Shown here: positions 1 to 64,000 of the stretch, one piece after another
Layout of the letters: each line of letters opens with the position of its first letter
Position numbering within the stretch: the first letter of the stretch is position 1
Program-made: the position numbers and the translations under genes
Notes under the pieces: model-generated
What the model was told of the DNA's origin: nothing
Database searches by the model: none
The model's input: only the letters and a program-made list of their open reading frames with translations
From: Prauserella flavalba
GTDB lineage: Bacteria; Actinomycetota; Actinomycetes; Mycobacteriales; Pseudonocardiaceae
Reading direction: 5' to 3'
Assembly: GCF_003202235.1 (NCBI RefSeq)
Contig: NZ_MASU01000005.1
Coordinates: 124,001-188,000 of the forward strand
DNA length: 64,000 bases

Positions 1-328
1 GCCGTGCCAGCTCCTCCGTGAACGACAGCACGCACACGCCGTCGACGCCGTGCCGCCACGCCAGCTCGGCCCTGCGGTCGGCGGTGCTGAGCGCGGCGGT
101 GTCCCTCGGCGCGCCGACCACTCGGGCCGGATGCGGATCGAACGTCACGAGCATGCTCGGCAGGCGCAGCGCGCGTCCGACGTCCAGCGTGCGGTCGATG
201 AGCCGCGCGTGGCCCCGGTGGACGCCGTCGAAGACGCCGATCGTCACCACCTGGGGACCCAGGCCGGGCGGCAGCTCGGCGAGCCCCCGCCACAGCCGGG
301 ACCGCCTGCCCGTGGCCGGTGCCGTCAT
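1..328 (-). CDS. FAD synthetase (RibF N-terminal domain)-like protein, 3' end outside window
   Basis: Only the first 109 residues are inside the window. They carry the nucleotidyltransferase signature of bacterial FAD synthetases: VVTIGVFDGVHRGH (the HxGH ATP-binding motif) followed by VTFDPHP. In full-length RibF this domain adenylates FMN to FAD and a riboflavin kinase domain follows; whether the kinase domain is present cannot be seen. The ATG at 328 is preceded by GAGGAG. It lies 82 bases downstream of the catechol dioxygenase on the same strand, behind a flavin-dependent hydroxylase and a flavin reductase, so it is probably a paralogue that feeds FAD to that monooxygenase rather than the housekeeping ribF (inference). 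Confidence 0.75.
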   Translation of the reverse strand, partial: MTAPATGRRSRLWRGLAELPPGLGPQVVTIGVFDGVHRGHARLIDRTLDVGRALRLPSMLVTFDPHPARVVGAPRDTAALSTADRRAELAWRHGVDGVCVLSFTEELAR

Positions 329-410
329 GGTCAGCTCCTCATGGTCACCCTGGCCCCGGCGGGACCGCTCTCGCCGCCGGGACCAGGGCCGTCCGGAAAG
401 GACGGTGAGG

Positions 411-1262
411 TCACCCGCGCTCGAGCACGAAGTCGTACTCGGAGCGCAATGTGCCGTCGCCCTGCTCCACCGGGGTCAGCACCAGTTCGGGCTTGGTCGC
501 CTGAGCGATGTCGCTGTCGAGCCATTCGCCACCCTCGAAGTACAGCTGGGTGGTGATCGGCCTGCAGCCGGGCGCGCGCACGATGAGGTGCAGGTGCGCG
601 GGCCGCCACGGGTGCCAGCCCGCGGCGTCGATCAGCCGACCGGTGGGGCCGTCGGTCGGGATCTGGTACGGCGCGGGCTGCACCGTGCTGATCTCGAACC
701 GGCCCTGCCCGTCCGTGACGACGACGCCGCGCAGGTTGCCGTCGGGCAGGTGCGGCGCGAAGCCCGAGTAGTAGCCCTCCGAGTCGGCGTGCCAGACGTC
801 GAGCTCGGCCCCGGCGAGCGGGTTGCCGTCGGTGTCGCGGACCTGTCCCGCGAACACCAGCGCCGTGCCCTGCTCGCCGGGCCGGGCCGGCAGGCTCGCC
901 ACGGACGGCAGTTTCCGCTGGCCCGGCAGGTAGTACGGGCCGAGGATGCTGCCTTTGGTGCCCTGCTGGGTCTCCGCGGCGACGTCCTCGACGACGTGCT
1001 CGACGAACACGTCGAGGAACAGGGGCCACTCGCCGCCCTCGCCGAGGTCGATCAGCCACTGCTTGGCGGCCTGGAACTCGTCGTAGGTCACCTTCTCCGC
1101 GCGGATCGCGTCGTGCACGCCGGCGAGGATCCGGCCGACCACCGAGCTGACGCGCTCGGCCGACACCGCCGCGGCGGTGTGCTCCTGCCTGCTCGCCCGG
1201 AACGCCTGCGTCGCGGACGTGCCCGAGCCGCGCGCCGTGGGGGACTGGTCGGTGCTGGTCAT
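411..1262 (-). CDS. catA: Catechol 1,2-dioxygenase (intradiol ring cleavage)
   Basis: A 283-residue non-haem Fe(III) intradiol dioxygenase, the usual CatA length. The N-terminal helical dimerisation domain (about residues 30-95) is followed by the LGPYYLPG segment and the beta-sandwich core. Expected iron ligands are visible: Tyr in DSEGYYSGF, Tyr in PAPYQIPTDGP, and both His of PAHLHLIV. The C-terminal half (QPAPYQIPTDGPTGRLI, TTQLYFEGGEWLDSD) is more like rhodococcal catechol 1,2-dioxygenases than hydroxyquinol dioxygenases, but substrate is inferred. Product would be cis,cis-muconate. It starts 14 bases after the hydroxylase stop, so the two are co-transcribed. No muconate cycloisomerase is present in the window. 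Confidence 0.85.
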   Translation of the reverse strand: MTSTDQSPTARGSGTSATQAFRASRQEHTAAAVSAERVSSVVGRILAGVHDAIRAEKVTYDEFQAAKQWLIDLGEGGEWPLFLDVFVEHVVEDVAAETQQGTKGSILGPYYLPGQRKLPSVASLPARPGEQGTALVFAGQVRDTDGNPLAGAELDVWHADSEGYYSGFAPHLPDGNLRGVVVTDGQGRFEISTVQPAPYQIPTDGPTGRLIDAAGWHPWRPAHLHLIVRAPGCRPITTQLYFEGGEWLDSDIAQATKPELVLTPVEQGDGTLRSEYDFVLERG

Positions 1263-1276
1263 GGTCTGCTCCTCGC

Positions 1277-2842
1277 TCAGCGCTTGGTGCTCATGAGGTC
1301 GGGAACGGTCCAGCCGTCGAGGTCGTACTCGGCCATGCACTGCTCGGCGAAGCCCTTCATGGCGTCGGCGGCACCGGACTGCTGGGCGGCGAAGAGCAGC
1401 TCCGCCCGCACGCCCTCGTGGTTGCCGGAGTAGTTGCGCTCGTAGAGCTCGTGCCTGCCACCGAACTCGCTGCCGATGGAGTCCCAGATCAGCTTCATCA
1501 GCTTCACGCGCTCGATCGCGTCGATGCCGTTGGAGCCACGCACGTACTTGTCGAGGTACGGGCGCGTCTCGGGCGACTTGAAGTCGTCCGCGTGCGAGGG
1601 CAGGTAGATCAGGCCGCTGCCGAGGTCCTGCATGATGATCTCGCGTACGCGCGGGTAGCCGATGGTCATGAACCAGCGGTAGGCCAGGCCGTAGTCGAGG
1701 TGCGGCAGCACCGCGCCGTCCTGCCACTGGTCCGGGTTGGCGGCCATCGCGTCGGACAGCGCCCAGAACATGTTGCGCCAGCCGATGACCTCGCCGACGC
1801 GGGTCTGGATGCCGCGGAAGTCCTTGGTGCCGGTGGCCTCCACGCCCTTCATCAGCAGCCCGGCGATGAAGTCGAGCTTCACGGCGAGGCGGGTGACGCC
1901 GTGGAAGGTGAAGCGGTGCAGGAAGCCCGAACCGGGGAAGAACGTGCTCGCCTTCTCGGCGTCACCGTAGATGAAGACGTTCTCCCACGGGATCTTCACC
2001 TTGTCGAGGATGAAGATCGTGTCGTTCTCGTCGAAGCGCGACGAGAGCGGGTAGTCGAACGGGCTGGAGGTGCTGTCCGCCACGTTGGCGTAGGAGTTGC
2101 GGCAGATGAGCTTCATGCCCGGGGCGCCCATCGGCACGGTGCACACGAGCGCGAACTCGCGCTTCTTGATCGGCAGGCCGTAGTGGGCGATGAAGTTGTA
2201 GTTGGTGATGGCCGAGCCGGTGGCGACCACCTTGGCACCCGACACGATCAGGCCGTCGTCGCGCTCGTCCTCGACGTGGATGAAGATGTCCTTCACGTCG
2301 TCGGGGTTCTTGTCGCGGTCCACCGGCGGGTTGATGATCGCGTGGTTCCAGTACAGGACCTTCTCCTGTGACTCGGTGTACCAGCGGCGGGCGTTGTCGG
2401 CGAAGGGTTCGTAGAAGTCGGCGTTGGCGCCGAGTGTGCCGAGGAACGCGGCCTTGTAGTCGGGGCTGCGGCCCATCCAGCCGTAGGTCATCTTCGCCCA
2501 CTCGGCGATCGCGTCGCGGTCGGCGAGCAGGTCCTCGCGGCTGCGGGGGGTGCGGAAGAACGGATGTGTGAACCCGCTGCTGCCCGTGTCGGTGGGTGCG
2601 GTCAGCACGCGCTGCCTGTCCGGGTCGTGCAGCGCGTCGTAGAGCCGCGCGGTCATGCGCACCGAGTTGCGGAACGCCGGATGAGTGGTGACGTCCTCGA
2701 CCTTGTCGCCGTAGATGAACACCTCACGGCCGTCGCGGATGCTTTCGATGTACTCGTCACCGGTCATCGGGCGCGTGTTCCTCGGAGCGCTCGCTCCGTT
2801 CGCGGCGGTGCCGGCGGCTTCGTCACGCTGCTCGACTGTCAT
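1277..2842 (-). CDS. Two-component flavin-dependent phenol hydroxylase, oxygenase subunit (HpaB family)
   Basis: 521 residues, the normal size of the 4-hydroxyphenylacetate 3-hydroxylase (HpaB/PheA1/NpcA) family with its acyl-CoA-dehydrogenase-like fold. Family hallmarks include [28 protein letters not shown] and the region around [15 protein letters not shown]. The enzyme uses reduced flavin from a separate reductase to ortho-hydroxylate a phenol. The reductase is the upstream gene and the next gene cleaves catechol-type rings, so phenol to catechol is the simplest assignment; 4-nitrophenol or resorcinol hydroxylation cannot be excluded. Cytoplasmic. The gene starts at ATG 2842, 47 bases after the reductase stop. 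Confidence 0.87.
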
Positions 2843-2889
2843 CAGTACTTCCCTTCTCCATTGATGGGGCTCGTTGACCGCGTCGCGGT

Positions 2890-3450
2890 TCAGGCGGGCA
2901 CGCGCTGGTAGGCGCCCGCCGAGGGCATGCCGAACCAGCTGCTCTCCGGGCAGTCGACGGACGCGGCCCAGTGGTGGCCGCTGTCGAGTGCGCGCAGGGA
3001 GCGGAACCGGCCCGCGAAGAACAGCAGGGGTTCGGCGTCGGTCAGCTCCAGGTCGACGACCTCGCCGAGGACGATCAGGTGGTCGCCGCCGTCGTACGTG
3101 CGCCAGGGCCGGCAGGAGATGGTCGCCGCGTTGCCGACGAGCACGGGGGCGGTGGGGCCCTGTGCCCACAGGGGACCGGGCTCCTGCGGCTTTCCGGCGA
3201 AGTGCCACGCGATGTCCTGCTGCTCGGCGGCGAGCACGTTCACGGCGAACGGTGCGCCGTCGAGGTAGCCACAGGCCTTGGACCGGCGGGTCAGCGTGAC
3301 CTGACACAGCGCGGGCTCCAGCGAGACGGCCGTGAAGGCGTTCACGGTCGCGCCGTGGGGCTCACCGGCTTCGTTCTCGCAGGTCACCACCGTCACGCCG
3401 GTGGCGAACCGGCCGAAGCCGTTGCGGATCTCCCGCTGATCCAGGGTCAT
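2890..3450 (-). CDS. Flavin reductase, partner of the HpaB-type hydroxylase
   Basis: 186 residues of the flavin reductase-like FMN-binding family (HpaC/PheA2/NpcB). Typical segments are [33 protein letters not shown] and the late [17 protein letters not shown]. It supplies reduced flavin by diffusion to the hydroxylase encoded next. I chose ATG 3450 because AGGAGG ends 8 bases upstream; a GTG three codons earlier lies directly against that Shine-Dalgarno sequence and is unlikely. First gene of the operon, with an IclR operator palindrome just upstream of its ribosome binding site. Confidence 0.87.
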
Positions 3451-3463
3451 CGTCGACACCTCC

Positions 3464-3500
3464 TGTACGCTTTGCGTACACTCTGACCGCTATGCGTTCA
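3464..3500. promoter_or_regulatory. Two tandem IclR-type operator palindromes
   Basis: Site 1 (3464-3480) reads TGTACGC-TTT-GCGTACA, a perfect inverted repeat of 7 bases around 3. Site 2 (3484-3500) reads TGACCGC-TAT-GCGTTCA, the same architecture with mismatches. Their centres are 20 bases apart, about two helical turns, so bound dimers would lie on the same face. They sit between the divergent flavin reductase and the IclR gene and touch the reductase leader, which fits control of both genes by the adjacent regulator (inference). Confidence 0.65.
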
Positions 3501-3567
3501 ACAGGTGGAAGGGTGCACCGGGGACGGCTTGGAAGTCAAGACCGGGATTGCGGGAAGATGGCTGACG

Positions 3568-4389
3568 ATGACCAAGGACGAGAACTCGCGCGATCACATC
3601 CAGAGCCTGGAGCGGGGCTTTCAGGTGCTGCTGGCCTTCGACGCCGAGCGGCCCAATCCCTCGCTCGCCGAGCTCGCCGCGGCCACCGGGCTGTCCCGGC
3701 CCGCGGTGCGGCGGATCCTCATCACGCTGCAGAGCCTCGGCTACGTGAAGGGGGAGGGCGGGCACTGGTCGCTGACGCCGCGGGTGCTGAGCATCGGCCA
3801 GCACTACTCGGCCTCGCACGCCATGATCGAGCTGTCCCAGCCGCACCTCCTGCGGCTCGCGGAACAGACGAGCGAATCCGCGTCACTCGCCGCGCTCGAC
3901 GGCACCGATGTCGTCTACATCGGACGCGTTCCGGTGCGGCGCATCATGAGCATCAACATCGCGATCGGCTCCCGCGTGCCCGCGTACGCCACGTCGATGG
4001 GGCGGGTCCTGCTGGCGTGGGCTCCGCCGAAACACGTCGACGAGGTCATCGACGCGGGCCTGCGCCCGCTCACCAAGAACACCGTCACCGACCCCGAGGA
4101 GTTCCGCCGCGAGCTGCGCACGGTGCGCGCCCAGGGCTACTCGATCGTCGCCGGTGAGCTCGAAGAGGGCCTGCTGTCGGTCTCGGCCCCCGTCCGGGAC
4201 CAGTCGGGCACCGTGATCGCCGCGCTCGCGTCCTCGACGTCGAGCGGCAGGGCGACCGTGGACGAACTGCGCGCCGAGATCGCCCCGCTCGTCGTGCGCA
4301 CCGCCGACGCCATCAGCGCCGACTACGGCCACCGGGCCTCGGGCAAAGCGATCTCCACCGTGCACCGCGAGCACGAGGGCTTCTTCTGA
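3568..4389 (+). CDS. IclR-family regulator, PcaR/PobR-like, of the phenol/catechol operon
   Basis: 273 residues: an N-terminal winged helix (IQSLERGFQVLLAF, SLAELAAATGLSRPAVRRILITL) followed by an IclR effector domain (about residues 85-260). The opening IQSLERGF pattern and overall length are typical of PcaR/PcaU/PobR regulators that sense aromatic acids in the beta-ketoadipate pathway. ATG 3568 is chosen because the domain begins about 10 residues later and GGGAAG lies 10 bases upstream; an earlier in-frame GTG at 3505 would place the leader almost against operator site 2. Divergent from the reductase-hydroxylase-dioxygenase operon it probably controls. Effector unknown. Confidence 0.85.
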   Translation: MTKDENSRDHIQSLERGFQVLLAFDAERPNPSLAELAAATGLSRPAVRRILITLQSLGYVKGEGGHWSLTPRVLSIGQHYSASHAMIELSQPHLLRLAEQTSESASLAALDGTDVVYIGRVPVRRIMSINIAIGSRVPAYATSMGRVLLAWAPPKHVDEVIDAGLRPLTKNTVTDPEEFRRELRTVRAQGYSIVAGELEEGLLSVSAPVRDQSGTVIAALASSTSSGRATVDELRAEIAPLVVRTADAISADYGHRASGKAISTVHREHEGFF

Positions 4390-4399
4390 CGCGCCCGGC

Positions 4400-6733
4400 T
4401 CAGCCCGCCGCGCTCGCCGCGACCCACGACGCGACCTGCGTGCGCGACGAGAAGTCGAGCTTGCGCAGGATCCGCTCCACGTGCCCGTCGACCGTGCGCG
4501 ATGAGATCGTGAGCCGCTCGGCGATCTCCTTGTTGGACAGTCCGTCCGCGATGAGCGTGGCGACCTCCTGCTCGCGCCGCGTGAGCGGCGCCACCGGTTC
4601 GCTCCCGCACGCACGCGGCGCCCGTCGCACCGGTGGCCCCGCGTGCGCGGCCAGCTCGAGTCCCAGCGCGACGGCCTCCGACACGGTGACGTTCGCGTAG
4701 CGCTCCCGGATCGCCAGCGCGCGCTCGGCCCCCAGCGCCTCCTCGATGCGGGCGGCGCAGTCACGAGCGTCGGCCAGCGCGTGGGGCCCGAACGCCTCCA
4801 GCGTGGTGCCCAGCTGCCGCCAGACCGACCCCGCGACGGCCGCGAGCACGGCGGCGTTCTCGACGTGGCCGTAGGCCGCGGCCACCCACGACGCCACCTC
4901 GGTGCTCAGCGCGGTGCAGACGCCGTCGCGGAAATCCCGTTCGATCTCCATCGTGCCGGTGATCGCCTCCCTCGCCGCCACCCGCTCGCCCAGGTGGACG
5001 TGGCAGATCGCCGACACCCAGAGCGCGTAGCCGTGCGCCCACAGCTCGCCGTGCCGCCCGCTGAGCTCCCGCACCTCCCGGCACGTCCGCAGCGCCTCGT
5101 GCTCCCGCCCCGCGTACGCCTGCGCCATAGCCAGCTGGAACGCCGCCGTGAGCTCGGCGCCGGGATCGCCGACCTCGCGGTGTATCCGGATCGCCTCGCG
5201 GTAGAGCCGGATCGACGGCTGCAGGTCGCCCTCGAAGAGGTTGAGCAGTGCCCGCCAGTGCGCGGCGTGCCCCGCCATCGCCACGTCGCCGAGGTCCTCG
5301 GCGATCCGCGCGCACTCGCCGAGGTAGCCCCGCGCGACCCCGCGGTCGCCCTGGATCAACGCGACCCACGCGGCCACCCACAGCGCGTGGCCCCGCTCCG
5401 GGACGGCCGGCTCCAGGCGGTCCAGCAGCCGCTCGAGCCAGCGCCGGCCGTAGGTGAGGAACCCGCCCGCGATCCAGTGGTAGCGCAGCAGCGAGGCCAG
5501 GTCGGCGCCCGCGCGTTCCTCACCGGGCGTGTCGGCGGACCAGGCGAGCGCCGCGAGCAGGTTCGGATGGTCCTCCCGCAGCTGCGCCAGATCCTCCGCC
5601 TGATGCGGGCCACACCAGCGCTCCACCATCGCCGCGGCCCGCGCGCGGTAGTGGTCGCGGTGCCGCCGGTGCAGCAGCTCCCGCTCACCCGAGGCGTCGA
5701 GCAGCTCCAGCCCGTACTCCCGCAAGGTCACGAACTGCCGGTAGCGGATGCGCTCGCCGGTGCGCTCGGCGACGAGCACCGACTTGCCGACCAGGCCGTC
5801 GATCGCGTCGAGCAGCCGGTCGTCGGTCAGTTCCCCGAAACCGCACACGCCCTCGATCGGCTCCAGGCCCACCGCCGACGGGAACACCGCCAGCCGCGCC
5901 CACAGCAGCCGCTCGTCCGGCCCGCACAGGTCGTGGCTCCAGTCGATCAGCGCCCGCAGCGAGCGATGCCGGGGCCCCGCGCCGCGGTGGCCGCTGCTCA
6001 GCAGCTGGAACCGCCGGTGGAGCCGGGCCACCACCTGCGACACCGACAGCGACCGCAGCCGCAGCGCGGCCAGCTCGATCGCCAGCGGCATACCGTCGAG
6101 CTGCTTGCACAGCTGCGCCACGGCCTCGCGGTTGTCCGGGGTCACCACGAACCCTGGCAGCACCGCGCGGGCGCGGTCGACCAGCAGCCGCACCGCGGGC
6201 ACGTGGTCGAGCGAGCCCGCGCTCGCGACGTCGGCGTCGCTGGGCACGGCGAGCGGCGTGAGCAGATGCACCTGCTCGCCCGCGATGCCCAGCGGCTCAC
6301 GGCTCGTCGCCAGCACCCGCAGCCCCGGAAGCGCGTCGAGCAGGCGCGTCACGAACCGGGCGCCCGCGTCGAGCAGGTGCTCGCAGTTGTCGAGCAGCAG
6401 CAGCGCCGTGCGGCCGCGCAGGTGGCCGATCACCCGGTCGGCCGCGGCCCGGTTCGACTGGTCCGCCACCCCGAGCGCCGTCGCGACGGCGGGCGCGAGC
6501 TGCGTGGGATCGGTGACGCTCGCCAGCTCGGCCACGTGCACCCCGTCGGGGAACGTGGCCCGCCCGGCCACCTCCAGCGCCGTGCGCGTCTTGCCCACCC
6601 CGCCGGGCCCGGTCAGCGTCACCAGCCGCGACTCCCGCAGGTGCGCCGCGAGCGCGGCGAGGTCGTGCCGCCTGCCGACGAAGCTGGTCAGCCCCGCGCG
6701 ATGCGCGTGCGCCGTCGGCGCGACGTCGGCCAT
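4400..6733 (-). CDS. Large ATP-binding LuxR-family transcriptional regulator
   Basis: 777 residues. An N-terminal NB-ARC/AAA-type ATPase carries Walker A GPGGVGKT at residues 42-49, a Walker-B-like ALLLLDNCEHLL and the ATSREPLGI segment. A long helical, TPR-like middle follows (about 400-690), then a C-terminal LuxR/GerE helix-turn-helix (LTRREQEVATLIADGLSNKEIA...SSRTVDGHVERI). Such STAND-type activators switch on adjacent catabolic or secondary-metabolism genes on ligand binding. ATG 6733 has GGGAGG 5 bases upstream. It is divergent from the monooxygenase-esterase pair, the probable target. Its stop lies 11 bases from the convergent IclR stop. Confidence 0.88.
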   Translation of the reverse strand: MADVAPTAHAHRAGLTSFVGRRHDLAALAAHLRESRLVTLTGPGGVGKTRTALEVAGRATFPDGVHVAELASVTDPTQLAPAVATALGVADQSNRAAADRVIGHLRGRTALLLLDNCEHLLDAGARFVTRLLDALPGLRVLATSREPLGIAGEQVHLLTPLAVPSDADVASAGSLDHVPAVRLLVDRARAVLPGFVVTPDNREAVAQLCKQLDGMPLAIELAALRLRSLSVSQVVARLHRRFQLLSSGHRGAGPRHRSLRALIDWSHDLCGPDERLLWARLAVFPSAVGLEPIEGVCGFGELTDDRLLDAIDGLVGKSVLVAERTGERIRYRQFVTLREYGLELLDASGERELLHRRHRDHYRARAAAMVERWCGPHQAEDLAQLREDHPNLLAALAWSADTPGEERAGADLASLLRYHWIAGGFLTYGRRWLERLLDRLEPAVPERGHALWVAAWVALIQGDRGVARGYLGECARIAEDLGDVAMAGHAAHWRALLNLFEGDLQPSIRLYREAIRIHREVGDPGAELTAAFQLAMAQAYAGREHEALRTCREVRELSGRHGELWAHGYALWVSAICHVHLGERVAAREAITGTMEIERDFRDGVCTALSTEVASWVAAAYGHVENAAVLAAVAGSVWRQLGTTLEAFGPHALADARDCAARIEEALGAERALAIRERYANVTVSEAVALGLELAAHAGPPVRRAPRACGSEPVAPLTRREQEVATLIADGLSNKEIAERLTISSRTVDGHVERILRKLDFSSRTQVASWVAASAAG

Positions 6734-6783
6734 GACGTCCTCCCGCTGTCGGTCCTGCGTGGACTCCGAGCATGGCACGAGCG

Positions 6784-6842
6784 GGGCACCACCCGGGTAG
6801 TGCCCGCGCCGCAGTGGGGTGGCGAATGGGGTGATCTCACCC
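6784..6842. promoter_or_regulatory. Two palindromes in the LuxR/monooxygenase divergent promoter region
   Basis: 6784-6805 is a 22-base near-perfect palindrome with arms GGGCAC and GTGCCC around a CCCGGG core (one mismatched pair). 6829-6842 has arms GGGTGA and TCACCC separated by TC. Both lie in the only intergenic space between the regulator (minus) and the monooxygenase (plus), so they are candidate binding sites for the LuxR regulator. No clear -10/-35 pair is visible. Confidence 0.4.
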
Positions 6843-6912
6843 TGCCCGGCCGGTGCCCCCGCGGCCCAGTGTTGACGCCGACCGACAACGCAGTCAGGAA
6901 GGCAGGTCCGCC

Positions 6913-8562
6913 GTGGCGGCTTCAACGACGACAGCCCGCACCACCCACGACGTCCTCATCATCGGCGCCGGCTTCGCCGGGCTCTACGCCGTGCACAAGT
7001 TCCGCGACCAGCTGGGTCTCGACGTCCTCGCGTTCGACGCCGCGGGCGACGTCGGCGGAACGTGGTACTGGAACCGCTATCCCGGCGCCCGCGTGGACAT
7101 CGAGAGCGTCCACTACTCGTACTCCTTCGACGAGGACCTGCAGCAGGAGTGGCACTGGACCGAGAAGTTCTGCGCCCAACCCGAGATCCTCTCCTACCTC
7201 GGCCACGTCGCCGACCGCTTCGACCTGCGCCGCAGCATCCGGTTCAACACGCGCGTGACGGGGCTGACGTGGGACGACGACGCCGCCGAATGGGAGCTGC
7301 GCACCGACCGCGGCGGCGTCCACCGCGCGAAGTACGTGATCTCCGGAGCGGGGACACTGTCGGTGCCGAAGAAGCCCGAGTTCCCCGGCGTCGAGGACTT
7401 CCGGGGCGAGGTCTACCTCACCGGAAACTGGCCGCACGACGAACCGTCGTTCGAGGGCAGGCGGGTCGGGATCATCGGCGTCGGCTCCTCGGGCATCCAG
7501 GCCATCAGCGAGCTCGCCAAGACCGCCGGGCACCTGACCGTCTTCCAGCGCACCCCGAACTACGCGACGCCGATCGGCAACGAGCCCACCGACCCGGCCG
7601 AGGAGGCCGCGAACAAGGCAGGCTACCGGCGGATCAGGGAGGCCTCGCGCAACCACTTCCTCGGCGTGCCCTACACGGACGTGCAGCCCTCCGCACTCGC
7701 CGTCAGTGCCGAGGAGCGGCGCCGCGTCTTCGACGACCGCTGGAACCGGGGCGGGTTCCGGCTCTTCATCGACGCGTTCGGCGACATCCTCTTCGACAAG
7801 GCCGCCAACGACACCGCGGCCGACTACATCCGCGACCGCATCCGCGAGCGCGTGCACGACCCGGCGACCGCGGAGCTGCTGTGCCCCACGGACTACCCAT
7901 ACGGCACCAAACGGCCGCCGCTGGAGACCGACTACTACGAGGCCTACAACCGCGACGACGTCGAGCTCGTCGACGTCAAGGCCAACCCCGTCGCCGAGAT
8001 CACCCCGCGCGGCGTGCGCCTGGCCGACGGCACCGAGCACGAGCTCGACTGCCTCGTCCTCGCCACCGGCTTCGACGCCTGCACCGGCCCCCTGCTCGCC
8101 ATGAACATCGTGGGCCGCGACGGGCTCGCCCTCACCGAGCACTGGGCCGACGGCCCGCAGACCTACCTCGGCCTCATGTCCGCGGGCTTCCCCAACCTCT
8201 TCATGATCACCGGCCCGCAGAGCCCCTCGGTGCTCTACAACATGCCGCTCGCGATCGAAGACCACGTGGACTTCGCCGCCGACGCCATCGCCCACCTGCG
8301 ACAGTCCACGCTGGACGTGATCGAGCCCGAGGCCGATGCCGAGCGCGCTTGGGTCGAGCACACCAACGAGCTCGCACAGGCCACCCTCCTGCCCACGTCG
8401 CCGACCTCGTGGTACATGGGCGCCAACATCCCCGGCAAGCCCCGCCGCGTGCTCGTCTACCTCGGCGGAGCCCCCGCCTACCGCGCGAAATGCGCCGAGA
8501 TCGTCCACAACGGATACCAGGGCTTCCGCCTCACCGGCAGCGCGGCACTCGTCACCGCCTGA
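6913..8562 (+). CDS. FAD-dependent Baeyer-Villiger-type monooxygenase with altered fingerprint
   Basis: 549 residues, typical of class B cyclohexanone monooxygenase-like flavoproteins. FAD Rossmann motif GAGFAG at residues 18-23; second fingerprint GGTWYWNRYPGARVD; NADPH Rossmann GVGSSG in the middle. The diagnostic FxGxxxHxxxWP motif is present as FRGEVYLTGNWP: the conserved His is replaced by Leu169. It should use NADPH and O2 to insert oxygen next to a ketone, but the His change makes efficiency or chemistry uncertain. GTG 6913 is chosen for its AGGAAGG upstream. It is followed 26 bases later by an esterase, the classic pairing in which the ester or lactone product is hydrolysed. Confidence 0.85.
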   Translation: MAASTTTARTTHDVLIIGAGFAGLYAVHKFRDQLGLDVLAFDAAGDVGGTWYWNRYPGARVDIESVHYSYSFDEDLQQEWHWTEKFCAQPEILSYLGHVADRFDLRRSIRFNTRVTGLTWDDDAAEWELRTDRGGVHRAKYVISGAGTLSVPKKPEFPGVEDFRGEVYLTGNWPHDEPSFEGRRVGIIGVGSSGIQAISELAKTAGHLTVFQRTPNYATPIGNEPTDPAEEAANKAGYRRIREASRNHFLGVPYTDVQPSALAVSAEERRRVFDDRWNRGGFRLFIDAFGDILFDKAANDTAADYIRDRIRERVHDPATAELLCPTDYPYGTKRPPLETDYYEAYNRDDVELVDVKANPVAEITPRGVRLADGTEHELDCLVLATGFDACTGPLLAMNIVGRDGLALTEHWADGPQTYLGLMSAGFPNLFMITGPQSPSVLYNMPLAIEDHVDFAADAIAHLRQSTLDVIEPEADAERAWVEHTNELAQATLLPTSPTSWYMGANIPGKPRRVLVYLGGAPAYRAKCAEIVHNGYQGFRLTGSAALVTA

Positions 8563-8588
8563 ACCCCTTCGACCCCAAGGAGACCGGC

Positions 8589-9515
8589 ATGCCTCTCGAC
8601 CCCGCCGTCGCCCAGCTGCTCGACGGCCTGCGGCAACAGGGATTCCGGTCGTTCGAGCGGATCGGCGTCGACGCCACCCGCCAGGCGATCGAGACCTTCA
8701 CCGGGCTACAGCACCCGCCGCGCGAGGTCGCCCGCGTCGTGGAGACCGCCTACGGCTCCGAGGACCGGCAGCGCGCCAGGATCTACGTGCCCGAGGGGGA
8801 AGGCCCGTTCCCGGTCGTGCTCTACCTGCACGGCGGCGGGTTCGTCGGCGGCGGCCTCGACGTCGTCGACGGGCCGGTGCGCGCGCTGGCCGCCGGCACC
8901 GGCGCGATCGTCGTCGCGGCCACCTACCGGCTCGCCCCGGAGGCGAAGTTCCCCGCCGCGCACGACGACACCTTCCAGGCCCTGCGGTGGGCGGCCAAGG
9001 AGGTGACCGCCTACGGCGGCGACCCGGCCCGCCTCGCGATCGCGGGCGACAGCGCCGGCGGCAACCTCGCCGTATCGGCGGCGCTGCGCGCCCACGAGGC
9101 GGGGGAGCCCGCCGTGGCCGCGCAGGTGCTCATCTACCCACTCGTCGACGCCACCGCCGACACACCGTCGAAGCGGGAGTTCGCCGAGGGCTACGTGATC
9201 CACACGGCGGCGCTCGAGTGGTTCGGCGCGCAGTACGTCACCGGGCCGGATGACCTCGCGGACCCGCGTCTCGCGGTCACCGGCTCGTCGTCGCTCGGCG
9301 CGCTCGGCCCGACCCTGATCCTCACCAACGAGTACGACCCGCTGCGCGACGAGGCGGAGCGGTTCGGCGCCCAACTGCGCGACGCCGGTGCGCGGGCGAC
9401 CGTGCGCCGGTTCGACGGGCTCGTGCACGGCGTCTACTGGATGTCGGCGGCCGTGCCGCGCAGCGCCGAGCAGCACGACGCGGTGGTGTCGTTCCTGCGC
9501 GAGCACCTGCGCTGA
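8589..9515 (+). CDS. Alpha/beta hydrolase, hormone-sensitive-lipase family esterase
   Basis: 308 residues. Oxyanion-hole motif HGGGFVGGG, nucleophile elbow GDSAGG, acid residue near NEYDPLRDEA and catalytic His in GLVHGVYW are all visible, so it should be an active carboxylesterase/lactonase. AAGGAG precedes ATG 8589. Directly downstream of the Baeyer-Villiger-type monooxygenase, it probably cleaves that enzyme's ester product (inference). Cytoplasmic, no signal peptide. Confidence 0.87.
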   Translation: MPLDPAVAQLLDGLRQQGFRSFERIGVDATRQAIETFTGLQHPPREVARVVETAYGSEDRQRARIYVPEGEGPFPVVLYLHGGGFVGGGLDVVDGPVRALAAGTGAIVVAATYRLAPEAKFPAAHDDTFQALRWAAKEVTAYGGDPARLAIAGDSAGGNLAVSAALRAHEAGEPAVAAQVLIYPLVDATADTPSKREFAEGYVIHTAALEWFGAQYVTGPDDLADPRLAVTGSSSLGALGPTLILTNEYDPLRDEAERFGAQLRDAGARATVRRFDGLVHGVYWMSAAVPRSAEQHDAVVSFLREHLR

Positions 9516-9536
9516 CGGACGTGCGCCCTGCTCCCG

Positions 9537-11135
9537 CTACGGGGTGAGCGGGAGCCGGGCGTACTCCACGAGTCCGTCCGGTTCGCTCAGCTCCAGCCAC
9601 GCCTCCGCGCGGCGGCCCGTCAGCTCCAGTGTCGCGATGGCGTTGGCGAACCGTGGGCCGAGCACGCACGACCAGTCCAGCGGCGGCGGCTCCACCCCGG
9701 ACAGCCGCGCCCACCGGCCCGCCGTCCAGGCCAGCGGCCGCCACCAGCCCGCGCGGAACGCCAGCCGCAGGTACGACGGCGCCGTGTTGTGCACCGGCGA
9801 GCACGTCAGCTGGTAGACCGCCGAGCGCAGCCGCCGGGGGAACCGCGCGCGGGCGAAGTAGCTGTGGTGCACGTCCCCGGACAGCACGCAGATCGTCGCC
9901 GGTGCGCCGTCGGCCGAGCCCGTGCGCTCGACCAGCCGCGCGAGCCGGTCGAACGACGACCGGAACGCGGCCCAGTGCTCGAAGTCGCCGGTCTGCCGGA
10001 TCCACTCGGCGACGCGCCCGCGCCGTCCGGGTCTGCGGCACGCGGCCTCGTTCAGCGACTCCAGATGTGAGAACGCCGGTGGCAGCAGCCACGGCAGCGA
10101 CGTCCCGATCAGGAGGTGGTCGTGCTCGCCTTCGGCACTCCGCTCGACCCAGCGGAACTCCTCCTCGTCGAGCATCGACCGGCGCCCGCCGCCGAGGATG
10201 CGCCCCGCCCTGCTGTCGATCACCAGCAGCAGGACGCGGCCGAACCGGCGCCGGTAGCTCCACCGCGCGTGCTTCACGGCGCCCAGCTCGTCGTCGGCCT
10301 CGTCGGCGAGCCTGCGGAGCAGCATGGTGCGGTCGCCGGGCCCGTCCAGCACGGCCGCCGCGGTGGGGTCCTCGGCGAGCTCGGCGGGGCCCAGGTTGCC
10401 GAGATGCTGGTACACCCAGTACGACATGAACGCACCGCGCAACCGCTCCTGCCACCACGGCCGTCGTCGCATCCGCTCGCGCCACACGTCGGAGGTGTTC
10501 CAGTCGTCGCGCACGTCGTGGTCGTCGAAGATCATCGACACCGGCACGGTGGAGAGCAGCCAGCGCACCGGCGGGTCGCACCACGTCTCGCGGTAGAGCC
10601 GGGCGTATTCGTCGAAGTCGGTCACCTCGGTGCCGGGGGGCTCGGTCAGGTCGCGCCGCGTGGCGAGCCAGGCTCGCGTCTCCGCCGTGGTCTCGTCGGC
10701 GTAGACCTGATCGCCGAGCAGCAGCAGCGCCCGCGGCCATGCGGACTCCGGCAGCCCGCGCATCCGCTCCGCATAGGACACCAGCGCGTCGGTGCCGAGC
10801 GAGTCGTGCTCATGCGGCTTACGGCAGGACCCGAAGACCAGGCGGAACGGCGCGTCGTCTCCGGGCAGTGTGCGGATGCGGCTGGCCGGGAACGGGCTGC
10901 CCGGCTCCGGCCACACCGTGCGGCCGTCGAGCCGCACCTCGTACGGCGTGCTCGTGCCGGGGGACAGGCCCGTGAGTACCACGAGCGCGTAGTGGTGGCC
11001 GCACACCTCGAACGTCGGGGCGCCCGCGTGGAGCACCGTGACCTCGCACGGCCCGCTGGTCTCCACCCACACCGTCGCCGACGACTCGTCGACATGCCGC
11101 AACAGGGGACCGAGTACGAGCTCGACGTCGTCCAC
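9537..11135 (-). CDS. PhoD-like metallophosphatase
   Basis: About 532 residues of the PhoD/alkaline phosphatase D-like superfamily: N-terminal beta-sandwich (LVFGSCRKPHEHDSLGTDAL marks the domain junction), then metal-site motifs LLLLGDQVYADE, MIFDDHDVRDDW and ICVLSGDVHHSYFAR. These are the D, DDHD and GDVHH ligands of the Fe/Ca-type phosphodiesterase core. No Tat signal is visible with this start, so it may be cytoplasmic. GTG 11135 is a guess; the leader has no good Shine-Dalgarno sequence and longer in-frame starts exist. Convergent with the esterase gene. Confidence 0.8.
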   Translation of the reverse strand: MDDVELVLGPLLRHVDESSATVWVETSGPCEVTVLHAGAPTFEVCGHHYALVVLTGLSPGTSTPYEVRLDGRTVWPEPGSPFPASRIRTLPGDDAPFRLVFGSCRKPHEHDSLGTDALVSYAERMRGLPESAWPRALLLLGDQVYADETTAETRAWLATRRDLTEPPGTEVTDFDEYARLYRETWCDPPVRWLLSTVPVSMIFDDHDVRDDWNTSDVWRERMRRRPWWQERLRGAFMSYWVYQHLGNLGPAELAEDPTAAAVLDGPGDRTMLLRRLADEADDELGAVKHARWSYRRRFGRVLLLVIDSRAGRILGGGRRSMLDEEEFRWVERSAEGEHDHLLIGTSLPWLLPPAFSHLESLNEAACRRPGRRGRVAEWIRQTGDFEHWAAFRSSFDRLARLVERTGSADGAPATICVLSGDVHHSYFARARFPRRLRSAVYQLTCSPVHNTAPSYLRLAFRAGWWRPLAWTAGRWARLSGVEPPPLDWSCVLGPRFANAIATLELTGRRAEAWLELSEPDGLVEYARLPLTP

Positions 11136-11295
11136 GGCTGGATCGTAGCCGTGGCAACGGTTCGCGGCAGCGCTTCGCCGTCGGTCACGACTTCGTATCG
11201 CCGCGCTCCGGGGGCAACCGGGGCCCGTTCCGCGCGTCTGCCTGATACCCGGCGCCGGGACTCCCATTCCCCACTCCTCCGGCAGGAGGTCAGCG

Positions 11296-11781
11296 ATGAC
11301 CACCCTCACGCGGCGCGCGCTCGCGGCGCTCGCCGCCACCCTTCTGTTGCTCGTCGGCGTCGCCGTGTCGGCGTCGTCGGCCGCGCAGCCGACGACGCCG
11401 GTGCTGACCGGCATCCGCACCGGTCTCAACACCGGCTTCGACCGCGTCGTGCTCGACCTGAGCGGACCGAGGCCCACCGTCGCCTACCGGCTCGTCGACG
11501 AGCTGATCGCCGACGGTTCCGGCGAGATCGTCTGGCTCACCGGCGAGCACTTCGTCGCCGTCACCGCGACGCCCGCCGCCGCACACGACGGCAGCGGTGC
11601 CGCGACGTACCCGGGCCCGGTGAAGTTCCGCACCCGCAACCTGCGCAACGTGATGGCGGTGGCGGTCACCGGCGACTTCGAGGGCGTGCTCTCGGTCGGG
11701 CTCGGCACCCGGTACCGGTCGTGGGTGCGGGTTTTCACCCTCGGCGCGCCGACCCGCGTCGTCATCGACATCGGCCACTGA
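11296..11781 (+). CDS. Exported AMIN-like domain protein
   Basis: 161 residues. Residues 1-30 form a signal peptide (short basic N-terminus, LAALAATLLLLVGVAVSAS, then SSAAQP). The rest (about 35-160) is an AMIN-like beta domain: GLNTGFDRVVLDLSGPRP at the start, ending VRVFTLGAPTRVVIDIGH. Related actinomycete proteins are secreted or lipid-anchored; no lipobox Cys is seen here. Function unknown; AMIN-type domains generally bind cell-wall polymers. A GGAGG precedes the start. Single-gene unit followed by a hairpin terminator. Confidence 0.75.
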   Translation: MTTLTRRALAALAATLLLLVGVAVSASSAAQPTTPVLTGIRTGLNTGFDRVVLDLSGPRPTVAYRLVDELIADGSGEIVWLTGEHFVAVTATPAAAHDGSGAATYPGPVKFRTRNLRNVMAVAVTGDFEGVLSVGLGTRYRSWVRVFTLGAPTRVVIDIGH

Positions 11782-11788
11782 GGACGGA

Positions 11789-11818
11789 CCGGGGGCCGTG
11801 TCCCGCCACGGCCCCCGG
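11789..11818 (+). terminator. Hairpin terminator after the AMIN-like gene
   Basis: A perfect 12-base stem, CCGGGGGCCGTG and its complement, with a 6-base loop, 7 bases after the stop codon. No U tract, as usual for high-GC actinomycetes. Confidence 0.7.
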
Positions 11819-11910
11819 GGCGTTCACACCGCCGCCAGCAGGGTCAGGCCGTCGGGATACACAATGGACCGTCCTCGGTTCGCCTGCCACGTCATGATCG
11901 TCGGCTGGTC

Positions 11911-11994
11911 CGCGAGTCGCCCGCTCAGGACCGCGAGTTGTGCGTTCCGGACCGCGAGTTGTGCGTTCGCGCTCACGAGTGTCCCGTTCCGGCG
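11911..11994 (+). repeat. 21-bp tandem repeat array A (4 forward units)
   Basis: Four contiguous 21-base units begin at 11911, 11932, 11953 and 11974. Units 2 and 3 begin CGCGAGTTGTGCGTTC; units 1 and 4 are diverged (GAGTCGCCCGCTC, GAGTGTCCCGTTC). They belong to the same family as arrays at 14086, 21064, 50801 and 53828. The array lies between the AMIN-like gene and maleylacetate reductase and ends 57 bases before the latter's start. No reverse-oriented block here. Confidence 0.85.
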
Positions 11995-12051
11995 CGGGCG
12001 ACCTACGCTGAACGCCGGCCCGACAGCGACGACCGGCAACGGAGCATGATC

Positions 12052-13141
12052 ATGGAGTTCGTCCACCGCACACTGCCCCAGCAGGTGTACTTCGGTGCGG
12101 GCAGAGCCGCGGCCAACCTGGCCGCGGAGGTCCGGCAGCGGGGCGCGTCACGGGTCATGGTCATCGCCTCGCCGCGTGAGCGGGAGCGGGCCGAACGGGT
12201 GTGCGCGCGGATCGACGTCGCGGTGTGGCACGACGACGTCGTGCAGCACGTGCCCGTCGCCACCGCCGAGAAGGCGAGGTCCGTCGCCGCCGAGCATGGC
12301 GCCGACCTGCTCGTGAGCATCGGCGGCGGTTCGACCACCGGCCTGGCGAAGGCCGTCGCGCTGACCCGCGGGATGCCGATCGTGGCGGTGCCCACGACCT
12401 ACGCGGGTTCCGAGGCCACCGACGTCTTGGGGGCTGACCGAGGAGGCCACCAAGACCACCGGGGTCGACAGCCGCGTGCTGCCCGCCGCGGTGATCTACG
12501 ACGCCGAGTTGACCCTGTCGCTGCCGGTGGGGCTCTCGGTCGCGTCCGGGCTCAACGGGCTCGCGCACTGCGTCGACGGCATGTGGGCTCCCCGCGCGGA
12601 CCCGATCAACCAGGCACTCGGCGCCGAGGGCATCCGGGCACTGGCCCGTGGCCTGCCGCTGATCGCCGGCGACCCCTCCGGGATCGAGGGCCGGGAGCTC
12701 GCCCTCTACGGCGCCTACCTCTCGGCGGTGGCCTTCGCGTCGGCCGGATCCGGGCTGCATCACAAGATCTGCCACGTCCTCGGAGGCACCTACGAGCTGC
12801 CGCACGCCGAGACGCACGCGACCGTGCTGCCGTACGTGCTGGCGTTCAACGCTCCGGCGGCCCCGGAGGCGGCGGGCCGTATCGCGCACGCGCTCGGCAG
12901 CGACTCCGGCACCGCCGAGGCCGCCGTGGCCGCCCTCGACGAGCTGCGCGTGCGGCTGCACGCGCCCACCGCGCTGCGGGACTACGGCCTGACCGAGGCG
13001 GACCTGCCCGGCGCCGTCGAGCGCGTGCTCGCCGTGGTGCCGCCCTCGAATCCCCGGCCCGTCACCGGGAACAACCTGACCGCATTGCTGCGGGCCGCGC
13101 TCACCGGAGCCGCCCCCGCGACCCAGCTGGAGGAGATCTGA
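12052..13141 (+). pseudogene. Maleylacetate reductase, interrupted by a single-base frameshift
   Basis: The protein is an iron-type alcohol dehydrogenase homologue that reduces maleylacetate to 3-oxoadipate with NAD(P)H in hydroxyquinol catabolism. Frame 1 runs from [17 protein letters not shown] to [13 protein letters not shown] (Rossmann VSIGGGST present). Frame 2 continues from [23 protein letters not shown] to the C-terminus with metal-site [20 protein letters not shown]. The break is at 12427-12433 (TTGGGGG): removing one base restores the family-typical [10 protein letters not shown]. Everything else looks intact (about 363 residues), so this is either a very recent mutation or a sequencing error. 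ATG 12052 has GGAG 7 bases upstream; the stop overlaps the dioxygenase start (TGATG). Confidence 0.8.
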
Positions 13142-14034
13142 TGCCGGACGAGCAGGCCCGCCGGGAGGAAGCACTCGTCGAGGAGGTGCTCGCGTCCTTC
13201 GACGGCGCCTCGCCGCGGCTGCGCGAGGTCATGCGGTCGCTGACGAAGCACCTGCACGACTTCGTGCGGGAGGTGCGGCTCACTGAGCGCGAGTGGGCGG
13301 CCGGCATCGAGTTCCTCACGAAGGCAGGCCATATCACCACCGAGACACGACAGGAGTTCGTGCTGCTCTCCGACGTGCTCGGGGCGTCGATGCAGACGAT
13401 CGCCGTGAACAACGAGGCGTACGGCAACGCGACGGAGGCCACCGTCTTCGGCCCGTTCTTCGTCGAGAACTCGCCGGAGATCGCGCAGGGCGGCGACATC
13501 GCGGGCGGGGCGCCGGGCGAGCCGTGCTGGGTCGAGGGGACCGTCACCGACACCGACGGCAACCCGCTGCCGGGCGCCCGGATCGAGGTGTGGGAGGCCG
13601 ACGAGGAGGGGTTCTACGACGTCCAGTACGACGACGACCGCGTCGCGGGCCGCGCGCACCTGTTCGCCGACGCCGACGGTGCCTACCGGTTCTGGGGGCT
13701 GACCCCCACGCCGTACCCGATTCCGCACGACGGCCCGGTCGGCGCCCTGCTCGAGGCCGTCGGCCGCTCGCCGATGCGCGCCTCGCACCTGCACTTCCTG
13801 GTGTCCGCACCGGGCAGGCACACGCTCGTGACGCACATCTTCGTGGAGGGCGACGAGTACCTGCGCCGCGACAGCGTGTTCGGCGTCAAGGACTCGCTCG
13901 TCAAGCGCTTCGAGCGGCAGGCCGCCGGCACGCCGGCCCCCGACGGCCGCGACCTCGGCGACCGCACGTGGTCCCGCGGCCGTTTCGACATCGTTCTGGC
14001 GCCGGAGCAGGCCGACGCCGGCTCTGCCGGGTAG
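13141..14034 (+). CDS. Hydroxyquinol 1,2-dioxygenase (intradiol)
   Basis: 297 residues. Helical N-terminal domain (about 10-100) and intradiol beta-sandwich. Iron ligands expected at Tyr in EGFYDVQY, Tyr in [11 protein letters not shown] and the two His of ASHLHFLV. The [12 protein letters not shown] segment and its coupling to maleylacetate reductase indicate hydroxyquinol (benzene-1,2,4-triol) as substrate, giving maleylacetate. Start codon overlaps the reductase stop, so translation is coupled. It is clearly different from the catechol-type dioxygenase at 411-1262. No hydroxyquinol-forming hydroxylase lies beside it. Confidence 0.87.
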
Positions 14035-14085
14035 CCGGGCCCCGCAGACCGTCCACACGCGACTCGCGGGCGCCGTCCGCGCGCC

Positions 14086-14270
14086 CGCGAGTCGTGCGTT
14101 CCTGCTCGCGAGTCGTGCGTTCCGGTTCGCGAGTCGTGCGTTCCCGCCGATCCCCGCGCACCTACTCGCGCCACCCCGCCGCTCCCGAACGCACAACTCA
14201 CCGTCCCGAGCGCACGACTCGCGGTCCTGAGCGCACGACTCGCGGTCCTGAGCGGGCGACTCGCGGGGTG
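14086..14270. repeat. 21-bp repeat array B: 3 forward then 4 reverse units
   Basis: Forward units start at 14086, 14107 and 14128 (each begins CGCGAGTCGTGCGTTCC). After a 38-base spacer, four reverse units start at 14187, 14208, 14229 and 14250 (GAGCGCACGACTCGCGGTCC type). The two blocks are inverted relative to each other, so the array could fold back. It fills most of the 331-base gap between the hydroxyquinol dioxygenase and the GntP permease, both on the plus strand; the last 95 bases before the permease hold its promoter/leader with no motif I recognise. Confidence 0.88.
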
Positions 14271-14365
14271 GTTGACCCGCATTGTGGGTGTGTGTTCATA
14301 ATGTGAGTCGCGCGCAGGAGTGGCTCCTTGCGCGGTGCAACGTCGCACGACGGACGGACGGTTGA

Positions 14366-15790
14366 ATGTCAGACACGGCAATACTGATCAACACGGCGGT
14401 CGCGATCGTGGCCATCGTGGTCCTGATCGTTCGGTTCAAGCTGAACCCGCTGATCGCGCTGGTGCTCGGCGGGTGCTACCTCGGCCTCGCGGCCGGGCTC
14501 GGGGCAGGCGGCACCGTCGACGCGGTGACCACCGGCTTCGGCGACATCATGGCCGAGATCGGCCTGCTGATCGCCTTCGGCGTGCTCATGGGCGCCATCC
14601 TGCGTGACCTGCGCGCCATCGAACGCCTGGTGGAGAAGCTGCTCCGCGTGGTGGGGCCGAAGCGGATCCCGCACGCCATGGCGGTGACGATCTCGACGTT
14701 CCTGCAGTCGATCTACCTCGACGTGCTCCTGGTCATCTCCGCCCCGCTCGCCAGGGGCATCGCCCCCAGGCTGGGCAAGTACGGCACCGCGAGGATGGCG
14801 ACGGCGCTGGCCATCGGCCTGGAATGCGGCATCGTGTTCACCATCCCCGGTGTCGGCGCGCTCGCGCTGGCCGGGCTGCTGAACGTGCCGCTGGGCAAGT
14901 ACCTGCTGTACGGCCTGATCGTCGTCATCCCGACCGTCATCATCGCCACCACCGTGATGAGCCTCGTGCTGACCAAGGGCTGGTGGAAGCCGGAGCTCGA
15001 CGAACTGCCCGCCGAGGACACCGGCACCGACGAGAGCGCGGACACCACCACGGGCGCCGAGCCGGACGACGAGCCGTCGGGCGGGGGAGTCGCGGCCGCG
15101 GGTGGCCGCGAGACCACCACGCTCGAACGGCGGCGCACGCGGACGGAACCGCACCTGCTCGTCCTGTTCGCACCACTCGTGGTCGCCCTGCTGCTGGTGG
15201 CGACCGGTGCGCTCGCCGAGGTCGCCGAGTGGGAGAACCCCGTGGTGACCTTCCTCTCCAGCCCGGTGATCGCCCTGCTGATCGGCCTCGTCGGCACGTG
15301 CCTCGTCGGCCGCAGGTACATGGGCCAGCCCAAGGTCGAGGAGTCCCTCGGCAGCGGCCTGCGGCAGAGCGGGCAGATCCTGCTGCTCAGCGGTGTCGGC
15401 GGGTCGCTCGCCGCCGTGATCGAGGCGGTCGGCCTCGGCGACATCCTCGGCAAGTACCTGTCGGCGAGCACCTGGGCGCCGCTGCTCGTGGTGTGGCTGA
15501 TCGCCGCGCTGCTGCACGTGGCCGTCGGCTCGGTGACGATCTCCGCCATCACCGCGGCGGGCCTGCTCGCCCCGGTCGCGCCGTCGCTGGGACTCGACCC
15601 CGTGCTCGTCGCGCTCGCCGCCGGTGCCGGCTCGCTGTTCCTGGTGCACCTGACGAGCAACACGTTCTGGCTGCTGCAGTCGCTGCTCGGCCAGACCACC
15701 CGGGGAACGCTCAAGACCTGTTCGGTCGGGGTGTCCGTCGCCTCCGTCATCGCGATGGGTCCGATTCTGGCGCTGAGCCTGGTCCTGTGA
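14366..15790 (+). CDS. GntP-family organic acid permease
   Basis: 474 residues, about 12 hydrophobic segments, in the gluconate:H+ symporter family. Recognisable pieces are RFKLNPLIALVLGGCYLGLAAG at the start, AFGVLMGAILRD, and the C-terminal SNTFWLLQSLLGQTTRGTLKT. A long acidic/Thr-rich cytoplasmic loop occurs at about residues 212-258. It should import a sugar acid or hydroxydicarboxylate. It heads a four-gene unit with a CoA-transferase, an HMG-CoA-lyase-like aldolase and a hydroxyacid dehydrogenase, so its substrate is probably the acid those enzymes degrade. Confidence 0.85.
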   Translation: MSDTAILINTAVAIVAIVVLIVRFKLNPLIALVLGGCYLGLAAGLGAGGTVDAVTTGFGDIMAEIGLLIAFGVLMGAILRDLRAIERLVEKLLRVVGPKRIPHAMAVTISTFLQSIYLDVLLVISAPLARGIAPRLGKYGTARMATALAIGLECGIVFTIPGVGALALAGLLNVPLGKYLLYGLIVVIPTVIIATTVMSLVLTKGWWKPELDELPAEDTGTDESADTTTGAEPDDEPSGGGVAAAGGRETTTLERRRTRTEPHLLVLFAPLVVALLLVATGALAEVAEWENPVVTFLSSPVIALLIGLVGTCLVGRRYMGQPKVEESLGSGLRQSGQILLLSGVGGSLAAVIEAVGLGDILGKYLSASTWAPLLVVWLIAALLHVAVGSVTISAITAAGLLAPVAPSLGLDPVLVALAAGAGSLFLVHLTSNTFWLLQSLLGQTTRGTLKTCSVGVSVASVIAMGPILALSLVL

Positions 15791-15821
15791 CCGGGCCCGT
15801 GCCCAAGGGGAAGGGAGAACA

Positions 15822-17060
15822 GTGCGCGACGAGGGAACACGGCTGCCGCTGGAGGGCGTGCGCGTCGTCGAACTCGGCAACTACATCGCCGGGCCCACGG
15901 CCGGGCGGATGCTGGCTGACTTCGGCGCCGAGGTGATCAAGGTCGAGCGGCCGGGTCGCGGCGACGAGCTGCGGAACTGGCGGCTCTACGCCGGGGACGT
16001 CTCGATGCTCTTCCGGACCATCAACCGCAACAAGAAGTCCGTCGTGCTCGACCTGCGCACCGACAAGGGCCGCGACATCGTGCTGGACCTCGTGCGCCAC
16101 AGCGACGTCGTGATCGAGAACTTCCGCCCAGGCACGCTGGAGGGCTGGGGCCTTGGCCCGTCGGTGCTGGAGGAGGCGAACCCGGACATCGTGCTCGCGC
16201 GGATCTCCGCGTTCGGCCAGTCCGGGCCGCGCTCGGCGAGGCCGGGTTTCGCCGCCGTCGCCGAGGCGATGGGCGGACTGCGCAACCTGGTGGGCGAGGC
16301 CGACCGGCCGCCGTCGCGGGTCGGAGTGTCCATCGGGGACTCGATCGCGGGTCTCTACGCCGCGTTCGGCGTGATGGTGACACTGTTTCAGCGGGCCAGC
16401 ACCGGCCACAGTGGACCACTCGCCGACCGTGTGGTGGACGTGGCGCTGCACGAGGCGGTGTTCTCGATGATGGAGTCGCTGGTGCCCGACTACCTCGCCT
16501 ACGGGGTGGAGCGCAAGCGGGTCGGTGGCCGGATGGAGGGCATCGCGCCCACCAATGCCTACGAGTGCCTCGACGGCGCGAGCGTGGTGATCGCGGGCAA
16601 CGGCGACTCGATCTTCCAGCGGTACATGCGGGCGATCGGCCGGCCCGACCTCGCCGACGATCCGGGTCTGGCCGGCAACGCGCAGCGGTGGGCGCGGCGG
16701 GACGAGCTGGACGAGGCCATCGGGCAGTGGACGAAGACCCTCACGCGCGCCGAGGTGCTCAAGGTCCTCGACGACGCCGGGGTGCCGGCCGGTCCCATCT
16801 ACACCGCCGCCGACATCTGCTCCGACGAGCAGTACGGGGCCAGGAACATGATCCAGCGGTTCCCGGTCGACGTCGGCGCCGGCGAGCCCGCCGAGGTCGG
16901 CTTTCCCGGCATCGTCCCGGTGCTGGGCGACGAGTCGCTGCCCATCCGGTCGGTGGGCCCCGACCTCGGCGCGCACACCCGCGAGGTGCTCGCCGGCGTG
17001 CTCGGCCGGGGCGAGGACGAGATCGACACGATCGTGGACGAGATGGAGGGACGCCGATGA
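15822..17060 (+). CDS. Class III CoA-transferase (CaiB/BaiF family)
   Basis: 412 residues. N-terminal VRVVELGNYIAGPTAGRMLADFGAEVIKVE, then DLRTDKGRDIVLDLV and VVIENFRPGTLEGWG are the family signature; the Asp nucleophile lies near ADRVVDVALHEAVFSMME. It moves CoA between carboxylic acids, probably activating the acid imported by GntP using succinyl-CoA or acetyl-CoA. GTG 15822 is preceded by AAGGGAG. The stop overlaps the next start (ATGA), so activation and the following aldol cleavage are likely coupled. Confidence 0.85.
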   Translation: MRDEGTRLPLEGVRVVELGNYIAGPTAGRMLADFGAEVIKVERPGRGDELRNWRLYAGDVSMLFRTINRNKKSVVLDLRTDKGRDIVLDLVRHSDVVIENFRPGTLEGWGLGPSVLEEANPDIVLARISAFGQSGPRSARPGFAAVAEAMGGLRNLVGEADRPPSRVGVSIGDSIAGLYAAFGVMVTLFQRASTGHSGPLADRVVDVALHEAVFSMMESLVPDYLAYGVERKRVGGRMEGIAPTNAYECLDGASVVIAGNGDSIFQRYMRAIGRPDLADDPGLAGNAQRWARRDELDEAIGQWTKTLTRAEVLKVLDDAGVPAGPIYTAADICSDEQYGARNMIQRFPVDVGAGEPAEVGFPGIVPVLGDESLPIRSVGPDLGAHTREVLAGVLGRGEDEIDTIVDEMEGRR

Positions 17061-17974
17061 GCGCCGTGACCGTGCGCGACGTGACGTTGCGGGACGGCCT
17101 GCAGCTGACCGGCAAGGTGCTGCCTGCCGAGCGGAAGGTGGCCGTGGTCAGGGAGCTGCTGCGGCTCGGTGTGCCGAGCATCGAGGTCGGCTCGCTCGCC
17201 AGGCCGGACCTGGTGCCCTCGATGGGCAACACCGTCGAGGTGATCGAGCGGTTGACGCCGGAGGAGCTGGCGCGCTGCTGGGTGTGGGTCGCGACGCCGC
17301 GTCACGTCGAGCGGGCCGTGGCCGCGGGCGCCCGGAACTTCCAGTACTGCCTCTCGGCCTCGGACAAGCACAACCAGGCCAACATCGGGCGTTCGACCGA
17401 CGCGAGCCTGGAGGCGATGCCGAAGGCCGTCGAGCACGCGCTGGGCGCCGGCGGCCGCATCCAGCTGTGCATCGCGACGTCGTTCACGTGCCCGTTCGAG
17501 GGCGAGGTCCCCGAGGAGCGTGTGCTCGCCATCGCGGGCGACGCCAGGGCCGAGGGCGCGGCGGACGTCGTCGTGTGCGACACCCTCGGCCAGGCCGTCC
17601 CCGCCCAGGTCACGAGCCTCGTCGCCAAGATCGCCGAGCGGACGCCGCCCCGGCGGATCGTCTACCACGGGCACGACACGTGGGGGCTGGGCGTCGCCAA
17701 CTCGCTCGCCGCCGCGGCGGCCGGTGCGGCCGAGGTCGACGGTGCGCTCGGCGGGCTCGGCGGCTGCCCGTTCGCGCCCGGCGCGAGCGGCAACGCCGCG
17801 ACCGAGGACCTGCTCTTCGCGCTGCGTCCCGGCTGGCTCACCCCGGAGACGTTCGCCGCGCTGGTGCGGCTCACCGACGGGCTGCTGGCCGAGCTGGGCG
17901 AGCCGAACCGTTCCCGCGCCGTGCAGGGCGCGCACTCCAGCGCCACCGCGTTCCCGTGGGCGCTGGCGTCGTGA
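17057..17974 (+). CDS. HMG-CoA lyase-like aldolase
   Basis: 305 residues of the HMGL TIM-barrel family. VRDVTLRDGLQ holds the metal-binding Asp and catalytic Arg-Asp; YHGHDTWGLGVANS gives the two metal His; GGLGGCPFAPGASGNAATED contains the mobile-loop Cys of true HMG-CoA lyases. It should split a 3-hydroxy-3-alkyl acyl-CoA into acetyl-CoA and an oxoacid. With the CoA-transferase just before it, 3-hydroxy-3-methylglutarate or a related tertiary hydroxy acid is a plausible substrate (inference). Confidence 0.83.
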   Translation: MSAVTVRDVTLRDGLQLTGKVLPAERKVAVVRELLRLGVPSIEVGSLARPDLVPSMGNTVEVIERLTPEELARCWVWVATPRHVERAVAAGARNFQYCLSASDKHNQANIGRSTDASLEAMPKAVEHALGAGGRIQLCIATSFTCPFEGEVPEERVLAIAGDARAEGAADVVVCDTLGQAVPAQVTSLVAKIAERTPPRRIVYHGHDTWGLGVANSLAAAAAGAAEVDGALGGLGGCPFAPGASGNAATEDLLFALRPGWLTPETFAALVRLTDGLLAELGEPNRSRAVQGAHSSATAFPWALAS

Positions 17975-18984
17975 GCGGAACCGTCCTGGTCACTACGCCG
18001 CTGCCGGAGCCGGGGATGCGGCTACTGCGGGACGCGGGGGAGGTGGTGGTTGCCGAGCGGGCGCCGTCGGCCGCCGAGCTGCGTGAGGCGTGCGCCTCCG
18101 GCCGCTACGACGTCGTCGTCGCCCAGCTCACCGACGTATTCGACGAACAGCTGCTGGCCACGGCCAGTATCCGCGGTGTCGCCAACTACGCCGTCGGCCA
18201 CGACAACGTCGACGTGCCAGCCGCGACCCGGCGCGGCGTGCTCGTGGCCAACACGCCCGGCGTGCTCACCGAGGCCACCGCAGACCTCGCGATGCTGTTG
18301 ATCCTCGCCACCGCGCGGCGCTGCGTGGAGGCCGACGCGTTCGTGCGCGCGGGCCGGTTCCGGGGCTGGCAGCCGGAGCTGCTGCTCGGCGGCGACGTCA
18401 CCGGCGCGGCACTCGGCCTCGCCGGGTTCGGCCGGATCGCCCGCGCCACCGCCACGCGGGCACTCGGCTTCGGCATGACCGTGCGCTACACGGCGCGCGG
18501 CGGACCCGTCCCCGACGCCGAGCTGGGCCCGCTCGCCGGGCGTGTGCGGTACGTGAGCTGGGAGGAGCTGGTGCGGGAGAGCGACTTCCTCTCCCTGCAC
18601 GTCCCGCTCACCGACGACACCCGCCACCTCGTCGACGCCGCCGTCCTGCGGGCGATGAAGCCGACGGCCTACCTCATCAACACGGCGCGGGGGCCGATCG
18701 TGGACGAGAAAGCGCTGGTCGGCGCGCTGCGCGACGGCGTGATCGCGGGCGCCGGCCTGGACGTCTACGAGCTGGAGCCGCAGCTGGCGGAAGGTCTCGC
18801 GCAGCTGCCGAACACGACGCTGCTGCCGCACGTCGGCAGCGCGACCCGGCCCGTGCGCGCGAGGATGGCCGAACTGTGCGCGCGCAACGCCGTCGCGATG
18901 GCGGCGGGCCAGCGGCCCCCGCACCCGGTGAACCCGGCGGCGTGGGACGTCACGACGGGAACCGGCCGCCAAGGGCCCGGGTGA
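17971..18984 (+). CDS. D-isomer-specific 2-hydroxyacid dehydrogenase
   Basis: 337 residues. NAD-binding GLAGFGRIARATA, Arg in NTARGPIVDE, the Glu region LDVYELEP, and catalytic His in LLPHVGSATR follow the glyoxylate/hydroxypyruvate reductase layout. It would interconvert a 2-oxoacid and a D-2-hydroxyacid with NAD(P)H. GTG 17971 overlaps the upstream stop (GTGA), so it is the last gene of the GntP operon. Its final 35 bases overlap the end of the convergent IclR gene. Confidence 0.85.
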   Translation: MSGTVLVTTPLPEPGMRLLRDAGEVVVAERAPSAAELREACASGRYDVVVAQLTDVFDEQLLATASIRGVANYAVGHDNVDVPAATRRGVLVANTPGVLTEATADLAMLLILATARRCVEADAFVRAGRFRGWQPELLLGGDVTGAALGLAGFGRIARATATRALGFGMTVRYTARGGPVPDAELGPLAGRVRYVSWEELVRESDFLSLHVPLTDDTRHLVDAAVLRAMKPTAYLINTARGPIVDEKALVGALRDGVIAGAGLDVYELEPQLAEGLAQLPNTTLLPHVGSATRPVRARMAELCARNAVAMAAGQRPPHPVNPAAWDVTTGTGRQGPG

Positions 18985-19759
18985 TCCGTTCCGCATGTTC
19001 GACCAGCACGTCGACCCACTCGACGCACTTCTCGTAGGGCATCCGCAGCGTCGGGCCCTGGATCATCAGTGCGCCGACCAGATCGGCGGCCGAGTCGAAC
19101 ACCGGGGCCGCGAGACCCGAGGCGCCGTCGACGCGCTCACCGACCGTGATGGCGTAGCCGTCGGCGGCGGTCTGCTTGATGAGCCTGCGCAGCTCGTCGC
19201 GGTTGGTGACGGTGCTGTCGGTGAGCTGGGGGAGCTCGTGCTGGAGGACCTCGTCGGCGAGGTCCGGGTTCCAGGCGAGCAGCACGCGGCCCGAGGAACC
19301 GACCGTGATCGGCGCGATCCTGCCGACGGACATCTCCCGGCGCAGGGCGTGGTGGGTCTCGGCGACGGCGATGCACACGCGGTGCTCGCCCTCGGCCCGG
19401 AAGAAGCACGCCGTCTCGCCGGTGACGTCCCGCAGGTCCTTGAGCACCGGGTTGACCACGGCGAGCACGTCGAAGTCCTTGGCCGCCGCGGCCGCCCAGT
19501 AGGCCATTCGGACACCGATGCGAAAACGGTCGTCGGCGCGGTCGAGAAACCCGTTCGCGACCAGGTTGGTCACCAGCCGCTGCACGGTCGACGTGGGCAG
19601 ACCGGTAGATTGCTGTATCTCGCGCAACGTCAGCGACGGCCGCTTCAGCGTGAAGGCGTTGAGGATCTCCGTGATCTTGCCCAGCACGAGCAGCGGCGTG
19701 TGCGTGGCCCCGTCGGTCGCCCTGGCTGGGTCCCGGCCGTGCTCGTCGCGGCTACTCAT
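18950..19759 (-). CDS. IclR-family transcriptional regulator
   Basis: 269 residues: winged helix at about 25-85 (LTLREIQQSTGLPTSTVQRLVTNLVANGFL), IclR effector domain to the end (ITVGSSGRVLLAW, GASGLAAPVFD). ATG 19759 keeps the gene clear of the divergent threonine dehydratase 28 bases away. It probably controls the convergent GntP-CoA-transferase-lyase-dehydrogenase operon or the divergent dehydratase; no palindromic operator stands out in the very short divergent gap. Confidence 0.82.
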   Translation of the reverse strand: MSSRDEHGRDPARATDGATHTPLLVLGKITEILNAFTLKRPSLTLREIQQSTGLPTSTVQRLVTNLVANGFLDRADDRFRIGVRMAYWAAAAAKDFDVLAVVNPVLKDLRDVTGETACFFRAEGEHRVCIAVAETHHALRREMSVGRIAPITVGSSGRVLLAWNPDLADEVLQHELPQLTDSTVTNRDELRRLIKQTAADGYAITVGERVDGASGLAAPVFDSAADLVGALMIQGPTLRMPYEKCVEWVDVLVEHAERITRALGGRFPS

Positions 19760-19787
19760 GGCACGAACATACGACAGGAGGACCGTG

Positions 19788-21056
19788 TTGTCTGAGAACG
19801 CCCCGGACGCGGGTGTGGTGAGCGCGGCGGACGTCACTGAGGCGGCCGCCCGGTTCGCCGACGTGATTCAGCCGAGCCCGCTGCAGCGCAACGAGCGGCT
19901 TTCCCAGCGGCACGACCTCGACGTGTGGCTCAAGCGCGAGGACCTCAACACGGTCCGCTCGTACAAGGGCCGTGGCGCGTACAACCTCATCGCCTCACTC
20001 AGCGAGGAGGAACGCTCGCGGGGTGTCGTGTGCGCGAGCGCGGGCAACCACGGGCAGGGCGTCGCGTTCGCGTGCGCGGCGCTCGGCGTCAGCGCGCGGG
20101 TGTACCTGCCGAGGACGACGCCCAGGCAGAAACGCGACCGCGTCGCCCGGTTCGGCGGCCAGTACGTGCAGATCGTCGTCGAGGGCGAGACCTACGACGA
20201 CTGCGCGGCGGCCGCGCGCGAGCACGCCGAGCACACCGGCGCCGTCCTCATCCCGGCCTTCGACGACCCGCGCACCATCGCGGGCCAGGGCACCGTCGTC
20301 AAGGAGATCATCGAGCAGCTCGGGCGGGTTCCGGACGTCGTCGTGGTGCCGGTCGGCGGTGGCGGGCTGCTCGCGGGGACGCTGACGTGGCTGCGCGAGA
20401 CGCACCCCGAGGTGCGCGTCATCGGCGCCGAGCCGCAGGGCGCGGCGAGCATGGCGCGCGCGCTCGCCGAGGGGCGGCCGGTGCCGCTGGAGCACGTCGA
20501 CCCGTTCGTCGACGGCGCCGCGGTGCGGCAGGTCGGGCGGCACACGTTCGCCGTGGCGGCGCAGCAGCGGCCGCGGCTGGTGGCCGTGCCGGAGGGGCGG
20601 ATCTGCGTCGAGATGCTCGACCTGTACCAGTCCGACGGCATCATCGCCGAGCCCGCCGGCGCGCTCGCGTCGGCGGCGCTGGTGGCGGACCTGGGGCTGC
20701 CCGCGGGCGCGACCGTGGTGTGCATCCTCTCCGGCGGCAACAACGACGTCAGCCGGTACAACGAGATCGTCGAGCGCGCACTCGTCTTCGAGGGCCGCAA
20801 GCACTACTTCCTGGTCGAGTTCCCGCAGGAGCCGGGCGCGCTGCGCCGGTTCCTCGACGACATCCTCGGCCCCGACGACGACATCACGCTCTTCGAGTAC
20901 GTCAAGCGCAACAACCGCGAGACCGGCCCCGCGCTGGTCGGCGTCGAGCTGGGCGCCCCGGAGAACCTGGAGCCCATGCTCAAACGGATGGACGCCGCGC
21001 CGCACCGCATCGAGCAGGTGTCGCCGGACAGCCCCCTGTTCACCTTCCTGGTCTGA
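19788..21056 (+). CDS. ilvA: Threonine dehydratase (threonine ammonia-lyase), short biosynthetic type
   Basis: About 422 residues. PLP-binding Lys in TVRSYKGRGAYN, Ser/Gly loops SAGNHGQGVA and VPVGGGGLLAGT, and SGGNND near the end of the catalytic domain (about 1-330). The C-terminal 85 residues (HYFLVEFPQEPGALRRFL...) form an ACT-like regulatory domain. It deaminates threonine (or serine) to 2-oxobutyrate for isoleucine synthesis. Start choice: AGGAGG (19776-19781) is 6 bases from TTG 19788 but only 3 from GTG 19785, so TTG is preferred; both are in frame. Array C begins 7 bases after the stop. Confidence 0.88.
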   Translation: MSENAPDAGVVSAADVTEAAARFADVIQPSPLQRNERLSQRHDLDVWLKREDLNTVRSYKGRGAYNLIASLSEEERSRGVVCASAGNHGQGVAFACAALGVSARVYLPRTTPRQKRDRVARFGGQYVQIVVEGETYDDCAAAAREHAEHTGAVLIPAFDDPRTIAGQGTVVKEIIEQLGRVPDVVVVPVGGGGLLAGTLTWLRETHPEVRVIGAEPQGAASMARALAEGRPVPLEHVDPFVDGAAVRQVGRHTFAVAAQQRPRLVAVPEGRICVEMLDLYQSDGIIAEPAGALASAALVADLGLPAGATVVCILSGGNNDVSRYNEIVERALVFEGRKHYFLVEFPQEPGALRRFLDDILGPDDDITLFEYVKRNNRETGPALVGVELGAPENLEPMLKRMDAAPHRIEQVSPDSPLFTFLV

Positions 21057-21063
21057 CCCTTTC

Positions 21064-21341
21064 CGCGAGTCGCCCGTTCCGGCCCGCGAGTCGTGCGTTC
21101 CCGGCCGCGAGTCGTGCGTTCCCGGCCGCGAGTCGTGCGTTCCGGATCGCGAGTCGTGCGTTCCGGATCGCGCGGGAACGCGAGTCGCGGACCGGAGCCG
21201 GGCACTCGCGCGCCTGAGCGGCGGACCCGCGACCCTGAGCGCACGACTCGGCGTCTGGAGTGCACGACTCGCGCGCCTGAACGCACGACTCGCGGTTCTG
21301 AGTGCACGACTCGCGCGCCTGAACGTACGACTCGCGGCGGG
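21064..21341. repeat. 21-bp repeat array C: 5 forward then 7 reverse units
   Basis: Forward units start at 21064, 21085, 21106, 21127 and 21148; four of them begin CGCGAGTCGTGCGTTCC. Reverse units start at 21195, 21216, 21237, 21258, 21279, 21300 and 21321 (GAACGCACGACTCGCG type, alternating GAAC/GAGT first letters). A 26-base spacer separates the blocks. It is the largest array of the family here and sits directly behind the threonine dehydratase stop. Open reading frames across it are an artefact of the 7-codon period. Confidence 0.9.
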
Positions 21342-21422
21342 CGTAGGCGCTTCGGCTCCGCGTCGCTGCTCCGTTCGTCGTACGACTTCTGTCTCAACGC
21401 AGCATAAGTCCGCCTATTTTGA

Positions 21423-21461
21423 CCGTAGATATTTACGGGAGCACCGGAAGTAATTAACTTC
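21423..21461. promoter_or_regulatory. AT-rich patch with two inverted repeats upstream of the laccase operon
   Basis: In a strongly G/C-rich gap, 21402-21462 is conspicuously A/T-rich. It holds CCGTA-GATATT-TACGG (21423-21438) and GAAGT-AATTA-ACTTC (21447-21461), with TTGACC at 21419-21424. This could be the promoter/operator zone of the laccase operon, about 380 bases upstream of its first start codon. The remainder, to 21843, has one short hairpin (ATGCCG/CGGCAT, about 21534-21555) and no recognisable gene or riboswitch. Confidence 0.35.
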
Positions 21462-21843
21462 CCTCCTGGAACCCTCGGCGCTGAAGGCGAGGCAGGCGTG
21501 AGTCGAACGTCGCGACAGGCGGGATACGCGCGGATGCCGCAACAACCACGGCATGCGCTCCTCCGTCGTTCCGGCGGCAGTCCGGTGATCGGCTTCCCGC
21601 CCGGCCCCGCCCCGCCCTGACCGGACCCGCCACCCTTCAGAAAGCCCTTCCGAGCACCCCGAACCCCGCGGTCCCCACCCGTCTCCGCACGGGCGAGCCA
21701 CGCTCGCCCGCCGGTACGCCGTGCCGCGGCGAGCCCGCATCCGTCCACACGCGACCACGCGCACGGCCACGTTCCACCCCGCACCTCCCCACCCCGATCT
21801 CCCCGGGTCCGCACGCGCGCCCGGGTACGCGAATGGAGACCCC

Positions 21844-22905
21844 ATGGCTGAGAAACCCGCCCGCCCGCGCCTGACGCGCGCGATGTCCCGGCGTTCCATG
21901 CTGGCCGGTGCCGCGGCGGCGGGCGTCACCGTTCCCGTCGTCGCCGCCGGGCTCGGCACCGCGGCGGCGGCGCCGGAGACGGCACGCCCCGCGCGCGCGG
22001 GCGTGACGCGGCGGATCACCGTCTACGCCGAGGAGATCGGCGGCGGTCTGTTCGGCTACGGCCTCTCGCCGGGCACCGCGACCGTGCCCGGACCCATCCT
22101 CGAGATCTGGGAGGGCGACACCCTCGAGATCGACCTGGTCAACAACACCGACCGGCGCCTCTCGATCCATCCGCACGGCGTGGACTACGACGTCGACTCC
22201 GACGGCAGCCCGCTCAACGCGTCGTTCAACGAGCCGGGCCAGCGGCGCAAGTACATCTGGAAGACCAGGGCACCGTACCAAAAGGACGGTCGCTGGATGC
22301 CGGGCAGCGCGGGCTACTGGCACTACCACGACCACGCGATGGGCGGCGACCACGGCACGGACGGCCTGCGGGCCGGGCTCTACGGCGCGCTCGTCGTGCG
22401 CCGCGAGGGAGACCTCCTGCCGAAGCGGCAGTACACCGTGGTGTTCAACGGCATGACCATCAACAACCGCGTCGCGCCCGACATCCCCGTGATCGAGGCC
22501 AACCTCGGCGAGCGCGTGGAGTTCATCGCCATCGGCCACGGCGACTTCTTCCACACCTTCCACCTGCACGCCCACCGCTGGGCCGACAACCGCACCGGCA
22601 TGCTCAGCGGCCCCGACGACCCGACACAGGTGATCGACAACCGCGACCTCAACCCCGGCGACTCCTTCGGGTTCCAGGTGATCGCCGGCGAGGGCGTCGG
22701 TCCCGGCGTGTGGATGTACCACTGCCACGTCCAGTTCCACTCCGACGGCGGCATGGCGGGTGTCTGGCTGATCCGCAACGCGGACGGCTCGATGCCCGAG
22801 GGCGCGCAGGAGACGCTCGACCGCTACCACCAGCACCACCACGCGATGCAGGAACCACAGCAGCTCGAACAGCAGCAGCCCGGCACCACCCACGAAGGCC
22901 ACTAG
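21844..22905 (+). CDS. Two-domain small laccase (multicopper oxidase), Tat-exported
   Basis: 353 residues, the size of Streptomyces small laccases (SLAC/EpoA), which work as trimers. Twin-arginine signal MSRRSMLAGAAAAGV near residues 15-40. Copper ligands are visible in order: IHPHGV, WHYHDHAMGGD, HTFHLHAHRW and MYHCHVQFHSDGGM (the HCH of type 1/type 3 copper). It oxidises phenols or other one-electron donors and reduces O2 to water outside the cell. The C-terminal tail is His/Gln-rich. GGAG precedes ATG 21844. First gene of an exported redox operon; the next gene starts 27 bases later. Confidence 0.9.
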   Translation: MAEKPARPRLTRAMSRRSMLAGAAAAGVTVPVVAAGLGTAAAAPETARPARAGVTRRITVYAEEIGGGLFGYGLSPGTATVPGPILEIWEGDTLEIDLVNNTDRRLSIHPHGVDYDVDSDGSPLNASFNEPGQRRKYIWKTRAPYQKDGRWMPGSAGYWHYHDHAMGGDHGTDGLRAGLYGALVVRREGDLLPKRQYTVVFNGMTINNRVAPDIPVIEANLGERVEFIAIGHGDFFHTFHLHAHRWADNRTGMLSGPDDPTQVIDNRDLNPGDSFGFQVIAGEGVGPGVWMYHCHVQFHSDGGMAGVWLIRNADGSMPEGAQETLDRYHQHHHAMQEPQQLEQQQPGTTHEGH

Positions 22906-22932
22906 GGCTCACCACGAGTGAATGGAGTAGGG

Positions 22933-25900
22933 ATGGGTCGAAGAAGGTTGGCACTCCCGCCCCGCGGCGGCCGATTACGGCCGAGACCGCTGCGGCGCGG
23001 CATGATCCTGCTGACGAGCGCGGTACTGACACTGGGGCTGACCGCGCTGCCCGCCACCGGCGCGCCCGCCGAGCCCGTGGCGGCGCAGAACCGGGCCGCC
23101 GCGGCGGCGAGCCAGGTGAACGTCCTGGTGTTCCGCGGCGTCGCGGCCGAACAGGCCGACCCGGTCGTCCGTGCCGCGCGGGCGATCGAGGAACTGGGGG
23201 AGAGCAACGGGTTCACGGTGGACATCTCCACCGACCCCGCCTCGTTCACGACGGAGAACCTCGCCCGCTACCGCGGCATCGTCTTCCTCTCCGCCGAGGG
23301 CAACGAGCTGAACGCCGGGCAAGAGTCGGCGCTGCGGCGTTACGTCGAGGAGGGCGGCGGCTTCCTCGGCATCCGCGACGCCGCGAAGGCGCAGGCCCGG
23401 TCCGAGTGGTTCGGCGGCCTCATCGGCGCCCGCCCCGCGGGTAACCGGCCCGTGCCGGAGGAGGTCGCCGCCGTCACGGTGAGCGGCGAGAACCCGCCCA
23501 ACGAGACCGGCGCGAAGCTCGTGGACGGCAACCCGAACAGCAAGTGGCTGACGTTCGCCGACACGGGCTGGGCCGCGCTGGAGCTGGCCGAGCCCGCCGC
23601 GATCTCGCACTACGCGCTGACCTCGGCCAACGACTTCGCCGGCCGCGACCCGCTGGACTGGACCCTGCAGGGCTCCCAGGACGGGCAGACGTGGACCGAC
23701 CTCGACCGGCGCACCGGCGAGGACTTTCCCGAACGGTTCCAGCCCAGGGAGTTCCGCTTCGACAACACGGAGGCGTACGCGCACTACCGGCTCGACATCA
23801 CCGCCAACGCGGGCGAGTCGGCGACGCAGCTCGCCGAGATCGAGCTCTACACCGCCGACGCGACCCCGCCTCCGGGCAGCGAGCCCGAGCCGCAGCAGGC
23901 CGTGGTGAGCGTGGTCGACCGGCAGCACCCCGCCAACGAGGGGCTGCCGCTGACGTGGAAGCGCTCGGACAAGTGGCTCAACTGGGAGACCAACCCGGTG
24001 GGCGAGGTACACACGGTGGCGCAGGTGCAGGAGCACACCTACGACGCCGGCGCCAACGGCAATGGTGCGTTCCACCCGATCTCGTGGTGCCGGGACTACG
24101 ACGGCGGCCGGTCCTTCTACACCGGGATGGGCGGCACCGTCGGCAGCTACGGCGAGGCCAAGTTCCGCGGTCACCTGCTGGGCGCACTGAAGTGGACGAC
24201 CGGTGTGGTCCGGGGCGACTGCCAGGCCACGATCGCCGCGAACTACAAGACCGAGCGGCTCACCGGGCAGAACCAGCCGGGCCAGCTCGACCAGTACGGC
24301 GAGATGCACGGTGTCACCGTCGCGCCCGACGGCACGGTCTTCTACGTCGGCAAGGCGGCCTGCCCCACCGGCCCCGTGCCGAACTGGGACCAGGAGAACG
24401 TGGGTCTCGGCTGCGGCACGATCCACCAGTGGGACCCGGAGACCCGCAAGGTCAAGCTGATCACCACACTGGAGGTGTTCGGCAACCGCGGCAGCGGTGA
24501 CGAGCTCGTCAAGAGCGAGGAGGGTCTGCTCGGCATGACCCTCGACCCGGAGTTCTCCGACAACGGCTGGATCTACGTCTACTGGATGCCGTACGAGTCG
24601 ATCGACAAGGAGAAGCGGATCGGGCAGCGGACGGTGTCGCGGTTCACCTACGACGCCGCGACCGACACGCTCGACCTCGCCAGCCGCAAGGACATCCTGC
24701 AGTGGGACACGCAGATCCACAGCTGCTGCCACGCCGGTGGTGGCATGGACTTCGACAAGGCGGGCAACCTCTACATCGCCGTCGGCGACAGCAACTCCTC
24801 GCAGGGCTCGCAGGGCTACTCCGGCAACAACTGGACCCAGGAGTACGCCGGCGTGTCCTTCCAGGACGCGCGCAGGACGTCGGGCAACACCAACGACCTG
24901 AACGGCAAGATCCTGCGCATCCACCCCGAGGACGACGGGACGTACACGATCCCGGAGGGCAACCTCTTCCCCGAGGCGGAGGATCCCGGTGACAAGACGC
25001 GCCCGGAGATCTACGTGATGGGCGTGCGCAACCCGGCGCGCCTCGACGTGGATCCCGTGCACGACTGGGTCACCACCGGCTGGGTCGGTCCTGACGCCGG
25101 TGCGCCGAGCCCGGAGCTGGGCCCGGCCAAGTACGAGACGGCGACGATCCTCACGTCGGCGGGCAACCAGGGCTGGCCCTACTGCATGGGCAACAAGCAG
25201 CCCTACCGCGACCGCAGCGACACGGACGCGTCGGTGCTCACGGGCTGGTACGACTGCGACAACCTCAAGAACACCTCTCCGCGCAACACGGGGCTGGTGG
25301 ACATCCCGCCCGCCAGGACCAACATGATCTGGTACTCGCCGCAGGGTGGTGGCCCGGTGTTCCCGGAGCGGCCCGACGGCAGCGGCATCCCCACCTACAA
25401 CGAGGAGGACAGCACCTACACGCTGCCGTTCGTGAGCGGCGGCTGCCAGGCCGTCATGTCGGGTCCGACGTACCACAGCTCGCTGGTGGACCCGGAGAGC
25501 GACGTCGCCTGGCCGTCCTACTGGGACGACAAGTGGTTCATCGGTGACGAGTGCAACCCGAACAACCGCGTCGCCGTGACCGTCGACCCGGCCACGGTGC
25601 AGCAGCAGGGCCCGCCGGCGTTCGCCGAGGACCTGCGCGACATCATCAAGGCGGGCGGCGCCGACACTCAGCTGCAGAGCTGGATGGGCGCGCAGTTCGG
25701 TCCCGACGGCGCGCTGTACCTGATCGACTACGGCAGCGGCTTCTTCAGCCTCGCACCCAACCAGAAGCTGCTGCGGGTCACCTACGAGGGCGGGCCGGCC
25801 ACCCCGGCTCCGGCCGCGAGGGCGACCGCGCTGCAGAACAAGCCGCTGACGATGGCGTTCAACGGATCCAGGTCCGGTGGCGTGTCGTACGAGTGGCGCT

Positions 25901-26946
25901 TCGGTGACGGCGGCAGGTCCACCGAGGCCAACCCCGTGCACACCTACGGCAGCATCGGCACCTACACGGCCACGCTGACGGTGACCTACGCCGACGGCGA
26001 GAAGGCGACGACCACCACCAGGGTCGACGTCGGCTGCGCGGTGCCCGACACGCGGGAGACCGTGTGGCTGCGGGACTCCGACACGGGCGTCGAGAACCAC
26101 GAGGTCGGCAGCGGCTGCACGGTCAACGACCTCATCGACGACGAGAGCACCTGGTCGACACACAAGAAGTTCGTCGACCACGTCACGAAGGTCGCCCGCG
26201 ACCTCATGCGCAAGGGTGTGCTCGTCCGCGCGGAGCGTGATGCGCTGATCAGCGCGGCCAAGCAGTCTCCCATCGGCAAGGTGGGTGACTCGGGCTGGGA
26301 ACCGATCTTCAACGGCACGGCCGAGTCGCTGCGCGGCTGGGAGATGGCGCCGTCGGGCCGGTTCGACATCCAGCCGGACGGGTCGCTGCGCAGCTCCGGT
26401 GGGCTCGGAATGCTGTGGTACGCGGCGAAACCGTACGCCGACTTCTCGCTGAAGCTGGAGTACAAGGACATCGCACCGGGGCAGGGCCGGGCCAACAGCG
26501 GCGTGTTCGTCCGCTTCCCCGACCCGAGAACGCCGCTCGAGCAGCGGCCCGCGGGCAGCTGCGGCACCGTCGGCTCCGCAAGGGACTCGCAGGCCTGGGT
26601 GGCGATCTACTGTGGACACGAGGTGCAGATCTACGACGGGGAGTCCGGTGAGCCACAGAAGACCGGATCGATCTACAACTTCGACCCCGTCGGGCTCGAC
26701 CAGGCCGGCGCGACGCCGAAGGGTGAGTGGAACACCTACGAGATCCGCGTCGTCGGGCAGCACTACACGATCCTGCGCAACGGCGTGGTGATCAACGAGT
26801 TCGACAACCTGCCCGGCAAGGAGTCGTCCCGTGCCGGTGACCCGCCGACCGATCTGCGTCAGTTCCGCAACGGGTTCATCGGGTTGCAGAACCACGGGGA
26901 CAACGACCTGACCGAGTTCCGCAACATCCGCGTGCGGGAGCTGTAA
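22933..26946 (+). CDS. Giant exported ThuA / discoidin / sugar dehydrogenase / PKD / DUF1080 protein
   Basis: 1337 residues. Signal peptide about 1-50. Domains in order: ThuA first half (60-165); an inserted F5/8 type C (discoidin) domain (about 175-310, GWAALELAEPAAISHYALTS); ThuA second half (320-415, FHPISWCRDYDGGRSFYTG); PQQ-type glucose/sorbosone dehydrogenase beta-propeller (about 450-950, VRNPARLDVDP); PKD domain (955-1025, YEWRFGDGG); an 80-residue two-Cys module (1034-1115); and a DUF1080/3-keto-disaccharide hydrolase lectin-like domain (1120-1337). The mix suggests binding and oxidation of a carbohydrate outside the cell. ATG 22933 is chosen over GTG 22918 because GGAG lies 5 bases upstream. 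Substrate and cofactor are unproven. Confidence 0.85.
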   Translation: MGRRRLALPPRGGRLRPRPLRRGMILLTSAVLTLGLTALPATGAPAEPVAAQNRAAAAASQVNVLVFRGVAAEQADPVVRAARAIEELGESNGFTVDISTDPASFTTENLARYRGIVFLSAEGNELNAGQESALRRYVEEGGGFLGIRDAAKAQARSEWFGGLIGARPAGNRPVPEEVAAVTVSGENPPNETGAKLVDGNPNSKWLTFADTGWAALELAEPAAISHYALTSANDFAGRDPLDWTLQGSQDGQTWTDLDRRTGEDFPERFQPREFRFDNTEAYAHYRLDITANAGESATQLAEIELYTADATPPPGSEPEPQQAVVSVVDRQHPANEGLPLTWKRSDKWLNWETNPVGEVHTVAQVQEHTYDAGANGNGAFHPISWCRDYDGGRSFYTGMGGTVGSYGEAKFRGHLLGALKWTTGVVRGDCQATIAANYKTERLTGQNQPGQLDQYGEMHGVTVAPDGTVFYVGKAACPTGPVPNWDQENVGLGCGTIHQWDPETRKVKLITTLEVFGNRGSGDELVKSEEGLLGMTLDPEFSDNGWIYVYWMPYESIDKEKRIGQRTVSRFTYDAATDTLDLASRKDILQWDTQIHSCCHAGGGMDFDKAGNLYIAVGDSNSSQGSQGYSGNNWTQEYAGVSFQDARRTSGNTNDLNGKILRIHPEDDGTYTIPEGNLFPEAEDPGDKTRPEIYVMGVRNPARLDVDPVHDWVTTGWVGPDAGAPSPELGPAKYETATILTSAGNQGWPYCMGNKQPYRDRSDTDASVLTGWYDCDNLKNTSPRNTGLVDIPPARTNMIWYSPQGGGPVFPERPDGSGIPTYNEEDSTYTLPFVSGGCQAVMSGPTYHSSLVDPESDVAWPSYWDDKWFIGDECNPNNRVAVTVDPATVQQQGPPAFAEDLRDIIKAGGADTQLQSWMGAQFGPDGALYLIDYGSGFFSLAPNQKLLRVTYEGGPATPAPAARATALQNKPLTMAFNGSRSGGVSYEWRFGDGGRSTEANPVHTYGSIGTYTATLTVTYADGEKATTTTRVDVGCAVPDTRETVWLRDSDTGVENHEVGSGCTVNDLIDDESTWSTHKKFVDHVTKVARDLMRKGVLVRAERDALISAAKQSPIGKVGDSGWEPIFNGTAESLRGWEMAPSGRFDIQPDGSLRSSGGLGMLWYAAKPYADFSLKLEYKDIAPGQGRANSGVFVRFPDPRTPLEQRPAGSCGTVGSARDSQAWVAIYCGHEVQIYDGESGEPQKTGSIYNFDPVGLDQAGATPKGEWNTYEIRVVGQHYTILRNGVVINEFDNLPGKESSRAGDPPTDLRQFRNGFIGLQNHGDNDLTEFRNIRVREL

Positions 26947-26956
26947 ACCGAGGCAG

Positions 26957-26998
26957 CCGGCCGGTGCGGGCGCTCTTCCGGACGTCCGCACCGGCCGG
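26957..26998 (+). terminator. Strong hairpin between the giant sugar dehydrogenase and the cupredoxin gene
   Basis: A 13-base stem CCGGCCGGTGCGG and its exact complement enclose a 16-base loop, starting 10 bases after the stop codon. It may terminate or attenuate transcription, lowering expression of the two downstream genes relative to the laccase and dehydrogenase. Confidence 0.6.
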
Positions 26999-27027
26999 TA
27001 CCACTTCACGAGAGGTGCAGCACGCTT

Positions 27028-29169
27028 ATGTACCAACGATTACGCACATCGCTGGGCGTGGCCGCCCGGCGGGGCACCGTGGGGTTGCTGGGCGTTCTCC
27101 TGGTGGCGTTGTGGGTGGTGCCCGCCTCGCTCGCCGGCGAGCAGGCCCAGCGGACGGAGTCGTCCCAGCAGGCGCAACAGCAGATCCTCACCTGGACGGC
27201 CAACGACAGCATCACCGAGTACGCCTCGGCGCCGAGCACCGCCACGGCGGGCGCCGCGACGCTGGTGTTCGAGAACAGCACCGCGACGGGCAACACGACG
27301 GGGATGCCGCATACGCTGACGTTCGACACCTCGACGCCCGGCTACAACCACGACGTGAACGTCAACATCACGGCGAGCCCGTTCGACGCCAACCAGGGCC
27401 GCTACGAGGTGGACGTCAACCTCACGCCGGGCCAGTACCGCTACTACTGCGCGCTGCCGGGCCACGGTCAGATGGCAGGGGTGCTCACGGTCACCGACGG
27501 CGGTGGCGAGGACACCACGGCGCCCTCGGTCGCGGGTGAGGTCACCGGTGAGCAGGACGCCGACGGCAACTACGTCGGCACGGCGACGGTCGCCGTCTCG
27601 GCGCAGGACACCGAGTCCGGCGTCGCGTCGGTCGAGTACCAGCTGGACGGTGGCGGGTTCCAGCCCTACACCGACCCGGTGGCGGTGAGCGAGCCCGGCG
27701 AGCACACCGTGGAGTTCCGGGCGACCGACAACGCGGGCAACGTGTCGCAGACCGGTTCGGTGACCTTCACGGTCGTCGAGCAGGCGCCGGAGGACACGAC
27801 CCCGCCGACGGTCACGGGCGAGCTGAGCGGCACCCAGGACGCCGACGGCAACTACCTCGGCAAGGCCACGGTCACGGTCAGGGCACAGGACACCCAGTCG
27901 GGCATCGCGTCCGTGGAGTATGAGGTGGACGACACCGGGTTCCAGCCCTACACGGGCCCGGTGGAGGTCGCCGAGCTCGGCGACCACTCGGTGCAGTTCC
28001 GGGCCACGGACAACGCGGGCAACGTCTCCGAGACCGGCTTCGTGACGTTCCGCGTCGTCGAGCCCCCGGAGGGCGACACCACGCCGCCGCACGTGATGGC
28101 GGAGGTGACCGGCGAGCAGAACCCGGACGGTCACTATCTCGGCTCGGCGAGCGTGGAGCTGACCGCGCACGACGCCGAGTCCGGTGTGGACGGCATCGAG
28201 TACGCGCTCGACGGCGGGGAGTTCGCCGCCTACAGCGGCCCCGTCGTGGTGTCGGCGCCGGGCGAGCACACCGTGAGCTACCGGGCGACCGACAACTCCG
28301 GCAACACGTCCGAACCGGGTTCGGTGACGTTCACCGTCGTCGAGAACGGCCAGGAGGACACGACGCCGCCGCAGGTGTCGGCGGAGGTGACCGGTGAGCG
28401 GGACGGCGACGGCAACTACGTCGGCTCGGCGACCGTGTCCGTGACCGCGGTGGACGAGGGGTCGGGCGTGCACGGCGTGGAGTACGCGCTCGACGGCGGC
28501 GAGTTCACCGCCTACACCGATCCGGTCGAGGTCGCGGCGGAGGGCGAGCACACGGTACGGTTCCGCGCCACCGACCACGCGGGCAACACGTCCGAGCCGG
28601 GTTCGGTGACGTTCACGGTCGTGCCCGGCCAGCAGGAGGACACCACGCCTCCCGTGGTCACGGCGCGGCTCACCGGTGAGATGGACGCCGGCTGGAACTA
28701 CCTCGAGTCGGCGAAACTCACGCTCACCGCCACCGACGAGCAGTCCGGCGTCGCCTCGGTCGAGTACAGCTTCAGCGAAGGGAGCTTCCGGCCGTACCGG
28801 GTCCCGCTGACGATCGCCGACGCGGGCGTGTACACGGTGTCCTACCGTGCCACGGACAACGCCGGCAACGTGTCGGAGACGGGCACGGCGACGTTCACGA
28901 TCGTCGACCCGGAGCCGACGTGCTCGGTGTCCGACACGCGGGCGACCGTGTTCGTGGGCGCCGAGGACACCGGCGTCGCCAACGTCGACACCGGCAACGG
29001 GTGCACCATCAACGATCTGATCGACGAGGAGGCCGAGTATCCCGACCACACCGCGTTCGTCACGCACGTCCGTGAGGTGACCGCAGGCCTGCTGGCGGAC
29101 GGCATCATCACCAAGCAGGAGCGGCAGCGCATCGTGCAGGCCGCGAAGAACGCCGAGATCGGCGTCTGA
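27028..29169 (+). CDS. Exported cupredoxin with five 94-residue beta repeats
   Basis: 713 residues. Signal peptide 1-36. A cupredoxin domain (about 50-155) has type 1 copper ligands His95 (GMPHTL), Cys141, His146 and Met149 (YYCALPGHGQM). Five tandem repeats of about 94 residues follow (about 160-630), each with EDTTPP, DxDGNYxGxA, SGVxxVEY, YTDPV and FRATDNAGN signatures (OmpL47/Ig-like type). The last 82 residues (632-713) are a CSVSDTRATV...GCTINDLID module shared with the preceding protein. It could shuttle electrons while held away from the membrane on a repeat stalk. No transmembrane anchor or sortase motif is seen. Confidence 0.85.
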   Translation: MYQRLRTSLGVAARRGTVGLLGVLLVALWVVPASLAGEQAQRTESSQQAQQQILTWTANDSITEYASAPSTATAGAATLVFENSTATGNTTGMPHTLTFDTSTPGYNHDVNVNITASPFDANQGRYEVDVNLTPGQYRYYCALPGHGQMAGVLTVTDGGGEDTTAPSVAGEVTGEQDADGNYVGTATVAVSAQDTESGVASVEYQLDGGGFQPYTDPVAVSEPGEHTVEFRATDNAGNVSQTGSVTFTVVEQAPEDTTPPTVTGELSGTQDADGNYLGKATVTVRAQDTQSGIASVEYEVDDTGFQPYTGPVEVAELGDHSVQFRATDNAGNVSETGFVTFRVVEPPEGDTTPPHVMAEVTGEQNPDGHYLGSASVELTAHDAESGVDGIEYALDGGEFAAYSGPVVVSAPGEHTVSYRATDNSGNTSEPGSVTFTVVENGQEDTTPPQVSAEVTGERDGDGNYVGSATVSVTAVDEGSGVHGVEYALDGGEFTAYTDPVEVAAEGEHTVRFRATDHAGNTSEPGSVTFTVVPGQQEDTTPPVVTARLTGEMDAGWNYLESAKLTLTATDEQSGVASVEYSFSEGSFRPYRVPLTIADAGVYTVSYRATDNAGNVSETGTATFTIVDPEPTCSVSDTRATVFVGAEDTGVANVDTGNGCTINDLIDEEAEYPDHTAFVTHVREVTAGLLADGIITKQERQRIVQAAKNAEIGV

Positions 29170-29175
29170 CCCACG

Positions 29176-29209
29176 CCGCCCGGGCCCGCCTCGCCGCGGG
29201 CCCGGGCGG
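29176..29209 (+). terminator. Perfect 14-bp hairpin before the membrane redox gene
   Basis: CCGCCCGGGCCCGC and its exact complement with a 6-base loop, starting 7 bases after the cupredoxin stop and ending only 4 bases before AAAGGAGG of the next gene. It can be a terminator or an mRNA-stabilising/processing element. Confidence 0.6.
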
Positions 29210-29230
29210 GGTGAAAGGAGGCTTCACGGC

Positions 29231-30265
29231 ATGCCGGCATCGAGCCGCACCGGGCTGGACCGGACCGCGCTCAGAGCTGACCTCCGCGCGGCGATCCCCG
29301 ACGCGACCATCGCGCTCGGGATCACGGTCGCGATCTTCGGCTGGCTGTACGAACGGGTGCGGGCCGAGACGTCGGCGACGGTCGCCGTCATGCCGTTTCT
29401 CGCCGACGCGAACGAGTACTGGATGTACTGGGCCTGCCAGGCGTTCGGCTGGTCGGCCCTGCTGTGGGCGTGGCTGACCACGATGCTGGGGCTGCTGCGG
29501 TCGGGGCCCGGACCGCGGCGGCTGCCCGTGCCCGCGGTGCGGCTGGAGCGCTGGCATCGCTCGACGAGCCTCACCACGATCGGGTTGATGTTCGCCCACG
29601 CGGCCCTGTTCTTCGCGGAACTGGTCCGGACCAACTCGGACGGCCTCGGGCCGTTCGGAAGGGTGTGGAGCGCGTTCGTCGAGACGTTCGTGCCCGGCGG
29701 GTACGGCTCGGGCACCGGGGTGGTCGCGATCCTGCTGGGGCTGCTCGCGCTGTACCTCGCGATCCCGCTGGGCCTGCTGTACTACTTCCGGGGTGGCACG
29801 GGCGCGCGGCTGTGGCGGGCGCTGCACCGCTTCGTGATCGTCGTGTACGTCCTGAGCGTCTGGCACACCCTGCTCTACGGCACCAACGTGTGGTTCGACG
29901 GCTGGCCGCGCACCACGCTGTGGCTGCTCCAGCTGCCGGTCGCGCTCGTGCTGCTCGCCAGGCTGCTGGCACCGGCGCGGCGCGTGGAACGCGTCGCGGG
30001 CGGGCCCGCGTGGGCGCGGCTGCTGTGGGGTACGGCGGTGACCGCGGTGATCGCGGCGACCGCCGTCGTCGTGGCCGTGGTCGTCACGGGCCGCGACGGA
30101 GGGCGGACGCCGGAGGTGCCGAGCGCACCGCTGTCGGTCACGCAGGGAATGGTGTGGGCCGGGCTGGCCGTCTTCGCGGCCGGCGTCGCCGCCACGATCC
30201 TGGTGGTGCGCCGGTCCCCGGTGCGCTCGCCGGAGCGCACCGGGGACCGCACCGCTACGGGATGA
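29231..30265 (+). CDS. Ferric reductase-like haem membrane protein
   Basis: 344 residues with about 8 hydrophobic segments. Four His suited to bis-haem ligation across helices are seen in LERWHRSTS, MFAHAALFF, RALHRFVI and VLSVWHTLLYG, as in the ferric reductase-like transmembrane domain (FRE/YedZ type). No FAD/NAD-binding domain follows, so it would only pass electrons across the membrane. It ends the laccase/dehydrogenase/cupredoxin operon and is a natural link between that system and the respiratory chain (inference). AAAGGAGG lies 10 bases upstream. Its end overlaps the convergent dehydrogenase by 11 bases. Confidence 0.75.
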   Translation: MPASSRTGLDRTALRADLRAAIPDATIALGITVAIFGWLYERVRAETSATVAVMPFLADANEYWMYWACQAFGWSALLWAWLTTMLGLLRSGPGPRRLPVPAVRLERWHRSTSLTTIGLMFAHAALFFAELVRTNSDGLGPFGRVWSAFVETFVPGGYGSGTGVVAILLGLLALYLAIPLGLLYYFRGGTGARLWRALHRFVIVVYVLSVWHTLLYGTNVWFDGWPRTTLWLLQLPVALVLLARLLAPARRVERVAGGPAWARLLWGTAVTAVIAATAVVVAVVVTGRDGGRTPEVPSAPLSVTQGMVWAGLAVFAAGVAATILVVRRSPVRSPERTGDRTATG

Positions 30266-31508
30266 CGAGCGGGGTCTCCTCGCCCGCCTCGGCCAGCGCC
30301 CGGCGGTTGGTGTCCGCGAGGTCGTGGGCGGTCTGCCGGGGCGGCACCCCGTCGACGATCCACTGTCCGAGCAGGAGCGCGACCTTGGCCTGCATCTCGG
30401 TGCGCAGGCGCAGGAACGAGTCCGCCGGGTCGGCGCCGACCTGCCCCAGCAGCAGCCACCACGCCCAGGCCGCGGCGCCCGCGTTGGCCACGAAGTCCGG
30501 GATCACCGGGATGCCCTGCGCGGCGAGCATGGCCTCGGCCTCCGGGGTGGTGGCGGCGTTGGCCGCCTCCACGACCACCTTCGCGGCGACGTCCAGCGTG
30601 TTGTCCGGCGTGATCGCGTAGGAGATGGCGGCGGGCACGAGGATGTCGGCGGCGGTGGAGATCACCGCGTTCCTCGGCAGCCGCTGGACCTCGGCGGGCA
30701 CGCGGTCGCGGTCGATCTCGCCGTAGGCGTCGCGCAGGTCGAGCAGGGCGGGCATGTCGAGCCCGTCCGGGTGGTACAGCGTGCCAGCCGCGTCGGCGAC
30801 GGCGACCACGCGCATCCCGGCCTCGTGCAGATACCAGGCCGCGCCGCCGCCCATCGTGCCGATGCCCTGGATGGCGACCGTGGTCTCGCCGGTGTCCCAG
30901 CCCCACGCGTTCGCCGCGCCCAGGCACGCCTGCGCCACGCCGTAGCCGCCAATGACGTCACCGAGCAGCAGCCCGCCCGGCACCGGCGCGTTCAGCCCGG
31001 CCGTCACCCGCCGCAGCGTCCGCTCCGGGTTCGCCGCGCGGCTGATGGCGGCGTGGTAGGACTGGCCAAGGCCGAGCCTCGCGAAGACCTCGTCGATCAG
31101 GTGCTGCGGCACGCCGAGGTCCTCGGCGGTCACCCAGTGCGCGTCGAGCCACGGGCGCATGGCCTGGCAGAACCGCTCCAGCACCTCGACGGCGCGGGGG
31201 TCCTTCGGGTCGAAGTCGATGCCGCCCTTGGCGCCGCCGACGGGCAGCTCGAAGGTCGCGGTCTTGGCCGCCATGCCGAACGCGAGGTCCTCCACCTCCG
31301 ACATCGTGCAGCCCGCCCGCATGCGGGTTCCGCCGGTGGCCAGCCCCGACACGAGCGTGTGGACGACGAGATAGCCGTGGGCGCCGGTGACCGGGTCGGT
31401 CCACGTCAGCCGCAGCAGCGGCTCGCCGCGCCGGGGCTTGGCCGCGCCGGCCGCGGCGTCGGGCGTTCCGGTGCTCGTCTGTCCCCACGGGTCGTGCATC
31501 GTGGTCAC
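30255..31508 (-). CDS. Glu/Leu/Phe/Val dehydrogenase
   Basis: 417 residues. The substrate Lys motif LPVGGAKGGIDFDPKD and the Rossmann segment VAIQGIGTMGGGAAWYL identify the amino-acid dehydrogenase family; it interconverts an L-amino acid and its 2-oxoacid plus ammonia with NAD(P). Length fits glutamate dehydrogenase-like members better than about 360-residue valine/leucine enzymes, but specificity is not readable. GTG 31508 is chosen because GGAGGT lies 9 bases upstream; ATG 31499 is the alternative. It is divergent from a LysR regulator across a 265-base gap. Confidence 0.85.
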   Translation of the reverse strand: MTTMHDPWGQTSTGTPDAAAGAAKPRRGEPLLRLTWTDPVTGAHGYLVVHTLVSGLATGGTRMRAGCTMSEVEDLAFGMAAKTATFELPVGGAKGGIDFDPKDPRAVEVLERFCQAMRPWLDAHWVTAEDLGVPQHLIDEVFARLGLGQSYHAAISRAANPERTLRRVTAGLNAPVPGGLLLGDVIGGYGVAQACLGAANAWGWDTGETTVAIQGIGTMGGGAAWYLHEAGMRVVAVADAAGTLYHPDGLDMPALLDLRDAYGEIDRDRVPAEVQRLPRNAVISTAADILVPAAISYAITPDNTLDVAAKVVVEAANAATTPEAEAMLAAQGIPVIPDFVANAGAAAWAWWLLLGQVGADPADSFLRLRTEMQAKVALLLGQWIVDGVPPRQTAHDLADTNRRALAEAGEETPLVIP

Positions 31509-31773
31509 CTGCAACCCACCTCCAATGATCTCTCTCGACGGCGTGTGCGCTCCGGGCTCGCGTGGTGCACTGACGCGGGCGCAGGACAGCGAGCCGTCCC
31601 ATCGGTGTGGTGATGGACGGCTTGTCTGAGCTGCGAGGTTTCCCGGGCGGTGCCCCCCTTGTGCCGGTACGTCCAGGGTGCGGCAGGGCGAGGGAAGGCG
31701 TCCAGTTAAGGATCATGCACGGTTACGTTCACCCTTCCTGCACGACCGGAGATCGTTGCCTACGCTGAGCGGC

Positions 31774-32697
31774 ATGGAGCTTTCGTTGCACAGGTTGCGA
31801 ATGCTTCGAGAGTTGCATCGCCGGGGCACGGTCACGGCGGCGGCGGCCTCGCTGCACTACACCGCGTCGGCCGTGTCGCAGCAACTCGCCCAGCTGGAAC
31901 GCGACGTGGGCGCGAAGCTCTTCGAACGGCTCGGCCGCCGCGTGCAGCTGACCGAACTCGGGATGCTGCTCACCGAGCACGCCGAGGAGATCCTGGGGTC
32001 GGTGGAACGCGCCACGCTGGCACTGGAGGAGGCACAGGACGCCGTGTCGGCGCGGCTCACCGCGGGCGTGTGGGCGTCGGTCGCCTCGGGCCTGCTGCCC
32101 TCCGCGCTCACGGCGCTGGCCGCCGAGCATCCCGGGATCCAGGTGCGGACCAAGGAGCTCGCGCCGGAGGACACCGCGGGAGCGGTGCGCGATGGCAACC
32201 TCGACTTCTCGTTCGTCATCGACTACTCGGACTACCCGATGCCGTGGGACCCGTCGCTGGCGCGGGTCGTGATCGCGGTCGAGCGGCTGCACGCGGCCGT
32301 GCCGACGGGTGTGGTGCCCTCGGGCACGGTGGCGCTGACCGAGCTGGCCGAGCACCCGTGGATCCTCGCCGGTCCCCGGTCGCATTTCGGCCGCGCGGTG
32401 CGGATCGCGTGCCAGCGCAACGGGTTCGAGCCGAAGATCAACCACGAGGTGGGGGAGCAGGCCACCGCGCTGGCGATGGTCGGCGCCGGGCTCGGGGTCA
32501 CGCTCGTCTCCGATCTCGGGCTGTCGCTGCTGCCGCCGGGGGTCGACATCGTGGCGCTCACCGAGCCGGTGATGCGCACGGTCTCCATCGCCCACCGGAT
32601 GACGGCCACCCGCAGGCCGTCGCTGCAGCTCGTGATCGAGGCCGTCCGTGCCGCCGCGGCGGAGAAGGGCCTCGGGGCGAGCTCGCCGATCCCGTAA
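31774..32697 (+). CDS. LysR-family transcriptional regulator
   Basis: 307 residues. N-terminal winged helix (LHRLRMLRELHRRGTVTAAAASLHYTASAVSQQLAQLE) and a periplasmic-binding-like effector domain (about 90-300). It is divergent from the amino-acid dehydrogenase and upstream of the transporter-NTF2-SDR genes; either could be its target. The divergent gap 31509-31773 shows no clear palindrome. Confidence 0.87.
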   Translation: MELSLHRLRMLRELHRRGTVTAAAASLHYTASAVSQQLAQLERDVGAKLFERLGRRVQLTELGMLLTEHAEEILGSVERATLALEEAQDAVSARLTAGVWASVASGLLPSALTALAAEHPGIQVRTKELAPEDTAGAVRDGNLDFSFVIDYSDYPMPWDPSLARVVIAVERLHAAVPTGVVPSGTVALTELAEHPWILAGPRSHFGRAVRIACQRNGFEPKINHEVGEQATALAMVGAGLGVTLVSDLGLSLLPPGVDIVALTEPVMRTVSIAHRMTATRRPSLQLVIEAVRAAAAEKGLGASSPIP

Positions 32698-32793
32698 CGG
32701 CGGCCGTCGCTTTCGTACCGATCTTGACTCGGCCCGGTGATCTATTATCATGATTACTATCAACGCGCCGAGCACAGGGAGGTGCCCGCAGCG

Positions 32794-34122
32794 ATGGTCG
32801 CCCGTGTTTCACCGGGAAACAGAGGCTTTTTCGTCGGACTGATCTGCTTCATCGCCGTCGTCTTCGACGGCTACGACCTCGTCGTCTACGGCACCACCAT
32901 CCCCGCCCTGCTCGAGTACGAGCCGTGGGGCCTCGACGCCGCCGAGGCCGGGATGATCGCCAGCTACGCGCTGATCGGCATGCTCCTCGGCACCCTGATC
33001 TCCGGCTTCGCGACCGACCTGCTCGGCCGCCGGAAGCTGTTCCTCACCGCGATCTGCTGGTTCTCGCTCTGCATGCTCGCGTGCGCGCTCGCGCCGTCGA
33101 GCCTGCTGTTCGGGCTGTTCCGGTTCCTCGCCGGCATCGGGCTCGGCGGTGTGCTGCCCACGGCGATCGCGCTCACGGTGGAGTTCGCGCCACCGCACCG
33201 GCGCAACTTCGCCAGCGCGATCATGAGCTCGGGTTTCTCGGTCGGCGCGATACTGGCGTCGGTGCTGGGAATCGTGGTGATCGAGGAGTACGGGTTCCGG
33301 CCGATGTTCGCCATCGGCGTGCTGCCGCTCGTGCTGCTCGCGCCCGTCGCGTGGCGGTGGCTGCCGGAGTCGGTGGACTACCTCGTGTCGAAGGGCAGGC
33401 TCGGCGACGCCGAGGCGGTGGCGCGCCGCTACGGCATCCCGTGGCCGCCGCCGGAGGGCGCGCGGGCTCCGCGGCTCCGGGGCCGGGCGGCGCTGCGGCC
33501 GCTGTTCCGTCCGCCGTTCCTCGGCGTGGCCGCGGTGTTCGCCGTCGCGACGCTCATCAGCCAGCTGTTCATCTACGGGCTGAGCACGTGGTTGCCGCAG
33601 ATCATGCGCACGGCGGGTTACCCGCTCGGCTCGGCGCTGTCGTTCCTCGTGGCGATGAGCGCCGGCGCGATCGGTGGCGCGGCCGTCATGTCGTGGCTCG
33701 CCGACCGGATCGGCCCCCGCCGCGTCGCGCTCGGCGGCTTCCTCATCGGCGCCGGTTCGCTGCTGCTGCTCAGCGCGCATCCGCCGACCGCGGTGCTCTA
33801 CGTCGCGGTCGTGCTGGCGGGCGTCGGCGGCAACGGCACCGCGGTGATCCTCAACGGCTTCATCGCCACGTGGTTCCCCGCCGTGGTGCGCGCCTCCGCG
33901 CTGGGCTCGATCATGACCGTGGCGCGCTTCGGCGGGATCCTCGGCCCGATGCTGGGCGGCTGGATCATGGCCGCGGGCGTGCCGGTGAACTGGAACTTCT
34001 ACGTCTTCCTGCTGCCCGCCCTCGCCGGCGCGCTCGTGGTGGTCCTGCTGCCGAGGACCAGGACGGCGCCCCCGCCGGGGGAACCGCTGCGGCAGCACAC
34101 CGAGGAGGTCGGCCATGCCTGA
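32794..34122 (+). CDS. MFS transporter, aromatic acid:H+ symporter-like
   Basis: 442 residues with 12 predicted membrane segments. FDGYDLVVYGTTIPALL in helix 1 (the DGxD motif of the AAHS family), GFATDLLGRRKLF in loop 2-3 and LADRIGPRRVALGG in loop 8-9 support import of a benzoate- or hydroxybenzoate-like acid. ATG 32794 has AGGGAGG 11 bases upstream. Its last 8 bases overlap the NTF2-like gene, and an SDR follows, suggesting a small uptake and oxidation operon. Confidence 0.83.
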   Translation: MVARVSPGNRGFFVGLICFIAVVFDGYDLVVYGTTIPALLEYEPWGLDAAEAGMIASYALIGMLLGTLISGFATDLLGRRKLFLTAICWFSLCMLACALAPSSLLFGLFRFLAGIGLGGVLPTAIALTVEFAPPHRRNFASAIMSSGFSVGAILASVLGIVVIEEYGFRPMFAIGVLPLVLLAPVAWRWLPESVDYLVSKGRLGDAEAVARRYGIPWPPPEGARAPRLRGRAALRPLFRPPFLGVAAVFAVATLISQLFIYGLSTWLPQIMRTAGYPLGSALSFLVAMSAGAIGGAAVMSWLADRIGPRRVALGGFLIGAGSLLLLSAHPPTAVLYVAVVLAGVGGNGTAVILNGFIATWFPAVVRASALGSIMTVARFGGILGPMLGGWIMAAGVPVNWNFYVFLLPALAGALVVVLLPRTRTAPPPGEPLRQHTEEVGHA

Positions 34123-34519
34123 GCCCGGCGAGCACGAGCGGGTGCGCTCGGTGCTGCACACCTACGCCCGCGCCGTCGACAGCGGCGACCTGGAACGGCT
34201 CGCGTCGCTCGTGACCGACGACGTCGAGCTGCGCCGCGTCGACGGACCGCACGAGGGCCGGGAGGCGTTCCTGGCCGTGTACCGCGACTTCTTCGCCTCG
34301 CCGGTGGAGTGGTGCAAGCACCTCGTCACCAACGTCGACGTGGTCGTCGACGGTGGGCGCGCGTACGTTACGGCGTACTTCCAGGCGGTGATGACCTCGC
34401 CGGACGGCGCGTGGGCCGTGTACGGCGAATACGCCGACGAGCTCGTGGCCGTGGACGGCACGTGGCTGTTCCACCGCAAGACGATCGACGTCCAGCGCAA
34501 GCTCGCGTTCGCGGGCTGA
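34115..34519 (+). CDS. SnoaL/NTF2-like protein
   Basis: 134 residues. The pattern VRSVLHTYARAVDSGDLERLASLVTDDVELR, then HLVTNVDVVVDGGRAYVTAYF and FHRKTIDVQRK, is the cone-shaped NTF2 fold used by small isomerases, dehydratases and ring-hydroxylating dioxygenase beta-like proteins. No specific reaction can be assigned. Translationally overlapped with the transporter and followed by an SDR. Confidence 0.8.
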   Translation: MPEPGEHERVRSVLHTYARAVDSGDLERLASLVTDDVELRRVDGPHEGREAFLAVYRDFFASPVEWCKHLVTNVDVVVDGGRAYVTAYFQAVMTSPDGAWAVYGEYADELVAVDGTWLFHRKTIDVQRKLAFAG

Positions 34520-34531
34520 AAGGGCAGCGGC

Positions 34532-35272
34532 ATGCCGGGTTCGGTGGTGGTGACGGGAGCCGCCGGCGGGATCGGCGCGGCCATCGCGGCGAGGTTCGCA
34601 AAGGGCGGGCACACGGTGGTCGGCATCGACCTCGACGGGGAGCGGCTGCGGGAACGCGCCGCGTCGTGGCCGGGCGAGCACGTGACGGTGGAGGCCGACG
34701 TCACCGACGAGGAACGCCTGCGCGAGGCGTGCGAACGGGCCGCCAGGGTGCCGGGCGGGCTGCGTGCGTTCGTCGGCAACGCCGGGCACGCGCGGGCGGG
34801 CGCGAGCGTCGGCTATCCCTTGCCGGAGTGGGAGAGGATGCTCGCCGTGCACCTCACCGGGTGCTTCGTCGGCGCGCGGCAGGCCGCCGCGCACATGCCG
34901 GACGGGGGAGCGGTGGTGCTGATCTCGTCGGTCAACGGGCAGCGAGGGTTCCCCGGCAGGGTGGCCTACGGCGCGGCCAAGGCCGGGATCGCCGGGCTGC
35001 TCAAGGGCCTCGCGACGGAGTGGGCCGCCGCGGGCGTGCGCGTCAACGGCATCGCGCCGGGGTCGATCGAGACCGAGCTGTCGGCGGAGTTCCTCGCGCA
35101 GGGCGTGATCGACCGGGACGCGTTCCTCGACCGGATCCCGCTGGGCCGGTTCGGCCGCCCCGAGGAGGTCGCGGAGCTGGCGTTCTTCCTCGGCACCCCG
35201 CTGTCGAGCTACGTCACCGGCACGCTCATCCCCATCGACGGCGGCTGGCTGGCCCAGGGAATCGGGAGCTGA
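34532..35272 (+). CDS. Short-chain dehydrogenase/reductase
   Basis: 246 residues. Cofactor motif TGAAGGIG, NAG in VGNAGHARA, catalytic Ser in VLISSVNG and YGAAK (YxxxK) are present; ends with the usual GGWLAQG tail. The Asp after strand 2 (GIDLDGERL) suggests NAD(H). Third gene of the transporter operon; probably oxidises or reduces the imported compound. Confidence 0.87.
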   Translation: MPGSVVVTGAAGGIGAAIAARFAKGGHTVVGIDLDGERLRERAASWPGEHVTVEADVTDEERLREACERAARVPGGLRAFVGNAGHARAGASVGYPLPEWERMLAVHLTGCFVGARQAAAHMPDGGAVVLISSVNGQRGFPGRVAYGAAKAGIAGLLKGLATEWAAAGVRVNGIAPGSIETELSAEFLAQGVIDRDAFLDRIPLGRFGRPEEVAELAFFLGTPLSSYVTGTLIPIDGGWLAQGIGS

Positions 35273-35280
35273 CCACCGCC

Positions 35281-35580
35281 CGGTGGCCGGTGCACGGCGG
35301 TGGGTGAGCACCACGCCGAGGATGCTGAGCGCGCCGCCCAGCAGCTCGACGGGGCGCGGGACCTCGCCGAGCCAGCCGTAGGCGAGCGCGAGCGCGACCA
35401 CCGGTACGAGGTAGCGCGCCGCCGTGGCGACGGGACCGGGTGCCGCGCGACGGCGTAGCCCCACACCACGAAGCCGAGCGCGGAGGGCGGCAGCCCGAGG
35501 AACACGGCCGCGACCGTCGCCGGCACGGGTGCCGCGCGCAGCCCGTGCGGCGCGGCCGGTTCCAGGCCCCGGGGATGGCG
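35281..35580 (-). pseudogene. EamA/DMT transporter remnant (C-terminal part, frameshifted)
   Basis: The reverse strand encodes VAAVFLGLPPSALGFVVWGYAVARHPVP in one frame and VATAARYLVPVVALALAYGW, GEVPRPVELLGGALSILGVVL in the next: together the last two to three helices of an EamA exporter. One missing C near 35432 explains the shift, and the N-terminal two thirds are absent. Limits are approximate. It lies in a 457-base gap. On the plus strand, about 35606-35738 reads ADPVTRTVFALSGLGTARRP, possibly another remnant that I cannot identify. Confidence 0.6.
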
Positions 35581-35729
35581 CTGCCCGCGCGGTTGCCCGG
35601 AGGGGTCGGTGCGCGCCGACCCGGTGACCCGGACCGTGTTCGCCCTCAGCGGGCTCGGCACGGCCCGGCGACCGGACATCCGGCGGGGCCTCGACGGCCT
35701 CACCGCCGCCGAGAGCTACGCGGCCGGGC

Positions 35730-35927
35730 TCAGTAGCGCCGCTCCTCCTTCGGCATGATCACCCAGAGCACCAGGTAGATCAGGAACTGCGGCCCCGGCA
35801 GCAGGCACGAGAGCACGAACACCCAGCGCATCGTGCGCGGCTCCCAGCCGACCCGGCGTGCGAGCCCCGCGCACACGCCGGCGATGACCTTGTTGTCGCG
35901 GGACCTCGTCAACGTTGTTGTCGCCAT
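35730..35927 (-). CDS. PspC-domain small membrane protein
   Basis: 65 residues. DNKVIAGVCAGLARRVGWEP is the PspC signature and residues about 35-58 (MRWVFVLSCLLPGPQFLIYLVLWVIMP) form the membrane segment. PspC proteins act in envelope stress responses. A GGAGG ends only one base before ATG 35927, so initiation spacing is odd; the message may be leaderless or the start may lie elsewhere. Divergent from the MarR gene. Confidence 0.75.
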   Translation of the reverse strand: MATTTLTRSRDNKVIAGVCAGLARRVGWEPRTMRWVFVLSCLLPGPQFLIYLVLWVIMPKEERRY

Positions 35928-36056
35928 GCCTCCACCGTGCCCCCGGCCGCGCCTGTTCGCATCGGTGACCACCCGGAGGGGACCCCGAGATTCCCCGGGC
36001 GGCCTCTCCGGGTGCGCCGCCTCCTGGCCGGCGAGCGCTCGTCGGCCACCTGTGAT

Positions 36057-36073
36057 ATGCATGAGTCATGCAT
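36057..36073. promoter_or_regulatory. Perfect palindrome overlapping the MarR start codon
   Basis: ATGCATGA-G-TCATGCAT, an 8-1-8 perfect inverted repeat. The MarR start codon (36068-36070) lies inside it, and no Shine-Dalgarno sequence precedes it. This fits a MarR autoregulatory operator on a leaderless or very short leader transcript (inference). Confidence 0.6.
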
Positions 36074-36592
36074 GATGCGCGAACGGGGAACCTGCTGGGA
36101 GCCGCCGCACTGACGGTGACCGACCTGGTACTCGCGGGTGCGACGGGGGCCGCCGGGGTCAGCGCGAGCGGAGCGGCGGCGCTCGTGGTGCTGGCCGCCT
36201 CGCCGGGCCTGAGCGGCACCGAGCTCGGCAGACGGGTCGGCCTGAGCCAGTCGGCGGCGGCGCGGATGGTCGGCGCGCTGGAGGGGCGGGGACTCGTGGA
36301 GCGCCGTCCCGGCCAGGGCAGGGAGGTGTCCATCCGGCCCACCCGGGCGGGCCGCCGCGCGGCGGGTGAGCTGCTGGCGGCGCGGGGCACCCGCCTCGCC
36401 GGGGCGCTGGCCGTGCTCGACGACGCCGAGCGCGCCGCGCTCACCGGGTTACTGGAGAAGCTGCTCACCGGGCTCTACGGCGAGGTGGGCGACGCGCAGC
36501 TGGTGTGCCGCCTGTGCGACCGCGGGTCGTGCACGGAGGGCGCGGTGTGCCCCGTCGGCCAGGCCGAACGGGACCGGGAAGGCCGCACATGA
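36068..36592 (+). CDS. MarR-family regulator with C-terminal four-cysteine cluster
   Basis: 174 residues. Winged helix around LSGTELGRRVGLSQSAAARMVGALEGRGLVERR. The C-terminus carries Cys147, Cys150, Cys155 and Cys161 (CxxC-x4-C-x5-C in QLVCRLCDRGSC), suggesting metal binding or redox sensing. Its stop overlaps the start of an EamA exporter (ATGA), so it very likely regulates that gene and itself through the palindrome over its own start codon. Confidence 0.82.
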   Translation: MHDARTGNLLGAAALTVTDLVLAGATGAAGVSASGAAALVVLAASPGLSGTELGRRVGLSQSAAARMVGALEGRGLVERRPGQGREVSIRPTRAGRRAAGELLAARGTRLAGALAVLDDAERAALTGLLEKLLTGLYGEVGDAQLVCRLCDRGSCTEGAVCPVGQAERDREGRT

Positions 36593-37425
36593 GTACGGGC
36601 CCGGTGCTCGCCCTCGCCTCGGCCGCCGCCTACGGCCTGTCCGACTTCGCGGGCGGTCTCCTGGCCAGGCGCGCCCATTTCGTCACGGTCGCCCTGCTCG
36701 GCCAGGCCGGCGGGCTCGTGGTCGCACTGCTCGCGGCTCCCGCGTTCCCGGCGGCGCCACGCCCTGAGAGCCTCGCGTGGGGCGCACTCTCCGGGGTCGG
36801 CACCGGCGTCGGCATGCTGTTCCTGTTCCGCGGACTCGGCCGTGGTGCCATGAGCGTCGTCGTGCCCGTCAGCGCAGTCGGGGGAGTGGCGCTGCCCGTG
36901 CTGGCCGGTGTGCTGCTGCTCGGGGAACGGCCCTCCGCCCTGTCGTGGCTGGGCATCGCCGTGGCGGTACCCGCGCTCTGGCTCGTCTCCCGCACCCGTG
37001 ACGGCACCGGGGGCGGCGCCGCGGCCACCGCGGACGGGCTGGTCGCGAGCGTGGGCATCGCCCTGCAGTACCTCGCCCTCGCCCAGGCCGACCCGGCATC
37101 CGGCATCTGGCCGGTGGTCACCGGCCGCGTCGCCGCGATCCTCACGATCCTGCCCCTGCTGCGCGCCGCGCACGTCCGGGCCAGGCTCTCCGTCCCGACC
37201 ATCGGGTGGGCGGCCGTGACCGGTGCGCTCGCCGCGCTCGCACTGGTCTGCTACCTGCTGGCCACGCGGCAGCAGCTCGTGGTGATCGCCGTGGTGCTCT
37301 CCTCGCTCTACCCCGCGATCCCCGTGCTGCTCGGCATCACCGTCCTGCGCGAGCGGCTGGGGTGGCGGCAGGCGCTCGGCCTCGTGGCGGCCGGTGCCGC
37401 CATCGCGCTGCTCACCCTCGGCTGA
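36589..37425 (+). CDS. EamA/DMT-family exporter
   Basis: 278 residues with about 10 membrane segments in two EamA halves (LASAAAYGLSDFAGGLLARR at the start; GITVLRERLGWRQALGLVAAG at the end). Such proteins export amino acids, drugs or metabolites. It is translationally coupled to the MarR regulator, so it is probably induced by the MarR ligand. A decayed relative lies 1 kb upstream on the other strand. Confidence 0.82.
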   Translation: MSTGPVLALASAAAYGLSDFAGGLLARRAHFVTVALLGQAGGLVVALLAAPAFPAAPRPESLAWGALSGVGTGVGMLFLFRGLGRGAMSVVVPVSAVGGVALPVLAGVLLLGERPSALSWLGIAVAVPALWLVSRTRDGTGGGAAATADGLVASVGIALQYLALAQADPASGIWPVVTGRVAAILTILPLLRAAHVRARLSVPTIGWAAVTGALAALALVCYLLATRQQLVVIAVVLSSLYPAIPVLLGITVLRERLGWRQALGLVAAGAAIALLTLG

Positions 37426-37437
37426 GCCCGGCACCGC

Positions 37438-38370
37438 TCACGCGTCGAGCCCGTCGCGATCGGCCCAGTCGAGGAGCGTCTCCAGCGAGTACGCGGTGTC
37501 GTCGATGCCCTCGTGGAGATCCCCGAGCCTCGCGAAGCGGGCGGGCACGGTCGCGATCGTGCAGTCGCCCGGTTCCACGTCGTCGATCTCCTCCCACGCG
37601 ATGGGCGTCGACACGGTCGCCTCCGGCACCCCGCGCACCGAGTAGGCGCTCGCGATCGTGTGGTCGCGCGCGTTCTGGTTGTAGTCGACGAACAGCAGGC
37701 GCGGATCCCGGTCCTTGCGCCACCACGCCGTGGTCACGTCGTCCGGCGCGCGGCGTTCCACCTCCTTCGCGAACGCCAGCGCCGCACGGCGGACCTCCCC
37801 GAAGCCCCAGCTCGGCTCGATCCGGACGTACACGTGCAGGCCCTGGCCGCCGGAGGTCTTCGGGTAGCCGGTGATGCCGAGCTCGTCCAGCATCTCGTGG
37901 GCGACGTGCGCGACCCGCCGGACCCGGTCGAACCCGCACTTCGGCATCGGGTCGAGGTCGATGCGCCACTCGTCGGGCCGCTCGGTGTCGGCCCTGCGGG
38001 AGTTCCAGGGATGGAACTCCACGGTCGACATCTGGACGGCCCAGATGACGGAGGCCAGCTCGGTGACGCACAGCTCGTCGGCGTGCCGGTTGTAGCGCGG
38101 GAAATGCACCCGCACGGTCTCCAGCCACGGCGGGGCACCGTGCGGCACGCGCTTCTGGTGCACCTTCTCGCCGGCCACCCCCGACGGGAAACGGTGCATC
38201 ATGCACGGCCGCTCCCGCAGCGCGCGCACGATCCCGTCGCCGACGGACAGGTAGTACTCGGCGAGGTCCAGCTTCGTCTCGCCCCTGGCCGGGAAGTACA
38301 CCCGGTCCGGATTGGAGATTCGCACCGTGCGGTCGCCCACCTCGAGTTCCACCGCGGAATCCTTCGCCAT
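37438..38370 (-). CDS. Stand-alone LigD-type polymerase/primase domain protein
   Basis: 310 residues matching the polymerase domain of bacterial NHEJ ligase LigD. ISNPDRVYFP opens the domain; WRIDLDPMP gives the catalytic Asp pair; KTSGGQGLHVYVRI holds the SGxGxH nucleotide-binding motif; a third acidic site is in DYNQNARD. No ligase or phosphoesterase domain is attached and no Ku gene is next to it. It would fill gaps with ribo- or deoxyribonucleotides during end joining. Confidence 0.87.
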   Translation of the reverse strand: MAKDSAVELEVGDRTVRISNPDRVYFPARGETKLDLAEYYLSVGDGIVRALRERPCMMHRFPSGVAGEKVHQKRVPHGAPPWLETVRVHFPRYNRHADELCVTELASVIWAVQMSTVEFHPWNSRRADTERPDEWRIDLDPMPKCGFDRVRRVAHVAHEMLDELGITGYPKTSGGQGLHVYVRIEPSWGFGEVRRAALAFAKEVERRAPDDVTTAWWRKDRDPRLLFVDYNQNARDHTIASAYSVRGVPEATVSTPIAWEEIDDVEPGDCTIATVPARFARLGDLHEGIDDTAYSLETLLDWADRDGLDA

Positions 38371-38469
38371 AGGGAGACGCTAGCCCGAACCGGCGCTCTC
38401 CGGTTGACCTGGAGCGCACTCCAGCGGTTACGGTGATCAAGCCGGACCCGAGTGAAGGAGACCCGCTTC

Positions 38470-38937
38470 ATGGCACCCGCCATCGCGACCGCGCAGCGCG
38501 TCGACCGTGCCGCCCTGCTGGACTTCCTGCGACCGCGGCACCGCGGCGTGCTGATGACCACGCGCGCGGACGGCTCGCCGCAGCTCTCGCCGGTGACGTG
38601 CGGGGTGGAGGAGAGCGGCCGGATCGTGGTGTCGACGTACCCCATGCGGGCGAAGGCGAAGAACGCGCGCCGCGAGCCCCGGGTGTCGATGTGCGTGCTC
38701 TCCGACGAGTGGAACGGGCCGTACGTCCAGCTCGACGGCACGGCCGAGGTCCTCGACATGCCCGACGCGCTCGACGGCCTCGTGGAGTACTTCCGGTGCA
38801 TCTCGGGCGAGCATCCCGACTGGGCCGAGTACCGCGAGGCGATGGCCAGGCAGAACAAGTCGCTGATCCGGATCACGATCGACCGCTGGGGCCCGGTCGC
38901 GACCGGCGGCTTCCCGCCGGGCCTCGCGCGGGACTGA
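38470..38937 (+). CDS. PPOX-class, probably F420-dependent, oxidoreductase
   Basis: 155 residues of the split-barrel flavin/F420-binding family. PRHRGVLMTTRADGSPQLSPVTCGV and MRAKAKNARREPRVSMCVL are typical. Actinobacterial members reduce substrates with F420H2 or bind flavin. GAAGGAG lies 10 bases before ATG 38470; an in-frame GTG at 38452 is less likely. Divergent from the LigD-type gene across about 100 bases. Confidence 0.82.
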   Translation: MAPAIATAQRVDRAALLDFLRPRHRGVLMTTRADGSPQLSPVTCGVEESGRIVVSTYPMRAKAKNARREPRVSMCVLSDEWNGPYVQLDGTAEVLDMPDALDGLVEYFRCISGEHPDWAEYREAMARQNKSLIRITIDRWGPVATGGFPPGLARD

Positions 38938-39001
38938 CACGGCGCCCCGCACCTGGCATCGTGAGCGGTCCGACCACCACCGAGGGGAGAAGAGGAGCCC
39001 G

Positions 39002-39334
39002 ATGATCTTCATCACCGCCAAGTTCCGGGTCCTGCCCGAGCACGCCGACCGCTGGCCCGAGATCGCCGCCGAGTTCACCGAGGCGACCAGGAACGAGCCG
39101 GGAAACCTGTGGTTCGACTGGTCGCGCAGCATCGGCGACCCGAACGAGTACGTGCTCGTGGAGGCGTTCCGCGATCCCGACGCCGGCGCGGCACATGTCC
39201 AGTCCGAGCACTTCAAGACCGCGCAGCGGGCCCTGCCGCGCTACCTGGCGGAGACGCCCCGCATCGTCAACACCACCGTGCCGCAGGACGACTGGTCCGA
39301 GCTCGGCGAGATGGCCGTGCCCGTGAAGGACTGA
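39002..39334 (+). CDS. Antibiotic biosynthesis monooxygenase (ABM/YgiN-type) protein
   Basis: 110 residues with the ABM ferredoxin-like fold pattern: FITAKFRVLPEHADRWPEIAAEF, GNLWFDWSRSIGDPNEYVLVEAF, HFKTAQRALPRYLAETP. Such proteins are cofactor-free quinol monooxygenases or binding proteins. GGGGAGAAGAGG lies upstream. Followed after 5 bases by a DUF4177 gene. Confidence 0.8.
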   Translation: MIFITAKFRVLPEHADRWPEIAAEFTEATRNEPGNLWFDWSRSIGDPNEYVLVEAFRDPDAGAAHVQSEHFKTAQRALPRYLAETPRIVNTTVPQDDWSELGEMAVPVKD

Positions 39335-39339
39335 GTGCG

Positions 39340-39549
39340 ATGGCAGGCCGGTACGAGTACAAGGTCGTGGAGATCCGCGAGAAGATGATCGGCGGCAAGA
39401 TGTCGGGGGCACGGCTCGAGAACGTGCTCAACGACCACGCCGCCCAGGGCTGGCGCCTCAAGGCCATCACCACAGCGGAGGTGAAGGGCCGCATCGGTCC
39501 CGGTGGCGTGGAGGGAGTGCTCGTCACCTTCGAGCGCGAGGTGGGCTGA
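39340..39549 (+). CDS. DUF4177 small protein
   Basis: 69 residues. YEYKVVEIREK, then NDHAAQGWRLKAI and VLVTFERE, is the compact DUF4177 beta-alpha fold. No Shine-Dalgarno sequence in the 5-base gap, so translation is probably coupled to the ABM gene. Function unknown. Confidence 0.75.
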   Translation: MAGRYEYKVVEIREKMIGGKMSGARLENVLNDHAAQGWRLKAITTAEVKGRIGPGGVEGVLVTFEREVG

Positions 39550-39554
39550 GCGAA

Positions 39555-39592
39555 GGGCCACCTCGCGCGTTCGGTGAGCGCGCGCGAGGCCC
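39555..39592 (+). terminator. Hairpin after the DUF4177 gene
   Basis: CTCGCGCG pairs with CGCGCGAG across an 11-base loop, extended by GGGC/GCCC after a small bulge. It starts 6 bases after the DUF4177 stop and lies between convergent genes. Confidence 0.5.
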
Positions 39593-39668
39593 CGGCCGGC
39601 CCGCGTACGGGCCGGAACGGGACGGCTCGTCGCCGCGGCCGGGCCGGCGCACCCCGGCGCGTGAGCGG

Positions 39669-40382
39669 TCACGTCGCCGCGGCCGCGAACGCCGCGAGCG
39701 AGGGGAACTCCCAGTCCGGGGTCACGGGCAGTCCGGGGTCCGGCGTGGCACCCCAGCCGGGCCGGTCGTGCCGCCGGTTGATCCACACTCCGGGCAGGCC
39801 TGCCCTCCTCGCCGGGACGTGGTCGTGGAAGACGCTCTGAGCCACGTGCAGCAGGCGGAGCCCTTCACCGCGCGCGTAGCCGGTCAGCACGTCGAAGTTG
39901 CGCTGGGCCGGCTTGTAGCTGCCGACGTCCTGCGCCGTGATGACGTGGTCGAACCGGACGCCGAGCCGCCTGCGGCTGCCCTCGAAGCTCTCTCGATCCA
40001 CATTGGACAGGATGATGAGCTTGAAGCGTCGTCTCAGCGCCATGAGCGCGTCGTGCGAGTCGCCGAAGGCGGGCCAGTCCGGCACCGAGGCGCCCAGCCG
40101 CGCCGCGTCCTCGTCGCCGACGGGATGGCCCAGCCGCTCGCCGACGCCGCGGAAGGCCTCCGCCAGTACGTCCGGATAGGGCAGTGCGGGCTGTTCCCTC
40201 GCGACCCTGGCCTCCTCGGCGGCGTAGGTGACGAGGAGCTGCTCGTCGGTCAGCGCGGCGTCGAACCGGCGTGCCCACGGTCCGATGACGGCGGCGATGC
40301 CGGTCTCCCAGTCGATGAGCGTGCCGTAGCAGTCGAAGCTCAGCGCGTCGTACTCGCCGAATTCTGTTGTTGTTTCAACCAT
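39669..40382 (-). CDS. HAD-superfamily haloacid dehalogenase (type II)
   Basis: 237 residues. Motif I FDCYGTLIDWETG (nucleophile Asp), motif II IILSNVD, Lys of motif III in SYKPAQRNFD and motif IV in AQSVFHDHVPA match L-2-haloacid dehalogenases. It would hydrolyse 2-haloalkanoic acids or a phosphate ester. AAGGGAACGAA precedes ATG 40382. Divergent from an MFS exporter. Confidence 0.85.
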   Translation of the reverse strand: MVETTTEFGEYDALSFDCYGTLIDWETGIAAVIGPWARRFDAALTDEQLLVTYAAEEARVAREQPALPYPDVLAEAFRGVGERLGHPVGDEDAARLGASVPDWPAFGDSHDALMALRRRFKLIILSNVDRESFEGSRRRLGVRFDHVITAQDVGSYKPAQRNFDVLTGYARGEGLRLLHVAQSVFHDHVPARRAGLPGVWINRRHDRPGWGATPDPGLPVTPDWEFPSLAAFAAAAT

Positions 40383-40562
40383 TTCGTTCCCTTCTGGGAG
40401 TCCACAGTGGAGTCACTGTCGGCGCCCCCTGGTGACACTGCGTCGATGTAACCCTCGCCACACTCTCCGAATGCGCTTCCGGGGAACAAAGGGGGCCCGC
40501 GTCGTGCTGAAGATCGCGTCAGAGCCGACCTTCCTCGCTTGCCCCTGATCCGAAAGGTAGTG

Positions 40563-41840
40563 ATGGACAGAGTCGCGTTGCACAACCGCCCGGCCGGATC
40601 ACCCGCCGGCGGTGCGATCGCACCCGAACCAGGACGGGCCGAGCGGATCCGCGTGATCCTCGTGCTGGGCGCGCTCATCGCGCTGGGCCCGTTGACCATC
40701 GACATGTATCTTCCCGCGCTGCCCGCGATCGGCGAGGACCTGGGCGCCTCGTCGTCGGCCGTGCAGCTCACCCTCACCGGCACGCTGCTGGGACTCGGCC
40801 TCGGCCAGCTGCTGGTGGGCCCGTTCTCCGACGCGGTCGGGCGCAGGGTCCCGCTCATCGCGGGCACCGTACTGCACATCGCCGCGTCGCTGCTGTGCCT
40901 GATCGCCCCGAACGTCGGGGTTCTGGGGATCTTCCGTACGTTGCAGGGCGTCGGTGCCGCCGCCGCGATGGTCGTCGCGCTCGCGGTGGTGCGGGACCTG
41001 TTCACCGGCAACGCCGCCGCCACCGTGCTGTCCCGGCTCATGCTCGTGATGGGCGCCGCGCCGATTCTCGCGCCCACGCTGGGCGGCGCCATCCTGCTCA
41101 CCGGCTCGTGGCGCGGTGTGTTCGGCGCGCTGGCCGTGCTCGGCGTGCTGCTGCTCGCGGTGGCCGTGTTCGCGCTGAAGGAGACCCTCCCGCCCGAGCA
41201 CCGCAGGGCGCGCGAGGTCCGCCCGGTGCTGCGGACGTACCGGACCCTGCTGACCGACCGCGAGTTCGTGGTCCTCGCGCTGGTGGCCGCGCTCGGGATG
41301 TCGGCGCTGTTCGCCTACATCTCCGGCTCCTCATTCGTGCTGCAGGAGCAGTTCGGGCTCAACCAGCAGGAGTTCGCGCTCGTGTTCGGTGCGGGAGCCG
41401 TCGCCATCATCGGCGCGTCGCAGTTCAACGTCGTCCTGCTCAAGCGGTACGGCCCGAAGCGCATCGTGCTCGGCGCGCTCACCGCGGCCACGGCCGCCGG
41501 CCTCGTGCTGACCGCGCTCGCGCTGGGCCATGTCGGCGGGCTCACCGGCTTCGTCGTGCCGCTGTGGTTCGTGATGGCCGCGGTCGGCTTCGTGCTGCCG
41601 AACGCGCCTGCCCTCGCGCTGTCGCGGCACGGCGAGGCGGCCGGCACCGCCGCGGCGGTACTCGGGGCCGTGCAGTTCGGCCTCGGCGCCCTGATCGCCC
41701 CGCTGGTGGGTGTCCTCGGCAACGACGGCCCCGCGATGGCGATCACGATGACAGGTGGCGCGGCGGTCGCGCTCGGCGCCCTGGGCACCGTGGTGGTGCG
41801 TGGCCGCAGGCGGGTGCCCGAGGCGGTCCCGGCGGCCTGA
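40563..41840 (+). CDS. Bcr/CflA-family MFS drug exporter
   Basis: 425 residues, 12 helices. LTIDMYLPALPAIGEDLGAS in helix 1, GPFSDAVGRRVPLIAG in loop 2-3, and AVVRDLFTGNAA in helix 4-5 are diagnostic of the Bcr/CflA multidrug:H+ antiporters. ATG 40563 follows GAAAGG. A strong hairpin terminator follows the gene. Confidence 0.85.
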   Translation: MDRVALHNRPAGSPAGGAIAPEPGRAERIRVILVLGALIALGPLTIDMYLPALPAIGEDLGASSSAVQLTLTGTLLGLGLGQLLVGPFSDAVGRRVPLIAGTVLHIAASLLCLIAPNVGVLGIFRTLQGVGAAAAMVVALAVVRDLFTGNAAATVLSRLMLVMGAAPILAPTLGGAILLTGSWRGVFGALAVLGVLLLAVAVFALKETLPPEHRRAREVRPVLRTYRTLLTDREFVVLALVAALGMSALFAYISGSSFVLQEQFGLNQQEFALVFGAGAVAIIGASQFNVVLLKRYGPKRIVLGALTAATAAGLVLTALALGHVGGLTGFVVPLWFVMAAVGFVLPNAPALALSRHGEAAGTAAAVLGAVQFGLGALIAPLVGVLGNDGPAMAITMTGGAAVALGALGTVVVRGRRRVPEAVPAA

Positions 41841-41905
41841 CCAGGCGGTTTCGCGGATTACGTTGGGCAGCGGATTGACTGGCGTAACGAGGGTGTTTAA
41901 CTTCG

Positions 41906-41939
41906 GGGCGCGGGAGTGACTCAGGCCACTCCCGCGCCC
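41906..41939 (+). terminator. Hairpin terminator between two MFS genes
   Basis: GGGCGCGGGAGTG pairs perfectly with its complement (13 bases) around an 8-base loop, 65 bases after the Bcr-like stop. Confidence 0.7.
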
Positions 41940-41976
41940 TGACTGTCAGCGGCTGGCACAGAGGCAGGACACCGCG

Positions 41977-43305
41977 ATGGCACAGACGCCCCCGTCCCCC
42001 AGGTCCGCGAGCCAGCTCCGGAGGGCCGTGCTGTCGAGCTACCTCGGCAGCGTCATCGAGTACTACGACTTCCTGCTCTACGCCACCGCCGCCGCGGTGG
42101 TGTTCGACAGGGTCTTCTTCTCCAGCCTCGACCCGGTGGTCGGGACCATCGCCAGCCTCGGCACGTTCACCACGGGATACCTGGCGCGGCCGCTCGGCGG
42201 GGTGATCTTCGGGCACTTCGGCGACCTGCTCGGCAGGAAGCGGATGCTCGTGATCACGATGACCATGATGGGTGTGGCCAGCACGCTCATCGGCCTGCTG
42301 CCCACCTACGCCCAGATCGGGGTGTGGGCGCCGATTCTGCTCGTCGTCCTGCGCGTGCTGCAGGGCATCGCGGTCGGTGGCGAGTGGGGCGGCGCCGTGC
42401 TCATGTCCGCCGAGCACGCCACCACCCGGAGGGGGCTGTGGGCGAGCTTCACCAACGCGGGCGCGCCCAGCGGCATGGTCGTGTCGACCCTCGCGCTCAC
42501 ATTCGCGGCGAACGTCACCACCGGCGAGCAGTTCCTCTCCTGGGGCTGGCGCGTTCCGTTCCTGCTCAGCGTCGTGCTGCTCGCGATCGGGCTGTTCGTG
42601 CGCCTGAAGGTGGAGGAGACGCCCGTGTTCGCCGAGACGTCCGGGCGCACGAAGCGCGGGTCGCCGCCGCTGCTGGAGGTGCTGCGCCGGCACCCTCGGA
42701 ACCTCCTGCTCTCGGTGGGCGTGGGCTTCGGCGCGTTCGTCGCGCAGGGCACGCTCACGACCTACGTCATCTCCTACGCCGTCGGCCACGGCTTCGAACG
42801 GCAGACCGTGCTGAACGCGCTGACGGTCTCCTCCGTGGGCGCGGTGCTCGGCGTCGTCGGCTACTCCGCGCTGTCGGACCGCGTCGGCAGACGGCCCGTC
42901 GTGCTCGGCGGCGCGATCGCCACCGCCGGGGTGGGCTTCCTGCTGTTCCCGATGATCGACACCGGTTCGGCCGCGATGCTGACGCTGGCCGTCGTGCTGG
43001 GCCAGTCGGTCACGCATCCCGCGATGTACGGCCCGCTCGCGGCGCTCTACACCGAGCTGTTCGGCACCCGGACCCGCTACACCGGCGCGTCACTGGGCTA
43101 CCAGCTCGCCGGGCTCGGCGCGGGAATCGGCCCCGTCGTGTTCGCGAGCATGGCCGGGGCGGGCACGGTGGCCGTCTCGGCCGTGATCGGCGCGTGCTGC
43201 CTGCTGACGGTGGTGTGCGTGCTCGTGGTCGGGGAGACCCACACGGCGAGCCTGCGGGACGAGCCCGTCCGGGACGCCGCGGGCCGGCGCGCCACGGCGG
43301 GGTGA
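41977..43305 (+). CDS. Metabolite:H+ symporter (MHS-family MFS transporter)
   Basis: 442 residues, 12 helices. SSYLGSVIEYYDFLLYATAA, GGVIFGHFGDLLGRKRML, and LQGIAVGGEWGGAVLM are typical of ShiA/KgtP/ProP-like MHS carriers of shikimate, dicarboxylates or osmolytes. Substrate unknown. Ends at a bidirectional terminator shared with rox. Confidence 0.83.
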   Translation: MAQTPPSPRSASQLRRAVLSSYLGSVIEYYDFLLYATAAAVVFDRVFFSSLDPVVGTIASLGTFTTGYLARPLGGVIFGHFGDLLGRKRMLVITMTMMGVASTLIGLLPTYAQIGVWAPILLVVLRVLQGIAVGGEWGGAVLMSAEHATTRRGLWASFTNAGAPSGMVVSTLALTFAANVTTGEQFLSWGWRVPFLLSVVLLAIGLFVRLKVEETPVFAETSGRTKRGSPPLLEVLRRHPRNLLLSVGVGFGAFVAQGTLTTYVISYAVGHGFERQTVLNALTVSSVGAVLGVVGYSALSDRVGRRPVVLGGAIATAGVGFLLFPMIDTGSAAMLTLAVVLGQSVTHPAMYGPLAALYTELFGTRTRYTGASLGYQLAGLGAGIGPVVFASMAGAGTVAVSAVIGACCLLTVVCVLVVGETHTASLRDEPVRDAAGRRATAG

Positions 43306-43318
43306 GCGCCGTGGCGCG
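43288..43318. terminator. Bidirectional terminator between MHS transporter and rox
   Basis: A perfect 12-base stem CGCGCCACGGCG with its complement and a 7-base loop; the loop contains the transporter's stop codon. It serves two converging genes whose stops are only 21 bases apart. Confidence 0.65.
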
Positions 43319-43326
43319 GGGCGGTC

Positions 43327-44844
<1,518 letters not shown>

Positions 44845-44845
44845 C

Positions 44846-44875
44846 TATATGTTGAGAGTGGCAGGGAGTCGTCAA
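44846..44875 (-). promoter_or_regulatory. Candidate rox promoter
   Basis: On the minus strand TTGACG (44875-44870), an 18-base spacer and CATATA (44851-44846). The -35 box overlaps the stop codon of the upstream membrane-protein gene and the RAE begins 9 bases after the -10 box. Confidence 0.5.
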
Positions 44876-45624
44876 GACCCCTGCTTGTTTTGTGTCCGGC
44901 GTGGACGGTGGTGGAAGGCTGGCGCCGTGGTGGCGTGCCGGTGGTGCCGCCGGGTCCACGGCCACGTCATGAGGGCCCACACGCCGAGGACGAGCGCGAC
45001 GATCGAGAGCACGTACCACGGCCACGGGCCGAGCACGTCCACGAGCGACGCCGACTCGGGTGCGCGGCTCAGGTAGCCGTAGTTGGTGCCCGCGACCGCG
45101 TTGAACACCATCGCGACCGCGGCCCAGCCCGCCGTGACGGTGACGGAGAACCAGTAGCCGCGCCAGTCCGGTGCGCGGCCCACGCCCCAGGTGAGGTAGA
45201 CCGCCGCCCAGACGACGAGCAGGTGCATGCCCCAGAACGTCACGAACGTGCGGGACGGGAAGTCGGGTCCGGTCAGCACGGGGAAGAACAGTGCCTGGCT
45301 GCTCAGGGTCAGGCACCAGAAGTACGTCAGTGCGCACGGCCACGGCCTGCGGGTCCACAGTGCGTACGCCACGACCGGGCCCGCGAGGTCGGACAGGTGC
45401 AGCGGGATCCAGTTCACCGGATCGCGGATGGTGATCATCGAGTAGGTCTGCACCACCACCGCGGCGGCCAGGACGACCACGGCGAACACGCGGCTCAGCC
45501 GGCGTTCCGCGGGGGTGCCGCGCTGCCTGCGGCCGGTGCCGGCAAGCGCCGCGGCCCCCGCCGCGAACACGGCGAGGACCAGCCAGTGCGACAGGCCATA
45601 CGCGGAGAACTCGCCGTCAGCCAC
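44872..45624 (-). CDS. TIGR02206/YwaF-family integral membrane protein
   Basis: 250 residues with about 7 membrane segments. IPLHLSDLAGPVVAYALWTRR, FWCLTLSSQALFFPVLTG and FNAVAGTNYGYLSRAPESASL are the family's conserved loops. Function unknown. GTG 45624. It lies directly upstream of rox on the same strand, and the rox promoter is embedded in its 3' end, so no shared role is implied. Confidence 0.8.
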   Translation of the reverse strand: MADGEFSAYGLSHWLVLAVFAAGAAALAGTGRRQRGTPAERRLSRVFAVVVLAAAVVVQTYSMITIRDPVNWIPLHLSDLAGPVVAYALWTRRPWPCALTYFWCLTLSSQALFFPVLTGPDFPSRTFVTFWGMHLLVVWAAVYLTWGVGRAPDWRGYWFSVTVTAGWAAVAMVFNAVAGTNYGYLSRAPESASLVDVLGPWPWYVLSIVALVLGVWALMTWPWTRRHHRHATTAPAFHHRPRRTQNKQGS

Positions 45625-45741
45625 CGGTCCCTCCAGCCGGGTTGTTCGCTGTCGATGGTGCCACGGCGGCGATGCGGGTGCGCGGCTCTCGGGCTCGTCA
45701 CGTACCGCCGGAGGTGCTGCGCGGAACTCGCGCGCACGCCG

Positions 45742-46350
45742 TCAAGCCGGCTCCGCGCGGGTGAAGAGGCGGTCGACGTGGTAACGCAGCACCGCCTCCG
45801 CGGAGTCCCCCGTGCGCTGGCCGACGAGCACGCTGGTGCCGAGCCCGTGGGCGAGGGCGAGCAGGCGGGCGGCCTCCGCCGCCGGGTCCGCGCCCTCGGG
45901 CAGCTCGCCCGCGGCCTCCCGCAGCGTCGCCGCCAGTTGCCGTTCGAGCCGCCTGGGGCCCGCGACGAACGGCTGGGCGGCCAGGTCCGGTTCGGTCATG
46001 GCGAGCACCGCGTACGACGTCCAGACCAGGTGGAACGCGCGGCTGCGCTCGTCGGTCGGCAGGGCCTCGGCGAGCAGGGCCTCGACGAACCGCCGTGCGG
46101 GCACCGGGCCGGGGAGCGCGGCCAGACGCTCCCGCCATCGCGCGTGGCTCGCCTCCTCCAGGTGCAGCAGCGTCGCATGCAGCAGGGCGGCCTTGGTCTC
46201 GAAGTAGTACTGCACGAGCCGCAGCGACACCCCCGCCTCGGCCGCGACGGCGCGCATCGTCACGGAGTGCAGGCCCTCGCGGGCGGCGAGCCGGACCAGG
46301 CCCTCGGCGATCATCGCTCGCCGCTGCGCGTGGTCGACGGTCCTCGGCAT
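45742..46350 (-). CDS. TetR-family regulator, BetI-like
   Basis: 202 residues. HTH at about 15-55 (GLHSVTMRAVAAEAGVSLRLVQYYFETKAALLHATL); the LRLVQYYF recognition region resembles BetI-type repressors. The ligand domain follows. AAAGGAGG lies upstream of ATG 46350. Divergent from the DUF1992 gene; target unknown. Confidence 0.83.
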   Translation of the reverse strand: MPRTVDHAQRRAMIAEGLVRLAAREGLHSVTMRAVAAEAGVSLRLVQYYFETKAALLHATLLHLEEASHARWRERLAALPGPVPARRFVEALLAEALPTDERSRAFHLVWTSYAVLAMTEPDLAAQPFVAGPRRLERQLAATLREAAGELPEGADPAAEAARLLALAHGLGTSVLVGQRTGDSAEAVLRYHVDRLFTRAEPA

Positions 46351-46410
46351 GCTCGCCTCCTTTGTGGTACCGATGTATCATAACTGGACCGGCGAGACCG
46401 AGGTGCGGAC

Positions 46411-46887
46411 ATGACGGAACGGAAGCCGCCCGGGGTCAGCTTCGAGTCGTGGGTCGAGAAGCAGATCCGGGAAGCGCAGGAGCGAGGCGAGTTCGACGAC
46501 CTGCCGGGCGCGGGCAAACCGCTGCCCGGCCGCGACCGCCCCGTCGAGGAGCAGTGGTGGCTGCGGGACTACCTGCGGCGTGAGGGCCTGCCGTCGGAGG
46601 CGTTGCTGCCGACCCCGCTGCGGCTGCGCAAGGAGGCCGAGCGGCTGCCGGAGACGGTCGCGCCGCTGCGGTCGGAGGAGGCCGTGCGCGAGGCCGTCGG
46701 CGCGCTGAACCGGCGCATCGCGGACTGGCTGCGCGCGGGCACCGGGCCGCGCGTGCACGTCGCGCCCGTGGACGCCGACGACATCGTCGCCGGCTGGCGG
46801 GCGGCGCGTACCGGGCCACCGGTGCCTCCGGCGGCGGAACCGGAGGCACCGCCTCGGCGCGAGCGGTGGTGGCGCAGGAGGCGCTGA
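46411..46887 (+). CDS. DUF1992 (DnaJ homologue C28-like) protein
   Basis: 158 residues. SWVEKQIREAQERGEFDDLPGAGKPL is the DUF1992 core, followed by a charged helix and a proline/arginine-rich tail. Function unknown; widely conserved in actinobacteria. The 236-base gap after it shows only a probable promoter region for the kynurenine genes. Confidence 0.8.
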   Translation: MTERKPPGVSFESWVEKQIREAQERGEFDDLPGAGKPLPGRDRPVEEQWWLRDYLRREGLPSEALLPTPLRLRKEAERLPETVAPLRSEEAVREAVGALNRRIADWLRAGTGPRVHVAPVDADDIVAGWRAARTGPPVPPAAEPEAPPRRERWWRRRR

Positions 46888-47123
46888 GCGGCACGCCGTC
46901 CGCGTCGCCGCACGCGAATCCGGCGTCCATGCACTGTGGACGATCGGTGCGCCGCGCCTGCGTCCGAGGCGGGACGCGGGCGCCCGTCCGCGACGGTCTG
47001 CGACCGGCTCCCGCGGCAGCGGATCGATGTCCGCCGGAAGTTCGCCGTCCAGGGGTATCACCATCCGGGCTCCGGCACGCGCACTATGGGAGGGACGGCA
47101 CCGACGCTGATGGGCTGACGGCG

Positions 47124-47420
47124 ATGACGACGACGCTCGACGACACCGGGGCAGGCGCGCTGCGCCGGGGCGAGGCCGACCCGGGGCACCGGAGCCGGTT
47201 GCCCGTCCCGCCCGCGCGGGGTGGCACGCACCCCGGCGCCGGCGGCCTCGCGGGAACCTCGCCGGGCCTGCGGCCCGCCACCAGGGCCGAGCTGCCCGGC
47301 GCCGTCACCGCCACCCGCGCGCTCACGCTGCTCACCCCGCGCGAGCCGCACCGCCGCCTGCGCCCGGAGCCCGGCGCCGTCACCGCCGCGCTCGCCCGGC
47401 TCGTCCCGGAGGAACCATGA
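47124..47420 (+). pseudogene. Collapsed kynureninase remnant
   Basis: A 98-codon open frame with no complete domain. Its first half (EADPGHRSRLPVPPARGG, then GLAGTSPGLRPATRAEL) resembles the kynureninase N-terminus around the YLxGNSLGLxP loop. The second half (ALTLLTPREPHRRLRPEPG, AVTAALARLVPEEP) resembles its C-terminal segment around TPRxxxxRG. About 300 internal residues with the PLP site are missing, as expected from an internal deletion. Its stop overlaps the kmo start (ATGA). Position between a promoter gap and kynurenine 3-monooxygenase supports the reading, but similarity is weak and from memory; a novel small protein is possible. Confidence 0.4.
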
Positions 47421-48744
47421 CGGCCAACGGAGACGTCGCGATCGTCGGCGCGGGGCTGACCGGCTGCCTGCTCGCCGGGTACCTCGCGCGCCGGGGTGAG
47501 CGGGTGGTGCTCGACGAGCGGCGCCCCGACCCCCGGCTCACCGGAGCCGAACGCGGACGCTCCATCAACCTCGCGCTGTCCGAACGCGGCCTCGACGCCC
47601 TGCGGCGGGTGGGGCTCGACGGCACGGTCCTCGCCGGGGCGCTGCCCATGCGCGGCCGGATGGTCCACGCCGGCAAGGGCGCAGACGGAGCACTGGACTT
47701 CCAGCCCTACAGCGCCGACGGCGAGCGCGCGATCAACTCGATCGGCCGGCGCGCCCTCAACAACCTCCTGCTGGACGCCGCGCAGGCGCCCGCGGAGGTG
47801 GAGGTGCGCTTCGAGCACCGGCTGACCGGCCTCGACCCGGCCACCGGCGCGCTGACGTTCGAGACACCGGACGGGCCCGTACACGCCGGGGCCGCCGTGG
47901 TGCTGGGCGCCGACGGGGCGGGCTCGGCCGTGCGCGGCGAGCTGCTGCGCCACGGCGCCACCACCGAGACGCTCGACTTCCTCGACTACGGCTACAAGGA
48001 GCTGACCATCCCGGCCGTGGACGGCGACTTCGCGCTCGACCCGGGTGCCCTGCACATCTGGCCGAGGGGCCGCTCGATGATGATCGCGCTGCCCAACCCG
48101 GACCGCTCGTTCACGTGCACCCTGTTCTGGCCCACCGGCGGCACCGAGTCCTTCGCCTCGCTCAGCAGCCCCGCCGCCGTGGAGCAGTACTTCACCGCGC
48201 ACTACCCCGACGTGGTGCCGCTGCTGCCGGAGCTGGTCACCGAGTACCGTGAGAATCCCGTCGGCCTGCTCGGCACCGTGCACTGCGCGCCCTGGCAGGC
48301 GAGAGGCCGGGTGTGCCTGCTCGGCGACGCCGCGCACGCGATCGTCCCGTTCTACGGGCAGGGCGCCAACTGCGCGTTCGAGGACGTCGTGGTGCTCGAC
48401 CGGTGCCTCGACGACACCGGCGGCGACTGGAGCGCGGCCCTGCCGCTGTTCGACCGGGAACGCCGCGCCGACACCGAGGCGATCGCGGAGATGGCACTGG
48501 CCAACTTCACCGAAATGCGCGACAAGATCGCCTCGCCGCTGTTCAAGCTCGGCAAGCGCGTCGAGCACGCGCTGGAGCGCGCGCTGCCGGGGCGCTACGT
48601 CTCGCGCTACGAGCTCGTGTCCTTCTCGACCGTCCCGTACTCGGTGGTGCGCCGCCGCGTGCGGGCCCAGCACCGCCTGCTCGGCGCGGCGGCGGCCGGA
48701 GCTCTCGGCCACTCCGGCGCCGTCACCGCACTCCGGAGGAAGTC

Positions 48745-48748
<4 letters not shown>
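47417..48748 (+). CDS. kmo: Kynurenine 3-monooxygenase
   Basis: 443 residues. FAD motif GAGLTGCLLA, the KMO-specific GRSINLALSERGLDAL and AINSIGRRALNNLLL, and GDAAHAIVPFYGQGANCAFEDVVVL are diagnostic. It hydroxylates L-kynurenine to 3-hydroxykynurenine with NADPH and O2. Start overlaps the upstream remnant stop and its own stop overlaps the aldehyde dehydrogenase start, giving coupled translation. Without a working kynureninase here, 3-hydroxyanthranilate formation would need an enzyme encoded elsewhere. Confidence 0.9.
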
Positions 48749-50202
<1,454 letters not shown>

Positions 50203-50264
50203 AAGGGGACCTCAGGAACGGCGGCGGCGCCCGCACCGGAGTAGCACTGGAGTAGGAGGACGAC

Positions 50265-50798
50265 ATGACAGAAACGACCGGTATCACCGCTCCCATCCAC
50301 TTTCCCGGCTGGCTCGAGCAGAACCAGGCGCTGCTCAAACCGCCGGTCGGCAACAAGCAGCTGTTCCCCGGCTCGCAGGACTTCATCGTGATGGTGGTGG
50401 GCGGGCCCAACGCGCGCACCGACTTCCACGTCGACCCCTACGAGGAGTTCTTCTACCAGATCAGGGGCAACATCCACGTCGACATCGTCACCGAGAACGG
50501 CGTCGAGCCCGTGCACATCCGCGAGGGCGAGATGTGGGTGCTGCCGCCGAACGTGCCGCACTCGCCGCAGCGGCCCGAGGCCGGCTCTGTCGGCATCGTG
50601 ATCGAGCGCGTCCGCAAGGAGGGCACGCTGGAGAAGTTCCAGTGGTACTGCCCGAACTGCTCGGCACTCGTGTACGAGGTCGAGCTGCAGGTGAGCGACA
50701 TCGTCGCCGACCTGCCGCCGGTGTTCGAGGCGTTCTACACCGACGAGCAGGCGCGCGTGTGCCGCGAATGCGGCACGACGCACCCGGGCAAGGGCTGA
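50265..50798 (+). CDS. 3-hydroxyanthranilate 3,4-dioxygenase
   Basis: 177 residues, cupin fold. FHVDPYEEFFYQIRGN supplies the iron-binding His and Glu; LPPNVPHSPQRPEAG the second His. The C-terminus has the rubredoxin-like iron site of the bacterial enzyme: CPNCSALV and CRECGTTHP. It opens 3-hydroxyanthranilate to 2-amino-3-carboxymuconate semialdehyde. TAGGAGG precedes ATG 50265. Last gene of the kynurenine operon; array D begins 2 bases after its stop. Confidence 0.92.
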   Translation: MTETTGITAPIHFPGWLEQNQALLKPPVGNKQLFPGSQDFIVMVVGGPNARTDFHVDPYEEFFYQIRGNIHVDIVTENGVEPVHIREGEMWVLPPNVPHSPQRPEAGSVGIVIERVRKEGTLEKFQWYCPNCSALVYEVELQVSDIVADLPPVFEAFYTDEQARVCRECGTTHPGKG

Positions 50799-50800
50799 CG

Positions 50801-50884
50801 CGCGAGTCGTGCGCTCCGGCCCGCGAGTCGTGCACTCCGGACGCCGAGTTGTGCACTCGGGACGCCGAGTTGTGCGCTCGGGAC
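50801..50884 (+). repeat. 21-bp tandem repeat array D (4 forward units)
   Basis: Units start at 50801, 50822, 50843 and 50864, reading from CGCGAGTCGTGCGCTCC to GCCGAGTTGTGCGCTCG. It exactly fills the gap between two convergent genes, 2 bases after one stop and 4 bases before the other. Forward orientation only. Confidence 0.87.
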
Positions 50885-50888
50885 CGGC

Positions 50889-51542
50889 TCAGTCCGCGGT
50901 GGACCCGCCGAGATCGGTGTGCTCGGCGACCGTGAAGAAGATGTCGCCGCAGTGCTCCACGATCTCCTCCTCGCTCGCAGGCAGCGTGCCGTCCAGCCAC
51001 GACGTCAGAGTCTGGGCGAGCCCGCCGACCAGCAGCTCGGCGGTCACCTCGAGCCGCGTGCTGGTGTGCACGCCGTAGAACTCGCGCGCCTGCAGACCCA
51101 GCAGCCGCACGAACAGGCGCGTCGACTCGACGCGGCGCTTGGCGAGGACCGTGCCGCTCAGCGCGGGGGAGAACAGCAGCCGCCCGCGCCGGGGGTCCTC
51201 GGCGACCGTGCGCACGATCGTGCCCAGCCCGGCCCTGATCTTCGCGCGCGCGTCCCTCGGCGCCGCGTCGACCGCCGCGAGGGTGGTCGCCGCGATGTCC
51301 TCCACCACGTGGTCGTAGACCGCGATCGCGAACGCGTCGCGATCGGCGAAGCTCTCGTAGAAGTACCTCGCCGCGAGCCCGGCCTGCCTGCAGACCCCGC
51401 GCACGCTGAGATTCTGCTCGCCGTCGCGCGCGCCGAGCAGCTCCAGCCCGGCCTCGACGAGCTGGGCCCTGCGCTCGGCCTGCCGGTCACTGCCCGTGAC
51501 GCCGCCGTAGGTCCGCAGAGGTGTGGGGTCCATGCCGACCAT
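50889..51542 (-). CDS. TetR-family regulator
   Basis: 217 residues. HTH at about 35-70 (LSVRGVCRQAGLAARYFYESFADRDAF), then an alpha-helical ligand domain. ATG 51542 is chosen because GGAG lies 8 bases upstream; ATG 51533 is the alternative. Divergent from the MpaB-family gene with a long inverted repeat between them, so that gene is its probable target. Confidence 0.83.
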   Translation of the reverse strand: MVGMDPTPLRTYGGVTGSDRQAERRAQLVEAGLELLGARDGEQNLSVRGVCRQAGLAARYFYESFADRDAFAIAVYDHVVEDIAATTLAAVDAAPRDARAKIRAGLGTIVRTVAEDPRRGRLLFSPALSGTVLAKRRVESTRLFVRLLGLQAREFYGVHTSTRLEVTAELLVGGLAQTLTSWLDGTLPASEEEIVEHCGDIFFTVAEHTDLGGSTAD

Positions 51543-51572
51543 CTTGACATCTCCGGGGACCACGCGGTTGCA

Positions 51573-51598
51573 TATCTGCTAACGGGTGTGAGCAGATA
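51573..51598. promoter_or_regulatory. TetR operator candidate
   Basis: TATCTGCT and AGCAGATA form an 8-base inverted repeat with a 10-base gap, centred between the divergent TetR and MpaB-family genes. It ends 12 bases before the latter's start codon. Confidence 0.6.
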
Positions 51599-51610
51599 AA
51601 GGGGTCGCCG

Positions 51611-52447
51611 ATGGACACCACCACGAAGAAGCCGGAGTCGATGCTGGACGTCCGTGACGACATGGTCATCGGTGCCGGGCTGATGGCGGGCGCGGCGAAC
51701 ATCATCATGCAGCTGGCGCGGCCGGGGGTCGGGTACGGCGTGGTGGAGAGCAGGGTCGACGACGGCAACGTCTTCAAGCACCCGGTGAAACGGACGCGCA
51801 CGACGCTGACCTACCTCGCCGTGGCCACGCTGGGCACCGAGGAGGAGCGCCAGGCCTACCGGCGCGCGGTCGACAAGCAGCACCGGCAGGTGTATTCGAG
51901 CAAGCAGAGCCCGGTCAAGTACAGCGCGATGGACCCGCGGCTGCAGCTGTGGGTCGCGGCCTGCCTGTACAAGGGCTTCGAGGACATCTACCACGTCTTC
52001 GCGGGCAGGCTCGAACCCGGCGAGCTCGACGCGGTCTATCGCGCCGCCGCGCCGCTGGGCACCACGCTGCAGGTCCGTGAGGACATGTGGCCCGCCGACC
52101 GGGCGGCGTTCGAGGAGTATTGGAACTCCTCGCTGGAGCAGGTCCACATCGACGACACCGTGCGCGAGTACCTCTACGGGATCGCCACACTGCGCTTCAT
52201 GCCGCGCATCGTGAGCCTGCTGTTCGGGTCGTTCAACCGCTTTGTCACCACCGGCTTCCTGCCGCAGCGGTTCCGCGACGAGATGCGCCTGACGTGGACA
52301 CCGCGGCAGCAGCGGCGCTGGGACCGGCTGATGCGGGGCATCGCGAGGGCCATCAAGCCGTTGCCGAGGTTCTTGCGCGAGTTCCCCTACAACGCCTACC
52401 TCTGGGACCTGCGGCGCAGGCTGCGCACCGGCCGTCCCCTCGTCTGA
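51611..52447 (+). CDS. MpaB/DUF2236-family oxygenase-like protein
   Basis: 278 residues. RTTLTYLAVATLGTEEERQAYRRAVDKQHRQV and YSAMDPRLQLWVAACLYKGF match the DUF2236 family, which includes rubber oxygenase Lcp and fungal MpaB and binds haem through conserved His. No signal peptide, so unlike secreted Lcp it is probably intracellular. The leader holds AAAGGGG. Controlled by the divergent TetR regulator (inference). Substrate unknown, possibly a lipid or terpenoid. Confidence 0.75.
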   Translation: MDTTTKKPESMLDVRDDMVIGAGLMAGAANIIMQLARPGVGYGVVESRVDDGNVFKHPVKRTRTTLTYLAVATLGTEEERQAYRRAVDKQHRQVYSSKQSPVKYSAMDPRLQLWVAACLYKGFEDIYHVFAGRLEPGELDAVYRAAAPLGTTLQVREDMWPADRAAFEEYWNSSLEQVHIDDTVREYLYGIATLRFMPRIVSLLFGSFNRFVTTGFLPQRFRDEMRLTWTPRQQRRWDRLMRGIARAIKPLPRFLREFPYNAYLWDLRRRLRTGRPLV

Positions 52448-52538
52448 GCCCGCCGCCCGCCGGCCACGACCGCTCGCGGGGAAGATCGCGGGCGCCTAGC
52501 GTGTTGGACGGACAGGCGACGCGGGAAGGATGAGGCCG

Positions 52539-52862
52539 ATGACCGAGCAGGTGACCCAGCCGCGGGTGGTCCGCAACGACGAGCGGAACCGGTACGAGGT
52601 GTGGTCGGGCGAGCGGCTCGCCGGCTTCTCCGAGTACCGCGAGCAGGGCGAGCGCACCGTGTACCTGCACACCGAGGTCGACGACGCCTTCGCCGGACAG
52701 GGGCTCGGGAAGGTGCTCGCCGCGGGCGCGCTCGACGACGCCGTGGCGCGGGGCCGGATCATCGTGCCGGTGTGCCCGTTCATCGCAAGCTACGTGCGCA
52801 AGAACCCCGACCGCTACGAGGAGCACGTCCACTGGCGCGGTAACGGCAAGGCGGATGAGTAA
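52539..52862 (+). CDS. Small GNAT-like N-acetyltransferase (YjdJ/NATD1 type)
   Basis: 107 residues. RTVYLHTEVDDAFAGQGLGKVLAAGALDDA carries the acetyl-CoA loop (GQGLGK), followed by IIVPVCPFIASYVRKNP. ATG 52539 is preferred over ATG 52530 because GGGAAGG ends 9 bases before it. Its 3' end overlaps the pirin gene by 8 bases. Confidence 0.82.
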   Translation: MTEQVTQPRVVRNDERNRYEVWSGERLAGFSEYREQGERTVYLHTEVDDAFAGQGLGKVLAAGALDDAVARGRIIVPVCPFIASYVRKNPDRYEEHVHWRGNGKADE

Positions 52863-53805
52863 CCTCGACGCCCGCCCCGAGGTGACGCCGTGCCGCACGG
52901 CGGAACACGGCGCGGTGACCGAGCTGCTGCGGGCCCGGACCGTCCCGCTCGGCGGGGTGCGGGGCATCCAGGTCGACCGGGTGCTGCCGCAGCGGGCTCT
53001 GCCGACCGTCGGCGCGTGGTGCTTCCTCGACCAGTTCGGTCCCGCGCGCTCCGACATGCGCGTGCTGCCGCATCCGCACATCGGCCTGCAGACCGTCACC
53101 TGGCCGATCGCGGGCGAGATCCGGCACCGCGACAGCATCGGCAGCGACGTGGTCGTCCGGCCCGGCCAGCTCAACCTCATGACCGGCGGCCGAGGGGTGG
53201 CGCACTCGGAGTTCTCGCTCGGCTCCGAGCCGTTGCTGCACGGCCTGCAGCTGTGGGTGGCGTTGCCGAGGGACAGCACCGGCGTCGTGCCCGCCTTCGA
53301 ACAGCACGTGTCGTTGCCGGCGTACGAGGACGGCGGGCTGCGGGCGACGGTGCTGGTGGGTGCGCTGGGGGAGGCGGTGTCGCCCGCGACGGTGTACACG
53401 CCGATCGTCGGCGCCGAGCTGACGGTGGAGCCGGGTGCCGGCGCGGAGGTGCCGCTGCGCCCGGACTTCGAGTACGCCGTGCTCGTGGTGGAGGGTGAGG
53501 CCGTCGTCGCGGACACCCCACTCGCGGTGGGCCCGTTGCTGTACCTGGGCACCGGCCGCACGTCGCTGCCGGTGTCGTCGGCGGGCGGCGCCCGGGCCGT
53601 GCTGCTCGGCGGTGAGCCCTTCCCCGACGAGCTCGTGATGTGGTGGAACTTCGTCGGCCGCGGCCACGACGAGATCGCCCGGGCCCGCGCCGACTGGGAA
53701 GCCGGCGACACCTCCCGTTTCGGCCGCGTCGCCGGTCACGGTGACGCGCGCATCCCCGCGCCCGGGCTCCCCGGCGTCCGGCTGACACCGCGCCGCCGCC
53801 GCTGA
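52855..53805 (+). CDS. Pirin-family bicupin
   Basis: 316 residues. WCFLDQFGP, then HPHIGLQTVTWPIAGEIRHRD and MTGGRGVAHSEFS give the N-terminal cupin metal ligands (three His and a Glu). A second cupin half follows with FPDELVMWWNFVG. Pirins include quercetinase-like dioxygenases and redox-sensitive cofactors. Overlaps the acetyltransferase gene. Array E starts 22 bases after its stop. Confidence 0.87.
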   Translation: MSNLDARPEVTPCRTAEHGAVTELLRARTVPLGGVRGIQVDRVLPQRALPTVGAWCFLDQFGPARSDMRVLPHPHIGLQTVTWPIAGEIRHRDSIGSDVVVRPGQLNLMTGGRGVAHSEFSLGSEPLLHGLQLWVALPRDSTGVVPAFEQHVSLPAYEDGGLRATVLVGALGEAVSPATVYTPIVGAELTVEPGAGAEVPLRPDFEYAVLVVEGEAVVADTPLAVGPLLYLGTGRTSLPVSSAGGARAVLLGGEPFPDELVMWWNFVGRGHDEIARARADWEAGDTSRFGRVAGHGDARIPAPGLPGVRLTPRRRR

Positions 53806-53827
53806 CGCGCCGCCGTAGCGGCGGCCG

Positions 53828-54064
53828 CGCGAGTCGTGCGTTCCCGTTCGCGAGTCGTGCGCTCCGGACCGCGAGTCGTGCGCTCCCGGCCGCGAGTCGT
53901 GCGTTCCTGCGCGCGAGTTCTGCATTCCCGCCCGCGAGTTCCCCGCTTCGGTAGTTCCCGCTTTCCCGCGGCAGTACGGCGAACGCACAACTCGGTGTCC
54001 TGAGTGCACAACTCGCGGTCCTGAGCGGGCGACTCGCGGGCTGGAGCGGGCGACTCGCGCGGGG
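53828..54064. repeat. 21-bp repeat array E: 6 forward then 4 reverse units
   Basis: Forward units start at 53828, 53849, 53870, 53891, 53912 and 53933 (the last two degenerate). Reverse units start at 53981, 54002, 54023 and 54044. The spacer is 27 bases. It occupies most of the 377-base gap between pirin and the 581-residue unknown gene; the remaining 118 bases are that operon's promoter region. Confidence 0.88.
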
Positions 54065-54093
54065 TTACAACCAGATCAACTGCGCGCGAACTC

Positions 54094-54122
54094 TTGTGCG
54101 GGGGATCGCGAGCACATAGTGT
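54094..54122 (+). promoter_or_regulatory. Candidate promoter of the seven-gene operon
   Basis: TTGTGC, a 17-base spacer and TAGTGT, followed by an unusually A/T-rich leader to ATG 54183. Weak match to the consensus. Confidence 0.3.
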
Positions 54123-54182
54123 CATGTAAAAGCGAACGCTGTCAAGATATTCAGGACAAACACCGACACGAAGGTTGGGTGG

Positions 54183-55928
54183 ATGCGTACTGCCGGCAGA
54201 CCCGCCCCCGCGGCCACGGCGGACGGGCTCGCGTTCCGCGATCCCGCCGAGCTGATGGATCCGCGGCGACTGGCGGCCATGCAGCCGACCCGGCTCAGCG
54301 CGAGCCGGTCACTGATCGAGAAGATGACGCGGGAACGCTGGAGCATCGAACTGTCCACGATGGACGTCTCCGATGCCGGCGACGGTGTCGCGGTGTACCG
54401 GGTGGACACCGGAAGCGACGTGTTCTCCTTCGCCGCCTTCAGTTCCGAGCCGCGCATGGTCGACCGGACGCCGCGCATCATCGGCCAGAGCTGGGACATG
54501 GTGGGCGCGCTGTGGGAGGGCGAGGCCGACGAGGCGCGCATCGAGCAGACCCGCCGCGAGCTGCCGAAGCTCTACGCCGGCCGCGCCGCACCGGGCACGC
54601 TGGTCTGGTGCCGCTCCAACCGGAGCCTGCGGGCGTTCGAGCACACCGTCCGCGCGCTGGCCGGCGGCCGCCAGCCCGACCCGGGCGTGCTGCGGGGCAT
54701 CGGCTACCTCATGCGCAACACCGGTCTCGACGCCAACGGAACGTTCGGCACCCGCACGTTCATCTCCTACGGTGACCGTCACCCGCTGCGCGTTCCCTAC
54801 CACGCCCAGATGCTCACGGCCTACCTCATGCGCGAGTTCAGCGCCGACCTGTGCGAACGACTCGCGCGGGGCGCTTCGCCCCACGCGGTGCCGCTCGCGC
54901 CGGAATACCGCCGGTACCTGGGGCTCGGCAACGGCTCCGCGCTCGGGCTCGTGCTCTTCGTCGCCAACCACCCCCGGCTCGTCGACCGCTGGCTGACCCT
55001 GCGCGAGCGCGCCCTGCTCGCGGCGCGCGGGCTCGATCCGTCCGAAGGGGACGAACGCTGGGACACGCTCCTCGGGCTGCTGGATCGTGCCATCACCTAC
55101 CGCCGCCAGGATCCCATGAGCTACAACGTTTTCCCGGCCAGCGACCGGGTCGCGGCGGAGCTCGAACAGGTCCGTGCGCTGGCGCAGAAGCTCCGCGACG
55201 GGGAACGGTTCGCGGGTGCGGACGTGCCGGCCTTCGAGCAGCTGCGCAGGGAGGTCGCCGGAACCGTCACGGAGGAGACCGAGGAAACGCTCGACGCGCT
55301 GCTGATCGAGTTCGTGCCGCAGGAGTGCACGCGGCTCACCGAGGAGCTCCTCGTGGACGAGCAGCTGGTGCGCGAGCCCGGCATGACCATCGGTGAGCTG
55401 CGCAGCCTCCTCGACGAGGAGTACCGCTGGGCGCTGGAGCTGCCCATCGCGGGCGAGCACGACCGCAGGCGCATCTGGTACAAGTCCCGGTCCTCGGAGG
55501 AGCCCCGCTCCGGCCCCCGCGAGGAGGTGCCCGGCGGGTTCGACCTCTCCGTGGACGTGCCAGGGCTCGCACGGAGCCTGCGCGCACGGCTGGACACCTA
55601 CGACCCGGGTGTCCGGGTTGGACGGTTCCTGTTCGACAACCCCGGGCAGCTGGCCGCGATCGAGCGGTTCCAGGCGTTGCGCGGCAACCCCTACGCTCAG
55701 CCCTATGTGGACGCGCTGGACGTGGAGTTCGTGCCCGCCAGGCTGATCCGGCTCATGAACGGCGCACTGTACGGACTGGACCGCACGAAGGACTATCTCA
55801 ACCGGACACTGCGCGGCCTGATCTTCCAGGGCGCTCCCACGCGGGAGGACATCGCGCGGGGCGACGAGCGCGTCTGGTGGTGGCCGGCCGAGCCCGGTAC
55901 GGACCCCGAACAAGGAGACCGCGCGTGA
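54183..55928 (+). CDS. Conserved protein of unknown function, first gene of ABC/dipeptidase-like operon
   Basis: 581 residues, no signal peptide or membrane helix, no catalytic motif I recognise. Notable segments: DVFSFAAFSSEPRMVDRTPR (about 80), WCRSNRSLRAFEHT (about 142), RYLGLGNGSALGLVLFVANHP (about 240-260) and YDPGVRVGRFLFDNPGQL near residue 480. I believe related proteins occur beside DUF3726 and M19-like genes in proteobacteria, but this is from memory. Its stop overlaps the next start (GTGA), so it belongs with the regulator and transporter genes downstream. Confidence 0.7.
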   Translation: MRTAGRPAPAATADGLAFRDPAELMDPRRLAAMQPTRLSASRSLIEKMTRERWSIELSTMDVSDAGDGVAVYRVDTGSDVFSFAAFSSEPRMVDRTPRIIGQSWDMVGALWEGEADEARIEQTRRELPKLYAGRAAPGTLVWCRSNRSLRAFEHTVRALAGGRQPDPGVLRGIGYLMRNTGLDANGTFGTRTFISYGDRHPLRVPYHAQMLTAYLMREFSADLCERLARGASPHAVPLAPEYRRYLGLGNGSALGLVLFVANHPRLVDRWLTLRERALLAARGLDPSEGDERWDTLLGLLDRAITYRRQDPMSYNVFPASDRVAAELEQVRALAQKLRDGERFAGADVPAFEQLRREVAGTVTEETEETLDALLIEFVPQECTRLTEELLVDEQLVREPGMTIGELRSLLDEEYRWALELPIAGEHDRRRIWYKSRSSEEPRSGPREEVPGGFDLSVDVPGLARSLRARLDTYDPGVRVGRFLFDNPGQLAAIERFQALRGNPYAQPYVDALDVEFVPARLIRLMNGALYGLDRTKDYLNRTLRGLIFQGAPTREDIARGDERVWWWPAEPGTDPEQGDRA

Positions 55929-56671
55929 GCGAGGAGAGCAAGCCCCGCACGCAGCCGCTGTCCACCACGCTGAAAAGCCTCGGCGTGCTGGAGACCGTCG
56001 CACAGGCGGAGCGTTCGGTGCGCGTGTCCGAGCTGGCGAGGGAACTGGGCTGGTCGCGGGCCGCCGTGCACCAGCAGCTGGTGACCCTCACCGCCGCGGG
56101 GTGGATGGAGCAGACCGACGACGGCGCCTACCGGCTCACCCTGCGCGCCGCGTGGGTCGGCCAGTCCGCACTGCGGCAGGCGGGGCTCGCCGACCGCGTG
56201 CTGCCCGCGATGGAACGGCTCGTCGAGGAGATCCGCGAGGCGGTGTCGCTCGCGATCCTCGAACGCGACACCGCCACGATCATCCAGCGGCTCGAGCCCG
56301 GCCGCACACTGCAGGTCGACCTGCGTGCCGAGGCGCAGATGCCGCTGGGCCGCAGTGCGTCAGGGAAGGTGCTCATGGCGTGGGCCACCGAGCGTCAGCT
56401 CGACGACCTGCGCAACCGCGGCGTGGAGGTGCCCGCCGCCGAGGACCTCGCCGCGATCCGTGAGGCGGGCTACGCGACGTCCAGCGGGCGCTGGCTCGAC
56501 GGTGTCACCGGCATCGCCGCGCCCGTCTTCGACGTGCACGGCGGCTGCGTCGGCGCGCTCAGCCTGGCCGGACCGGCGAGCAGGCTCGATGTCGAGAAGG
56601 CCACGACCGCACTGCTGCGGCGGGCCGAGGAGGTCAACGAGGTGCTTTCCGGGAAGGGCGGTGCGCGATGA
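55925..56671 (+). CDS. IclR-family regulator inside the operon
   Basis: 248 residues. Winged helix at about 18-75 (LKSLGVLETVAQAERSVRVSELARELGWSRAAVHQQLVTLTAAGWM), effector domain after (LGRSASGKVLMAW, GVTGIAAPVFDVHGGCVGALSLAG). GTG 55925 overlaps the preceding stop and its own stop overlaps the next start, so it is made with the structural genes, suggesting feedback control by the pathway substrate. Confidence 0.85.
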   Translation: MSEESKPRTQPLSTTLKSLGVLETVAQAERSVRVSELARELGWSRAAVHQQLVTLTAAGWMEQTDDGAYRLTLRAAWVGQSALRQAGLADRVLPAMERLVEEIREAVSLAILERDTATIIQRLEPGRTLQVDLRAEAQMPLGRSASGKVLMAWATERQLDDLRNRGVEVPAAEDLAAIREAGYATSSGRWLDGVTGIAAPVFDVHGGCVGALSLAGPASRLDVEKATTALLRRAEEVNEVLSGKGGAR

Positions 56672-57345
56672 GCGCGGAGACGCTGCGGGTGAGCCTGCGC
56701 GAGACCCGCCTGGTCACCGAACGGATCGTGATGCTGCTCGGCGTCCCCAAGGGCGCGTGGGCCGCGGTGCGGGAGGTCGTGGTCGCCGCCGAGGCGCTCG
56801 GGCTGGAGGGCCTCGCCTTCCTCGACGGGCGTGCCCCGGGCGGGTGGGACGCGCTGGAGATCACCGCGGAGGACGGTCCCCGGATCGCTGTGGCGGCACC
56901 GGGAGTCCCGGCGCCGTTCGCGGTGCCGGCTCTGCTCGACCTCGCCGTCGCGACCGTCGCCGAGCACGGCTCGGCGACGCTGACCGTGACGGGCCTGACC
57001 GACCCCGGGCTGCTGCTCGCCGCCGCGCCGCTCGGCGCCCGCCTCGGCGCCCGGGTGCGCGTGACCGGCGCGGGCGAGATCCGCGTGCTGGAGGCGACGA
57101 AGGCCACCGCGGCGGTCCCGGCCGGCTCGCGGGCGGCGATGGCGGGTGGCGAGCACCTGCTCGAGGCCGCGCTGCACGGGCTCACGGTCCCGGCCCCGAT
57201 GTGGTGGCGCCTGTACCACCGGTCCAACGAGGCCCTGACCATCGACACGCCCTTGTCCCGCAACCACGCCGGGGCCGCGCTGCTCACCGGCGGCGAGGGG
57301 CTCACCGAGACCGATCCCGACTACGTGGCCGAAGCCGCGTCCTGA
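56668..57345 (+). CDS. DUF3726-like protein
   Basis: 225 residues. The C-terminal pattern SRAAMAGGEHLLEAALHGLTVP, WWRLYHRSNEALTIDTPLSR and GGEGLTETDPDY resembles the DUF3726 family as I remember it. No known activity. It sits between the regulator and the M19-like gene with a 4-base overlap upstream. Assignment is tentative. Confidence 0.5.
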   Translation: MSAETLRVSLRETRLVTERIVMLLGVPKGAWAAVREVVVAAEALGLEGLAFLDGRAPGGWDALEITAEDGPRIAVAAPGVPAPFAVPALLDLAVATVAEHGSATLTVTGLTDPGLLLAAAPLGARLGARVRVTGAGEIRVLEATKATAAVPAGSRAAMAGGEHLLEAALHGLTVPAPMWWRLYHRSNEALTIDTPLSRNHAGAALLTGGEGLTETDPDYVAEAAS

Positions 57346-57362
57346 AGCGACAGGAGAACCAA

Positions 57363-58361
57363 GTGCATTACGTTGACGGACTCGAATGCAGCGAGTTCGA
57401 CCGCGAGGTGTTCACCGAACTGCGTGAGGGCGGGCTCGCCTGCGTGACCGTGACGTGCGGCTACTGGGGCGACGCGCTGGAGTCGATGGACTCGCTGGCC
57501 GCCTGGCGGCAGCTGGAGCGCGACAACGCCGACCTGATCGGCATCGCGCGCACCGCCGCCGACGTGGAGCGGATCGCGGCCGAGGGCAGGACGGCGATCC
57601 TGCTCGGGTTCCAGAACAGCGCCTTCCTGGCTGGCCGGATCCGGTTCGTGGAGCTGTTCGCCGACCTCGGCGTGCGCGTCGCGCAGCTGACCTACAACAT
57701 CCAGAACGACATCGGCGCCAGCTGCTACGACGACCCCGACAGCGGCCTCACCCGCTTCGGCCGGGAGGTGGTGGCCGAGATGAACCGCGTGGGCATGGCC
57801 ATCGACCTCTCGCACGTGGGGGAGCGCACCAGCATCGAGGCCATCGAGCACTCGGCCAAACCCGTGGCCGTCACCCACGCCAACGCCGCGTCGCTCGTGC
57901 CCCATCGCCGCAACAAGTCCGACGAGGTCCTCAAAGGACTCGCCGCCCGTGGCGGCGTGCTCGGGGTCTCGGGCTACCGCAACATCTCCGGTCCTTACGC
58001 CGAGAGCATCGATGCCTGGGCCGAGATGGTCGCGCGCACCGTGGACCTCATCGGCATCGAGCACGTCGGCATCGGCACCGACCTCGGCCGCAAGGTGACC
58101 TTCGAGCACCTGCAGTGGATGAGGCAGGGGCGGTGGAGCATGCAGCCGCAGTACGGCGCGGGCTCCGCGAGCAACCCTGGCAAGCAGCCGCCGCTGCCGT
58201 GGTTTCCCGACACCCGCGCGTTCCCCGCGAAGGAGGAGGCGCTGCGCCGGTACGGGTTCGACGAGCCGTCGGTCGCCGCCGTGATGGGCGGCAACTGGCT
58301 GCGCTTCTACGCCGACGTGCTGCCCGCCGGCGGCACCGACCAGCCCAGCCGAGAGGAGTGA
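57363..58361 (+). CDS. M19 membrane-dipeptidase-like protein with incomplete metal site
   Basis: 332 residues, TIM-barrel of the renal dipeptidase family. Retained: His151 (IDLSHVGE), His172 (AVTHANAASLVPHRRNKSDE) and Asp240 (IGTDLG). Missing: the N-terminal HxD zinc pair (sequence begins HYVDGLECSEFD) and the bridging Glu, which is Gln84 in LLGFQNSAF. So the canonical binuclear zinc site is not conserved; the protein may be a one-metal hydrolase, another amidohydrolase, or a binding protein. GTG 57363 has AGGAGA 7 bases upstream. Four bases separate it from the ABC ATPase. Confidence 0.8.
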   Translation: MHYVDGLECSEFDREVFTELREGGLACVTVTCGYWGDALESMDSLAAWRQLERDNADLIGIARTAADVERIAAEGRTAILLGFQNSAFLAGRIRFVELFADLGVRVAQLTYNIQNDIGASCYDDPDSGLTRFGREVVAEMNRVGMAIDLSHVGERTSIEAIEHSAKPVAVTHANAASLVPHRRNKSDEVLKGLAARGGVLGVSGYRNISGPYAESIDAWAEMVARTVDLIGIEHVGIGTDLGRKVTFEHLQWMRQGRWSMQPQYGAGSASNPGKQPPLPWFPDTRAFPAKEEALRRYGFDEPSVAAVMGGNWLRFYADVLPAGGTDQPSREE

Positions 58362-58365
58362 CCCG

Positions 58366-59196
58366 ATGGCCACCCGCACACTGGCGGACGCGCCCGCGCG
58401 CACCACCGCCGCACCGTCCGCCATCACGGCCCGCGCCGTGACCAAGACCTTCGAGGGCAAGGGCAAGCTCGTCCACGCCCTGTCCGATGTGGATCTGGAG
58501 ATCGAGGCGGGCCAGTTCGTCTCGCTGATCGGTCCGAGCGGCTGCGGCAAGTCGACGCTGCTCAAGATGATCGCCGGGCTGCTCACGCCGTCCACCGGCA
58601 CGGTCGCCATCGACGGCGCCACCGTCACCGAGCCGCTACCGCAGATCGGGGTCGCCTTCCAGAAGCCGACGCTGCTGCGCTGGCGCAACGTGCTCGACAA
58701 CATCTGCCTGCCGTTGGACATCGACGGCACGCGCGACGCCGAGGGTGAGGCGCGTGCCGTGGACCTGCTGGGCCTGATGGGGCTCGCCGGGTTCGAGAAG
58801 CACCACCCGAAGGAACTCTCCGGCGGCATGGAGCAGCGGGTCGCGATCGCGCGCTCGCTGATCACCCAGCCGTCGCTGCTGCTCATGGACGAGCCGTTCG
58901 GCGCGCTCGACGAGTTCACCCGCGAGGACCTCAACGACGAGCTGCTGCGCGTCTGGCAGCACGAGCCCAAGACGGTCGTGTTCGTCACCCACAGCATCTC
59001 GGAGGCGGTGTTCCTGTCCGACCGCGTCGTCGTGATGAGCGCGCGGCCCGGCCGCGTCCACGCCAACATCCCGGTGGAACTGCCGCGCCCTCGGGAGCGC
59101 GCGCTGCGCAACACCCCCGAGTTCTACGAGGCGATCCGGCACGTGCGCGCGGTGCTCGACGACGCGCGCGCCGGGGAGCGGAAGGGAGAACGCTGA
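58366..59196 (+). CDS. ABC transporter ATPase (SsuB/TauB type)
   Basis: 276 residues. Walker A GPSGCGKST, Q-loop FQKPTLLRWRNV, signature LSGGMEQR, Walker B LLLMDEPFGALD and H-loop FVTHSISEA are all present. Energises uptake with the next two genes. The stop overlaps the permease ATG by one base (TGATG). Confidence 0.9.
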   Translation: MATRTLADAPARTTAAPSAITARAVTKTFEGKGKLVHALSDVDLEIEAGQFVSLIGPSGCGKSTLLKMIAGLLTPSTGTVAIDGATVTEPLPQIGVAFQKPTLLRWRNVLDNICLPLDIDGTRDAEGEARAVDLLGLMGLAGFEKHHPKELSGGMEQRVAIARSLITQPSLLLMDEPFGALDEFTREDLNDELLRVWQHEPKTVVFVTHSISEAVFLSDRVVVMSARPGRVHANIPVELPRPRERALRNTPEFYEAIRHVRAVLDDARAGERKGER

Positions 59197-60008
59197 TGGC
59201 CACCCAGCTCGCCTCCACCGTCGCGGACGAGACGGCCACGCCACCCCGGCCCCGCGGTGGTGCCGGTGCGAAGTCGGCGGCGCTCGCCGTGCTGATCTTC
59301 GTCGCGATCGTCACCACGTGGCACGTGCTCGCCACCTCCGGCGCGGTGTCGCCGCTGCTGCTCGCCCCGCCGGGCGACGTCCTGGCGGCGCTCGGGCGGA
59401 TGATCTCCGACGGCAGCCTGTGGCCCCACCTGTCGGCCACGGTGCAGGAGACCCTGTTCGGCTTCGTGCTCGCCGTGGCCGCCGCGCTGGTGGTGGGCTC
59501 GGCGTTCGCGTTCTCGCCGATCCTGCGCAACGCCGTCTACCCGTACATTCTGATCTCGCAGACGTTCCCGAAGGTCGCGATCGCCCCGCTGATCGTCGCG
59601 ATCTTCGGCTACGACCTGGCGCCGAAGGTGGTGCTGGCCGCGCTGCTGGCGTTCTTCCCGGTGCTCACCAACACGATCGCGGGCCTCACCGAGGTCAGCG
59701 ACGACGAGGTGAACCTCTTCCGGTCGCTGCGGGCGAGTAAGTGGCAGGAACTGCGCTACCTGCGCATTCCCAACGCGCTCGCCTTCATCTTCCCCGCGCT
59801 CAACAGCGCGGCGGTGCTGGCGCTGATCGGCGCGATCGTCGGCGAGTTCGTCGCGTCCCGCACCGGCATCGGCTACGCCATCCAGCAGTTCACCACCACC
59901 GGCGAGGTGGCCGCGACCTACGCCACGCTCATCGTGCTGTCCGTCTTCGGACTCGCGCTCTACGGCGTCCTCACCCTCACCGAGCGCCTCGTGCGCCGCA
60001 ACCGCTGA
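59196..60008 (+). CDS. ABC transporter permease (SsuC/TauC type)
   Basis: 270 residues with about 6 membrane helices (first about 27-50). The EAA loop is SLRASKWQELRYLRIPNALAF. Same family as sulfonate, nitrate, taurine and pyrimidine-precursor importers. Coupled to the ATPase gene. Confidence 0.88.
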   Translation: MATQLASTVADETATPPRPRGGAGAKSAALAVLIFVAIVTTWHVLATSGAVSPLLLAPPGDVLAALGRMISDGSLWPHLSATVQETLFGFVLAVAAALVVGSAFAFSPILRNAVYPYILISQTFPKVAIAPLIVAIFGYDLAPKVVLAALLAFFPVLTNTIAGLTEVSDDEVNLFRSLRASKWQELRYLRIPNALAFIFPALNSAAVLALIGAIVGEFVASRTGIGYAIQQFTTTGEVAATYATLIVLSVFGLALYGVLTLTERLVRRNR

Positions 60009-60046
60009 CCCCTCCCCGTCCCTCCCGTTTCCCCGAGGAGATCCCG

Positions 60047-61144
60047 ATGACCAGCAACATCTCGCGCAGGCGGTTACTCGGCCTCGCCACCGCCGCGCTG
60101 ACCGCCGTGACGCTCGCCGGCTGCGGCGGCACCAGCGCCCAGGGTGGCGGCAGCCTCATCTTCGCCGTCGCCGACAAGTCGCTCACCGCCACCACCGCGT
60201 CGTACACGTCGGTGCCGCTGCGGGCGGGCTATTTCGCCGACGAGAAGCTCGACGTCACCATCCAGCCCGTCGACACGGCGCTGTCGGCGGTGCAGTCGGT
60301 CGCCACCGGTCAGTCGTTCATGACGTACGCGTCGATGAACGCGGTGGTGTCGGCCGCGGGCCAGGACGACGGGCTCGCCGTGGTGGGCTTCACCAACGGC
60401 AACATCTTCCGCGTCGCCGTGCCGGAGGACAGTCCGATCAGGACGGTGCAGGACCTGAAGGGCAAGACGATCGGCTCGAGCACGCTCACGTCGATCAGCA
60501 ACCTCTACGCCAAGGGTGTGCTCGCGCAGGCCGGGCTCGACCCCGAGGCGGACGCGGAGTACCTGCCCGTCGGCTACGGCGCGCAGGCGGCGGAGGCGTT
60601 GCGCGGCAACGAGGTCCAGGCCTACGCGGGCTACGACGGCCCCAACGTCGTGATCGGCGACCTGCTCGGCACGCCGCTGCGCGCACTGGACACCCCACTC
60701 AACGACCTCACCGGCACCTCGGCGCTCGTGGTGCGCAAGGAGAGCATCGAGAACGAGCCGGAGCGCGTGGTCGGCATGGTGCGGGCGTTCTTCAAGGCGA
60801 TGGTGTTCGCGCAGGAGAACCCGGAGGCGGCGATCGACATGCACTGGGCGGAGTTCCCGCAGTCCAAACCGGCCGCGACGGACGAGCAGGTGGCGCGCGA
60901 GCAGGCGGTGCGGATCCTCGGCATGCGGCTCGACGTCACGGGCGGTCCCGGACCGTCGGGCGAGTACGGCGTGCAGGACGCGGCCGCGATGCAGCACACG
61001 GTCGACGAGCTCGCCCGCTACGGCATGGTGGACAAGGCCGTCGACCTGGAGTCGAGCGGCCTCGTCGACTACAGCCTCGCCGACCGCTACAACGACTTCG
61101 ACGCCGGCGCGGTGAAGCAGGAGGCACTGGGCTGGAAGGGCTGA
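60047..61144 (+). CDS. ABC transporter substrate-binding lipoprotein (SsuA/THI5-like)
   Basis: 365 residues. N-terminus SRRRLLGLATAALTAVTLAGCGG combines a Tat-like twin Arg with a lipobox (LAGC), so it is exported and lipid-anchored. The body is an NMT1/THI5-like binding protein (VPLRAGYFADEKLDVTIQPV, DLKGKTIGSSTLTS). Ligand unknown; the M19-like gene in the operon suggests a small amide or cyclic peptide-like nitrogen source, but this is inference. GAGGAG precedes ATG 60047. Confidence 0.88.
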   Translation: MTSNISRRRLLGLATAALTAVTLAGCGGTSAQGGGSLIFAVADKSLTATTASYTSVPLRAGYFADEKLDVTIQPVDTALSAVQSVATGQSFMTYASMNAVVSAAGQDDGLAVVGFTNGNIFRVAVPEDSPIRTVQDLKGKTIGSSTLTSISNLYAKGVLAQAGLDPEADAEYLPVGYGAQAAEALRGNEVQAYAGYDGPNVVIGDLLGTPLRALDTPLNDLTGTSALVVRKESIENEPERVVGMVRAFFKAMVFAQENPEAAIDMHWAEFPQSKPAATDEQVAREQAVRILGMRLDVTGGPGPSGEYGVQDAAAMQHTVDELARYGMVDKAVDLESSGLVDYSLADRYNDFDAGAVKQEALGWKG

Positions 61145-61145
61145 C

Positions 61146-61188
61146 GCGCGCGGGGGACCGGGCCGGCGCGGCCCGGTCCCCCGCGCGC
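61146..61188. terminator. Bidirectional terminator between transporter operon and esterase
   Basis: A perfect 19-base stem (GCGCGCGGGGGACCGGGCC and complement) with a 5-base loop fills the space between two convergent stop codons. Confidence 0.8.
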
Positions 61189-61190
61189 GG

Positions 61191-62150
61191 TCAGGCGAGC
61201 GCGGCCTTCAGCGTCGCGACCGCCTGGCCGATCGCGGCCCCGGCGGCGTGCGTCTCGCGCAGGGCGTTGAGCATCACGAAGTCGTGGATCACCCCCTGGT
61301 ACCGTGTGGCCACGACGGGGACGCCCGCCCTGCGCAGTCTCGCGGCGTAGGCCTCGCCCTCGTCGCGGAGCACGTCGGCCTCCGCGGTGATGACGAGCGC
61401 GGGCGGCAGCCCGGCGAGGTCGTCGAGGCTCGCCCGCAGCGGCGAGGCGGTGATCTCGGCGCGCTGCGCGGGGTCGGTCGTGTACTGGTCCCAGAACCAC
61501 CGCATGCCCGCACGGGAGAGGAAATAGCCCGTGGCGAACCGCTCGTAGGAGCCGGTGCCGAAGTTCGCGTCGGTCACCGGGTAGAAGAGCACCTGCTGCC
61601 GGAACTCCACGTCGCCGCGCTGCTTGGCGAGCAGCGTGACGGCGGCGGTCATGTTGCCGCCCACGGAGTCGCCCGCGATCGCGATGCGGGCCGGGTCGAG
61701 GCCGTGTTCGGCGCCGTGCCGGGCGACCCACACCGCGGCCGCGTAGTTCTGTTCGACCGCCACGGGGTAGCGCGCCTCGGGGGAGCGGTCGTACTCGGGG
61801 AAGACCACGGCGGCACCGGTTCCGGTGGCCAGTTCGCGGATGAGCCGGTCGTGGGTGTGCGCGTTGCCGAAGACCCAGCCGGCGCCGTGCAGGTAGACGA
61901 TCACCGGGAGCGGTCCGGTGGCGCCTCGCGGCCGGACGATCCGGACGCGCACCTCACCGGTCGGCCCTCCGGGGATGGTGAGGTCCTCCAGGTCGGCGTC
62001 GGGCTTGGCGAGGTCACCGGACTGCACCTCGTCGACCGTCTTGCGACCCTCGTCGGGGTCCAGCTCGTAGAGGAACGGCGGGTTGTCGGTGGCCTCGGCG
62101 AACGCCTGCGCTGCGGGTTCGAGAGCGAGGTCGTGCGGGTTGGCGGTCAT
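61191..62150 (-). CDS. Alpha/beta hydrolase, HSL-family esterase
   Basis: 319 residues. Oxyanion motif is HGAGWVFG, a variant of HGGGW; nucleophile elbow GDSVGG; acid in TAEADVLRDEG; His in GVIHDFVML. ATG 62150 has AGGAGA 6 bases upstream. It is divergent from an OhrR-type regulator with a palindromic operator between, so expression may respond to organic peroxides. Different from the esterase at 8589. Confidence 0.87.
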   Translation of the reverse strand: MTANPHDLALEPAAQAFAEATDNPPFLYELDPDEGRKTVDEVQSGDLAKPDADLEDLTIPGGPTGEVRVRIVRPRGATGPLPVIVYLHGAGWVFGNAHTHDRLIRELATGTGAAVVFPEYDRSPEARYPVAVEQNYAAAVWVARHGAEHGLDPARIAIAGDSVGGNMTAAVTLLAKQRGDVEFRQQVLFYPVTDANFGTGSYERFATGYFLSRAGMRWFWDQYTTDPAQRAEITASPLRASLDDLAGLPPALVITAEADVLRDEGEAYAARLRRAGVPVVATRYQGVIHDFVMLNALRETHAAGAAIGQAVATLKAALA

Positions 62151-62209
62151 CGCTGTCTCCTGTGCGGTCCGGCCGGGGAGGGTTCCCCGAGACTCATCGA
62201 AAATAACTG

Positions 62210-62223
62210 AGTTGTGCACAACT
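62210..62223. promoter_or_regulatory. OhrR/MarR-type operator
   Basis: AGTTGTGCACAACT, a perfect 14-base palindrome in an A/T-rich stretch of the esterase/OhrR divergent gap. It lies 60 bases upstream of the esterase start and 90 upstream of the regulator start, well placed to control both. Confidence 0.65.
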
Positions 62224-62312
62224 TAATTTCTCCAAATGGGACCTGTCACAGCCGGGTTGCGCACCAGGTGTCGCGGGGAGAGGATCGGTGGTTGCCGGAG
62301 GGAAGGTGGGTC

Positions 62313-62771
62313 ATGGCGGAACAGCCGGCCGGACCGGTGCTCGACGACCAGGTCTGCTTCGCGCTCTACGCGGCCTCGCGTGCCGTGACCGCGCTGTACC
62401 GGCCGCTGCTCGACGACCTCGGCCTGACCTACCCGCAGTACCTCGTGCTGCTCGCGCTGTGGGAGCACGACGCGCTGACCGTGAAGGACCTCGGGCGCGC
62501 CCTGCAGCTCGACTCGGGCACGCTGTCGCCGCTGCTCAAGCGGCTGGAGAAGCTCGAACTGGTGCGCCGCGAGCGGCGCAGTGACGACGAGCGCTCGGTA
62601 CTCGTCACGCTTACCGCGAAGGGCGACGAGCTGCGCGCGAAGGCCGTGCCGCTGCCCGGCCTGGTCGGTGACGCGATGGGGCTGGACGGACCCGACCTGT
62701 ACGAGCTGCGCACCACCCTGCGCGAGCTCACCGACTCGGTGAACGCCTACCGCGCGGCGCTACCGCAGTAG
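62313..62771 (+). CDS. ohrR: OhrR-type MarR regulator (organic hydroperoxide sensor)
   Basis: 152 residues. DDQVCFALYAASRAVTALYRPLLDDLGLTYPQYLVLLALWE matches OhrR repressors, with the peroxide-sensing Cys15; winged helix LTVKDLGRALQLDSGTLSPLLKRLEKLELVRRERR. Oxidation of Cys15 should release DNA. No ohr peroxidase gene is adjacent; instead an esterase is divergent. GGAGGGAAGG lies upstream. Ends with a 12-base convergent overlap with the IclR gene. Confidence 0.85.
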   Translation: MAEQPAGPVLDDQVCFALYAASRAVTALYRPLLDDLGLTYPQYLVLLALWEHDALTVKDLGRALQLDSGTLSPLLKRLEKLELVRRERRSDDERSVLVTLTAKGDELRAKAVPLPGLVGDAMGLDGPDLYELRTTLRELTDSVNAYRAALPQ

Positions 62772-63452
62772 CTCGCCGAGCCTGCGGGCGGCGTCGACCA
62801 CGAGCGCGCCCAGCCGCTCCTCGTCGGGCGCCTCGAAGAGGGACAGCCCGAGCCCGGCCTGTGTGCTGCCGTGGTGGGGCACCACGGCCGTGATACCGAT
62901 GACCGACGAGGCGATCTCGCCGTAGGACACGGCGTACCCGCGCTTGCGGGCGAGCGCGATCTCTTCCCGCTCGCCCGGCACGGGCGGGTCCGCGGCGAGC
63001 AGTGCCAGCCCGGCCGAGCCCCGTTCGATCGGGTCGACCTGGCCCGCGCGGAACGACACGTGCATCCTCGCCTGCCTCGGCTCCACGATCATCAGCATCC
63101 GCACGCGGTCCCGTCCCTCGCGGACGACGAGGTGTGACGTCGCCTGGGTGGCGTCGGTCAGCTCCTCCAGCAGTGGCCGTGCGAGCGTGCGCAGGTCCTG
63201 CTCCACGGGCTCGGCCAGCCGGACCAGCCCGGCGGCGAGCGAGATCCGCTTGAACCGGTCGCGCCGGCACAGCTGGTGGGCCTCCAGTGTGCGCACGAGC
63301 CGGTGGGCCACCGTGCGGTGCACGCCGATGCCCTCGGCGATGTCGGTGAGCGAGAGGCCCTGCGGGTGCTGCACGAGCAGCTCCAGGATCTGCAGCCCGT
63401 TGTGCAGCGTCTTCGACATTCCCGCGTCGAGCAGCACGGACTCGGTGGACAC
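62760..63452 (-). CDS. IclR-family transcriptional regulator
   Basis: About 230 residues. Winged helix LHNGLQILELLVQHPQGLSLTDIAEGIGVHRTVAHRLVRTLEAHQL, then an effector domain (IERGSAGLALLAA, SSVIGITAVVPHHGS). GTG 63452 has GGGGGAAG 5 bases upstream; ATG 63419 is an alternative that still keeps the whole DNA-binding domain. It faces a promoter with an inverted repeat for the divergent NTF2-like gene. Confidence 0.82.
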   Translation of the reverse strand: MSTESVLLDAGMSKTLHNGLQILELLVQHPQGLSLTDIAEGIGVHRTVAHRLVRTLEAHQLCRRDRFKRISLAAGLVRLAEPVEQDLRTLARPLLEELTDATQATSHLVVREGRDRVRMLMIVEPRQARMHVSFRAGQVDPIERGSAGLALLAADPPVPGEREEIALARKRGYAVSYGEIASSVIGITAVVPHHGSTQAGLGLSLFEAPDEERLGALVVDAARRLGELLR

Positions 63453-63482
63453 CGGCTTCCCCCAGTACAGGCATGAAGGACG

Positions 63483-63538
63483 TTGACAGGCGCGTGTGAC
63501 CAACCTACTGTTTCCGTAGATCGCACGCTGAGTGCGAT
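63483..63538 (+). promoter_or_regulatory. Promoter with IclR operator for the NTF2-like gene
   Basis: TTGACA (63483-63488), a 17-base spacer and TACTGT (63506-63511) form a good promoter for the plus strand. ATCGCAC-GCTGA-GTGCGAT (63520-63538) lies across the expected transcription start, a repressor-type position. Confidence 0.6.
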
Positions 63539-63599
63539 AATAGCACACCGACCGGTGCGGCACCACCCGCCCGGGAGTGCCGATCACCGGAGGTTTCCC

Positions 63600-64000
63600 G
63601 TGTCACCCAGCGTCGCGCCCGAGACGCTCGCCGCCGTCCACCAGCTCTACGGCGCGCAGAGCCACCTCATCGACGGGGGCCACGCACGCGACTGGGCGCT
63701 GACCTTCACCGCCGACGGTGAGTTCGTCTCGCCCAGCTACCCCGAGCCCGTCACCGGCACCGGCGCGCTCACCGCCTTCGCCGAGCGCTTCGCGGCCGAG
63801 GCCCGCGCACGCGACGAGGTGACCCGGCACGTGCTCACCAACCTGTTCGTCCGCGAAGCGGGGGAGCGGCACGCGACGGTGGAGGCCTACCTGCAGATCG
63901 TCACCACGCCGCGCGGCGAGCCGTCCCGGCTCGTGCGGCAGACGACGATCACCGACGACCTGGTGCGTGGCGACGGTGGCTGGCGCATCCGGCGCCGCGT
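63600..64000 (+). CDS. NTF2/SnoaL-like protein, truncated by the window end
   Basis: The visible 133 codons give an NTF2 fold: VHQLYGAQSHLIDGGHARDWALTFTADGEFVSP, then ATVEAYLQIVTT and a C-terminal DGGWRIRRR. Similar proteins are SnoaL-like isomerases or small subunits of ring-hydroxylating dioxygenases. GGAGG precedes GTG 63600. Probably first gene of an operon under the divergent IclR regulator; the continuation is outside the window. Confidence 0.75.
   Translation, partial: MSPSVAPETLAAVHQLYGAQSHLIDGGHARDWALTFTADGEFVSPSYPEPVTGTGALTAFAERFAAEARARDEVTRHVLTNLFVREAGERHATVEAYLQIVTTPRGEPSRLVRQTTITDDLVRGDGGWRIRRR

Follow-up and report, generated by a model that had tools for sequence, protein, structure and literature searches.

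Polar roadblock terminators consist of oriented, repeated sites that follow genes and face the incoming polymerase, and terminators of actinobacteria often have no U-run. Clustered-hairpin intrinsic terminators are reported from 13 genomes, one of them a mycobacterium, and in the accessible part of that report (PMC8355165) they resemble the arrays described here in having hairpins near stop codons and less reliance on a U-run. The REP, BIME and REPIN elements, as presented in the accessible part of PMC3733652, share with our arrays a short length, many copies, an extragenic location in convergent and tandem but rarely in divergent gaps, and inverted pairs able to form hairpins, for which roles in termination and mRNA stability were proposed. 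The TAACTGA direct repeats of the Beggiatoaceae form 169 intergenic sets in one genome and are thought to bind a factor, according to the accessible part of PMC4679880, and they are alike in that a short direct repeat recurs in many sets between genes. No description of the present repeat was found in the literature searched (most subscription journals lie outside its scope), in agreement with the original prediction that it is not a recognised element.

The window, i.e., the whole 64-kb stretch of DNA analysed, comes from a Prauserella-like genome designated G000. The 21-bp unit occurs in it 37 times, grouped into five arrays between genes, at the predicted places and with ends agreeing within 5 bp. 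Genes were called with a codon-usage script written for this analysis, and none of the five arrays overlaps a called gene, so that their proposed restriction to intergenic DNA holds. The first is a single forward arm of four plus-strand units (11910..11993), of which the first has the centre CGCCC and the last is degenerate, and it lies 128 bp past an AMIN-like gene ending at 11781. The second (14085-14266, seven units) has a forward arm of three plus-strand units (14085..14147) behind a catechol-dioxygenase-like gene and an inverted arm of four minus-strand units (14183..14266), with the next called plus-strand gene, GntP-permease-like, 99 bp further on. In the third (21063-21337, 12 units), five plus-strand units (21063..21167) follow a threonine-dehydratase-like gene, and seven minus-strand units, the inner two degenerate, form the inverted arm (21191..21337). 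The fourth is a single forward arm of four plus-strand units (50800..50883), which takes up most of the 90 bp that separate a 3-HAO-like gene from the minus-strand gene, without a Pfam match, that converges on it. The fifth (53827-54060, 10 units) has six plus-strand units (53827..53952) behind a pirin-like gene and four minus-strand units (53977..54060), 122 bp before the next called plus-strand gene. The last four arrays begin 50, 6, 1 and 21 bp, respectively, after plus-strand stop codons, just as four of the five had been expected to do. The arrays are real, but their units do not all run the same way; 22 units lie on the plus strand and 15 of the 37 are inverted, and three arrays are mirror pairs of a forward arm and then an inverted arm. 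The sequence GAGTCGTGCGTTC, allowing up to two mismatches, matched the window 27 times against 5.05 expected, a number reached in 0 of 100 shuffles. An Rfam 15 scan of the window at the gathering score gave no match, and one array compared with Rfam 15 met only two microRNA-precursor models, both under their own gathering score. A plasmid or phage origin was rejected, since one array had no match in either collection; the gene pair flanking the array at 50800 matched 47 plasmid records, none covering more than 80% of the pair.

The motif is not rare elsewhere in G000, and the prediction thus survives on this point: a genome-wide search with at most one mismatch gave 202 + 166 matches, whereas the control gave 1 + 2. 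The fetched parts of G000, which our counts cover, hold 68 arrays with 543 units. Because 45 of these arrays were picked by a pattern search (from 40 of the 43 places it located), only the 23 arrays in 1.2 Mb of contig are an unselected sample. In this 1.2 Mb, 176 units score above 11 bits, compared with 3 in a reversed control; seven single-unit matches were dropped, six of them inside called genes, and one dropped unit, C5:220622, which lies between convergent genes and adjoins a stop codon, may be real. Two arms are present in 45 of the 68 arrays, with the forward-then-inverted order in 44 of those 45, while of the 65 arrays that lie in convergent or tandem gaps 22 are one-armed; the single arms of tandem pairs are in the sense orientation in 10 of 11 cases. 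The arrays follow stop codons and sit where neighbouring genes are far apart. Of 84 gene-facing arms, 66 begin no more than 12 bp from a stop codon, and in 34 tandem pairs the median distance from the array edge to the next start codon is 101 bp, compared with a median gap of 21 bp for all 759 tandem gene pairs in the 1.2 Mb. In the unselected sample, arrays occur in 0 of 191 divergent gaps as against 23 of 304 others (gaps of at least 60 bp; Fisher 1.1e-5); in the wider, pattern-picked set divergent gaps hold 2 of 67 classed arrays, and no tRNA genes were found at these two. Coding repeats were rejected, as the original prediction had it: 76 gaps from stop codon to first unit (-1 to 27 bp) split 28, 23 and 25 over the three frames, and therefore show no sign of coding. 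Our best guess is that the arrays mark where transcription stops.

The oriented unit reads CGCGAGT-NNNN-C-RYTC, and further units of 21 or 22 bp lengthen each arm. The frame GAGT-NNNN-C-RYTC is common to the genomes, and the centre, the period (21 or 22) and the mirror arrangement vary by genome. The unit has further structure, in that the linker carries an almost invariant G and the RYTC part has variants. The drift between GTTC and GCTC noted earlier is present, but ACTC occurs too, and the frequencies differ between sense and antisense arms (T14, 0.57 vs 0.34, P 0.014; A13, 0.16 vs 0.39, P 0.005). The 68 arrays were delimited with a unit finder that accepts only multiples of 21, but spacing was tested free of this requirement, and adjacent units were spaced by 21 bp in 135 cases and by 23 bp in 1, while neighbours differ by 3.28 bases. 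Core and spacing are constrained while linkers drift, and the suggested expansion is supported, with constraint on a core. The reading of the period as exactly two helical turns was not supported, since related genomes keep 22 bp as strictly as 21 bp. The strict spacing of oriented units would suit phased protein sites at gene ends that act on DNA and not on RNA, in chromosome organisation or in replication-transcription conflict, and a genome-specific centre is what a co-evolving binding protein would be expected to leave. We regard such a DNA-binding array as unlikely; the existence of periods of 21 as well as 22 bp means that the sites need no exact B-DNA phasing, and the restriction to 3' ends would be better explained by transcription.

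Transcripts of the two-armed arrays are predicted to fold into long imperfect hairpins. The mean folding z was about -10, at about -70 kcal/mol per 100 nt, for 30 folded arrays (21 of 23 tandem and 9 of 20 convergent two-armed arrays; those longer than 330 bp and eight convergent ones were left out). For single arms the advantage over shuffled sequences was slight (n=23; z from -5.1 to 1.2, mean -1.6), and a GC-rich hairpin just past the stop codon is found for two-armed arrays but not for single-armed ones. Within one unit, GAGT...RYTC could form 4 pairs. Only 1 of 63 transcript directions has a run of at least four T in the 20 bases that follow the far edge. This scarcity, like the one-armed arrays and their slight folding, speaks against the reading as a hairpin terminator. 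A selected stem was sought through arm covariation and was not found, and G000 shows the reverse. Two arms from one tandem array resemble each other less than arms taken from different arrays do (15.49 of 21 identical vs 16.08 expected; 0 of 5000 permutations as low), and their RNA mismatches, 3.71 vs 3.23, lie above every permutation. Convergent arrays show the same trend to unlike arms weakly (P 0.06), positive arm-arm covariation was not found in seven other genomes (samples of 3-17 pairs), and the related genomes G001 and G002 alone gave no clear arm-pairing trend over all columns. This evidence goes against a selected stem, and the lack of any sign of selection for arm-arm pairing is a point in favour of DNA-binding sites. 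In 20 of the 23 two-armed arrays that G000 has in tandem gaps, the arms differ in the direction that lets the sense transcript form G.U pairs, which speaks for the hairpin reading, and the same bias is present in 2 of 2 tandem arrays of G002 and 1 of 3 of G001. This wobble bias may be transcription-linked C-to-T mutation, because single sense arms show similar bases; among convergent arrays, 15 of 20 lean to the arbitrary plus side, without explanation.

The element was found in 49 of 249 genomes of the Pseudonocardiaceae and in 0 of 131 others of the order. All 14 two-armed arrays of G001 and G002 are forward-then-inverted; elsewhere the two halves of the mirror pair face outward, and hence the sense orientation is not universal. 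The patchy occurrence among the 249 genomes would suit a selfish or neutral dispersing repeat. Hairpins copied around the genome would then persist where they are least harmful, past stops and at a distance from promoters, and duplication would later enlarge them, with only incidental effects, if any, on transcription. Presence also varies by species: 3 of 9 G000 arrays with both flanking genes matched in G001 have no array there, and the G002 array 77752 is missing in G000. At the clean empty site, C5:760892, the gap is 167 bp, compared with 392 bp (169 of them non-array) where the array sits, 4 bp from a stop codon, and reading of this one site revealed no clear target-site duplication. Two pairs of G000 arrays are alike nearly end to end, one with 90.6% identity over 192 bp and the other with 88% over 150 bp, and share at most 10 bp of flank, and loops recur in the genome G237, where CCCGGGATG is common, by eye, to 9 of 20 listed outward pairs. 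On the other side, flanking-gene-matched arrays of G000 have an array at the same place in 8 of 8 cases in the fetched stretch of G002 and 6 of 9 in G001, the loops of 40 compared two-armed G000 arrays (five of the 45 were left out) are mostly unrelated, the constraint on core and spacing with drifting linkers has to be accounted for, and no mobilising enzyme was found, the RAYT family being absent from G000, G001 and G002. A selfish or neutral repeat is somewhat less likely than the reading preferred below. Mobilisation by a RAYT transposase as REP/BIME-type elements has in its favour the hundreds of extragenic copies in convergent and tandem gaps, as in REPs in the accessible part of PMC3733652. 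It is highly improbable, and filing the arrays with REPs fails on two defining features: neither a GTAG nor a CGTC tag is seen on reading the G000 unit consensus, and PF01797 matches occur in 2 of 15 array genomes vs 3 of 15 array-free ones and in none of G000-G002. To our knowledge, a polar tandem array of 21 or 22 bp is no known REP form.

We tentatively prefer, at nearly an even chance, a family-wide, dispersing 3'-end hairpin element that would serve as a putative two-way transcription end or insulator read by a trans factor. Its basic form is a mirror pair of the oriented unit, with arms enlarged by 21- or 22-bp units, and it would end or insulate transcription from both sides as a hairpin-type two-way terminator without a U-run. 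If a sequence-specific factor reads the unit centre, this would account for a centre that varies little inside one genome but is not the same in sister species. G000 and G002 diverge by 0.24, 0.36 and 0.20 bits at unit positions 9-11 and by at most 0.06 elsewhere, while array-flanking genes are about 90-97% alike between species with different centres; against this, 3 of 9 other genomes have a centre that varies as much as the first two linker bases, or more. In orthologous arrays an inner unit is better conserved than the outer units. A bolder and rather unlikely version is a species-addressed, self-renewing punctuation, in which a core-specific trans factor would read the polar arrays, new-core units would be added at the growing end at many loci and old-core units left behind, and sister species would thus have switched core, period or mirror arrangement genome-wide. 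The original interpretation was partly supported, but it missed the inverted pairs, the arm polarity, the absence from divergent gaps in the unselected sample, the inner-unit conservation and the genome-specific centre.

If the element ends transcription, it would be a terminator class with a common sequence, which would allow transcript ends to be annotated in those genomes of the family, a fifth of all, in which it occurs. That a short core has changed in concert at dozens of loci, and differently in each genome, is a testable case, either of co-evolution with a putative factor or of a novel mode of short-repeat spread in bacteria. In contrast to polar roadblock terminators, the binding protein is only putative here and the orientation is reversed in some genomes. 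The TAACTGA repeats, in the accessible part of PMC4679880, differ in their 7-bp unit and in lying mostly just upstream of start codons, and not as inverted pairs at gene ends. Clustered-hairpin terminators, as far as the accessible part of PMC8355165 goes and in our own reading of it, are recognised by their structure and do not form a single sequence family built on one fixed unit. From REP, BIME and REPIN elements, the arrays are set apart, besides the missing tag and RAYT link, by a strict 21- or 22-bp tandem period, polar arms and a genome-specific centre in a common frame.

Recounting the units in the window upheld the original prediction of a 21-bp family with 37 copies in five arrays; 22 units lie on the plus strand and 15 on the minus strand. 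Three of the five arrays are mirror pairs, in which a forward arm, a short loop and an inverted arm follow each other, and the other two have a forward arm only. In the genome containing the window (8.09 Mb; G000), the unit is CGCGAGT-YGTGC-RYTC followed by a linker of five bases, one of them a nearly invariant G. The window also has a 282-bp tandem repeat at 27538-28705 (4.1 copies, 72% match) inside the called gene 27058-29169, which probably encodes repeated domains of about 94 residues.

A 1.2 Mb part of the G000 contig, read unselected, and 40 of 43 further places picked by pattern contained 68 arrays with 543 units in total. Two arms were present in 45 arrays, and 44 of these had the forward-then-inverted order, while the sole exception contains off-register unit calls. 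The flanking genes were convergent for 31 arrays, tandem for 34 and divergent for two, and one array was unclassed. None of the 23 arrays of the unselected 1.2 Mb lay in the 191 divergent gaps of at least 60 bp, whereas 23 of the 304 remaining gaps held one (Fisher, 1.1e-5). The first unit was 12 bp or less from the stop codon in 66 of the 84 arms facing one. In the 34 tandem pairs with an array, the distance from its far edge to the next start codon had a median of 101 bp and a minimum of 12 bp; taken together, the 759 tandem pairs of the 1.2 Mb had a median gap of 21 bp. From this gap placement, the proximity to stop codons and the distance from the next start codon, the arrays tend to occupy the space between transcription units, abutting the stop codon of the first one. 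At contig coordinate C5:220622, a single inverted unit (16.1 bits), possibly an array seed or remnant, occupies the gap between two convergent genes.

Very stable imperfect hairpins were predicted for the two-armed arrays (mean folding z about -10) and not for single arms (z -1.6). In the tandem arrays, the arms of the same array were less alike than arms across arrays (0 of 5000 permutations as low), which concerns the linkers and positions 13-14; the convergent arrays showed this weakly. No significant positive arm-arm covariation was detected in any genome tested, with small samples. These pairing results run against a selected stem. Because the arms of one array are less alike than those of different arrays and show no positive covariation, long perfect palindromes may be avoided in the DNA. 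In 20 of 23 tandem arrays, the arms differ in the direction that preserves G.U pairing of the sense transcript, but single sense arms carry similar bases. The same direction was seen in 1 of 3 tandem arrays of the related genome G001, and the convergent arrays lean 15 to 5 toward the arbitrary plus side. Transcription-linked mutation explains the strand bias of the tandem pairs equally well. The arms differ by strand under either explanation, which points to an upstream transcript extending into the far arm. Of 63 transcript directions, only one had a U-run after the hairpin. We tentatively regard the array as a two-way transcription end or insulator, at which transcription from either side would end or be insulated and whose units would be read by a putative factor.

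The main rival to this two-way end or insulator, namely that the arrays are a selfish repeat tolerated where genes end, appears less likely to us. By eye, the loop CCCGGGATG was found in 9 of 20 forward mirror-pair matches of G237, and GCGCACGTTCC at five places in G171; this recurrence of loops among mirror pairs suggests whole-hairpin copying in those genomes. The G000 loops are mostly unrelated (40 compared). Two G000 array pairs are alike nearly end to end (192 bp at 90.6% and 150 bp at 88%), with 10 bp or less of common flank. The unit centre was counted in the outer two units of every arm. It was CGTGC in 182 of 226 G000 units and CCCCC in five, while CCCCC accounted for 21 of 30 in G001 and 25 of 38 in G002, a congener. 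G000 and G002 diverge clearly at positions 9-11 only (0.24, 0.36 and 0.20 bits; 0.06 or less elsewhere), and the values against G001 were 0.35, 0.44 and 0.22 bits (elsewhere up to 0.13). Within G000, the centre varies less (0.57-0.77 bits) than linker positions 17, 18 and 20 (1.35-1.72 bits). This pattern of variation favours selection acting on the centre and argues against units simply being copied whole. CCAAC, CGTAC, CGAAC, CCCAC, TCCAC or TGCGC is the most frequent centre in further genomes, G247 being a mixture; the centre was not more uniform than the linker in three of nine (G221, G247 and G265).

Where both flanking genes were matched, an array stood at the equivalent place in G002 for 8 of 8 G000 arrays and in G001 for 6 of 9. 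C5:760892 has a clean empty site in G001, with an intergene distance of 167 bp versus 392 bp in G000, of which 169 bp is non-array; the G002 array 77752 is absent from G000. Orthologous sites gave 15, 15 and 10 arm pairs for G000-G002, G002-G001 and G000-G001. The variable columns of the second-innermost unit were conserved at 0.718 against an expectation of 0.565 (0 of 4000 permutations), 0.638 versus 0.523 (P 0.001) and 0.590 versus 0.536 (P 0.01), respectively. Conservation of the innermost unit was detected in G000-G002 only (P 0.005; 0.5-0.6 in the remaining pairs). For the outer units, the P values were 0.02 and 0.23 in G000-G002, and those of the remaining pairs ranged from 0.2 to 0.96. 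This comparison suggests that the arms are old inside and new outside. The same array is present at locus L040 of Prauserella endophytica and locus L106 of G002. In a 400 kb stretch of the congener G003, the arrays are few and decayed, and GC (0.678) and coding density (0.787) are both below those of the other relatives' stretches. The array at 3362-3530 of locus L203 adjoins a truncated-looking gene stretch (about 3250-3360). By eye, this stretch resembles the C-terminal part of an aminotransferase-type gene that lacks everything upstream, so the array may sit where a deletion or insertion once occurred. The L219 array (3414-3803) has a 159-bp loop that contains AGTGAAGGCCACCTTCACT, a palindromic repeat distinct from the 21-bp unit, together with a related copy.

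Searching for the motif in the genome and related genera sustained the original prediction: besides the 68 arrays of the sampled G000, a two-unit pattern was present in 49 of the 249 genomes of the family (46 among the 228 good ones), spread over 19 of 46 genera, and in none of the 131 genomes from the order's other families. A second pattern search matched four genomes, all of them members of the family. Reversed controls matched 3 of 249 genomes (G182, G195 and G263) and 1 of 150 (G315). Neighbouring units differ from each other by 3.3 to 4.4 bases, yet their spacing, tested without demanding any period, was 21 bp for 135 of 136 adjacent pairs in G000, all 49 in G001 and 72 of 73 in G002. 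In other genera, all 161 pairs from nine genomes had a period of 21 or 22 bp, with a single value per genome; the exceptions among the matches listed were G012, where the period was mixed, and a single G000 pair. Since both periods are in use, exactly two turns of B-DNA, as originally proposed, are not required. Arms in other genera also had a 5'-to-3' polarity at position 8, C-then-T in 37 pairs versus T-then-C in 8, with no C-then-T excess in G237 (2 to 4) and G265 (2 to 2). Mirror pairs were inward only in G000 (29), G002 (24), G171 (35), G232 (12), G247 (21) and G265 (15), and, with 1-10 matches, in G001, G034, G067, G102, G224, G229 and G251. They were mostly outward in G153 (39 outward, 3 inward), G221 (23, 1), G237 (20, 2) and G033 (29, 7), and mixed in G022 (5, 4), G166 (2, 1) and G263 (7, 11); neither orientation was found in G003 or G070. 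Because the mirror arrangement varies between genomes, the gene-facing orientation of the arms is not universal; opposed arms are common.

Filing the arrays under REP/BIME was rejected, as the G000 unit consensus, by reading, lacks the REP tag and a link to a RAYT transposase was not found. No Rfam match in the window reached the gathering score. The mirror-pair array at 53826-54061 of the window matched an Rfam microRNA precursor far below that score, which most likely merely reflects a long hairpin. In place and form, the arrays resemble the clustered-hairpin terminators of PMC8355165, but the arrays here are one sequence family.
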